Shown here: positions 1 through 34,539 of the stretch, in pieces | How the letters are laid out: each line of letters begins with the position of its first letter | Numbering within the stretch: position 1 is the stretch's first letter | Source of the DNA: a virus | Length of the DNA stretch: 34,539 bases | Virus record (IMG/VR): IMGVR_UViG_3300005935_000063 | Coordinates: 1 to 34,539 of that record | Strand: one strand, 5' to 3' | Notes under the pieces: model-generated | Told to the model about the DNA's origin: nothing | The model's input: only the letters and a program-made list of their open reading frames with translations | Database searches by the model: none | Made by a program: the position numbers and the translations under genes

Positions 1-278
1 TCTAGTATCTGTATGGCTTCTATTAGAGCATCTTGTTTGTATTGGTGGAAGTTCCCTGTCAAGATTTCAGGCAGTCCTTTTAGATCAGGATTCTCAAGTA
101 TGTTAGAGTTGGTGAATACAAGGTACTTCCCTTCCATAGGGAAATAGATGCAAGAAGATGTAGGATCAGCCAGCTTCATCCTATGTTCTAGTTCTTTGGA
201 AGTGTTAAGCTCACGTTGGAGATCGGAACAAGGAGCACCGTTGTAGTGCATACGGTCTGTAGCTATGTATTTGTTCAT
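1..278 (-). CDS. hypothetical protein, 3' end cut by window edge
   Basis: The reading frame opens at an ATG complementary to 276-278 and stays open to base 1, so its C-terminus lies outside the window. The visible 92 or so residues begin MNKYIATDRMHYNGAP and include a stretch reading PMEGKYLVFTNSN. I do not recognise a family. Its ATG overlaps the TGA of the upstream gene by four bases (ATGA), which supports the start and indicates translational coupling inside the same minus-strand operon. Confidence 0.7.
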   Translation of the reverse strand, partial: MNKYIATDRMHYNGAPCSDLQRELNTSKELEHRMKLADPTSSCIYFPMEGKYLVFTNSNILENPDLKGLPEILTGNFHQYKQDALIEAIQIL

Positions 279-499
279 AACTTAATATCCTTAACATTAA
301 TTAGGATGGGAGGATTTCTACTGAAATAGTCTTTGGCAAATATCTCAGCAGCAGCTATAGACTTAAATGTAGTAGCTAGATAAATATCAGATCGCCATTT
401 AGGGCCATAGTATCCTATACAGGTACTGAAATAATATTTGAATAACCAACCTTTAGATATAAGATATCTACCTGTAGTTTGGTTGAGGACGATCTTCAT
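275..499 (-). CDS. hypothetical protein, 74 aa
   Basis: This is a small basic and aromatic-rich protein (MKIVLNQTTGRYLISKGWLF...). It has no membrane segment, signal peptide or cysteine pair, and no recognised family. An AGGA lies about eight bases before the ATG. The gene follows the previous one after five bases and its TGA overlaps the next ATG. The tight packing makes it likely real; its function is unknown. Confidence 0.65.
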   Translation of the reverse strand: MKIVLNQTTGRYLISKGWLFKYYFSTCIGYYGPKWRSDIYLATTFKSIAAAEIFAKDYFSRNPPILINVKDIKL

Positions 500-504
500 A
501 ATAG

Positions 505-759
505 TTATCCTAGGGGAGTGTTCACTATATCAGAGTAAGACCTTGGAGGATTTTCTTGGTGATTGTATATCCAATCCTCTATAGTATGGACTCTCTGTTC
601 AAGAGTAAGTTTGTCACAAGAAGCTCTGTACGTTAGGTACTTTGTATCAGCTTCTGCTTGGATACAATCGCCACACCACGCTCTATGGTTGCCACTGTGG
701 CATGCAATATCCTTCTTCTGGTTGCAACAAGGACAGAAAGCACCTCTGTTTAAAAACAT
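505..759 (-). CDS. small zinc-binding-type protein, 84 aa
   Basis: The N-terminal half carries two close cysteine pairs, CPCC near residue 9 and CGDC near residue 29, with His21 and His25 between them. This suggests a treble-clef or zinc-ribbon fold. The C-terminal half is polar and helical. Small zinc-finger proteins of this kind are common in phage early regions, where they bind nucleic acid or partner proteins, but the role here is not known. The start ATG overlaps the upstream stop by one base (TAATG). Confidence 0.65.
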   Translation of the reverse strand: MFLNRGAFCPCCNQKKDIACHSGNHRAWCGDCIQAEADTKYLTYRASCDKLTLEQRVHTIEDWIYNHQENPPRSYSDIVNTPLG

Positions 760-905
760 TATAGGATCTCCTTACCATCTATTGTACATGAAGAACGTAT
801 CCAATCACACTTACTGCACTCCCAATCACCAGCCGGATTCTTACTGATGCTGCCATCACAGTCTGGACATGGGAAAGATTCTTTCTGATCTGGTGGTGGT
901 GCCAT
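759..905 (-). CDS. zinc-ribbon mini-protein, 48 aa
   Basis: A 48-residue frame begins MAPPPDQKESFPCPDCDGSI and contains two knuckles, CPDC and CSKC, about 19 residues apart. That is a classic rubredoxin or zinc-ribbon arrangement. The TAA overlaps the next ATG by one base, and the ATG lies two bases after the upstream stop, so the gene exactly fills the space between its neighbours. The function is unknown. Binding to nucleic acid or to a host protein would be usual for the fold. Confidence 0.6.
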   Translation of the reverse strand: MAPPPDQKESFPCPDCDGSISKNPAGDWECSKCDWIRSSCTIDGKEIL

Positions 906-907
906 AG

Positions 908-1105
908 TTACACTTCCCTATATATGATTATCTGTTGGTCAAATATTTGCTTTGGTCCATCTGCACGGAACTTTCGTTCTGCCAATGGACCATCTGAATA
1001 AACAGCATCATAATTATCAGATAGTGGTATCCTAAGCTCCATATCGCCCTGAGGTATATCAATCAGCTTAGAGCAACCGCATCTTGTTATTAACATTGCT
1101 TTCAT
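908..1105 (-). CDS. hypothetical protein, 65 aa
   Basis: This is a short soluble protein starting MKAMLITRCGCSKLIDIPQGD. A CGC motif near residue 9 could take part in metal binding. The middle is acidic and aromatic, and the end reads QIIIYREV. No family is recognised. Its ATG overlaps the upstream TGA by four bases, which supports both the start and its membership of the small-gene operon. Confidence 0.6.
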   Translation of the reverse strand: MKAMLITRCGCSKLIDIPQGDMELRIPLSDNYDAVYSDGPLAERKFRADGPKQIFDQQIIIYREV

Positions 1106-1410
1106 ATTACATCCTTATATTTCTTTTGGAACCCTTTTTCAAATTCTAGCCACTCTCTATATGTCATATTCTCTATATATTCAATAACAGCTTTCAAGGA
1201 TTTTGATCCATAATCTTCAGAACCTGTTTTTCTTCTAATATGAATACCATTAGCTTCCTTATCTCTGTCACCAGTCCAAGTCTCTATCATTTCAGCAGAT
1301 CCTTCTTCACCAAGGAGAACCTTGAAGAATTGTTGTTCAAGATCTGTCTCTGCCATAATAGTCATGTGAGGGAAGCTGCCATCTAAAGGTGCTCCTATAT
1401 GTACTTTCAT
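1102..1410 (-). CDS. hypothetical protein, 102 aa
   Basis: This is a soluble, acidic 102-residue protein with predicted mixed alpha/beta character, for example MKVHIGAPLDGSFPHMTIMA and a helical C-terminus reading TYREWLEFEKGFQKKY. It has no cysteines, signal peptide or membrane segment. Four-base ATGA overlaps at both ends place it in the same cotranscribed set as its neighbours. I do not recognise the family. Confidence 0.65.
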   Translation of the reverse strand: MKVHIGAPLDGSFPHMTIMAETDLEQQFFKVLLGEEGSAEMIETWTGDRDKEANGIHIRRKTGSEDYGSKSLKAVIEYIENMTYREWLEFEKGFQKKYKDVI

Positions 1411-1640
1411 AACATACCTACTACTTCAATTTCTTCATATTTGAAGAAAAGTCTTTGGTTAAAATTAGTAACAAATGCAGTAATAGGCCATTCTTTTTCG
1501 TCAATACTTTGGATTATTACTAATGAACCTTTCTGCAAATCCCAATCAGATAGCTTAACACCACTCCTACAAGACTTAACTATCACAGCTACAATTCCTT
1601 GTTCTTTCATCCTGTCTCCTTGCTTGCCCCTTATGGACAT
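1407..1640 (-). CDS. hypothetical protein, 77 aa
   Basis: A 77-residue soluble protein whose beta-rich core (GIVAVIVKSCRSGVKL, then GSLVIIQSIDE) could be a small barrel. A second possible start lies at Met11 (MKEQGIV), which would remove most of the overlap with the upstream gene. The basic first ten residues therefore may not be translated. No family is recognised. Confidence 0.6.
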   Translation of the reverse strand: MSIRGKQGDRMKEQGIVAVIVKSCRSGVKLSDWDLQKGSLVIIQSIDEKEWPITAFVTNFNQRLFFKYEEIEVVGML

Positions 1641-1900
1641 AGTTCACTATGGTTGGTGGGTTTGTTATATCTCAGAAAAAGTCTTCCATCTATTTCATAT
1701 AAGTAATTACCTGTACGGACACTCTTATCATAGCAAGTATATTTATTGCCATCATCTAATACCACTACTACAATGTCTGATACATTAAAACTACCCATAT
1801 GAATAGAGAAGTCTACCACCTTACCTAAACATCTTACATACTTAGGTTCAGATGTACACCCAATAAATACAAGCAAAATTAATACTAAATATTTAACCAT
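1631..1900 (-). CDS. putative lipoprotein, 89 aa
   Basis: The N-terminus is a short type II signal peptide: MVKYLVLILLVFIGC, with a lipobox-like FIGC putting the lipidated cysteine at residue 15. The mature part is about 75 residues, is rich in beta-forming residues, and has no further hydrophobic segment. Lipidation would place it in the inner or outer membrane of a diderm host. Phage lipoproteins can act as superinfection-exclusion factors or outer spanins, but nothing in the sequence decides between these. Confidence 0.6.
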   Translation of the reverse strand: MVKYLVLILLVFIGCTSEPKYVRCLGKVVDFSIHMGSFNVSDIVVVVLDDGNKYTCYDKSVRTGNYLYEIDGRLFLRYNKPTNHSELCP

Positions 1901-2543
1901 TATATCCTATCCTTTTCTTATCCTGAGATATTGATTTTGTATTAGTCTGCTTACCTTGGCTGTACTGTTCTTCATTCAAACCATACTGATGGTACTTAGA
2001 TGTTTTGTACTCTTTGCCACAGTAATTACATATCATATCTACAATATGACCCTTGCCACAAAGGTTACACAGATTAACATCTCTAGGGAAATTACCTTCC
2101 ATGTAACCTATCATAAACGAACGCAGAGAATCATTCTTCCATTTTAAAAGATGCTCGGCATCAAAGAACATCTTTGTCTCCTCTTTAGCAATCCTTTTGG
2201 ATAGCTCCCTTTCCTTCTTATTAAACTGGTGTCTTATCTCACCAAGTAATTCAAAGAACATTTTGTACTCATCAGGATCTGCTTCTATAGATATATAGTC
2301 TGGGAATCCTTGCAAAGCATAACATGGAAGCTTACAAAATCCTGCCAACATAATAGCATACTTCTTAAGCCTATGAACTCTGAATCTTCTGTTAGTCCTT
2401 TCTTCAAGTACCTCATTAGGATCAAGATTGTATTTGTCAATAAGAGTTTGTATGATACGCTTAGCATTATCTGCCTCTGGTCCTATAGTAGCAGCCATAC
2501 GCTTCAGCTTGCGTATCCTACTCTGAATCTTCTCTAGTTCCAT
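1893..2543 (-). CDS. DUF2786-like protein with C4 zinc finger
   Basis: Residues 5-42 match the DUF2786 pattern: KIQSRIRKLKRMAA, then an A-rich helix and KYNLDPNEV, a short helical domain seen in many phage and bacterial proteins of unknown function. Residues 55-150 form a charged alpha/beta domain. Residues 159-175 hold a zinc finger, CNLC...CNYC. This DUF2786-central domain-zinc layout resembles phage proteins usually annotated only as DUF2786, sometimes with SprT-like ancestry, but I see no HExxH motif. The ATG follows GGAGA by about six bases. The upstream gene overlaps by 26 bases. Confidence 0.6.
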   Translation of the reverse strand: MELEKIQSRIRKLKRMAATIGPEADNAKRIIQTLIDKYNLDPNEVLEERTNRRFRVHRLKKYAIMLAGFCKLPCYALQGFPDYISIEADPDEYKMFFELLGEIRHQFNKKERELSKRIAKEETKMFFDAEHLLKWKNDSLRSFMIGYMEGNFPRDVNLCNLCGKGHIVDMICNYCGKEYKTSKYHQYGLNEEQYSQGKQTNTKSISQDKKRIGYNG

Positions 2544-2736
2544 TTCTCATCTCCATTAGCTTTTTGATATCAATTTTTACCATAGAGTATATCACCAGTA
2601 ACAATATAGCTACCCAACTAGTTATTGGAGTAGGTTGATCTCTAAATGCTTCAAGGTATAGTGAAGCTCCCATACAAATAGCTGTAATAGGAAGTAGGAC
2701 CATACTTGCCAATAGAAACTTTCTGATCTTTCTCAT
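2518..2736 (-). CDS. small membrane protein, 72 aa, two TM helices
   Basis: Two hydrophobic segments are visible, at about residues 7-28 and 39-55, separated by a short polar loop (LEAFRDQPTPIT). The C-terminal tail is charged and ends NGTREDSE. A good ribosome-binding site, AAGGAG, sits nine bases before the ATG. It is the first gene after an 81-base gap, so it may head a transcription unit. Holin, antiholin or superinfection protein are possible; no family is recognised. Confidence 0.55.
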   Translation of the reverse strand: MRKIRKFLLASMVLLPITAICMGASLYLEAFRDQPTPITSWVAILLLVIYSMVKIDIKKLMEMRNGTREDSE

Positions 2737-2817
2737 AACACTACTCCTTAGTTAAGATTAGAATTTCGCTTTCTTAAATAAGTTAATAAATAAATTATTT
2801 GAAAGTAATGTTTATCT

Positions 2818-2976
2818 TTAGATGTATTCTTTTCTAGTCATATGACTGCGGCATTTCTTGCAAGTATCATATAATCTATTATTATGGTATATTTCTAGAT
2901 TGTGTCTATAACGGATTAGCTCTTGCTTTGAGAGCTTATCTATTTCATTTGAGTTAAGGAATTTGAACTTAGCCAT
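2818..2976 (-). CDS. small Cys-His protein, 52 aa
   Basis: The frame starts MAKFKFLNSNEIDKLSKQEL and continues with a helix of the type IRYRHNLEIYHNN, then CKKC and SHM near the end. The single CxxC plus nearby histidines could bind zinc. The frame fills the space between the 3012 gene and the 81-base gap. I do not recognise a named family. Confidence 0.5.
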   Translation of the reverse strand: MAKFKFLNSNEIDKLSKQELIRYRHNLEIYHNNRLYDTCKKCRSHMTRKEYI

Positions 2977-3011
2977 AATGATAATAGACTGCGGTGACAG
3001 TCTGTTATTGG

Positions 3012-3248
3012 TTAAAAGTGTCCAATTGTCTTACCTTCACCATTTTCTATATACACATTGGTGTGCTTTGTTTCACTACGCTTTGCAATAATAATTTGCC
3101 TGATATGGCACTGATCTTTAAATAGATTAATGATGAGTTCATTATCAACATACTCTTTTGTGAACTCATCGCACTCAACAGTTCGCGTCAATCCAGGCGC
3201 ATACTTATCACCTTGCTTCTTCATTTCTTGAAATACCATACTGTACAT
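3012..3248 (-). CDS. hypothetical protein, 78 aa
   Basis: This is a soluble 78-residue protein starting MYSMVFQEMKKQGDKYAPG. It is rich in charged and beta-forming residues and has two isolated cysteines. A second start at Met4 is possible. The upstream sequence shows only a weak purine stretch. It lies ten bases beyond the end of the (Gly-Ala)n frame described at 3259-3435, so the two could have been adjacent genes. Its function is unknown. Confidence 0.55.
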   Translation of the reverse strand: MYSMVFQEMKKQGDKYAPGLTRTVECDEFTKEYVDNELIINLFKDQCHIRQIIIAKRSETKHTNVYIENGEGKTIGHF

Positions 3249-3258
3249 ATCTATCTAC

Positions 3259-3435
3259 CTATCTGTCTATCACCGCAGTTTCTATTCTACTTGCTCCCGC
3301 TCCAGCTCCCGCTCCAGCTCCAGCTCCCGCTCCAGCTCCTGCTCCCGCTCCAGCTCCTGCTCCAGCTCCCGCTCCTGCTCCCGCTCCAGCTTCTGCTACA
3401 GCTCCTGCTCCTGCTCCTGCAATCCTGTAAAAATA
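3259..3435 (-). pseudogene. in-frame (Gly-Ala)n extension beyond the 3436-3774 stop
   Basis: Directly after the TGA of the upstream gene (3436-3438) the same frame continues for 58 sense codons to a TAG at 3259-3261. It reads YFYRIA, then 21 dipeptides that are nearly all Gly-Ala, then SRIETAVIDR. It has no start codon of its own. It ends ten bases before the next gene, matching the tight packing seen elsewhere. It could be a tail produced by stop-codon readthrough, or the remnant of a tail lost through a recent nonsense mutation. Expression is inference. Confidence 0.45.
3293..3421. repeat. degenerate GCTCCN hexanucleotide tandem repeat
   Basis: About 21 copies of a six-base unit, GCTCCN on the plus strand, run without interruption. 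Almost all variation falls at N. One pair of units near 3391-3402 is different, reading GCTTCTGCTACA. All six frames are open through the array because of its composition. Read on the minus strand in the frame of the upstream 3436-3774 gene it gives (Gly-Ala)n with one Val-Ala-Glu-Ala interruption, and N is then the Ala wobble base. Read on the plus strand it gives (Ala-Pro)n, but that frame has no nearby ATG. Confidence 0.9.
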
Positions 3436-3774
3436 TCATTTTTGCTCCGTTGGTAATTTATGACGCCATGGGAAAAAGTCAGTGACAGAATTGAGATTCA
3501 AAAAAGCATCCCCCACAGGTTCCACATCAAGCAACGTACCGTTAGTAATGGCAGCCGTGAATCTGCCTGAGTCAGCTATCCATGCCGCAGAAGACAGGAC
3601 CAATATGTTGCCAATAATCTTTTCCACCTTACCGGTCAGATGATATGTAACAGTTCGGAAAAAGAAGGATTTCCCAACAAGATCCTCTAGGGATAATACA
3701 TCTATCTTTTCATCTGTTCCAAGCTGGTGCTTGATTGCCTCATACGTTTCTTCTGACACATTGATTGTTTTCAT
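3436..3774 (-). CDS. small phage protein, possibly DUF6948-like, 112 aa
   Basis: The protein starts MKTINVSEETYEAIKHQLG and has a beta-rich core, including FFFRTVTYHLTGKVEKIIG and a conserved-looking WIADSGRFT segment near residues 66-74. It ends PTEQK. It resembles a common phage and prophage family with that segment, some members of which carry a low-complexity Gly-rich tail; I believe this is the DUF6948 type but am not certain. Its base composition looks more GC-rich than neighbouring genes, so it may have arrived by transfer. A purine-rich site (AAAGG) precedes the ATG. Confidence 0.6.
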   Translation of the reverse strand: MKTINVSEETYEAIKHQLGTDEKIDVLSLEDLVGKSFFFRTVTYHLTGKVEKIIGNILVLSSAAWIADSGRFTAAITNGTLLDVEPVGDAFLNLNSVTDFFPWRHKLPTEQK

Positions 3775-3820
3775 GTGATCACCTTTCAGTTAGTATTAAA
3801 AATGAACCGTAATACAGTAC

Positions 3821-3836
3821 ACACTATGATTAGTGT
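3821..3836. promoter_or_regulatory. operator-like palindrome upstream of the 3774 gene
   Basis: ACACTA-TGAT-TAGTGT is a perfect 6-bp inverted repeat with a four-base centre, located 47-62 bases upstream of the 3774 start. Between it and the ATG lies an AT-rich stretch (minus strand TTTTTAATACT) that could act as a -10 region. The size and place fit an operator for a small dimeric repressor, but no regulator is identified. The call rests on symmetry only. Confidence 0.3.
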
Positions 3837-3856
3837 ATCCATCTCATTAATAAATT

Positions 3857-3884
3857 GGGTAGGAGGCAACCAAACCTCCTACCC
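3857..3884 (-). terminator. strong hairpin, likely terminator of the 4997-3926 unit
   Basis: GGGTAGGAGG and CCTCCTACCC form a perfect 10-bp stem around an eight-base loop. In the minus direction the stem is followed by AATTTATTAATG, which is T-rich but not a pure T run. It lies 42 bases beyond the stop of the holin candidate and before the 3774 gene, the expected place for a terminator of the genes read from 4997. It could also act partly in the other direction. Confidence 0.6.
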
Positions 3885-3901
3885 TTCCCATCACCACAAC
3901 C

Positions 3902-3920
3902 AAGCAGGAACCAGCTGCTT
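3902..3920 (-). terminator. short hairpin just after the holin-candidate stop
   Basis: AAGCAG (3902-3907) pairs with CTGCTT (3915-3920) around a seven-base loop, starting six bases past the stop of the gene at 3926. With no T run it is unlikely to terminate alone. It may protect the mRNA end or work together with the stronger hairpin at 3857-3884. Confidence 0.3.
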
Positions 3921-3925
3921 TATTC

Positions 3926-4213
3926 TTAGTCTCTTTTCTTGGTAAGGTTAGCTACCGCAAAGCTTCCTATGCTGAGAGCACCACCACCAATAAAGACTTG
4001 AACTATCATATCTATTAGTTGTTTCTTTTCCTCAGCAGAGATATCAATTCCTGCTTTGTTAAGTAGTATGACTAAACCAGTAACAACTCCAAATGCTAAC
4101 AGAGATACAAGCCCTCTCTTAAGCCCCTTGTTCAACGCTTTCTTCTTGTCTGACTTTGCCACTCTGGACTGGGCTTCCGCTAGAATCTTTTTCGGACTGT
4201 ACTTTAGGTTCAT
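3926..4213 (-). CDS. holin candidate, two TM helices, 95 aa
   Basis: The layout is a basic N-terminus (residues 1-32, many Lys and Arg), a hydrophobic helix at about 33-52, a charged loop (DISAEEKKQ), a second hydrophobic helix at about 67-90, and a C-terminal KKRD. Size, two membrane helices and charged ends fit a class II-type phage holin, which would open the inner membrane at lysis. The start has AAGGGG eight bases upstream. The first 95 bases overlap the upstream gene in another frame, unusually long for this genome. Another small membrane protein cannot be excluded. Confidence 0.5.
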   Translation of the reverse strand: MNLKYSPKKILAEAQSRVAKSDKKKALNKGLKRGLVSLLAFGVVTGLVILLNKAGIDISAEEKKQLIDMIVQVFIGGGALSIGSFAVANLTKKRD

Positions 4214-4499
4214 TCCATAACCCCTTTGCCTTAAGCTGTTTTAACATAAGCGCCTCCATCTTCGGGCGGTCAGGTGCTGGAGTATCATTCCAGAGTTTCT
4301 TCAAGTTTCTCTCAATAACATTAGCAGAAATTACTTTCTGAACTGTTCTGACTCTCATATTCTTTTTCTTTGGATCTTTGAGCCGTTCAACTTCTTCAGG
4401 TTTTAATGCCCTGTCTCTCTTAATGCCTTTTTCATCTAAGTTGTAATCTTTTTGAGTAGTAGCAAATAGGTGTATTATTTTAGTAATTTTTTTACGCAT
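4119..4499 (-). CDS. hypothetical basic protein, 126 aa
   Basis: This is a highly basic, soluble protein starting MRKKITKIIHLFATTQKDYN. Residues 60-95 contain a proline-bearing helical region (LWNDTPAPDRPKMEAL). The last 30 residues are Ser, Gln and Glu-rich, look disordered, and correspond to the DNA shared with the downstream holin candidate. The ATG overlaps the stop of the ACP-like gene by eight bases. The family is not recognised; chaperone of the downstream membrane protein or nucleic-acid binding would be guesses. Confidence 0.55.
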   Translation of the reverse strand: MRKKITKIIHLFATTQKDYNLDEKGIKRDRALKPEEVERLKDPKKKNMRVRTVQKVISANVIERNLKKLWNDTPAPDRPKMEALMLKQLKAKGLWNEPKVQSEKDSSGSPVQSGKVRQEESVEQGA

Positions 4500-4734
4500 T
4501 CTGTTCTTCCGTTATGTAGCCATGGACATCAGTTAGAGTTTTCCAATCACAGAACTTATCTATGGTAACTGCTAAATTGTATTCTTCATTAATTGCTTCA
4601 ATAAAGTCTTCTGCATCACAACCATCAAACCCAGTCTCTTCAAAAGTACTATCTAGAGATAGGTTAGAGCTATCCATATGCTTTGGCGCAAACTCTTTTG
4701 CTTTTGATACAATAAACTCTCCTAGCGTGTCCAT
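4492..4734 (-). CDS. acyl-carrier-protein-like protein lacking the Ser
   Basis: The 80-residue protein has the size and helical layout of an acyl carrier protein: an N-terminal helix, a STFEETGFDGCDAEDFIEAI core, and a last segment TLTDVHGYI. In functional carriers the core reads GxDSL and the serine carries 4'-phosphopantetheine. Here residues 35-40 are GFDGCD, so the serine position is Gly, followed by Cys. It therefore probably cannot be loaded in the normal way. It may be a structural mimic of host ACP, related to DUF1493-type proteins, that binds an ACP partner. This is inference from pattern only. Confidence 0.5.
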   Translation of the reverse strand: MDTLGEFIVSKAKEFAPKHMDSSNLSLDSTFEETGFDGCDAEDFIEAINEEYNLAVTIDKFCDWKTLTDVHGYITEEQNA

Positions 4735-4997
4735 ATGACATCCTCTCTACCAATTTCAACAACTTGTAGTGCCTCTCTAAATTGAAGGATCATATACTGT
4801 TTGCCAGTTATTATATCTGTAGCAATATAGCATTCCAGATATTTATTAGGTGCAACTTGTTTCTCATATGTAAATCGTTCGCCTAGGAGAGATTTAGCAT
4901 ATTCTTCTGGTACTCGTTCTTCTGGTATTGCACAACTACTTAGCAGCAATAGAATCAAACCAACAATAACAGCTTTCACAACTTCTCTCCTTTTCAT
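4722..4997 (-). CDS. putative lipoprotein, 91 aa
   Basis: The N-terminus has Lys-Arg-Arg, a hydrophobic run (VIVGLILLLL) and a lipobox LSSC with Cys at residue 22, typical of a lipoprotein signal. The mature part is about 70 residues of mixed beta structure ending EDVIWTR. It is the first gene after an 85-base gap holding a candidate promoter, and has GGAGG upstream. It lies two genes before the holin candidate, so an outer spanin is one option; an exclusion lipoprotein is another. Confidence 0.6.
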   Translation of the reverse strand: MKRREVVKAVIVGLILLLLSSCAIPEERVPEEYAKSLLGERFTYEKQVAPNKYLECYIATDIITGKQYMILQFREALQVVEIGREDVIWTR

Positions 4998-5025
4998 AGG
5001 TTACTCCCTCCGCTTTCTAATAAGT

Positions 5026-5034
5026 AATATAATA
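5026..5034 (-). promoter_or_regulatory. candidate promoter element TATTATATT upstream of 4997
   Basis: On the minus strand TATTATATT lies 29-37 bases before the ATG at 4997. The same nine bases occur in the only two other clear minus-strand gaps upstream (25756-25764 and 26738-26746). They may be a -10-like element for host or phage polymerase. Here the continuation gives TATATTAC, which resembles the known phiKZ early promoter core. No good -35 TTGACA-like hexamer is seen. Confidence 0.4.
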
Positions 5035-5082
5035 GAAAATCCCTTTAACAAATAGTGTTTCCTTTATATTACTATCAGACAA

Positions 5083-5634
5083 TTACTCGTGCCATATCAG
5101 TTCAGAATTATCTTCCTTCTCAACAGTATAAGGACCAATCTTATCATAGTCCTCTTTATTCCACTTTATTCCATCTAAAGCACTCTCATACCGAACAAAC
5201 TCTGAGCAGTAATACTTATGAGGCTTATCATTACATAGATCATAAAACTCCAACAGACCAGGAATATCATACTCAAAGTTATAACAATCTAAACAAGTTC
5301 TCTTAGCTGCTTTATTACGCCGCTTCTCTTTATTATATTCTGGGAATCTTTTAACAGCAACTATACGTGGCTTGTTCCATTTACGAGTAGTATACTTATC
5401 AAAGGATACTATCTTTCCAGATGGATATTTTAGCTCAGCAATCTGCCAATCATCTTCATGCTTGACTATAAAGCCAGCATGAGTAGATACAGCACTATTA
5501 AACATATTACGCCATCCAGCTGTAGCATGACGCTTAATAGTTTCCCAAGTAATAGGGAACCTACTAGCGGTAAGTACTACATCCATATTTTGCATATCAT
5601 ATGCTTCAGGTATAAACTGTTTCTTCTTGGCCAT
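5083..5634 (-). CDS. permuted papain-fold (YiiX/NlpC-P60-like) peptidase
   Basis: The protein is 183 residues. A His in STHAGFIV (His52), an acidic residue in ELKYPSG (Glu67) and a late catalytic Cys in YYCSEFV (Cys143) appear in the order His-acid-Cys that marks circularly permuted NlpC/P60 enzymes such as YiiX. These are amidases or peptidases acting on peptide, lipid or peptidoglycan amides. There is no signal peptide, so it would need a holin to reach the wall, or act in the cytoplasm. The gene begins one base after the glycan cluster stops. Endolysin-like or protein-modifying roles are both possible; the substrate is not seen in the sequence. Confidence 0.6.
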   Translation of the reverse strand: MAKKKQFIPEAYDMQNMDVVLTASRFPITWETIKRHATAGWRNMFNSAVSTHAGFIVKHEDDWQIAELKYPSGKIVSFDKYTTRKWNKPRIVAVKRFPEYNKEKRRNKAAKRTCLDCYNFEYDIPGLLEFYDLCNDKPHKYYCSEFVRYESALDGIKWNKEDYDKIGPYTVEKEDNSELIWHE

Positions 5635-5635
5635 A

Positions 5636-6313
5636 TTATTCTCCTAGGAAGTCACGAGCTGTGACACTTTTGTGAGCGTGAACGCCATCTTTAGTTCCAG
5701 TATGCTGAACATAGGATGGCATAGTACAATACATATTCCAATTCTTACTTTTTGCCAATTTGCTCATAGTATACTCCCAACCACTTTCTTTCTGAATAGG
5801 AAGTATGCAATCTTTCCAGAACATTCTAGTCACCAAGCATCCAAATATCCCTATGGACTGCTTACGCATAGCCCTGACAGTACCTTCTGCATTTAGATTG
5901 ATAGATTGAATAGCTTTGTGACCTTTATAGTTGTATACTGATACTGCTCCTAGGAACTGATCTCTATCAGCCAGAGTATCATATCTTTCTAAAAGTACAC
6001 TAAACCAATCAGGATTAAATACCATGTCAGAATTTAGATTGACAACACCTTCTAGTCCTTCAAAGTTTTCAAACATCCAGCTTATAGAATTACGTGTACG
6101 TTTAGAGCAGTTGGATTTCTCTAGCATCTGCATAGTGAAAGGTATTACAGATTGATTCAATACTTCAGTAACCTTCTCTCTATTGTCAGATCCATCATCA
6201 AATACATATAGGTGATCTGGACGCAATATGCTTTTGTTTAAAGATTTGATAGTACGGTCTAATAGACCAAGCCTATTATGTGTCATCATAATAACTTTGA
6301 ATTTTGGAATCAT
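5636..6313 (-). CDS. GT2-type glycosyltransferase
   Basis: A GT-A fold glycosyltransferase of 225 residues. It opens with the family-2 strand VIMMTHNR (7-14), followed by VFDDGSD (37-43), the usual nucleotide-binding Asp pair, and NSDM (94-97), a variant of the DxD metal motif. It has no membrane helix, so it works in the cytoplasm on a soluble or protein/DNA-bound acceptor. It is the last gene of the glycan block. Its ATG overlaps the upstream stop by four bases. Sugar donor and acceptor cannot be deduced. Confidence 0.8.
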   Translation of the reverse strand: MIPKFKVIMMTHNRLGLLDRTIKSLNKSILRPDHLYVFDDGSDNREKVTEVLNQSVIPFTMQMLEKSNCSKRTRNSISWMFENFEGLEGVVNLNSDMVFNPDWFSVLLERYDTLADRDQFLGAVSVYNYKGHKAIQSINLNAEGTVRAMRKQSIGIFGCLVTRMFWKDCILPIQKESGWEYTMSKLAKSKNWNMYCTMPSYVQHTGTKDGVHAHKSVTARDFLGE

Positions 6314-7140
6314 AACATCCCCAACATATCTTTAATATTTCGTATCACAACAGACACTTGCGGCTGCCAATTACAATCACTTAATACCCTACACTTAGTA
6401 CCTAATGGATTCCAACTACTTTCATACCTATGCTTGTTAGTACCTCTAGCACCTCCCCATCTTCTAGCATCAGTCCAAACTAAATGTTTAGTTCCGCACA
6501 AACTGGCAAAATGCATAGGCCCACTGCTAGGACCAATGACCAACCGAGAGCTACAAACAATATCAGCTAGCCTTTCTAAAGGAACTCCCAACTGCTTATC
6601 AGTATGGGCTACCCAAATAGCATCTTTAGGACTTCCTATTGAAGCCATCTTAAGCTTGCTTTTGAAGTACTCTGTAACAGCTACCCACTTCTGTATAGGC
6701 CAATCTCTATTACCAGTCCTACGCTTGTTGCATTTACGCGCGTGTATTATCAGATCATACTTATCCTTCTTGCAAGGGTTCCCTAACTTGAGAAATGTTT
6801 GGTCTTCCATACTCAAAGCAGTTGTCTCTTTAGTAGGTCTATACCATTCTATCTTATACCCTTTATGTCTATGCTGTATTTCATCCCATTCTCTTTCTGT
6901 AAACCTAGGATCTCCCATTCTTCTAGTCATCCAACATTCGCAGTTCTTGTCATACTTGGATGTTATGATCTCATCAGCAAAATCTTTGAATAGATACTCG
7001 GTGCCAGGAAGTGTAGCAACAATTACCTTATCAAATCTTTCCCTATTATCTACGGCAAATTTACGGCACCTTCCTTGCCACCTCATAATAAGCCAGCCGA
7101 ACTCACCGCACCATGGGCCAATCAGAAGTAATCGTTTCAT
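6310..7140 (-). CDS. GT9-like (heptosyltransferase-type) glycosyltransferase
   Basis: The 276-residue protein looks like a GT-B enzyme of the LPS heptosyltransferase class. The N-terminus has a Rossmann-type start with the Gly-rich GPWCGEFGW. The C-terminal domain contains the family signature around 196-218, CSSRLVIGPSSGPMHFASLC, where GT9 enzymes bind the nucleotide-sugar and have a conserved G-xx-H-A pattern. GT9 members use ADP-heptose or UDP-GlcNAc. No signal or membrane segment is present. It is translationally coupled to both neighbours. Family placement is moderately sure; the donor is unknown. Confidence 0.7.
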   Translation of the reverse strand: MKRLLLIGPWCGEFGWLIMRWQGRCRKFAVDNRERFDKVIVATLPGTEYLFKDFADEIITSKYDKNCECWMTRRMGDPRFTEREWDEIQHRHKGYKIEWYRPTKETTALSMEDQTFLKLGNPCKKDKYDLIIHARKCNKRRTGNRDWPIQKWVAVTEYFKSKLKMASIGSPKDAIWVAHTDKQLGVPLERLADIVCSSRLVIGPSSGPMHFASLCGTKHLVWTDARRWGGARGTNKHRYESSWNPLGTKCRVLSDCNWQPQVSVVIRNIKDMLGML

Positions 7141-8123
7141 CTAAATGTTTCTCCCTTCCTTGCCATATCTATAGAATCTTTGATTTCCCTGGCAGCACGC
7201 TTCTGGTTCAGCTCTTGTAAGTAGTATTCCCTAGGAGCAAACTTATCAAGATTATCTAGTACATATTCTACAGCTGACCAGAAGTTCTCTTTAGATGCTA
7301 TTATGCCAGTCTTCTCATTTATGTACTTGTCTTCCCAAAATCTTACACTATCCAATACTACTATAGGTAGATTACAAGCTAACATCTCAGGTATAACTCT
7401 AGGACAGCTATCTACGGAAGCGTTTGAGCACACTATACCACACTTGCACTTAGAGTACTCCTTAGCTATATCTTTTCTTAGAACACGGTGAGAAACCACA
7501 TTTGACGGCTTCTTACAGGGTGATCCGTTACCTAAGTTAAGGACGTTAAGCCTAGAGGGCACTGTAGAGTACACAAACTCATGCCCTTTTATTTTATATT
7601 GACTTCCATTAGCAGGGAAACATATATGGTAAGACTTCTCTCTGTCATAAGGAACCATAATGTTATCTGGAGCAGGCTTAATGAAAAGACTCATAGGTAT
7701 ATCTGGATATACAGATTTGCACTTCCTAATCTGAGGCACAGAGTCTTGTATTATTAGATTGTAATTTGTAAAGCCTTTCTGAGGCATATATCTTTTGCCT
7801 GCTCCATAGTAAATCTTAAAAGCATCAGGAAAGCGTTTCAAAATTTTATGGTACTCTGAGAATCCTCCTCTACAGAATATAACATCTGGAGTAAAGTTTA
7901 AAGTCCAGTGTTTAAAATCTGGAACTCTTATCTCTGCAAAGTTACTTGAGAACTCATGATACCGTTCTCCACCCCAATAAGCTACAACTCCTGCATCACT
8001 TGGACCAAGCATAGAGTAGAGGAGTTGAGTCCAAACATCATCACACTCCTCAATAGTGTTGAAGATGGTTTCTTTAGGATCACGGTCTGTAGGATGCTTA
8101 CCTCTTAACATAAGGTAAATCAT
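7137..8123 (-). CDS. GT4-like glycosyltransferase
   Basis: This is a 328-residue GT-B type protein. The second Rossmann domain is the recognisable part: CGIVCSNASVDSCPRVIPEM (228-247) and CNLPIVVLDS, the stretch where GT4 enzymes bind the nucleotide diphosphate with the E-x7-E pattern. It is followed by KTGIIAS, another common GT4 feature. The N-terminal domain is divergent. It overlaps both neighbours by four bases. It is cytoplasmic; donor and linkage are not predictable. Confidence 0.7.
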   Translation of the reverse strand: MIYLMLRGKHPTDRDPKETIFNTIEECDDVWTQLLYSMLGPSDAGVVAYWGGERYHEFSSNFAEIRVPDFKHWTLNFTPDVIFCRGGFSEYHKILKRFPDAFKIYYGAGKRYMPQKGFTNYNLIIQDSVPQIRKCKSVYPDIPMSLFIKPAPDNIMVPYDREKSYHICFPANGSQYKIKGHEFVYSTVPSRLNVLNLGNGSPCKKPSNVVSHRVLRKDIAKEYSKCKCGIVCSNASVDSCPRVIPEMLACNLPIVVLDSVRFWEDKYINEKTGIIASKENFWSAVEYVLDNLDKFAPREYYLQELNQKRAAREIKDSIDMARKGETFR

Positions 8124-8863
8124 GCATAGCCCCTTATTTTAGATTCAACAATAGCAATATCTTCCGGTACATCTACTGCATGCGAGTCAGTTTTAACAGG
8201 AAGCATATATACTTTGTAGCCATTTTCTAAAGCTCTCAACATGCAGATATCTTCTGTATTTTCTAAATATCCTTTTTTGCACTTCCTGAATAGATGAATT
8301 AAAGCACCTCTTTTAAATACATATATGCATACTTGCTTTAGAGGGCTATCATGCAAGTTATCCTTGCTATATGGTATAACAGATCTACTCATATATAATA
8401 GTTCATTAAACTTATTGACAACTGTATGTATACAATTAGGAGAACCAAAATCATCTTCTTCTGTTACATTAGTATAGCAGTTGAGTATCCTATAATCCTT
8501 GCTAATTTTTTCGAACATATTGATAGCATACTCTATAAGTTCTGAGCCAAGCAAAGGTTCATCACCTTGTACATTAACTACAATCTCCTCTGGTATCTTT
8601 AGAGCAGCTTCTGCTACAGCCTCATTACCAGTAGTATTATCTGGAGAAGTTGTAACAGGTTTAACCCCTCTATTTGCCCAAAATCTATTTACATGATCAA
8701 ATATCTCTGAGTCAGGGGTAGCTACATATACACTAACATCATCAACTCTAACACAATTATCTAAAACCATATCAATCATAAACTTACCATCTATAATAGC
8801 AAATGGTTTACTAGGGAATCTCTTGCTATCAAGTTGAGCAGGAATTACTATTGCAGTCTTCAT
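8120..8863 (-). CDS. KdsB-like CMP-sugar synthetase (cytidylyltransferase)
   Basis: At 247 residues the protein has the length and motifs of 3-deoxy-manno-octulosonate cytidylyltransferase: IPAQLDSKRFPSKPF (7-21, IPARxxSxRxPxKPL in the family), VNVQGDEPL (97-104), CIYVFKRGAL (179-188), LENTEDICMLRALENG (200-215) and VDVPEDI (230-236). Such enzymes join CTP to KDO or a similar 2-keto-3-deoxy acid to give a CMP-sugar donor. The His usually before GIYxYR is Gln here (KQVCIYVF), so the substrate may differ from KDO. Its neighbours, a 2-hydroxyacid dehydrogenase and an HpaI aldolase, could make or edit that acid. Confidence 0.8.
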   Translation of the reverse strand: MKTAIVIPAQLDSKRFPSKPFAIIDGKFMIDMVLDNCVRVDDVSVYVATPDSEIFDHVNRFWANRGVKPVTTSPDNTTGNEAVAEAALKIPEEIVVNVQGDEPLLGSELIEYAINMFEKISKDYRILNCYTNVTEEDDFGSPNCIHTVVNKFNELLYMSRSVIPYSKDNLHDSPLKQVCIYVFKRGALIHLFRKCKKGYLENTEDICMLRALENGYKVYMLPVKTDSHAVDVPEDIAIVESKIRGYA

Positions 8864-9822
8864 TATACTACCCTGTGGTTATAAGGTTGGCTTGTAATAA
8901 AATTGACAGCTTCAATAGCTGCTCCAAGTTCCATATCTCTCCTACTCTGTACTGTACAAGATCCTAGGTGAGGAGTAAGGTATGCATTACCCATATTTGC
9001 TAACTGTTCTCTATACGGTTCCTTATCAAATGTATCAATTGCTACAGTTGCTTTAGGACGTTCTTGAAGCCAAGTATAAAGATCACGCTCATTAATGATA
9101 CCTCCTCTAGATAGATTTAGCAATCTAACATTATCCTTCATCATATCAAGATCAGTAAGATTTATGTAATCATGGTTATCAAACTTATCATCCTTAAGAG
9201 GAATATGAATAGAAATAACATCGCAATTCTTTAGCATCCATTCTTTACTCTTATTGCACCAGAACTGAGGTAATTCCGCTATTGCTTGGTGATCTATATC
9301 ATTAACATACAAAGAACATCCAAAAGCAGATAACTTCTTATACAATAGCTTACCAATTCTACCATAACCAATTATGCCAACTTTGCAATTCTTAAGCTCT
9401 CTACCAATATATCTATTCCAAGTATATTGCTTCATATCTCCACTTACATTCTCAACCTTACGTAGCATATTAAGTATTTGGCAGACAGTAAGTTCTGCTA
9501 CAGCATTAGAAGGAGCATTAGGTGTGTAAGTGACTACAATTCCTCTCTTTCTGCATTCATCAAGATCAACAGAGTCTAAGCCAATACCTACTCTAGATAT
9601 CATCTTCAAGTTAGGGACTAGATCAAGAATCTCTGCAGTATACTTCTCAGTACCTGCTATGATAACATCAGGCTGCTCATCTTTTAATACTTGAATATGT
9701 TCCTCTTTGCTGTACTTAGTTCCTACCCTGTTAAGTTCAAAATTTACGCCATACTCTATTAAGTAGTCTAGTGGAGCTTTGTTAGTATGGCCAAATGGAC
9801 TAGTTGTAATAATTGTCTTCAT
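8863..9822 (-). CDS. D-isomer 2-hydroxyacid dehydrogenase (SerA-like)
   Basis: The protein is 319 residues. An NAD-binding Rossmann motif GYGRIG is at 152-157, followed by VNDID, whose Asp fits a preference for NAD. The catalytic residues of the family are all present: Arg239 in LSRGG, Glu268 in DTFDKEP, and His285 in TPHLGS. The N-terminal domain holds SRVGIGLDSVDL, typical of phosphoglycerate dehydrogenase. It interconverts a 2-hydroxy and a 2-keto acid. Lying between a CMP-sugar synthetase and an aldolase, it likely serves synthesis of an unusual sugar acid rather than serine. The start overlaps the aldolase stop by four bases. Confidence 0.85.
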   Translation of the reverse strand: MKTIITTSPFGHTNKAPLDYLIEYGVNFELNRVGTKYSKEEHIQVLKDEQPDVIIAGTEKYTAEILDLVPNLKMISRVGIGLDSVDLDECRKRGIVVTYTPNAPSNAVAELTVCQILNMLRKVENVSGDMKQYTWNRYIGRELKNCKVGIIGYGRIGKLLYKKLSAFGCSLYVNDIDHQAIAELPQFWCNKSKEWMLKNCDVISIHIPLKDDKFDNHDYINLTDLDMMKDNVRLLNLSRGGIINERDLYTWLQERPKATVAIDTFDKEPYREQLANMGNAYLTPHLGSCTVQSRRDMELGAAIEAVNFITSQPYNHRVV

Positions 9823-10514
9823 GATATCATATTCTCCATAAGCTTTATCTGTTCAAATAACATAGTAGTATCCATACCCATAGCAACCATACCATACTTC
9901 CTACATCTGATACAGTACTCATCCCAATCCTTTACTAGGTGATAGCCTTTCTTTTCATCTGGTATACATTCTTCAAATATTGTTAATGCAGCTTTCACAG
10001 CTCTATGTTCAAAGTCTCCTGCAACACCATATGACTTAGATAGATCATATGGGCCTATCATATAGTAGTCTACTAATTTGTTCCAATTACTTTTAGATAT
10101 GTATGGTAACTGATCAATAGCCTTACGGCTTTCTATTTGTATAATGATAATAGGAGCAGCTATACCTAATGCCTTATGGCCCCACATATTCTCTCTTACC
10201 AAACCTAGCCCTCTAGATGGATAATTACAGATGCTATGTATTTTAGTAATTTGATCAACTGATTCTATATTGGCAAAAATAATACCAGTTGCTCCTGCAT
10301 CCAAACACATCCTGACTTTTTCTTCATCAACCGTAGCAACTCTGACAAAGGCTCTCCTATCACGCCTACTAATAACTTGTATACAGCTATACAAAGTTTC
10401 ATTATTAAAGCACCCGTGCTCTGCATCTAACACTACGCCATCAAAGCTACTGTATGATAAGATCTCAGATACTAGAGGGGAAGGAATTTGTTGCCACAAT
10501 AACCTTAGAGACAT
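9819..10514 (-). CDS. HpcH/HpaI-family class II aldolase
   Basis: The 231-residue protein shows the family residues in order: the general-base His in LDAEHG (His33), the substrate-binding Arg in FVRV (Arg58), LDAGATGIIFANIES (71-85), the metal ligand Glu128 in IQIES, and the second metal ligand Asp157 in IGPYDLS. These metal-dependent enzymes join or split pyruvate and an aldehyde through 2-keto-4-hydroxy acids. In this context it may build a 2-keto-3-deoxy acid that the adjacent KdsB-like enzyme activates. A macrophomate-synthase-like or citrate-lyase-like activity cannot be excluded. Confidence 0.8.
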   Translation of the reverse strand: MSLRLLWQQIPSPLVSEILSYSSFDGVVLDAEHGCFNNETLYSCIQVISRRDRRAFVRVATVDEEKVRMCLDAGATGIIFANIESVDQITKIHSICNYPSRGLGLVRENMWGHKALGIAAPIIIIQIESRKAIDQLPYISKSNWNKLVDYYMIGPYDLSKSYGVAGDFEHRAVKAALTIFEECIPDEKKGYHLVKDWDEYCIRCRKYGMVAMGMDTTMLFEQIKLMENMIS

Positions 10515-11161
10515 AGAATGCTCCCATCATAAAATTTTGAGTAGATAGTTGGAGTTATAATTTTGAACTTTATGCCAGCTTCATCTATATTCCTTAATAC
10601 TCTATAAATGAAATGGTCTTTCTTCTTTTCCCATTCCATATCATCGCTATCAGTAAATCCTTCTCCATAACAATGCTGAGTGCCTTCTTGAGGCTTAGAG
10701 TATCCATCTGCACCTATTACATAGATGTTCCTAGCTCCCATAAGATGAGCTATCATTATTGCCAAGTTACCGCCTATACGGAAGAATCCTTTGATGACTC
10801 CATCCTTGTATTCTATAGGCTCATTCTTATTATGGAAGTCATCAGTATATGGAACAATTGCCCTATCATTATCCTTATCAGAAACACATCCTAAAGTCTC
10901 TCTGAATAAGTGACTACCTAGTAACAATGTTGATTTAGGTTGGATACATTTATGGAATCTCTTCAGCCTCTTGTTGTTGACCCATAAGTGATAATCTGGT
11001 ACGTGCACATGTGTCATACGGTTAATCCCTATAGTGATTGGATTAGCCTTCTTCATCCATTCCTTGATCTCCTTATCATATAACCGTACTGAATTAGCAG
11101 CTCCATAGATTAGGAAGTCTCTCTTGCCTTTGTACTTATCAATTAAAGCTTTGAACCCCAT
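10505..11161 (-). CDS. DUF115 / GT42-like Rossmann protein
   Basis: In this 218-residue protein the N-terminus has a nucleotide-binding-like strand-loop, FLIYGAANSVRLYDK (16-30), then ITIGINR and PDYHLWVNN. The C-terminal half has GGNLAIMIAHLMG followed by ARNIYVIGADGY (130-154). This two-part pattern is shared by DUF115 (motility accessory factor, MptE-like) proteins and by bacterial sialyltransferases of GT42. Those GT42 enzymes use CMP-sugars, so this gene is the best candidate in the cluster to use a CMP donor from the KdsB-like enzyme. That link is inference. Confidence 0.55.
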   Translation of the reverse strand: MGFKALIDKYKGKRDFLIYGAANSVRLYDKEIKEWMKKANPITIGINRMTHVHVPDYHLWVNNKRLKRFHKCIQPKSTLLLGSHLFRETLGCVSDKDNDRAIVPYTDDFHNKNEPIEYKDGVIKGFFRIGGNLAIMIAHLMGARNIYVIGADGYSKPQEGTQHCYGEGFTDSDDMEWEKKKDHFIYRVLRNIDEAGIKFKIITPTIYSKFYDGSILCL

Positions 11162-12027
11162 TATACTAGTCCTTTTGTATATAGCATTATTCTATTTTTC
11201 CATAAATTATGTTTAGGATCATTAATACCTTTCAGCCTACCCTTGTGTTTATGAGAAGCAAACAATACTCCTTTGTGATGCCATTCAGCCATATCAGCAG
11301 CAGTACTTTTATGAGTCTCTCTATTGTACATAGCTAGGAATTGTTCTTTTTGTTCAGGAGTTTCATAAGGTAAGTGCTCTTCAGATCTAGGTACGCAGCG
11401 TAATGTATAACTTGTTAAATTTTTGTGGTAAGCTATGGCAGGTAATTTCCACCCTATATCATATGCAAATTTAGATCTAAGCAGCTTGTTATAAATATAT
11501 GAATCTTGTAGATTACTGATGCGTCCATATCCAGTTACATCTCTACCCTTATTTATTACTTTTTTGGCTGTAAAATCTAACTCTGCTCCTTTTTCCTTTA
11601 AAGTTTCTGAATTGTAACAGAATAGTCTAGTTGATGGGAAATCTCTATACCTTGTTCTATCTGGAGGAAAATCTATACCAAATAAATCATATTCAGTTAA
11701 TATACTTATAATTTCTTGGCCCCAATTAGGGTAAGTTAATACTACATCAGCATCAACTATAATTACATACTTACTTTTTAAGTGTTTAAGAGATTTATGT
11801 AGAAGTGAAGCATGCTTCATTGAAGGAGAATCTTCTATCTCAGGAATCTCATATTGGCAAATTTTGGTCCAAGGTTTAGAAGGTACACTATCATCAAATG
11901 TTGCACACAACCAATTTACACTTTCAGGATTTTTTAAATACTTGCTACTAATTTGATATAAGAAATCAACATACTCCATAGTATTAGCATCAGCATACGT
12001 CACCAAATCTATAAGTGGTTCACACAT
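11161..12027 (-). CDS. GT-A glycosyltransferase, paralogue of the 19166 gene
   Basis: A 288-residue GT-A type protein with a clear DxD in YVIIVDADVV (88-96), for binding a metal-nucleotide-sugar complex. The C-terminus AEWHHKGVLFASHKHKG and HNLWKNRIMLYT is closely matched by the gene at 19166 (CEWHYKGKIFGTHK, HWKNRIDLYT), as is DIGWKLP versus DTGWRIP. The two are paralogues within the same operon and likely add different sugars or act on different sites. No membrane helix is present. The start lies one base after the methyltransferase stop. Confidence 0.7.
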   Translation of the reverse strand: MCEPLIDLVTYADANTMEYVDFLYQISSKYLKNPESVNWLCATFDDSVPSKPWTKICQYEIPEIEDSPSMKHASLLHKSLKHLKSKYVIIVDADVVLTYPNWGQEIISILTEYDLFGIDFPPDRTRYRDFPSTRLFCYNSETLKEKGAELDFTAKKVINKGRDVTGYGRISNLQDSYIYNKLLRSKFAYDIGWKLPAIAYHKNLTSYTLRCVPRSEEHLPYETPEQKEQFLAMYNRETHKSTAADMAEWHHKGVLFASHKHKGRLKGINDPKHNLWKNRIMLYTKGLV

Positions 12028-12028
12028 A

Positions 12029-12676
12029 CTATTTCCTCCTAGCTATGAAAGCCCACCATTTAGGGTAATTTACCCTTCTCCTATTCCCAACCCATTCAGA
12101 TGCTACTATATCTAAATATTCACCATATCTATGTTCTATACTTTCCATTAATGGGTAACTTCTTATATGACCACACCCTAGAAAGGTAGGGATAGTAATT
12201 GCCAACCATTTAGATGTAGGTATTGATTTGATAAACTCTATATCCCAATTAATATGTTCAAGTGTTTCTGTAGAAATTACAATATCATATTTTGATATTA
12301 CAGAAGTAGGGAGATCCTTAAATGATTCTCCATTCACTATAAGATTAGTTGAGGAATCTTTAGGCTTTGTAATATGATGGTGAGCACTTGAGAATTCATA
12401 AGCGCAATATTCTTTTGGCTCAAATGCTTTTATGAATTTATATGCAATACCACCAAATCCAGCTCCAACATCTAATGCACTATCAACAGGACCAATATTA
12501 TCTTGGATAAGTTTTATCAGAACATCTTCATACCGTTTCTCCCATACATCACTATAATGTTGAGAATCATACTCCCTATCAGGGAATTCATTTGATATGT
12601 ATAGATCGCCTTCCTTGTGTAATAATCCAAGACAAACTTCATTGTCCAAATGCTTGATCCATTTTTTACTCATCAT
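12029..12676 (-). CDS. class I SAM-dependent methyltransferase
   Basis: In this 215-residue protein motif I of the SAM fold is ALDVGAGFGG (67-76). Later strands YDIVISTETLEHI match the motif-IV region of small-molecule methyltransferases. It lacks the DNA-methylase (DPPY/NPPY) and rRNA-type motifs, so an O- or N-methyl group on a sugar is more likely. It sits between glycosyltransferase and sulfotransferase genes. GGAGG lies seven bases before the ATG, which overlaps the upstream stop by four bases (ATGA). A second ATG follows at once and could also serve. Confidence 0.75.
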   Translation of the reverse strand: MMSKKWIKHLDNEVCLGLLHKEGDLYISNEFPDREYDSQHYSDVWEKRYEDVLIKLIQDNIGPVDSALDVGAGFGGIAYKFIKAFEPKEYCAYEFSSAHHHITKPKDSSTNLIVNGESFKDLPTSVISKYDIVISTETLEHINWDIEFIKSIPTSKWLAITIPTFLGCGHIRSYPLMESIEHRYGEYLDIVASEWVGNRRRVNYPKWWAFIARRK

Positions 12677-13458
12677 TCCATACCTCCAAAGATATAATTG
12701 TTCATTTCCTGTATTTCAGGATCATCTACAACAGATCTGAAAATAGGATTGTTCTTGTATTTCTGCCATCTATTAAAGACATCCATTTGTTGAGCTTTGC
12801 CTTGAAATTTTTTACCATCAAAACTACTCCCAATACCATATGGATTTATTTGATTCAAACCTTTATCTGTATGCTCTAAACCTAGCCACTCCGAAAATGA
12901 TTCTCTGTATTTTTTATTCATAAACCATTCATTAAAACTTATGAATATTGTGTCAGTTAATTCATAAGACTGATCTATCATCCTTGTTAGATACTGTTTC
13001 AGCAGATCCTTATAGAACTCTCCTACCATAACAGAAGTGTCAACTTTAGGGTTATACTCCATCCTACTAGCAGTCATATTATATGCATCTCTTAATATGA
13101 CAATATTTAGTAGCTTATTGCTTTTGCCATAATAGTGAGAATTAATTCTGTCGCTAGTACTCTTATTGAGATTACAATCTTCAAATCTATACATCAGGCA
13201 TCTTTTAGATTTTCTAAAAGCTGTATCTGTATGTATTTGTTTCAACTGAGGTGCTCCATAATTGTCAATACTAGCTTGCTGTTTTCTTTTGAATATTTCA
13301 GGCTTAAGAAGAAACTCTTTTGGTATAGCGCTTAAATAGAATACTTCATTATTACCAAAGTGATTAATGATCCAATTGCTAATGGCATTACTACCACTTC
13401 GCCTTAGAGCAAAGATTCTGATCTCATAATCATTCTTAGTATTCTTGAAATTAAACAT
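12673..13458 (-). CDS. sulfotransferase-like protein
   Basis: The chosen start is the ATG at 13458, which overlaps the upstream TAA (TAATG) and has TTGGAG upstream. The frame is open 60 bases further but that would run into the upstream gene. The 261-residue product has a P-loop-like 5'-phosphosulfate motif, FALRRSGSNAISNW (16-29), and a 3'-phosphate motif, VILRDAYNMTAS (119-130), with Arg122 and Ser130. These mark PAPS-dependent sulfotransferases. The remainder is divergent, so the acceptor is unknown. It is one of three such genes between 12.7 and 15.3 kb. Confidence 0.65.
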   Translation of the reverse strand: MFNFKNTKNDYEIRIFALRRSGSNAISNWIINHFGNNEVFYLSAIPKEFLLKPEIFKRKQQASIDNYGAPQLKQIHTDTAFRKSKRCLMYRFEDCNLNKSTSDRINSHYYGKSNKLLNIVILRDAYNMTASRMEYNPKVDTSVMVGEFYKDLLKQYLTRMIDQSYELTDTIFISFNEWFMNKKYRESFSEWLGLEHTDKGLNQINPYGIGSSFDGKKFQGKAQQMDVFNRWQKYKNNPIFRSVVDDPEIQEMNNYIFGGME

Positions 13459-13919
13459 TATATTAAGCTCCAATCGCAGAACTCTATAGGGCACTCTACA
13501 CCCAACGCTATACAACAAGCTATCCTATGATGACCTTCCCATATCTCATGGTTTTCATGGCCAGGAATAGGAACCAATGGCCGTATCAATACAATAGGAG
13601 GCTCTTGAATATGCTCCATTAGTATATCGCCATAGAGGATACGGAACTTGGCGATTTTCTCTTCAATCCATTTATGCTTCCTACCGTAGAGCTTGAGCAT
13701 CTTGTAGTATGGTCCTGCAAACTTATCCTTTACAATCTTTATATGAGGAGAGTTTATCATTTCCATAGGGCGCTTGGCATTCGGTGTTGTACATGATAGA
13801 TATGATTTATACCTATCTGGATTATGTTGAGCATGAATCATAGCCAAGTCAGAAGGCTCTACATCTCGCTCATAAAGAACTTCCAGCTTCACTTTTTTAC
13901 ACATTTTGCTAAAGTTCAT
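13458..13919 (-). CDS. ParB/sulfiredoxin-like protein
   Basis: In this 153-residue protein the C-terminus IWEGHHRIACCIALGVECPI (127-146) matches the ParB-N/sulfiredoxin motif xxGHHRxxAxxxxGxxxxP, which in relatives binds a nucleotide phosphate or CTP. The first 100 residues are helical and basic. In ParB-like enzymes this motif supports CTPase, nuclease or kinase activity. Lying between two sulfotransferases, it could have a nucleotide-related role such as kinase in donor synthesis. That is speculation; only the motif is seen. It overlaps both neighbours. Confidence 0.55.
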   Translation of the reverse strand: MNFSKMCKKVKLEVLYERDVEPSDLAMIHAQHNPDRYKSYLSCTTPNAKRPMEMINSPHIKIVKDKFAGPYYKMLKLYGRKHKWIEEKIAKFRILYGDILMEHIQEPPIVLIRPLVPIPGHENHEIWEGHHRIACCIALGVECPIEFCDWSLI

Positions 13920-14635
13920 AGTTCCTTCTTGTATGATGTAAATTTATCACTAAGGTTATTTGCTACTATATCCATTAGGTAATCTATTTGCACTTGAGAT
14001 AGATAATCTTTGTACCCGCCTATCTTACCTTTTCTGACTTTAAATGATTCTGGATCAGATATATCTAAAGGCTTCATCCTAACATCACAATAAAAATTAT
14101 TTGATTCCTTTTCCCTTAGTCTACGGAATGAAGTTATCTTCTTGACTTTTTTGATTGCAATATTTGAATTACAGTTAATCATCCCAATATGATTGAATAA
14201 ATTATATATGGTATTTGTAAAATCTTGCATCATATCTTCGTAAGTTATGCAATAATTGCACGCATTAATCCAAGTGTTATATAAATCTATTATATTAGAC
14301 ATAGTATTAGTGTGCTTTAAATAATCTGAAATAGTACCTTTAAAGTGATCTTCTCCATTCTCTCTTTTATTGTACTGAAAGTAGGATGATACAAATACAT
14401 CAAGAGGATGCCTTACAAGTAATATCACAGAATCAACATATTGGATATCTGTACGTATACTATGAGCAAATTTTATGTTAGGTAATGATTTGTTATAATC
14501 ATGTAATCTATGAGGTTCTATGTAATGTCTAGGTTTGTTGATACTTAACTTGTATGCTATTTCTGCATAGTGAGTCATTATCAGTTTTAGCCAAGTTCTA
14601 CCACACTTAGGATATGATATTACTTGATAGTTCAT
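13916..14635 (-). CDS. PAPS-dependent sulfotransferase
   Basis: All three landmark motifs of the Sulfotransfer_1 family are present in 239 residues: the 5'-phosphosulfate loop SYPKCGRTWLK (7-17), the 3'-phosphate motif VILLVRHPLDVFVSSYF (70-86, with Arg75 and Ser83), and the C-terminal FKVRKGKIGGYKDY (198-211), equivalent to RKGxxGDWK. It should move a sulfuryl group from PAPS to a hydroxyl or amine of a sugar or other acceptor. It is soluble with no signal peptide. No PAPS-making enzymes are in the window, so PAPS would come from the host. It is the clearest of the three sulfotransferases. Confidence 0.85.
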   Translation of the reverse strand: MNYQVISYPKCGRTWLKLIMTHYAEIAYKLSINKPRHYIEPHRLHDYNKSLPNIKFAHSIRTDIQYVDSVILLVRHPLDVFVSSYFQYNKRENGEDHFKGTISDYLKHTNTMSNIIDLYNTWINACNYCITYEDMMQDFTNTIYNLFNHIGMINCNSNIAIKKVKKITSFRRLREKESNNFYCDVRMKPLDISDPESFKVRKGKIGGYKDYLSQVQIDYLMDIVANNLSDKFTSYKKEL

Positions 14636-15264
14636 TTCTTTACCACTATGCTTTCACAATCTCTCAACCAATCCTTATATGGATAGATCCCTATAAATTT
14701 GCAAACATAAACAAGACTATTGATAGGATCATTAATAAAATCCTCCATATATAATGAGTAACAGCTATATCTTTCTTTAATATGTTCTGCATTTTCTGTA
14801 CCTTGTTTGTAAGTATGGTAATTTTCAAGACTTGTTTTACCATTCATAATACACATACTCTTGACGCTATCTTCCACATCTCTAATCAAATGTATAAACT
14901 TGATAGGAAGTTCTAGTTTCTTAGAGAACTTATCAATATTGCGAGGAAAGTTTTCCATCCAAAATCTAGTCTCAGGTCCAGATCTTTTATTGCCAACAAC
15001 AATTGCATCTTCTAATGCTGTATTATTTTGCCATTGCCAATCTATGTAAAAGTCTCTCCCTGCAAATTCAGGATGACCTATACTAAAATGATATTTGGTA
15101 TCTTGTATCTTATTCAATATATCAGCCTTATATTTATAAGGATGTTCCCCTAGTATGCCTTTTGCTTCATTAGCCATAATGACATGAGGATGAGCATCAA
15201 GCATAGCTCCTAGTAGAGTGTGCCCACAACGTACAGGGCCTATGAATCCTAGCCAGCAGTTCAT
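14632..15264 (-). CDS. sulfotransferase-family protein
   Basis: The N-terminus of this 210-residue protein reads FIGPVRCGHTLLGAMLDAHP (7-26), the P-loop-like 5'-phosphosulfate motif of the Sulfotransfer_3 group, where RSGS/T-L is followed by LxxHP. A 3'-phosphate-type motif is seen in FIHLIRDVEDSVKSM (128-142, Arg and Ser conserved). It is shorter than the family norm. It is coupled to both neighbours by ATGA overlaps. It likely sulfates another position or acceptor than the 13916 product; the acceptor is not deducible. Confidence 0.75.
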   Translation of the reverse strand: MNCWLGFIGPVRCGHTLLGAMLDAHPHVIMANEAKGILGEHPYKYKADILNKIQDTKYHFSIGHPEFAGRDFYIDWQWQNNTALEDAIVVGNKRSGPETRFWMENFPRNIDKFSKKLELPIKFIHLIRDVEDSVKSMCIMNGKTSLENYHTYKQGTENAEHIKERYSCYSLYMEDFINDPINSLVYVCKFIGIYPYKDWLRDCESIVVKK

Positions 15265-15926
15265 CTGTTCATAAACCTTTCATAAGTATGGTGAAAAGGC
15301 ATAATGCCAAAGTCTACTTTATTCTTCCATAATATATATGCTAAACTTACTTGATCTCTATATGTATACTTCTTTATTTCTTCCCACCAATCCATCATCA
15401 TTTTATCAACCTTAATATTGCCACATTTCCTGATCATAATACCAGGAGCAAATAAACCAAAGCGCTTAGGAAACCCATCAGCCTTATAGTGGCTCAACTG
15501 CATTTGTATCTTATTAGGGCTAACTAATCCTTGGTTGACTACATAGTCACCTTCTTCATAAGCGCAATTCCTCCTATTATGTAACATAACTGCTATGCCA
15601 TAATGCTTCAAATATTCTTCACAGAATATATTAAGATCAGTCTTTATGGTAAACCTAGCATCAACAAAGATAGAAGTCTCATATTGTTCCGGTAGAAACT
15701 CATGCTGCATTATCTTAACTTTACGTGAAAGCTTCTCACTTGTTAGAGAAGGATCTTTGACCTGTATTATCTTCCACTTGCTTTCCTTCCTTTTACTCTT
15801 AAGTAGTAGGCTCTTGTTTCTACTTACAAAGCATATGTGATCCCAATCCTTATTCTCTACAATTGGTTCATGTAGATCATATCCATTCCCTATTATAGTT
15901 GTATATATAACTTTATGGTTGGCCAT
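15261..15926 (-). CDS. DUF616-type glycosyltransferase
   Basis: The ATG at 15926 is chosen because GGAG lies eight bases before it; the frame can be extended six bases to a TTG. The 221 residues follow the DUF616 (TOD1/MUCI70-like) pattern: YTTIIGNGYD near the start, DHICFVSRN, KIMQHEFLPEQY, then SIFVDARFTI with the metal-binding acidic residue, HNRRNCAYEE, GFPKRFGLFAPGIMIRKCG, WWEEIKKYTYRDQ. Such proteins are GT-A glycosyltransferases. A second member lies at 18522. It is cytoplasmic, with unknown donor. Confidence 0.75.
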   Translation of the reverse strand: MANHKVIYTTIIGNGYDLHEPIVENKDWDHICFVSRNKSLLLKSKRKESKWKIIQVKDPSLTSEKLSRKVKIMQHEFLPEQYETSIFVDARFTIKTDLNIFCEEYLKHYGIAVMLHNRRNCAYEEGDYVVNQGLVSPNKIQMQLSHYKADGFPKRFGLFAPGIMIRKCGNIKVDKMMMDWWEEIKKYTYRDQVSLAYILWKNKVDFGIMPFHHTYERFMNR

Positions 15927-16524
15927 GTTCAAGACTCCAAGTAATAAGACTGGTTTTCCTCTTTAATATTTGAGCCACTAAGTGATTGTGCTTTTCTTCT
16001 GAATACTTAACTTTCTTCCAGTGCCAAGACATATGCAGCTCATCTATTAAATCAATAGTGCCATCTCCAATCATCTTATTGAGAACTCTATACTCAGCAC
16101 CTTCTATATTCATTTTACAGATTACATAATCATCTTCTCTTATATTATCCTTCAACCATTTACTAAAATTTATACACCCTACCCTCATATCATCAGCCCT
16201 ACGATGTCTAAGAACTCTTTTGTGCTGAAGTAGAGAGCTTGATTCACTATATGGTCCAGCACCTACCTTAAGTGTCCTTACTCCATCTAAATCCCAAAGA
16301 GCCTTTTGTATAAATTTTACTTTATCTTGATAGCCTTTATTATTGATATTTTTCTGCATCTTTTCTAACATATCAGGATTGCACTCAAATGCATATATTT
16401 TATACAAATGAGCGTAGTCCCAATTTTCTATGAAGTGAATGGTAGAGTTACCTTTCCAAGCTCCACAATCTAAGAATATTTTACGCTTGCTGCTATCACG
16501 TTTGCTAGTAGATTTTGATTTCAT
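15913..16524 (-). CDS. FkbM-family methyltransferase
   Basis: In this 203-residue protein the SAM-binding motif I is FLDCGAWKGNST (17-28). AFECNP (45-50) places the acidic ribose ligand. CKMNIEGAEYRVL (136-148) is the FkbM signature (K-x-D-I-E-G-A-E) with Asn in place of the usual Asp at residue 139. FkbM enzymes O-methylate sugars and polyketides and are common in glycan clusters. The basic Ser/Lys-rich N-terminus is probably flexible. The gene overlaps the DUF616 start by 14 bases. Confidence 0.8.
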   Translation of the reverse strand: MKSKSTSKRDSSKRKIFLDCGAWKGNSTIHFIENWDYAHLYKIYAFECNPDMLEKMQKNINNKGYQDKVKFIQKALWDLDGVRTLKVGAGPYSESSSLLQHKRVLRHRRADDMRVGCINFSKWLKDNIREDDYVICKMNIEGAEYRVLNKMIGDGTIDLIDELHMSWHWKKVKYSEEKHNHLVAQILKRKTSLITWSLEHGQP

Positions 16525-16527
16525 TCT

Positions 16528-17106
16528 TTATATCCACATTAATTGTTTGTCAGCTTTTCTAATTATAGTCACTCCAAAAAAGAATGGCAACGTAACAATT
16601 TCACACTTCTCTTGATAATTCTTTCTTATGTAGTCAGCAGTCTTATAACTATCAGAGCAGTAGTGATCAGTTAAAAACGTCTCAGCAGGAGGATAAGTAT
16701 CATGCATACAAATTATACCATTAGGATTAACTTTAGGCCAAACATTTTTAAAATCAACCAAACTTTGCTCATGAGTATGGCAAGCATCTATGAATACTAA
16801 ATCAAATTTAACAGCCTTATCAAGTTTCTCGAAAAATTCGTTAGTAGGGCAGCCATTCCAAACTAGGTTTTTATTCCACTTATCTGTATTCTTATTCCAC
16901 TTGCAAAACTTTTCATATTTAGGATTTATATCAACTGCATAGGCTTTCCCTTTAGCAAGTGGAGCAATGGCATTAAAGCAGCTACCATTCCTAACACCTA
17001 ATTCTAAATATGTATCTAATTTTCCTGCAATCTTCAATCCTTCTGCAATTGTTTTGATAACCTTAATGTGGCAGGTTTTGTCAAAAGGCATTTCCGTTGA
17101 ACTCAT
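16528..17106 (-). CDS. class I SAM methyltransferase (Methyltransf_24-like)
   Basis: In this 192-residue protein motif I reads YLELGVRNGSCF (32-43). AVDINP gives the acidic residue for the ribose. FDLVFIDACHTHEQSLVDF (around 99-117) with a later CMHDT is typical of the Methyltransf_24 and CmcI-related group, which act on sugars and small molecules with a metal. It has no DNA-methylase motif. It starts three bases after the upstream stop. Its place between FkbM and GT2 genes suggests glycan methylation. Confidence 0.7.
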   Translation of the reverse strand: MSSTEMPFDKTCHIKVIKTIAEGLKIAGKLDTYLELGVRNGSCFNAIAPLAKGKAYAVDINPKYEKFCKWNKNTDKWNKNLVWNGCPTNEFFEKLDKAVKFDLVFIDACHTHEQSLVDFKNVWPKVNPNGIICMHDTYPPAETFLTDHYCSDSYKTADYIRKNYQEKCEIVTLPFFFGVTIIRKADKQLMWI

Positions 17107-17109
17107 TAC

Positions 17110-17847
17110 TTACTCCTTGTTAAGATGTTTGCTTCCATTTAAATACTTGATCATTTTATTCTTCCCTAGTCGGCCATAAGAATAACAACCCCAATCTTTA
17201 TGAGCAACCTCAAACCCTTCTTTCTCTACTTGCAATTGATACGCTCCGTGCAAACAAGGTTCTATCTGTTTCCTAGCTCTACTCCTATCAATAGGAGCAC
17301 TATCTAACATATCAAGCCACCCACACCACTTGCTTATCCTAGTTATACTTGGATTGTTTGACCATTTAGACGTTTTGAGTAAAGGTACTTCTTGGATAGT
17401 AGTATCTGGTATTAAGTATGGTTCATTATTACACCTTACATTTGATCTTTTGTTGAAATAGACAGCATTTATATTAGGATGGTTATCCATAGCTTTAATG
17501 ACTTTTGCTATTGGAGGCTTTTCTATAAATACCCAATCATGTTCTATTAACATAACATATGGAGTGGATACAGCTCTAAGTAAAAACATAAAAGATGTTC
17601 TTTGTTGAGCACCAGGAATAAATGTTACAATTTTATTTGGTGCTTCAATATTAACAAGATTGTGATAATATTTTTTATGATCTTCGGATTGTTCTTCTGG
17701 CATATCATAATTGATGTGTAATTTGCAACCTTCTAAATCCGGTAATGTAGACAAGCTTTTAATGGCTTGTTCTATAATTTCCGTAGAAGGAGCCGAAGGT
17801 ATAAAATGTGTCGGCATTATAATAGTAAGTTTATTATGCACTTTCAT
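17110..17847 (-). CDS. GT2-like glycosyltransferase
   Basis: The ATG at 17847 is chosen over a start 75 bases earlier because it removes most of an 89-base overlap and begins at the family strand KLTIIMPTHF. GGAGG lies just upstream, only two bases from the ATG, which is close. The 245-residue product has IEHDWVF, equivalent to the DxD motif with an E-H-D-W pattern shared with the EDDW of the genes at 19980 and 23812. It is soluble. A late GWLDML and the Trp-rich end are not assigned. It is likely a GT-A enzyme of unknown donor. Confidence 0.65.
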   Translation of the reverse strand: MKVHNKLTIIMPTHFIPSAPSTEIIEQAIKSLSTLPDLEGCKLHINYDMPEEQSEDHKKYYHNLVNIEAPNKIVTFIPGAQQRTSFMFLLRAVSTPYVMLIEHDWVFIEKPPIAKVIKAMDNHPNINAVYFNKRSNVRCNNEPYLIPDTTIQEVPLLKTSKWSNNPSITRISKWCGWLDMLDSAPIDRSRARKQIEPCLHGAYQLQVEKEGFEVAHKDWGCYSYGRLGKNKMIKYLNGSKHLNKE

Positions 17848-18532
17848 CGCCTCCGAAAAGTATTTCAGATCTGTACTCTGATATTTCATCAACAGTAGTT
17901 GGTTTGATATATAGCTTTGCAATATCTTTGATTATTTGTTTTAGCTTACTTGGATCTTTTACAAGGTGATAATGTATTGAAACAAATAATGGTACTTGAG
18001 TTTTCTGTATATAATCTGCCATTGTTGGTAGAACAACTTCCTCTGCTCCTTCAATATCCATCTTAATCAAACTACAATCTTGGATATTATTTGATTCTAC
18101 AAATTTATCAAAAGTAGTGAAATTAGCAAGCCAACCTTTACTACCATCAGTTATTACTTTGGCCATACCATCTCCACAACGCTTCCTATTTTTCATTTCC
18201 ATTCTACTCTCTATATCATACAATCCTTTATGGTATAGGTTGATATTCCTAATATCATTCAATCTAATATTTGCTATTGCTTCCGCATAAGCTATGTGAT
18301 CTGGCTCTAATGCATAACAGAATTTAGATTTCCTACTCCCATATAGTATAGTTGGACCAATCCATGTACCTATATCAATATATGTATGATCTTCATCTAG
18401 AAACTTATCTAGTATATTGAAAGTTTGTGGCTCCCATTTTCCAGCATTAACTAATTCCCAAAAGCTTTCAACTTTTGGTATTATTGCAGTATCATTAACA
18501 ACAAATGATTCCTCATTAATATTAATTTCCAT
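17834..18532 (-). CDS. FkbM-family methyltransferase
   Basis: In this 232-residue protein motif I reads YIDIGTWIGPTIL (51-63), a family form of E/DxGxxxG. ALEPDH holds the ribose-binding Glu (76). SLIKMDIEGAEEVVLP (154-169) is the full FkbM signature. It is the second FkbM gene in the cluster and more canonical than that at 15913. It should O-methylate a sugar hydroxyl. Its end overlaps the downstream GT2 gene by 14 bases and its start overlaps the upstream DUF616 stop by 11 bases. Confidence 0.85.
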   Translation of the reverse strand: MEININEESFVVNDTAIIPKVESFWELVNAGKWEPQTFNILDKFLDEDHTYIDIGTWIGPTILYGSRKSKFCYALEPDHIAYAEAIANIRLNDIRNINLYHKGLYDIESRMEMKNRKRCGDGMAKVITDGSKGWLANFTTFDKFVESNNIQDCSLIKMDIEGAEEVVLPTMADYIQKTQVPLFVSIHYHLVKDPSKLKQIIKDIAKLYIKPTTVDEISEYRSEILFGGDESA

Positions 18533-19169
18533 TTTCCACCAACTTTCTTATTTTATGACGACTGCGAGGGAACATTCCATTCCTAATTTTGTTTTCCAGT
18601 AACATAATATTTTCAGAATACTTAGTTTTCCACATAGCATAAGGACAGCACACTTGATCTCTTTTACATCCTGCTATATAACATCTCCACCATAATTCTT
18701 CAAAAGCTATCAAATCAGGATCATTATGCTTTCTAATTATTGTGCCACAATCCATTAAGCCAATATTATCAGGAAAGCCATCATCTCTATATTTAACATA
18801 ATGATCTAATATTTTATATGTAGCTCTTTTTTGGTCAATACATACTAATGATTCTTCATATATATTATTTCTTTTTGCGTGTTTGAAAAATATCGCAGTC
18901 TTATCGCTCTGCTCTAATTGCTTACAAAGTTCAAGTAATTTTTCTGGCTGCATTAATTTTTGGTTAGCATCCACCCAAACACTAAGATCATAATCTTGAA
19001 AAAATAAATGAGGAAACATTTTGTAATATTTAGTTAATTCAAAAGGACCATAATTACTTATCTTTGGATCCAAATCAGTTATGATATCAAAATCTATCCC
19101 ATATGGTAAGTGATATTTTGGGAAATTATCATATCCATCAAAAAGAGTTGTATATAAGATTATCTTCAT
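18522..19169 (-). CDS. DUF616-type glycosyltransferase (second copy)
   Basis: The 215 residues match the DUF616 layout of the 15261 gene: ILYTTLFDGYD, DIITDLDP, KYYKMFPHLFFQDYDLSVWVD with the acidic metal-binding site, KHAKRNNIYEES, DDGFPDNIGLMDCGTIIRK and a Trp-rich WWRCYIAGCKRDQ. The two proteins are paralogues but well diverged, so the duplication is old or the two came in separately. It is cytoplasmic. ATGA coupling to the upstream glycosyltransferase supports the start. Confidence 0.75.
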   Translation of the reverse strand: MKIILYTTLFDGYDNFPKYHLPYGIDFDIITDLDPKISNYGPFELTKYYKMFPHLFFQDYDLSVWVDANQKLMQPEKLLELCKQLEQSDKTAIFFKHAKRNNIYEESLVCIDQKRATYKILDHYVKYRDDGFPDNIGLMDCGTIIRKHNDPDLIAFEELWWRCYIAGCKRDQVCCPYAMWKTKYSENIMLLENKIRNGMFPRSRHKIRKLVENGN

Positions 19170-19987
19170 AGTGTTATCCCAAATTCCTTCTGAGTATATA
19201 AATCAATTCTGTTCTTCCAGTGTCTTCCATAGAAGCTACTTAGAGGATGGGATCTACTAGCTTGCTTATGAGTTCCAAATATCTTTCCTTTATAATGCCA
19301 CTCGCACATATGCTCTGGTTTCTTTACGCAGTGAAACCTTTGTGTATCATTAGCCCAAGGTAGCTGCTTCTTTTCACTACGGGATAATACACACTCCATA
19401 TGACGCCCATCACCTTTTAATATTACTGGTATTCTCCATCCAGTATCGCACTTAACTCTACCACCTATTCGGCTTTGCCGCCAATCTGCTTCTCTTTTTG
19501 TACGTATGTGATATTTCTTAACACTCTCTCTCTTAGGGAATACGTTGGGACGGAAGTCAAGCTTTATATTTTTGAGCAACTCTCTCTTGAAACAGAACAT
19601 GAAGATGGATGGGAACTTCTCTCTACAACGGTTGAACCCATAGCAACCTATTCCTGTATCTAATTCAGTTGCTATTACATCATCCCATCCTTTATATAAT
19701 AAACAGATATCTGCATCTATAAGAATAACATATTCAGATGTTACCTTTGTCAAAGCATAGTTGACAGCAATAGAGTGATTATAAGATGAACACATATGTT
19801 CATGAGGGATAGTCCCTAAGTCTTCAAAACCAGCAGGACATATTGTGTTAGCCTTATCACCAGACATAACGGCTTTATAATGTATGTTATGTTCATTACT
19901 CTTGAACGTCTCTGCTGATTTCCTGAGCAAATGTATATACTCATTAGAACCAGCTGCAGAGAATGTAATAAAATCTATATCAGACAT
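19166..19987 (-). CDS. GT-A glycosyltransferase, paralogue of the 11161 gene
   Basis: The ATG at 19987 is preferred; the frame can only be extended by a TTG at 20008, deeper in the upstream gene. AAGG precedes the ATG by a few bases. In the 273-residue product the DxD lies in YVILIDADICL (86-96). The C-terminal CEWHYKGKIFGTHK and HWKNRIDLYT segments and DTGWRIP are shared with the gene at 11161, defining a local paralogue pair. The middle is Arg-rich (READWRQSRIGGR). Donor and acceptor are unknown. Confidence 0.7.
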   Translation of the reverse strand: MSDIDFITFSAAGSNEYIHLLRKSAETFKSNEHNIHYKAVMSGDKANTICPAGFEDLGTIPHEHMCSSYNHSIAVNYALTKVTSEYVILIDADICLLYKGWDDVIATELDTGIGCYGFNRCREKFPSIFMFCFKRELLKNIKLDFRPNVFPKRESVKKYHIRTKREADWRQSRIGGRVKCDTGWRIPVILKGDGRHMECVLSRSEKKQLPWANDTQRFHCVKKPEHMCEWHYKGKIFGTHKQASRSHPLSSFYGRHWKNRIDLYTQKEFGITL

Positions 19988-21407
19988 CACAGCCTTCTTC
20001 ACCAGCAAGTATTGTAGGAGAGTAAACCGGATTCACAGGTTGATCAGATATAGACTTCTTCTGCCAAGTTGTAAAAGCTGCTTTTCTTTCAGGCCTACAT
20101 AAATCAGTAGAATCCATCCACTCCCTACCAATATCTCTAACAATCCTACTATTGCCATCTGTAGGATATGCTAGAACTCTTGTACCAGGATTGACCTTCT
20201 TCCTTTTGAAAGGAATATCCTTAAGGCCAAACTCATCTCCTCTACAATGTATCTGATTCTCAGGATTACGGTTAGGGTCTAGCTTACCTGCAATTAATTT
20301 ATAGAACCTCTCGTGCAGTATGGCGGGACTCGTAACGCAAGAGGGGTATACGTACCCGTAAGCCCGTAACACAACTTGATACAAGGTTGGTACTTGCACA
20401 AATACATCTAGAAGCTCCGCTATATGGATAGGCTGCACTAATATCCAATCATCCTCAAGATTTAGTATGTATTCATCAGTAGCTTGGTCCCAAGCCCAAT
20501 TAAATGCTTCAGAGTAACTAGATTTCCTAGGATAGTTTGCTACAACATTACCAAAGAATTTATTACACACCTTGGCAACTTTTCTTCTATCGCCTTCTGG
20601 TATAGGATCAATATTAATAAACAAAGTAGACTTTTGCCAATCTACACCTTTTAGGTTTTTAACAAAAGATGCAAAGGTCCTCTCTACAAGGGCTGGCCTC
20701 ATAGTAGCAGTAGTTGTAACCTGGATAGGAATTGATTCAAAGTCTTTGTACTTAACGTCTATATCGTAAGCTAGGAGTAGTGATAAGTTTGGAGCATCAA
20801 ACTGAGGCACTTCATAACGCTTGGCTTTCTTCTTTAAGAAAAATGCCAACTTATCGCTACAAACTAAATCAGTCTTAGTAGTATATTCTTGAACATATTC
20901 ATCATAGAACTCTCCAGTCTCCATAAACTTTTGAATAAGGTCTACAGTCTTAGGGGTTTCAGACTCACACAGAAAATTTAAATCCTCTATGACATAGTAT
21001 CCTCTTACTTTAATTGAAGGATACATTTTAGTAAGAGTGAATTGCTGATCTTCCGGTCTATGAGATCCATCATCTATTATGATATCAAATTCTGGACATT
21101 CTTTCAATATTGAATCTAATACTGCTTCATCAGCTTGAGAACCTCTAATGAATTTAAATCTTTTGTCTTTGATACCTAATGCTTTTGGCTTAAGATCTAA
21201 AATATCCAGACCATATATGGTAGCATTAGGAAAGTAATCAAGCCACATCTTAATAGAAGCTCCATCAGCAACGCCTATCTCTAATATCTTGATCTTATCA
21301 TTTCTCATACGTGCAAATATAGAGTCATAAGATCTGGTATAGTAATGCTTCATAGGGCCTTTATCAGTTCCGTGTTTTTTTGCCAATTTAGTTAATGATA
21401 TGCTCAT
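19980..21407 (-). CDS. methyltransferase-glycosyltransferase fusion, 475 aa
   Basis: Two enzymes are joined. Residues 1-200 are a SAM methyltransferase: LTKLAKKHGTDKG, ILEIGVADGASIKMW (motif I), YGLDI, IIDDGSHRPEDQQF, a pattern common in macrolide and cephalosporin-type methyltransferases. Residues about 225-475 are a GT2-like domain starting VTTTATMRPALVERTF with NLEDDWIL as the metal site; this half is paralogous to the 23812 gene. A start at 21407 gives the ATGA overlap with AGGAGA about eight bases upstream; a second ATG lies six bases earlier. The fusion suggests that sugar transfer and methylation act on the same product. Confidence 0.75.
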   Translation of the reverse strand: MSISLTKLAKKHGTDKGPMKHYYTRSYDSIFARMRNDKIKILEIGVADGASIKMWLDYFPNATIYGLDILDLKPKALGIKDKRFKFIRGSQADEAVLDSILKECPEFDIIIDDGSHRPEDQQFTLTKMYPSIKVRGYYVIEDLNFLCESETPKTVDLIQKFMETGEFYDEYVQEYTTKTDLVCSDKLAFFLKKKAKRYEVPQFDAPNLSLLLAYDIDVKYKDFESIPIQVTTTATMRPALVERTFASFVKNLKGVDWQKSTLFINIDPIPEGDRRKVAKVCNKFFGNVVANYPRKSSYSEAFNWAWDQATDEYILNLEDDWILVQPIHIAELLDVFVQVPTLYQVVLRAYGYVYPSCVTSPAILHERFYKLIAGKLDPNRNPENQIHCRGDEFGLKDIPFKRKKVNPGTRVLAYPTDGNSRIVRDIGREWMDSTDLCRPERKAAFTTWQKKSISDQPVNPVYSPTILAGEEGCDV

Positions 21408-22066
21408 GACCATTCTCCTAATATTGATAGATAGTTTCCGTTCCGATGAAAGTCTATTCCATCAGCTACAAGTTTTTGTTCATACTCAGACCAAGATATA
21501 AGATTCTTACCTTTATGTTCATTAGATGTACAAATAACTGCGTCGTGTATTATGCCATATTTATTGATAAGAGCAATAAGCTGAGTAAGATTAAATTCTG
21601 AAGAATAATATTTTTTGGCCTCTCTATATTTTGCTTTTAAAGTTCCTGTCTTCATCCTCCATTTAAACATAGTAAAGTAGAAACTTTTTGATATGCGAGC
21701 TAATTCTTTTATGGTCTTCTTTATATTTGGAGAATGTTCAAGCACGCTGCAGCAGTATACCATGTCAAAACTATTTGTACCAAATCCTGTATCAATCATA
21801 TCTCCAACATGTGTTTTAAATCCTTTTAATTTAGCATGCTTTAAAAATGTCTCAGATACATCCATAATCTGATAATCTATATCAGGTCTTTTCCTAGTAA
21901 TAAGTTGAGCTTCATGAGCTTCTCCGGCACCTATCTCAAGTACTGTCTTTGCAGAATTGTTAGCCATATAGTTTACATAAAGCTCTTTACTGAAATGGTT
22001 CTTCCTTGATTCTATCCAAGGTACTTTCCCTATCTTATATTTGTTCCATTTATTTTTATATTCCAT
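21404..22066 (-). CDS. class I SAM-dependent methyltransferase
   Basis: In this 220-residue protein motif I reads TVLEIGAGEAHEA (41-53). The acidic ribose ligand is in QIMDVSE. FDMVYCCSVLEHSPNI (around 100-115) is the post-II strand typical of Methyltransf_11-type small-molecule enzymes, and SFYFTMFKWRMK follows. No nucleic-acid methylase motif is seen. Its stop overlaps the next gene by four bases. Sugar methylation is the likely role by context, with the site unknown. Confidence 0.75.
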   Translation of the reverse strand: MEYKNKWNKYKIGKVPWIESRKNHFSKELYVNYMANNSAKTVLEIGAGEAHEAQLITRKRPDIDYQIMDVSETFLKHAKLKGFKTHVGDMIDTGFGTNSFDMVYCCSVLEHSPNIKKTIKELARISKSFYFTMFKWRMKTGTLKAKYREAKKYYSSEFNLTQLIALINKYGIIHDAVICTSNEHKGKNLISWSEYEQKLVADGIDFHRNGNYLSILGEWS

Positions 22067-22067
22067 A

Positions 22068-22880
22068 CTATGCTCCTAACAGGTTTTCTTTCTTACCAGA
22101 TATTCTAGTCCTACCTGTTTGTTTAAGATGTTTAATGTATACTCCCTTCCCAACCTTCTTACCTAAAGAATCTTCCAATCTATTATAAAATCTTGAGTTG
22201 AACATAAATACCATCCATTCACTACAAGTAAATGATATTGAATCCTTTGATCTTAAATTAGGAGAGGTTTTCAACCTATGAGCTATTAGTGATGATAAGA
22301 ATACTTGATCAGTCCAGCATCTAAGGTTTGTTCGGAAATGTCTTTTGTGAGCAGGGCGTTTTGGATCTTCAAGAGTTTTCCATATCTCATCATACTCTGG
22401 TATTGAATCACTCTTACCGAGCAAGCAAGTATCATAAGCAAACTTAAGAATATCAATAGACCTAGTTGTGTTCTTCGCAAAGATAACTCCTCCATTAGCA
22501 TAGGCTCTACTACAGCCTATATCAATCATATCATTCCTAGCAGTAATACCTATGTCAAACTTCCATCTTGAAACAGAAGGGTTCCAATCCTTAACAAAGA
22601 ATGTATCAGCATCTACAAAAGTTATAAGTTCATCAGGATTATCTAAATCAATCTGATCTTGCATACAAGAAAACTTCATAGTTTGCATTTTAGTATCAAA
22701 GTCTTCTTGGTTGACTTGGATATACTCTATGCTATGATCTTCCAATATTTTTATCTGTTCAGGAGTAAGATCTGGGCCATACATAAAGAACTTAGCCTTG
22801 ACTTTATTCCTAGTTGAAATAAAATACTTGGCATACTGAAAGTAGTTGGCACTACATAAAGTAACTACCTTATGCATCAT
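22068..22880 (-). CDS. GT8-like glycosyltransferase
   Basis: In this 270-residue protein the start VVTLCSANYFQYAKYF fits the GT8/GT77-type opening. DELITFVDADTFFVKDW (83-99) contains the D-x-D metal-binding site in the usual F-x-D-x-D-T-F form. A later ANGGVIFAKNT (128-138) is the acceptor-loop motif NGGV/NSGV of the same families. It is soluble and basic at the C-terminus. The ATGA coupling to the upstream gene supports the start. GT8 enzymes mostly transfer Gal or Glc from UDP-sugars; the donor here is not proven. Confidence 0.75.
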   Translation of the reverse strand: MMHKVVTLCSANYFQYAKYFISTRNKVKAKFFMYGPDLTPEQIKILEDHSIEYIQVNQEDFDTKMQTMKFSCMQDQIDLDNPDELITFVDADTFFVKDWNPSVSRWKFDIGITARNDMIDIGCSRAYANGGVIFAKNTTRSIDILKFAYDTCLLGKSDSIPEYDEIWKTLEDPKRPAHKRHFRTNLRCWTDQVFLSSLIAHRLKTSPNLRSKDSISFTCSEWMVFMFNSRFYNRLEDSLGKKVGKGVYIKHLKQTGRTRISGKKENLLGA

Positions 22881-23821
22881 TTAACTCCTAGATGATTCTT
22901 TATATTCTGCCATGATACTTGTAGGCTATAATTCTTTGCAGCAAATTCACGACACATATCTGCTTTATCCTCAGACCAATTCTTAAGAGCATACTCTGCT
23001 TTAGCTATCAAATGTTTCTTCTTACAAGTGAAAGTATTGACACCTTCATAGAAATATGCTTGATTGATAGGAGCGCTGATATTATAGATAGTAGGTAATC
23101 CGCACATAGTCATTTCTAAGAATGTCTGAGGGAATCCTTCAGCCGGATGCTCTGTGAATAGGATACCAATCTTTCCTAAAGGTATACTTAGTGCAACGAA
23201 TTCCATACTGCCAAAATTAGTAAGATCTACATTATGGTGAGTTTCTTTAATTCTGTTTTTATGAGCAGTTCCACCTACCCAAAGAACGCTTCTTTTCCCC
23301 TTGACTTTATCAGTAAGTTCATTAATAAAGTGGGCTTCATTCTTATCGCCTCTTTTGCCAACAAGCATATAATCATAAGGTTTGTATATACTTTCAGTAT
23401 CGCCTTGATCCCACCAATAATCCTTATCCTTGCCTTTTATGTGTATTTTAGCATTACCTCTTAATCTTGCAGGAGTATCTACTAACGAAACATCTGCTAC
23501 ATTATTATACATATTCCTATTGCAGCAAGAATAGTAAACAGTCTTGTTAGGGATAGCTTTCAGTATCACATCCTTCTTAGGATCATGTTTAACAGACCAA
23601 ACTATTGCTTCAGGGTGTTTCTTACAAAAATCTATTACCTGTTGAGCATCTGTCATACTGTATTCCCAATCACACTTAACATCTTGTCTAGATAGATAAA
23701 TAATACATCCAAACATCTTTGCATACTCTCGGTATCCGCAAGTACACTTGCCATCTATCATCATCTGCTGTTTACCATTACGTTCCTTAGATAGACCTCC
23801 ATACAGCATTATCAGCTCCAT
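22877..23821 (-). CDS. GT4-like glycosyltransferase
   Basis: This 314-residue GT-B type protein has a divergent Cys-rich N-terminal domain (DGKCTCGYREY, YYSCCNRNMYNN). The C-terminal domain has SVLWVGGTAHKN, then FTEHPAEGFPQTFLEMTMCG and LPTIYN (223-247), the E-x7-E-type donor-binding stretch of GT4 enzymes. It has no membrane helix. The Met5 codon is a second possible start, but the first ATG gives the usual overlap with the upstream gene. The donor is unknown. Confidence 0.7.
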   Translation of the reverse strand: MELIMLYGGLSKERNGKQQMMIDGKCTCGYREYAKMFGCIIYLSRQDVKCDWEYSMTDAQQVIDFCKKHPEAIVWSVKHDPKKDVILKAIPNKTVYYSCCNRNMYNNVADVSLVDTPARLRGNAKIHIKGKDKDYWWDQGDTESIYKPYDYMLVGKRGDKNEAHFINELTDKVKGKRSVLWVGGTAHKNRIKETHHNVDLTNFGSMEFVALSIPLGKIGILFTEHPAEGFPQTFLEMTMCGLPTIYNISAPINQAYFYEGVNTFTCKKKHLIAKAEYALKNWSEDKADMCREFAAKNYSLQVSWQNIKNHLGVK

Positions 23822-24471
23822 GTAATGCTCCTATCCTTATTCTTATTCCATTTTGTCAGACCTCTAGCAGCTCTCCAATCCCTACCATTATCCTTACAGA
23901 ATGGACCACCAGGCCAATCTGTTCTCTCACTAGCCATAGGGAGAAGGTTGTCAATCAAAGTATTCACAGATCCTCTCCTAAGTTGTTTCTCAGGATCTTT
24001 ATCTGTAATCATTTCATCTGAAAGTTCCCTTACTAAGTCACCTCTCCACAAAGAAGGCTGTAGGGCTACCTTATCAAGCTTTGCAGCGTGTTCTTTAGGG
24101 AATCTTATGTATCTAATTTGTGAACTTATGGAACCTAGAATTTGATCAAGATCAATCTTTCTAGTGAATAGCCAATCATCCTCTAAATGGAACACCCATC
24201 TTGATTCACTATTCTCCCATATTTTCTTAACTGCTTTAGCAAAGTTTGGTTCGTCGCTAGTAGTATACTTCCTAACTGTAAAGTGGTCCCAAGCTATACC
24301 TAAACACTTAGCAGCAATATTTGCAGCTTCTTTAAGTTTTGCTTTAGGTGCAAAGTCTACATTTAGGATTATTTGAAATCCATCTGAATAATTAACATTC
24401 TTCTTAAAACTTGTTAATGTTTGAGCTAATAGTTCTGGTCTTAGTGTTGCAGGAATGGTAATGTCAATCAA
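23812..24471 (-). CDS. GT2-like glycosyltransferase, paralogous to the fusion's C-half
   Basis: In this 219-residue protein ITIPATLRPELLAQTLTSFK (4-23) and WVFHLEDDWLF (92-102) correspond to ATMRPALVERTFASF and ILNLEDDWIL in the C-terminal half of the 19980 fusion. The ends also match (GRDWRAARGLTKWN versus GREWMDSTD). EDD is the likely metal-binding site. It lacks a methyltransferase domain, so the fusion is probably the derived form, or this copy lost the other half. It is cytoplasmic. Confidence 0.7.
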   Translation of the reverse strand: MIDITIPATLRPELLAQTLTSFKKNVNYSDGFQIILNVDFAPKAKLKEAANIAAKCLGIAWDHFTVRKYTTSDEPNFAKAVKKIWENSESRWVFHLEDDWLFTRKIDLDQILGSISSQIRYIRFPKEHAAKLDKVALQPSLWRGDLVRELSDEMITDKDPEKQLRRGSVNTLIDNLLPMASERTDWPGGPFCKDNGRDWRAARGLTKWNKNKDRSITWS

Positions 24472-25417
24472 CTTTGTCCTCCAAAATTTTAATGAATTTT
24501 TTCATGTTTTTCTCTCTGCTGCCAATCTTATGCCTCAGAGTATTATTCATATTAACTAATTTGTTATCAACAAATATCATTCCATTAATTAATTCTGCAG
24601 CTTTAGCAATATTGTGATCATCATAAATATAAGCTGTATCTTCTGTAGCATAGTCTGCCATACCATTCCTAGGATGATCACCACAAACTATCCTAGCTCC
24701 GCAAAGGGAAGCTTCCATAGGAACATTATGCAATCCTTCTAATTCAGTAGGAGCAAACCACACATCGCATTCAGAGTAAAGCTTTGCCAAGTCTACTCTA
24801 TTTGGATTAACAATATATTTGTCTAACCAAGACGGCTGTTTCTTAAGCTTCTTATTCCCAAATGCTACAAACCTATAATTATCCTTCCCTAGTAAATTGT
24901 GTAGTACTTCAAAACTAGGCCAACCCTTGCTTGCAAGCTTACTCCATAAACAGCCTATTGTTATTTTCCTTTCACTTCTTAGATCATAATCTTTCCACCA
25001 ATCAAAGTCTATACCTTGGTAGACTAGATGGCACTTACCGCCAAAACTTTCAATAAATTTCTTCATCCAAATAGAATTTGTTATCTTTGTTACACGGCTA
25101 TTCTTGTAATAACTTATAAGTTTGTCTTCATCCCAACCTGGAACCCAAATTTCATGTCCTCTAATATACCAGAACTTATTTTTGGCATTAGACCTTACTG
25201 TTGGTTTTACAGATTTTATATCTGTAGCAATTAATGCATCTATGTTAGAAGGTATCCTTGGCAAAGTAGTATCATGAGTAAACCAGTTAAACCTATCATT
25301 ATTAGTAATTATATTGCAGTCGTGTCCAAGCTTTTTTATAGTTTGCTGGCAACGGATTACAGTCCTACTACCTCCATTATTCCCTAGACCTCCGCTACAA
25401 TTAAATGCTATCTTCAT
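24464..25417 (-). CDS. GT4 glycosyltransferase
   Basis: A standard GT-B fold in 317 residues. The N-terminal loop SGGLGNNGGSRTV (8-20) is Gly-rich, as in GT4. KITNSIWMKKF and YQGIDFDWW match the linker, TIGCLWSKLASKGW (153-166) begins the second domain, and WFAPTELEGLHNVPMEASLC (220-239) gives the donor-binding E-x7-E region, followed by GARIV. It is the first glycan gene in the transcription order. The ATG is two bases after the zinc-ribbon stop. No transmembrane helix. Confident family call, unknown donor. Confidence 0.8.
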   Translation of the reverse strand: MKIAFNCSGGLGNNGGSRTVIRCQQTIKKLGHDCNIITNNDRFNWFTHDTTLPRIPSNIDALIATDIKSVKPTVRSNAKNKFWYIRGHEIWVPGWDEDKLISYYKNSRVTKITNSIWMKKFIESFGGKCHLVYQGIDFDWWKDYDLRSERKITIGCLWSKLASKGWPSFEVLHNLLGKDNYRFVAFGNKKLKKQPSWLDKYIVNPNRVDLAKLYSECDVWFAPTELEGLHNVPMEASLCGARIVCGDHPRNGMADYATEDTAYIYDDHNIAKAAELINGMIFVDNKLVNMNNTLRHKIGSREKNMKKFIKILEDKVD

Positions 25418-25419
25418 AG

Positions 25420-25734
25420 TTACTCTCTTTCCAAGTATCTATCATGGCTAATTTTGTAACATTTCTTGCAGATAGTTTTTTCTTCCATAGCTTTATACTT
25501 GCCACACTTTGTACAAATTCCATCGCTTTCCCGCTTCCGTCTCAAAACCATTAGGCTTAGGTAAGCGTTGTCATACATTTCAAATCTATTTTTCTTATCT
25601 AAGGCTCTGAATTTTTTCCAATCAATAGTTGTTTTAATAACTTCCGAATGCTGACAAAGTTTGTCAAAGAACTCCTTGACTTTTGGATTAGTCCAAAATC
25701 CTATTCTGTTTCTTTTTTTCTCAGGTACCGACAT
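25420..25734 (-). CDS. zinc-ribbon protein, 104 aa
   Basis: The N-terminal 75 residues are basic and helical (KKRNRIGFWTNPKVKEFFDKL). The C-terminal end holds one zinc knuckle pair, ICTKCGKYKAMEE and ICKKCYKISHDRYL. Such a combination is common in small phage DNA-binding or regulatory proteins. It heads the transcript of the glycan cluster, directly downstream of a candidate promoter, so a regulatory role for the cluster is thinkable but only by position. Its family is not recognised. Confidence 0.55.
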   Translation of the reverse strand: MSVPEKKRNRIGFWTNPKVKEFFDKLCQHSEVIKTTIDWKKFRALDKKNRFEMYDNAYLSLMVLRRKRESDGICTKCGKYKAMEEKTICKKCYKISHDRYLERE

Positions 25735-25755
25735 ATTAAATCCTTTAGTTAGTTT

Positions 25756-25764
25756 AATATAATA
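25756..25764 (-). promoter_or_regulatory. candidate promoter element TATTATATT upstream of 25734
   Basis: The minus strand of the 58-base gap reads TATTATATT 22-30 bases before the ATG, then an AAAGG ribosome site. It is identical to the element upstream of 26716 and 4997. This is the last gap longer than three bases before the 20-kb glycan cluster, so it is the most likely start of its mRNA. A matching -35 hexamer is not clear. Confidence 0.45.
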
Positions 25765-25792
25765 TTTGTTAAGTAGTTATAATAGCAAACAA

Positions 25793-26716
25793 TTAGAAAA
25801 GTTTTAGGAGATGTGAATCAAACAGTGACGGCACCTGATAGCCGTGACACAACTTCTTCCAATCAGTGTAGTTAGGCTTCTCTATATGTTCGCTAGTGTA
25901 GGGAATATCTTCCCTTAGTTTCACAACTGCATTGTTAAGTTTTATTAACTTTAAATTAGATCTAAGCTGTAGATATTCTTTTGATTCAGGACCGCAATCT
26001 TCTTTTATACATCTTAAGAAATCCTTAACAGATCCATCACAGCGTAGATAGGAACTCTCATTCTTTTTGAACGGAAATCTGTAGATAGATTTCACAGTAT
26101 CTCCGTTATCTCCTCTAATTATTTTATGTAGTAGGATGTGAGATTCTTCTGCTCCGTTGAATTCCTTGTGCATTTTTTCTTTGGTAGGAGATTTACCATC
26201 GCCTAAAATTATTGTAAGGTTAGGAAATTTTGCCAGAAGCTGCCACATATCCTTATCTGTAGAGAATAGGAATATTGCATCATTAGGATGGTTGGCAATA
26301 TAGGCTGCCATAACATCATCAGCTTCCTCTCCTTCACAATAAATCTTTTCATGAGGAATACAATCTACAAATTGCCTGCAAATATCTATAGGGTTGTAGT
26401 CTAAATCTTTCTTAGGTCTATCTTTGTAAATTATAGTTTTTGGAGCATAATCCTTGAAAGCATCTTGATGAGTTTTATACAACTCTTTCTTTCTTGTAGG
26501 ATATCTATCTTCGCAAATGACAAGGTTAGGTAGAGAGTGATCTTGTTTAATCCTAGCGTGAGAATGGTTAAGTACCTTTACTAAACCTATGATGACTCCG
26601 GTATTAATTCCATCATCATTAACTAGATTCTCTTTCTCAGTAGCGTGATAGTTGCGCCATACTTGGTTATTAAAATCAATTAGGACAGTGCACTTTCTGA
26701 CATTTTTAAAACCCAT
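25793..26716 (-). CDS. 5'-3' exonuclease / flap endonuclease (T4 RNase H-like)
   Basis: In this 307-residue protein the metal-binding acids of the FEN/5'-exonuclease fold can be traced: Asp14 in VLIDFNNQ, the cluster EGEEADD (128-134), STDKDM with Asp154 and Asp156, and RGDNGDT with Asp203 and Asp206, followed by the helix-turn region. It removes RNA primers or flaps during phage DNA replication. It resembles T4 rnh or T5 D15-type enzymes. It is transcribed away from the structural genes. No frameshift or lost residue seen. Confidence 0.8.
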   Translation of the reverse strand: MGFKNVRKCTVLIDFNNQVWRNYHATEKENLVNDDGINTGVIIGLVKVLNHSHARIKQDHSLPNLVICEDRYPTRKKELYKTHQDAFKDYAPKTIIYKDRPKKDLDYNPIDICRQFVDCIPHEKIYCEGEEADDVMAAYIANHPNDAIFLFSTDKDMWQLLAKFPNLTIILGDGKSPTKEKMHKEFNGAEESHILLHKIIRGDNGDTVKSIYRFPFKKNESSYLRCDGSVKDFLRCIKEDCGPESKEYLQLRSNLKLIKLNNAVVKLREDIPYTSEHIEKPNYTDWKKLCHGYQVPSLFDSHLLKLF

Positions 26717-26737
26717 AGAGAGTTCTCCTTTAGCTTA

Positions 26738-26746
26738 AATATAATA
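26738..26746 (-). promoter_or_regulatory. candidate promoter element TATTATATT upstream of 26716
   Basis: TATTATATT on the minus strand ends 22 bases before the ATG, followed by CTAAAGGAG, a strong ribosome site. It is the third copy of this nine-base element, found only in clear gaps before leftward genes. It probably starts the exonuclease transcript. Whether the polymerase is host or phage is unknown. Confidence 0.45.
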
Positions 26747-26853
26747 AAAAATTTCTTTGGTACCTAATGTTTTTAGCGTTAGTAGGGAAGGAACTATCAT
26801 GGAGGTCTTTTATAGTAGCGGTGAATATAGTATATTAAGAGCACGATAGGAGA

Positions 26854-26907
26854 AAAGTACTGAAAATATAGCTGAAAGTAGGTTACACGTGAAAGTAGTA
26901 AAAAGTA
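26854..26907 (+). repeat. AAAGTA iterons
   Basis: Four copies of AAAGTA start at 26854, 26875, 26892 and 26902, the last two in the direct repeat AAAGTAGTA/AAAGTAGTG. Neighbouring GAAAA and TGAAA add to the pattern. Such same-strand, closely spaced repeats fit binding sites for a transcription activator or a replication initiator. The spacing is not constant, so the claim is tentative. Confidence 0.4.
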
Positions 26908-26948
26908 GTGAAAAGCTCTTCAAATTGCATTTTCATGCCGCTTCTCTT

Positions 26949-27020
26949 AATTAACTATTTATTATTAGTTTCTATTTCGTTTCTAATTAGCTATTTATGA
27001 AATAACAATTAGCTGTTTTT
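26949..27020 (+). repeat. three direct repeats AATTARCTRTTT
   Basis: The copies are AATTAACTATTTAT (26949-26962), AATTAGCTATTTAT (26985-26998) and AATTAGCTGTTTTT (27007-27020). They lie 20-90 bases ahead of the first rightward gene and share strand and orientation. The first two match at 13 of 14 bases. They could be the binding sites of a late-gene activator or part of the promoter itself. Nothing like them was noticed elsewhere in the window, though I could not scan exhaustively. Confidence 0.5.
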
Positions 27021-27039
27021 TTTAAATGGATTAAAAAAA

Positions 27040-27324
27040 ATGATACCGACTTTAAGAAGTAAAGTTATTGAAGCTGAAAAGGCTGAAGAGAAAAAAGAAA
27101 TGGATCTGAACCAAATATTATGTTCAGAGTGTAATAAGAAATTGTTTGACAAGCCTAGAAAGAATTGTGTTACTGACAGAGCTGTTTATCTGATTCTTAA
27201 GAAGAACAGCTCAGAGTATCTTCCCTACTGTTCACAGTGCGCTAGTTCTATGCCAGCAAAATTCATAGATAAAATGGAAACATATGACGTATACCAAAAA
27301 AAGGTGAAGGCGGGAATTATATGA
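27040..27324 (+). CDS. zinc-ribbon-like protein, 94 aa
   Basis: The protein has an acidic-basic helical start (residues 1-24), then a CSEC pair (28-31) and a CSQC pair near residue 68. This suggests one zinc site with a long spacer. The gene is the first of the rightward head operon and overlaps the next ATG by four bases. A small terminase subunit would be expected in this position, but no helix-turn-helix is recognisable, so that role is only a possibility. The ribosome site is poor (AUGGAU 8 bases upstream). Confidence 0.6.
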   Translation: MIPTLRSKVIEAEKAEEKKEMDLNQILCSECNKKLFDKPRKNCVTDRAVYLILKKNSSEYLPYCSQCASSMPAKFIDKMETYDVYQKKVKAGII

Positions 27325-27644
27325 AACCAATACGGGAAGCATTTGACATGGAGATTAAAGCAGGATACCTTAATTGGGAAAAATTAGATAAGATGTTGCA
27401 CACGGCTCTATTCACTGTTGACAATAAGTTTACTTCTGTGCGAGATGATACAGGAGAAGTTAAAGAAATGAGAACTACAGATACTTTAGATTTTTTTGGA
27501 AAGAGTATTTCAGGTGCAAAGGCTTCCTACAGAGTTTATCACCCTAGGTTCACAAATGGTAAACTTATGTGTACTGGTATACAAATTGGGACTGTTGATC
27601 TTGAAGGACAGCCTTTCTACACAAATCCTCCGGTGATGTTCTAA
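27321..27644 (+). CDS. hypothetical protein, 107 aa, upstream of TerL
   Basis: This is a soluble 107-residue protein starting MKPIREAFDMEIKAGYLNWE with a beta-rich second half (KSISGAKASYRVYHPRF, GIQIGTVDLEGQPFY). It is not recognised. Position directly before the large terminase, with a TAATG overlap, allows the idea of a small terminase subunit or a packaging cofactor, but the sequence gives no DNA-binding motif to support it. Confidence 0.6.
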   Translation: MKPIREAFDMEIKAGYLNWEKLDKMLHTALFTVDNKFTSVRDDTGEVKEMRTTDTLDFFGKSISGAKASYRVYHPRFTNGKLMCTGIQIGTVDLEGQPFYTNPPVMF

Positions 27645-29575
27645 TGTCAGATATATACAAGAAAGATAAAGGCGGTAACTTCAGGGAGATCCGTTCTACA
27701 CGCGCAGCTAAAGATGCCGGTATTGAAAATATTGGCGATTTCTTTATGGACACGTTTATGACTGAGATGGATGATTTATGTAAGACTCCAGAAGAAGATT
27801 TGGTAGCAGACTCTGCTAATGATGAACAGAATGAGTTATACCCTGTAGGCTTTAAGCCATATAATGATACTTGGAGATATGAGCCTGTTACATCAGATTA
27901 CTTTGCGTCTAAGATGTTAGGTGAACCGTTTACAAAATTGCAACAAGAGACTGTTGATATAATCTGCGGTAAAGATCCATTTCAGTTTACAGATCCAAAC
28001 TATGAAGAAATAGATGATATGTGGGGCAAGCGTAGTGGAAAGGATTCCACAATTGCTAAAGCTGTAGCTAATCAAGGATACAAATTAGCTTGTCTATTCA
28101 ATCCGCAAGAGTTCCTAGGTATGGGTTTGGGAAGTACCATTGACATAGTAAATGTCGCTTCCACTTCCAACCAGGCTAAGAAAGTTTTCTTCAAGTACCT
28201 TACTGCATTTATTAAATTGGCAAAAGATCCAGCAACAAAAAGAAGTTGGTTTGCTACTAGGAACTTCTGGTGGGATGTAGGTAAGCAAAAATTTGTCTAT
28301 ATGGATTTGAGGCAGAAGGATGGTAACATAAAGCAGGACAACATAGACTTTGGTAGGGGAATATGTTGCCACTCCCTAACCTCGGATAGGTTCACAGCAG
28401 AGGGCCTTAATATCATCCTAGCAATTATGGATGAGATAGGCGCTATGAGGGTAGATAATGTATTTGGCTCTGATGAGAGAATGATTGGCCAGTATGACTC
28501 ACTATCAGCTACAGTACGTGCTACATCTACCAACGGTATGGGTAAGATGCTTTGCATATCATATAAGTATGCAAGGAATTGCCCTATGTCGCTTTTGGTG
28601 AAACGCAATAAGTCTGATCCCAAGAAGTTTGTCAGAGTATATTCTGTGTATGATGTTAGAACAGATACGCCAGAAGAAAAGCTTAGATCATCATTTGCCT
28701 CAGAGTATACCAAAGATCCTGAGAAGGCAGCAATGATGTATGAGTGCAAAGACCCTAAGACTGATAAGGATAATTTGTACAGTAATATATTCATTCTGAA
28801 TTCTGCTTGTGATGTTAAGAATGAGTTTACTATCAACCCAATACGTGGAGGGGTAGTAACTGTTAATAATATTTATGATGGTGCAGATAACTTGTTAGAG
28901 AAATGGTTCAAAGGAGACGATGATCTTTTTTATACTGCTCATCTTGACTTAGCTAAAGGTCAGGTTTGGAAGAAGCATGATGCTGCCGCATTAGCTCTAG
29001 GCCACCTGCAGGAGATGAGAGTAACCTATGATGATCTTTGGAAGAAAACTTATCTCAGAGAATATGGGATAGATTTATCAGAGAATGAAGGCCAACTACG
29101 CATGGGTGTAGTCATGGACCTTGTTGTTCAGATAATTTGTAAAACAGAAGACAAGGAAGTTAGACTTTCAGATGTTAGGAGGTTTCTCATAGACTTGCAA
29201 GAGAAAAGAGGCTTCCAGATTTTTAAAGCTACAATTGATGGATGGATGTCAGTGGAAATGCTTCAGGAGCTTAATCATGCTGGTATAGAAGCAGAGTTAT
29301 TATCCATAGATAAGAACCCATCTGCCCATCATACTCAAAAGGATTTCTTACAGCAAGGTCTTTATAAAACATATAAGATGCCAATATGGCATAGGGAAAC
29401 TAGAGAGCTAATTGAGAAGAATAACAAAGTAGACCATCCAGAGCTTTCTACTGATAGATTTGAAGAAGAAGGTTATGAGCATGGTAGCAAGGATGTCACA
29501 GACAGTACTGCAGGAGTCTGTTTCAATTTGAGTAGTGAGATAGGATCAGAGGGTGGCAATTTACTTCTAGGCTAG
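27644..29575 (+). CDS. terminase large subunit
   Basis: The 643-residue protein has an ATPase domain with a Walker A variant GKRSGKDST (128-136) and Walker B IILAIMDE (257-264, the Glu being catalytic). The C-terminal nuclease begins YTAHLDLAKG (430-439, Asp435), continues with VMDLVVQI (490-497) and IDGWMSVEML (531-540), and ends with the GSKDVTDS motif near 620 that supplies the last metal-binding Asp. It cuts concatemers and drives genome packaging through the portal. The next gene supports this. It is intact and normal in length. Confidence 0.9.
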   Translation: MSDIYKKDKGGNFREIRSTRAAKDAGIENIGDFFMDTFMTEMDDLCKTPEEDLVADSANDEQNELYPVGFKPYNDTWRYEPVTSDYFASKMLGEPFTKLQQETVDIICGKDPFQFTDPNYEEIDDMWGKRSGKDSTIAKAVANQGYKLACLFNPQEFLGMGLGSTIDIVNVASTSNQAKKVFFKYLTAFIKLAKDPATKRSWFATRNFWWDVGKQKFVYMDLRQKDGNIKQDNIDFGRGICCHSLTSDRFTAEGLNIILAIMDEIGAMRVDNVFGSDERMIGQYDSLSATVRATSTNGMGKMLCISYKYARNCPMSLLVKRNKSDPKKFVRVYSVYDVRTDTPEEKLRSSFASEYTKDPEKAAMMYECKDPKTDKDNLYSNIFILNSACDVKNEFTINPIRGGVVTVNNIYDGADNLLEKWFKGDDDLFYTAHLDLAKGQVWKKHDAAALALGHLQEMRVTYDDLWKKTYLREYGIDLSENEGQLRMGVVMDLVVQIICKTEDKEVRLSDVRRFLIDLQEKRGFQIFKATIDGWMSVEMLQELNHAGIEAELLSIDKNPSAHHTQKDFLQQGLYKTYKMPIWHRETRELIEKNNKVDHPELSTDRFEEEGYEHGSKDVTDSTAGVCFNLSSEIGSEGGNLLLG

Positions 29576-29585
29576 AGAGGGTGCT

Positions 29586-30116
29586 GTGAACAGAAAAGAT
29601 GGAAAAGAATACTCCAAATTAAGGATTGGTGAGATTAACCGCAAGAAGGGTGAGGCGCAAGCTGAACTTATGGATAGTGATCTTCTTGATACCAAAAAGA
29701 AAAAACAGAAAGACCGTAAGACGCAAACTGATGATTTTAAAACAGAACAGCAAAAGCGGTTAGATGATCAAGAGAAGAAACTGAAAGAAGCTGAGAAACA
29801 AAAGAAGCGCAGATTATTTTGGAATCCATTTAAGAAGTTTTTTCATATGGTGTTCTCTGTAAGCACCTATATCAGCATTATTCAGAACTTTGAAGAATTA
29901 TTGCTTGTAATCTTTATTGACGCTTTAATGCTTTTTACTCTCGGAAGTTTAAGTTATATTCTATACATTATGTTTACCTCAAGCAAAAATGATGACCTCC
30001 CTATTTTGATATATAAAGCATGTGCAGGAATTGTGGTGTGCGGTATTTGTTTGATAGCTCAAGCCAATATCCCTATTGCTAGTAAACCTAACAAAATTGT
30101 AGATGAAGAGGAATAA
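29586..30116 (+). CDS. membrane protein with N-terminal coiled coil
   Basis: The start is GTG at 29586, with GAGGG nine bases upstream; no ATG in frame is closer. Residues 1-78 are very charged, and 50-75 would form a coiled coil (KTEQQKRLDDQEKKLKEAEK). Two hydrophobic segments follow at about 103-130 and 143-161, and the tail ends DEEE. A membrane protein placed between terminase and portal is unusual. The function is unknown; it is not a recognised holin or head protein. Confidence 0.65.
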   Translation: MNRKDGKEYSKLRIGEINRKKGEAQAELMDSDLLDTKKKKQKDRKTQTDDFKTEQQKRLDDQEKKLKEAEKQKKRRLFWNPFKKFFHMVFSVSTYISIIQNFEELLLVIFIDALMLFTLGSLSYILYIMFTSSKNDDLPILIYKACAGIVVCGICLIAQANIPIASKPNKIVDEEE

Positions 30117-30118
30117 TT

Positions 30119-31747
30119 ATGTTTGTTACCTCAAATATGGCGCTATCTAAAGCTGTTAAAGGAAAATTGAAGACTAGTGACTATTTCTCTCAGCGTTCTG
30201 TTTCTTCTGCTATGGTAGAGGAGGAAGAAGATTACAGAGTAGATAGATCATTTATGACAGATGCATATAGAGTTAATTCTTGGGTAAGAGCTATTGTTGA
30301 TACAACTAAAGAGAGAGCTATTCAATCAGAGTTATTCCCTATTCCACTTTCTACTAAAATTGATACCAAGTCTAACGACTATAGCGATACAGTTAAGCGT
30401 CATATGGAATCTGTTATGAATCTTATGATGATTCCTAATGAGGACTATGAGAGTTTTGAATCGCTTGAGAAAAAGGTAATGCACGACATCATGGTATATG
30501 ATGATGGAGGTATGGAAATAGTTAGGGGCGAACGTAGAGATGGTAAGAAGATACCATTTGCTTTGCGTAGTAATGTTACTGGTGAGGAACTTTATGTCAA
30601 TGCTCAGAAGAATGGAGTTCTTAAAGCAAAAGCATACGTTCAGCTAAGAGAGGGGAATGAGAAGGCTTGGTGGAATAAACAGGATTTCATGAATTTCATA
30701 AAGAACAGACGTTCTGGATATTCAAATGGAACCTCTCCAATAGAATCCATAGCTGCTTCTATTCTTGGTGATTTAGAAGCTATGAATTATAACATCTCAT
30801 TCTTTGAGAATAATGCCAGACCTAATCTGGCATTTTTGTTTCAGAACCTAGGATTTGGTCAAGGCAAGGGAGCGCTAGAGAGAGCTAAGAAGTGGTACTA
30901 TCAGGAACATAAAGGCCAACCTCATAAGCCACTATTTATGGGGACTCAAAAAGGTGAAGTTGAGATAAAGCAACTTACTGTTCCTAATAAGGACATGGAA
31001 TTCTCTGAATGGCAGTCTATGCTACTTTCTCGTATCATGGCAGTATATGGTATGCAGCCTATGGTTATAGGAGCTATCACTGGTACTACTGGTAAGCTTA
31101 ATTCAGAACTACAAGGTGAGCAATATAAGAAGAATGCTATCATACCTTTGGTTAAGGTTTTTCTTCATACTATGAATTCTGTTCTTATATGGGGTGACCA
31201 AAATTTTAACTATGATGACATTTATCTTACTTCTGCTAATCTTGATATTGATGACGAGAAGCGTCAAGCAGATATATGGGAGATCTTTCTACGCACTGGT
31301 GTTATTACTATCAACCAAGTGCGCGGTGAATTACAGATGCCTCCTGTTGAATGGGGCAATGAACCATTTGTTCCGCTTAACTTCTCTCCTCTAAGTACTC
31401 TCAGAGAGTTTCAGGAGTCTAGGATTGAAGCCAACCGTAAGAGCGCTATGAGCGCTGGTGTTGATAACAACGTTGGTGGTGAGGGCAAAGATCCTGTTGA
31501 TCCAGATAAAAAAGATAAGAAAGATAAGAAGGATGGTAAGAGTGCTCAAATAGAGCATATGTTAGCTAACTTTAATCCTCCTACTGGTTTGGAGAAAATT
31601 GATACTACTGAAGTTATTACGGCAGTATCAAAGATACTTCAGAAGTCTGAATCAACGCCTAAGTATTTTGATATGGGTGCTACCAGTATGAGAAGTGTTG
31701 TAAGAAAGTTTGAGTTAGAATGGCCCAATATACTGAAGAGCAGATAA
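30119..31747 (+). CDS. portal protein
   Basis: In this 542-residue protein typical portal features are RVNSWVRAIVD (51-61), the stretch GTSPIESIAASILGDLEAMN (204-223), SFFENNARPNLAFLF (227-241), and a clip/stem-like region with SRIMAVYGMQP and TGTTGKLNSELQGEQYKK (321-338). The C-terminus has a Lys/Asp-rich linker near 475-490. The portal forms the dodecameric ring at the head vertex through which DNA passes. It lies after the terminase as usual. GAGGAA precedes the ATG. The end overlaps the protease gene by 28 bases. Confidence 0.85.
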   Translation: MFVTSNMALSKAVKGKLKTSDYFSQRSVSSAMVEEEEDYRVDRSFMTDAYRVNSWVRAIVDTTKERAIQSELFPIPLSTKIDTKSNDYSDTVKRHMESVMNLMMIPNEDYESFESLEKKVMHDIMVYDDGGMEIVRGERRDGKKIPFALRSNVTGEELYVNAQKNGVLKAKAYVQLREGNEKAWWNKQDFMNFIKNRRSGYSNGTSPIESIAASILGDLEAMNYNISFFENNARPNLAFLFQNLGFGQGKGALERAKKWYYQEHKGQPHKPLFMGTQKGEVEIKQLTVPNKDMEFSEWQSMLLSRIMAVYGMQPMVIGAITGTTGKLNSELQGEQYKKNAIIPLVKVFLHTMNSVLIWGDQNFNYDDIYLTSANLDIDDEKRQADIWEIFLRTGVITINQVRGELQMPPVEWGNEPFVPLNFSPLSTLREFQESRIEANRKSAMSAGVDNNVGGEGKDPVDPDKKDKKDKKDGKSAQIEHMLANFNPPTGLEKIDTTEVITAVSKILQKSESTPKYFDMGATSMRSVVRKFELEWPNILKSR

Positions 31748-33417
31748 CATACCCTTTGATAAAGGGCGCTAAGTTTTCCAACTATGGTTTTATGGAACTA
31801 GATGGAGAACTGATATTCTCACGCTATCATCTTAAGAAGGGAGATGATTGGTCAAGATTTATAGATGCTAACTTTAGGGACATAGCTGATTGTTATTATC
31901 TTGCTTACAAGAATGATTGCGAACTTTTGAGAACAAGAAAGCGCAAACTTAGCTCTTTCCTAAAAAGTGTTTGGGAACAGACTCAAGACGTATCTCTACT
32001 TATGATCAAAGCAATTGCTTGCTTTAAAGATTTGTCTGAAGAAGAATTAGTAGAAAAAATAATCAGAGAAGTATTGCCTGGAATAGGTTATACCAAGGTT
32101 AGAAAATCGGATGGTAGGTACTATTGGGAAATAGGTGAAAGAAAAAAATTTGACTCAGGGATAGGAAAGGTTCTTGTTTTAACTTATATTAATAATAGGT
32201 TCAATAAGGATGATACGTGGAAATATATAAAGAAAAATTGTTACTTGAAAGATGGTACTTGGCGATATAAGAGTAACGTTGCCAAGCAAAGAATTGAAAA
32301 CATATTGAGTAGTTACATCCAAAATGGAGGAATCCTAGTGGAAAACGTAAACATGGAATTTAGTACTTTTGTCCCAATGCGTATTATATCCAAAGATGCT
32401 TTAGGTAAGGATAGATTTTTTGGTAAGCAAGATGGTGATGACAAACATCTATATGTTAGCGGTGCTGCGTCAACTACTGACGTAGATTATGATACTGAGA
32501 GAGTATCTAAGAATTTTATCAAGAAAATGAAAAAGCAAGCTATTGGCCTACCTCTTAAAGTAGGGAGCCATTATGCTTCTGATTTAGATAGTACTGTTGG
32601 CGTCATTGTTGATAAGGGCGGCACAGAAGAAAGTTTTGATATTGAAGGTAGACTTCAATCTTTTGACCACAACCCTAATGTTGAAAAAATTGCTCAGAAG
32701 ATGGATGATGGTATATCGTTCGGTTTCTCTATTTTCGGTAGAGTGACAAAGACTTTCCGTGAAATGGATAAGAAACTTGGTAAGGAAGTAGTTGTACTAG
32801 ACGATGGAGATCTTTCTCACGTACTTATTACGGATCAACCTTGTAACAAAAGTACTTTTGCAGAAGGTATTGTAAAGTCTTTGGTTGATAAGTCTACTAA
32901 GACAGAGGCTGATGGTAAACCGCGTACAATTGAGACAGAGTTCAAACACTCCTCCTCTATCTTAAAGTCTGAGCCTGAACTTGAGAAAACTGGTGAATTC
33001 CCAGACCAAGCCTTCCCTATTAATTTTGCTACTGATAAAGTCCATAAAGATTACCTTCACCATTATGTTCAAGATGGTATTCTTTATCTGCATAAATCTT
33101 GGCTTGTCCAAGCATTCAATATGGCAAAGGAGAATAAGGCTCCTGCGCTAGTAGTCAATCATTTACTTAACCACTTACAGATTATTGGCCTCCAGAAGGA
33201 AGTTGATGATTTCGTTAATTTGAGAAACAGTATCGAAGATTTAGCTAATGTGAAGGAAAAACTTGATGCGATAGTTGAGAAGCTTGCAAGCGATTGCACA
33301 GCTAAGACCATTAATGTTGATTCTAAAGAAGCAAAACTGAAGATTATTCAAGAACTGATAGAACAAGTGGCACCAAAAGTTACAGATTTAATTAATAGTT
33401 CAAATGAGGATTCATAA
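31720..33417 (+). CDS. prohead protease with long N-terminal domain
   Basis: In this 565-residue protein residues 1-206 form an unrecognised domain rich in Lys, Trp and Tyr. Residues 212-385 match HK97/T4-type prohead proteases: VSGAASTTDVDYDTE (246-260), VGSHYASD with the catalytic His284, IEGRLQSFDHNPN, ISFGFSI with the catalytic Ser333, and HVLITDQPCNKSTF (367-380). After this a helical C-terminal part may act in scaffolding. It would mature the head by cleaving scaffold and capsid proteins. An internal ribosome site suggests a second, shorter product. Confidence 0.8.
   Translation: MAQYTEEQITYPLIKGAKFSNYGFMELDGELIFSRYHLKKGDDWSRFIDANFRDIADCYYLAYKNDCELLRTRKRKLSSFLKSVWEQTQDVSLLMIKAIACFKDLSEEELVEKIIREVLPGIGYTKVRKSDGRYYWEIGERKKFDSGIGKVLVLTYINNRFNKDDTWKYIKKNCYLKDGTWRYKSNVAKQRIENILSSYIQNGGILVENVNMEFSTFVPMRIISKDALGKDRFFGKQDGDDKHLYVSGAASTTDVDYDTERVSKNFIKKMKKQAIGLPLKVGSHYASDLDSTVGVIVDKGGTEESFDIEGRLQSFDHNPNVEKIAQKMDDGISFGFSIFGRVTKTFREMDKKLGKEVVVLDDGDLSHVLITDQPCNKSTFAEGIVKSLVDKSTKTEADGKPRTIETEFKHSSSILKSEPELEKTGEFPDQAFPINFATDKVHKDYLHHYVQDGILYLHKSWLVQAFNMAKENKAPALVVNHLLNHLQIIGLQKEVDDFVNLRNSIEDLANVKEKLDAIVEKLASDCTAKTINVDSKEAKLKIIQELIEQVAPKVTDLINSSNEDS
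32338..33417 (+). CDS. possible nested protease product from an internal GTG
   Basis: Inside the preceding frame GGAGG lies at 32326-32330 and is followed seven bases later by a GTG at 32338, in frame at Val207. This begins MENVNMEFSTFVPMR, immediately before the protease domain. The annotated first ATG at 31720 has only a weak ribosome site. A nested start would yield a 359-residue protease without the unknown domain. Nested products in phage head protease and scaffold genes are known, for example in lambda and T4. It is inferred, not shown. Confidence 0.4.
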   Translation: MENVNMEFSTFVPMRIISKDALGKDRFFGKQDGDDKHLYVSGAASTTDVDYDTERVSKNFIKKMKKQAIGLPLKVGSHYASDLDSTVGVIVDKGGTEESFDIEGRLQSFDHNPNVEKIAQKMDDGISFGFSIFGRVTKTFREMDKKLGKEVVVLDDGDLSHVLITDQPCNKSTFAEGIVKSLVDKSTKTEADGKPRTIETEFKHSSSILKSEPELEKTGEFPDQAFPINFATDKVHKDYLHHYVQDGILYLHKSWLVQAFNMAKENKAPALVVNHLLNHLQIIGLQKEVDDFVNLRNSIEDLANVKEKLDAIVEKLASDCTAKTINVDSKEAKLKIIQELIEQVAPKVTDLINSSNEDS

Positions 33418-34100
33418 TGGAATTCAAAGCAGAAGAAATTGCGAAAATGTTGTCTGATGGCGTCGCTAAAGCTATGGGCGCTACTGAAGAGAAAAAGCCT
33501 GAGACTGATAACGTAGCAGTCAAGAGCCTTGAGAGTAAAATTGATGTGCTTTCTGATTTTATCTCTAAGCACGTTAAGATTGAAAAGCCTAAGACTATTG
33601 AAGAGCAGATGGAAGAAATGAAGAAGTCAATCCTTGATACTATCAAGGAAGGCAAGACTGACAAGACAGATAAGAAAGAGGAAGACGAAGATAAGCCTCT
33701 TGAGAATATTACAGCTAAGTCTCTTAAGGCCATGATTGCTGATGCAGTTAAGGAAACTGGAGATAAGGTTGTTAAGAAGTCTAAGCCTAAAGGCCAGTCT
33801 GCTGAGGAAGATGCTATTGATGATCTTATTGGTATGATGGCTAAGTCTGGTAATGTAGACATGGGTGAAGATGCTGAGGAAGATGATTCTGAAGAAGATG
33901 CTGATGATGGCGAGAAACCTGAGAAAAAGGTGAAGAAGTCAGCTGATTCTGATATTGAAGTTACAACTGTTGAAGCATATGATGACAATGGCAACGAGAT
34001 TCCTATGGCCAAGCGTCAGCGCATTCAGAAGCTTGACAACTATCTTGGTGATAAGCTTCAGCATGAGTTTGCTAAGCGTGGGATAGTTACTGAGAAATAA
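33417..34100 (+). CDS. scaffold-like acidic protein
   Basis: The protein is 227 residues and very rich in Glu, Asp and Lys, with long helical stretches (TIEEQMEEMKKSILDTI) and an acidic section (EDAEEDDSEEDADDGEKPE). It lies between protease and major capsid gene, the usual place of a scaffold or capsid-assembly protein. The ATG overlaps the protease stop by one base with GAGGA upstream. It has low complexity, so homology is not informative. The C-terminal 40 residues are more ordered and could bind capsid. Confidence 0.65.
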   Translation: MEFKAEEIAKMLSDGVAKAMGATEEKKPETDNVAVKSLESKIDVLSDFISKHVKIEKPKTIEEQMEEMKKSILDTIKEGKTDKTDKKEEDEDKPLENITAKSLKAMIADAVKETGDKVVKKSKPKGQSAEEDAIDDLIGMMAKSGNVDMGEDAEEDDSEEDADDGEKPEKKVKKSADSDIEVTTVEAYDDNGNEIPMAKRQRIQKLDNYLGDKLQHEFAKRGIVTEK

Positions 34101-34177
34101 TGATGGTAATTTAATGGTATATTTATTCACTCACCCGCACTTAATTCGATAACCTGAAAGTATTTTTGGAGAAAATC

Positions 34178-34539
34178 ATGAAAGTTAAGAATCTGAAACA
34201 GCTTTCACAGGCTCTGAAGAAGGCCGTGACAATTGGTAACTTACCGTTTGGTCGTGCATCATCCGGTACTATTGCCCAGCCTTTCCTTCCTGATCCTCTT
34301 GCTGCTACATTTATTGATATTGTAACGGAGTATAACAACTTCCGTAAGGTATTCAAGGTCCAGCCCATGAATAGCCGTGTTCGGACAATTCCGAAGCTGC
34401 TTACTGGGACAAAAGTTTATTACCAGCCTTCAGAAGCTACTGAAGGTCAGGAAACCTCTTTCAGCGCAAGTAACATTGAGCTGCTAGCCAAGAAGCTGTT
34501 TGCTTGGATTGAGATCTCCGAGGAAACTTTTGAAGATGG
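34178..34539 (+). CDS. major capsid protein (HK97 fold), cut by window edge
   Basis: The first 120 codons are present, starting MKVKNLKQLSQALKKAV. The text SGTIAQPFLPDPLAATFIDI, then TIPKLLTGTKVYYQPSE and LFAWIEISEETFED is typical of the N-terminal arm and E-loop entry of HK97-type capsids. Base composition is higher in GC than the neighbours, as often seen in highly expressed capsid genes. A GGAG site lies eight bases before the ATG. The preceding 77-base gap could hold an extra promoter, but none was recognised. Confidence 0.85.
   Translation, partial: MKVKNLKQLSQALKKAVTIGNLPFGRASSGTIAQPFLPDPLAATFIDIVTEYNNFRKVFKVQPMNSRVRTIPKLLTGTKVYYQPSEATEGQETSFSASNIELLAKKLFAWIEISEETFED

Follow-up and report, generated by a model that had tools for sequence, protein, structure and literature searches.

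Phage glycosylation has mostly been described for small enzyme sets, from a single enzyme to a few, with DNA, O-antigen or, in recent work, capsids as the substrate. Mycobacteriophages of cluster O (Corndog type) carry an O-methyltransferase gene and three glycosyltransferase (GT) genes between the portal and protease genes (PMC4351075), and another report states that their glycosylation genes modify capsid and tail tube proteins (PMC11600133). Chloroviruses and mimiviruses glycosylate their own particles, as with A064R and A061L of PBCV-1 and a gene cluster of Moumouvirus australiensis (PMC9614988). Long GT runs with some methyltransferase (MT) genes are also found in tailed phages, namely cyanophages, with some 16 sugar genes in a row in S-SCSM1 and a KdsB gene in S-SCSM2R, and pelagiphages. 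A sequence-only reading of the present locus, which set it against the single glycosyltransferases known from phages, needs correction in view of S-SCSM1 and the four-gene set of cluster O.

The window analyzed here is the whole 34,539-nucleotide stretch of IMG/VR record IMGVR_UViG_3300005935_000063, from a phage of an uncultured host, and it contains an island of 26 genes that also occurs in other phages. The island is like the cluster O locus in that MT and GT genes occupy the portal-to-protease/capsid slot of the head operon in three of those phages (G11, G14, and G15), but it differs in size (26 genes versus four, the sets being compared by published description) and in content, since its sulfotransferases, keto-sugar branch and ParB-like gene have no reported counterparts in the cluster O set; in the window, moreover, island and head genes lie on opposite strands. 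With chloroviruses and mimiviruses it would share the feature that most enzymes for the particle's own glycan are virus-encoded, including GT-methyltransferase fusions and O-methyl caps, and one 12-gene giant-virus cluster holds two sulfate-metabolism genes (PMC9614988); however, these are giant viruses of eukaryotes, and the likeness noted is one of enzyme types. S-SCSM1 and S-SCSM2R differ in encoding epimerases or other enzymes that build sugars, and for the pelagiphage GT genes host lipopolysaccharide has been proposed as the target (PMC7029224).

Organization of the Island

ORF calling placed 26 ORFs one after another on the minus strand between 25417 and 5636 (Table 1), bearing out the earlier description of an all-minus-strand block with gaps of at most three bases. 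Within this block of ~20 kb, neighboring genes are at most 3 bases apart, a spacing reached twice, and most junctions overlap, a 4-base ATGA overlap being the commonest type. TTG starts were called mechanically at 13518, 17922, and 20008; the true starts are probably downstream ATG codons. The minus-strand run itself is larger, continuing upstream through a zinc-ribbon-like gene, which relatives lacking the island have kept as well, and a 5'-3' exonuclease gene, in whose region the transcription unit probably starts. Downstream of 5636 it continues through a C92 amidase gene, whose slot is filled by patatin or lipase in some relatives (PF01734/PF01764 in L031/L035), and small genes. Promoter-like sites were at chance level (103 versus 91.6 +/- 9.5 expected) and terminator-like sites below it (4 versus 7.7 expected), and the scan is therefore uninformative on a single transcript. 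No Rfam families or tRNAs were found in the window. In searches for the host, no genome in the collection matched the one tRNA-Leu of G3 exactly over 36 bases, and a scan of bacterial genomes that used the 2-hydroxyacid dehydrogenase as the query returned no relative.

Neither chance nor an assembly chimera accounts for the block. Two further contigs are identical to the window or match it at 99.996% over 12.9 and 24.8 kb, across the island/head-gene junction. Island genes with homologues in G3 are under purifying selection (dN/dS about 0.12-0.36, taken where dS was not saturated).

Table 1. Island genes and flanking features of the window, in order of position.
Feature	Coordinates	Strand	Evidence and distribution
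C92 amidase-like gene, downstream boundary	5083..5634	-	PF05708 1.1e-6
GT2a, GT2 glycosyltransferase, last island gene	5636..6313	-	PF00535 2.1e-8
GT9, heptosyltransferase-like glycosyltransferase, core	6310..7140	-	PF01075 0.018
GT4a, GT-B glycosyltransferase, core	7137..8123	-	PF00534 2.1e-4; all islands
KdsB-like CMP-keto-sugar synthetase (CTP_transf_3)	8120..8863	-	PF02348 2.8e-32
D-2-hydroxyacid dehydrogenase (phosphoglycerate dehydrogenase-like)	8863..9822	-	PF02826 6e-38
HpcH/HpaI-type pyruvate aldolase	9819..10514	-	PF03328 2.1e-17
MptE/Maf-like protein, core	10505..11161	-	PF01973 0.018, sub-threshold; all islands
GT2b, GT2-like glycosyltransferase, GT2c paralogue	11161..12027	-	PF13712 0.0021
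MT12, methyltransferase, accessory	12029..12676	-	PF08242 1e-5, below cut-off
ST-like1, third sulfotransferase-like P-loop protein	12673..13458	-	No Pfam match; predicted fold
ParB/Srx-like small protein, invariant EGH-R motif, core	13458..13919	-	All islands
ST1, PAPS sulfotransferase, motifs YPKCGRTW and RHPLDVFVSSYF	13916..14635	-	PF00685 2.3e-15, passes cut-off
ST3, PAPS sulfotransferase	14632..15264	-	PF13469 1.1e-9, passes cut-off
TOD1a, TOD1/MUCI70-like glycosyltransferase, core	15261..15932	-	PF04765 7.4e-16; all islands
FkbMa, FkbM-type methyltransferase	15913..16524	-	PF05050 8.6e-12
MT24, methyltransferase, core	16528..17106	-	PF13578 2.4e-13; all islands
Putative GT-like protein	17110..17922 (probable start near 17844)	-	Motif only; no Pfam/NCBIfam match
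FkbMb, FkbM-type methyltransferase, accessory	17834..18532	-	PF05050 1.4e-6
TOD1b, TOD1/MUCI70-like glycosyltransferase, accessory	18522..19169	-	PF04765 2e-8
GT2c, GT2-like glycosyltransferase	19166..20008 (probable start 19987)	-	PF00535 0.0099; all islands
Fusion, N-terminal methyltransferase and C-terminal GT2 glycosyltransferase	19980..21413	-	PF13578 0.0011, PF00535 0.001
MT11, SAM methyltransferase	21404..22066	-	PF08241 2.8e-12; G3, G5, G15
NTt, nucleotide-diphospho-sugar transferase-like glycosyltransferase	22068..22880	-	PF03407 0.017; all islands
GT4b, GT-B glycosyltransferase	22877..23821	-	PF00534 2e-5
GT2d, GT-A-like glycosyltransferase	23812..24471	-	No Pfam match; homologous to GT2 domain of Fusion; all islands
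GT4c, GT-B glycosyltransferase (family 4-like), first island gene	24464..25417	-	PF13692 5.6e-8
Zinc-ribbon-like gene (104 aa), upstream boundary	25420..25734	-	2 bases ahead of island
5'-3' exonuclease, upstream	25793..26716	-	PF02739 6.3e-16
Major capsid protein, 5' part	34166..34537	+	phrog_1623

Enzymes Encoded by the Island

Pfam searches and fold prediction matched the domain counts given in the sequence-only reading (about 13 GT, six MT, three sulfotransferase-like, and a CMP-sugar branch), the GT total being 13 without the MptE-like gene and 14 with it. Just four GT genes pass the Pfam cut-off (those at 5636, 15261, 18522, and 24464); the others have mostly sub-threshold matches backed by conservation, and two (23812-24471 and 17110-17922) have none. 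GT4c is present in every island seen (homologues in G3, G5, G11, G14, G15, and L011), GT4b is 41-69% identical to the copies in relatives, and GT2b is about 30% identical to the G5 homologue of GT2c. Neither the window copy of GT4c nor the G15 copy of GT4b, both core genes, had a match in 50,697 phage records, and ST1 likewise had none in phage records. GT9 relatives occur in many large phages; as a marker GT9 alone was rejected, since its 41 IMG/VR loci yielded just one new island (L108/G15) beyond those known. Profile searches of the PDB with the GT9, ParB-like, and MptE-like alignments gave nothing usable.

Domain fusions vary among the MT genes. The Fusion protein corresponds to two separate genes in G5 (17507-18124 and 18121-18825), while FkbMa and TOD1a form one fused protein in G14. 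The MT half of Fusion alone matches mycobacteriophage methyltransferases, which adjoin glycosyltransferases (30-35% identity); GT4c, ST1, and MT24 had no match. For ST-like1, retained also in relatives without the island, the best fold matches of an AlphaFold model (pLDDT 70.7) were PAPS sulfotransferases (Foldseek E 3e-5, TM about 0.4), with tyrosylprotein sulfotransferase and SULTs at the top. The small ParB/Srx-like protein matches the ADP-dependent serine kinase SerK weakly (E 0.0036) and might possibly be a kinase.

The KdsB-like enzyme matches KdsB in the PDB (1.4e-27), scores above the cut-off of NCBIfam NF003952 and keeps the VNVQGDEP motif; the neighboring aldolase matches HpaI aldolase (1.4e-16) and retains the QIE and GPYDLS motifs. 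KdsA and KdsC of the Kdo pathway are absent among the 26 annotated genes, and an HpcH or HMGL aldolase adjoins KdsB instead; in G14 and G15 the place of the HpcH/HpaI-type enzyme is taken by an HMGL-like aldolase unrelated to it. The dehydrogenase is conserved in G3, G5, G11, and G12. The same adjacent trio (aldolase, cytidylyltransferase/CMP-keto-sugar synthetase, and phosphoglycerate dehydrogenase-like enzyme) lies beside polysaccharide genes on an Acuticoccus plasmid, where, unlike here, a HAD hydrolase follows. The MptE/Maf-like protein is a candidate transferase of the CMP-keto-sugar; its structure model (pLDDT 58.7) was too weak for a fold search.

The block had been taken for a whole biosynthetic pathway. 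It does look like a unit-like pathway set, but an incomplete one: an APS kinase was looked for and not found, and no NDP-sugar synthesis genes beyond the CMP branch were seen in the block. Sugar and sulfate donors must therefore come from the host.

Conservation and Transfer of the Island

A search of phage genomes for the same gene set in the same order, proposed in the earlier reading, found it in five phages, the relatives G3 and G5, both from Ace Lake water, and the unrelated G11, G14, and G15, which supports the view that these genes are dedicated to a single pathway and could be transcribed together. Collinearity with the window extends over 20 families in G3 (tau 1.0), 16 in G5 (tau 0.98), 17 in G11 (tau 0.81), and 15 in G14 (tau 0.89), levels matched by none of 20,000 shuffles; G15 is likewise collinear by blastp. 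Island size is some 16-26 genes, and 12 core families keep their order across unrelated phages. There is also turnover: seven window genes were not found in G3, and the KdsB branch is replaced in G5.

No similarity to this phage could be detected in the terminase, portal or capsid of G11, G14, and G15, and these genes belong to other families (phrog_2, phrog_145, and phrog_212 versus phrog_9 and phrog_12). In all three, the island sits exactly between the portal gene and the minor-head/scaffold/capsid genes. Because it is collinear in phages with unrelated terminase, portal, and capsid genes, the island is, as judged by sequence comparison, mobile and retained as a unit.

Probable Target and Proposed Assembly of the Glycan

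Our preferred interpretation, which we hold to be reasonably probable, is a mobile virion-glycosylation island directing the cytoplasmic synthesis, on virion proteins, of a glycan that is O-methylated, probably sulfated, and includes a CMP-activated keto-sugar. Since nearly the same block, in the same order, lies among the head-building genes of unrelated phages, the genomic data make it most likely that these phages build their own methylated, probably sulfated particle sugar coat. The virion is further indicated as the likely target by a capsid-linked glycosyltransferase: in the near-identical contigs, the major capsid gene is succeeded, just outside the window, by an HNH/NUMOD-like insert and then a GT4+GT2 protein, and such a two-domain protein comes after the capsid gene in 16 of the 17 loci of this phage's lineage, relatives without the island included. 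In this phage the island's own position is no pointer to the virion, because its genes and the head genes are on opposite strands and it adjoins the exonuclease gene.

The main rival is remodeling of the host surface (O-antigen, capsule or S-layer glycan), which would exclude other phages or stop progeny re-adsorbing to debris. Pelagimyophage GT clusters have been interpreted in this way (PMC7029224), synthesis of the lipopolysaccharide core is brought to mind by the KdsB-like and GT9-like enzymes, and the gene downstream of the island occupies an envelope-type hydrolase slot. Against it, no membrane segments were predicted among the 26 island proteins, and neither an initiating phosphoglycosyltransferase (Bac_transf, PF02397) or WecA-type protein (PF00953), for which controls matched, nor a Wzx-type flippase (PF01943) was detected in contigs of six phages, all of them fragments, so that lipid-carrier genes could lie elsewhere. 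Glycosyltransferases that act on host lipopolysaccharide can be soluble too, and this, like the many sub-threshold GT assignments, weighs against the virion reading. The island's place inside the head operon of unrelated phages and the capsid-linked glycosyltransferase also argue against the host surface, which we regard as an unlikely target.

The other readings are far less probable. Glycosylation of a host protein (flagellin-like or S-layer), or production of a free glycan, has a parallel in bacterial flagellin-modification islands, where FkbM methyltransferases and soluble glycosyltransferases are typical, yet repeated insertion between portal and capsid genes would go unexplained, and the idea is very improbable. 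Hypermodification of phage DNA by an oligosaccharide, against restriction or CRISPR, is slightly more doubtful still: phage glycosyltransferases are known to decorate DNA, and the capsid-linked one has a weak match to T4 beta-glucosyltransferase (PF09198, 0.0048), but no thymidylate-synthase-type hydroxymethylase (PF00303) was found in six contigs, including ones of 105 and 90 kb, with a positive control search (ThyX alone being present in G3), DNA would be an unusual carrier of sulfate, methyl, and keto-sugar groups, and the head-operon position is left without explanation. Equally remote is a passive pile-up of unrelated sugar genes with no single pathway; the turnover of content speaks for it, but it is strongly disfavored by collinearity, and the conserved order of the 12 core families and purifying selection count against it.

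If virion proteins (capsid, tail or fiber) are the acceptors, the soluble island enzymes would assemble the glycan stepwise, directly on them, in the cytoplasm during infection. The first sugars would be added by the capsid-linked two-domain protein or an island GT, with extension and branching by about 13 GTs. A CMP-activated keto-sugar, for transfer by the MptE/Maf-like protein, would be supplied by the KdsB-like enzyme together with the aldolase, which would join pyruvate to an aldehyde sugar; hydroxyls would be capped by the methyltransferases, and sulfate would be added by the sulfotransferases from host PAPS. The order of steps, the acceptor, sulfation, the identity of the keto-sugar, and the purpose of the coat (shield, receptor-binding or anti-defense) are all putative in this scheme.

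The broader proposition, that a self-contained mobile island is passed whole between unrelated lineages and plugged into the head operon, making a long glycan that bears methyl and sulfate groups and a CMP-activated keto-sugar built by a swappable aldolase, and is thus the bacteriophage counterpart of giant-virus autonomous glycosylation, we place at an even chance. The 12-family core in the head genes of unrelated phages suggests that the glycan coat of some phages equals bacterial surface polysaccharides in complexity, which would matter for the ways in which virions escape host receptors, defenses, grazers, and antibodies. The island is also a source of soluble glycosyltransferases, methyltransferases, and sulfotransferases. 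A candidate glycan acceptor, seen in G3 alone, is a Ser-rich protein encoded at the start of the tail-gene region, in which a stretch of 60 aa is 63% Ser/Thr.

Gene Content and Layout of the Island

The sequence-only reading of this fragment described an unbroken minus-strand block of 26 genes, and this is borne out: intergenic gaps are all of three bases or fewer, and Pfam identifies glycosyltransferases (GTs) of several fold families, two of them TOD1/MUCI70-like, together with six methyltransferase (MT) domains, two sulfotransferases, and a branch comprising a KdsB-like cytidylyltransferase, a 2-hydroxyacid dehydrogenase and an HpcH/HpaI aldolase. Many of the GT assignments fall short of the Pfam cut-offs and depend on conservation. 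The reported count of three sulfotransferase-like proteins also stands, the third by predicted fold only; it has no profile match, and its model (pLDDT 70.7) best matches tyrosylprotein and cytosolic sulfotransferases (E 3e-5, TM about 0.4). A simple hydropathy test found no membrane segment in any of the 26 proteins. Among 50,697 phage records there was no tblastn match to the core genes GT4c (the window's copy) and GT4b (the copy in G15, an island-bearing phage with unrelated head genes), or to ST1 or MT24.

On the minus strand a 5′-3′ exonuclease and then a small zinc-ribbon-like gene come before the block; a C92 amidase-like gene and further small genes come after it. No tRNA or Rfam family was found in the 34.5-kb window. 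Two other contigs match it at 99.996–100% identity across the boundary between island and head genes. The GT9-like gene occurs in many large phages (41 IMG/VR loci, including L091; the contigs reach 349 kb), most of which lack the island. The plus-strand frame opposite it in the window is probably a shadow ORF, since conservation is on the side of the minus-strand frame.

Positions of features in the window and in other virus loci
Sequence	Feature	Position	Strand	Remark
Window	Tandem array	3293-3417		6/12/18-base unit (GCTCCA type); Ser/Trp/Gly/Arg repeat on minus strand
Window	Acyl-carrier-protein-like small gene	4492-4734	-	PF00550 1.6e-4, above cut-off; among small genes downstream of island
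Window	Hydrolase slot	5083-5634	-	
Window	26-gene block	25417-5636	-	
Window	Open frame	6278-7144	+	288 aa, antisense to GT9-like gene
Window	GT9	6310-7140	-	
Window	Third sulfotransferase-like gene	12673-13458	-	
Window	ST1	13916-14635	-	
Window	MT24	16528-17106	-	
Window	Fusion gene	19980-21413	-	N-terminal MT, C-terminal GT2
Window	GT4b	22877-23821	-	
Window	GT4c	24464-25417	-	
Window	Terminase, portal, probable protease/scaffold, start of major capsid gene	27.0 kb onward	+	
L004 (window's own phage)	HNH/NUMOD-like homing-type insert	13654-14517		Between major capsid gene and capsid-linked GT
L016 (G3)	tRNA-Leu(TAA)	12025-12106		Between ThyX and FAD/NAD-type oxidoreductase; the ORF called for the latter overlaps it
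L022 (G5)	Radical SAM genes (one B12-binding, one SPASM); aldo/keto reductase and second-type cytidylyltransferase replacing aldolase/KdsB branch	6489-9850		Within island
L123 (115-kb phage)	Two copies of third sulfotransferase-like gene	12004-12711, 16331-17017		Near GT9-like gene

Distribution among Phages

Two relatives of the window's phage, both from an Ace Lake (Antarctica) co-assembly (PMC8542988), carry the island. In the 105-kb G3 it is the same at about 70% DNA identity; in the more distant G5 protein identity is 30–60% and the cargo differs, comprising two radical SAM enzymes, a second-type cytidylyltransferase, an aldo/keto reductase and another sulfotransferase. Purifying selection acts on the genes common to the window and G3, with dN/dS of about 0.12–0.36 for those with unsaturated dS; the head genes gave 0.05–0.13. 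In other relatives the slot beside the exonuclease, on the same strand, has only an MT and a gene homologous to the third sulfotransferase (G10, L032/G13, L033, L035) or an MT and a patatin (L031); the large island thus sits in a usually small slot. The position following the island or MT–sulfotransferase pair (window, L031, L035, L013) is occupied by interchangeable envelope-type hydrolases, namely C92 amidase, patatin and class 3 lipase. ThyX and the FAD/NAD-type oxidoreductase adjoin each other in G10 as well as flanking the tRNA gene of G3.

Scans with island proteins also recovered G11 (38.6 kb), G14 (57.9 kb) and G15 (61.0 kb), whose terminase, portal and capsid fall into different families (phrog_2, phrog_145, phrog_212), with no similarity by blastp to their counterparts in the window's lineage. 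Gene order is nevertheless close to that of the window, with rank correlations of 0.81 for G11 (17 families) and 0.89 for G14 (15 families), neither reached in 20,000 shuffles, and nearly the same order in G15 by gene-by-gene blastp only. Twelve families are common to the window and all four islands of the rank-correlation comparison. The island moves as one piece between phages that are not related. In G11, G14 and G15 it begins directly after the portal gene and runs up to a set of head genes: a conserved minor-head-like gene, one that is scaffold-like, and the major capsid gene. G14 (L075–L077) also has pentapeptide-repeat genes with a common N-terminus, in many copies scattered through the phage, some inside the island.

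Proposed Function

On balance we favor virion glycosylation as the function of the island, its target probably being the virion. The closest precedent is found in cluster O mycobacteriophages, which have one O-MT gene and three GT genes between portal and protease (PMC4351075), in the slot that the island takes up in G11, G14 and G15; PMC11600133, citing Freeman et al. 2023, states that these genes modify capsid and tail tube. The window's fusion gene matches, in its MT half, mycobacteriophage MTs that are encoded beside GTs. Particle glycans of their own are also made by chloroviruses and mimiviruses, using GT–methyltransferase fusions; the cluster of one such virus includes sulfate genes (PMC9614988). 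Cyanophages likewise have long sugar-gene clusters, so the earlier statement that phages carry single GTs no longer holds. On this reading the island would be a much enlarged form of a known activity, virion glycosylation, with sulfotransferases and a keto-sugar branch.

In the best model, the enzymes would glycosylate virion proteins directly and stepwise in the cytoplasm. A lipid-linked route is made less likely by searches of six contigs, with controls detected, that found neither an initiating phosphoglycosyltransferase nor a WecA-type enzyme nor a Wzx-type flippase; as all six are fragments, these absences lower rather than abolish its likelihood. A keto-sugar branch would be formed by the aldolase, which keeps pyruvate aldolase motifs, and the adjoining KdsB-like enzyme. 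This logic is supported by G14 and G15, in which an unrelated HMGL-like aldolase lies beside KdsB in place of the window type, and by a bacterial sugar locus with the same trio of aldolase, cytidylyltransferase and dehydrogenase. The sulfate donor would be host PAPS, because a search for APS kinase found none. The proposal that the block acts as one pathway is strengthened, though the pathway is incomplete.

A link to the virion is also suggested by a GT4–GT2 fusion protein of the window's lineage (in G3, 815 aa; PF00534 5.8e-21). Of the 17 loci found with this protein, 16 encode it after the major capsid gene, the exception being a partial match in a 371-kb phage. It occurs in relatives without the island too, and in the window's own phage its gene starts just beyond the window edge, after the HNH/NUMOD-like insert. 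A Ser-rich repeat protein of G3, encoded at the start of the tail-gene region and reaching 63% Ser/Thr in its richest stretch of 60 residues, is a plausible candidate glycan acceptor.
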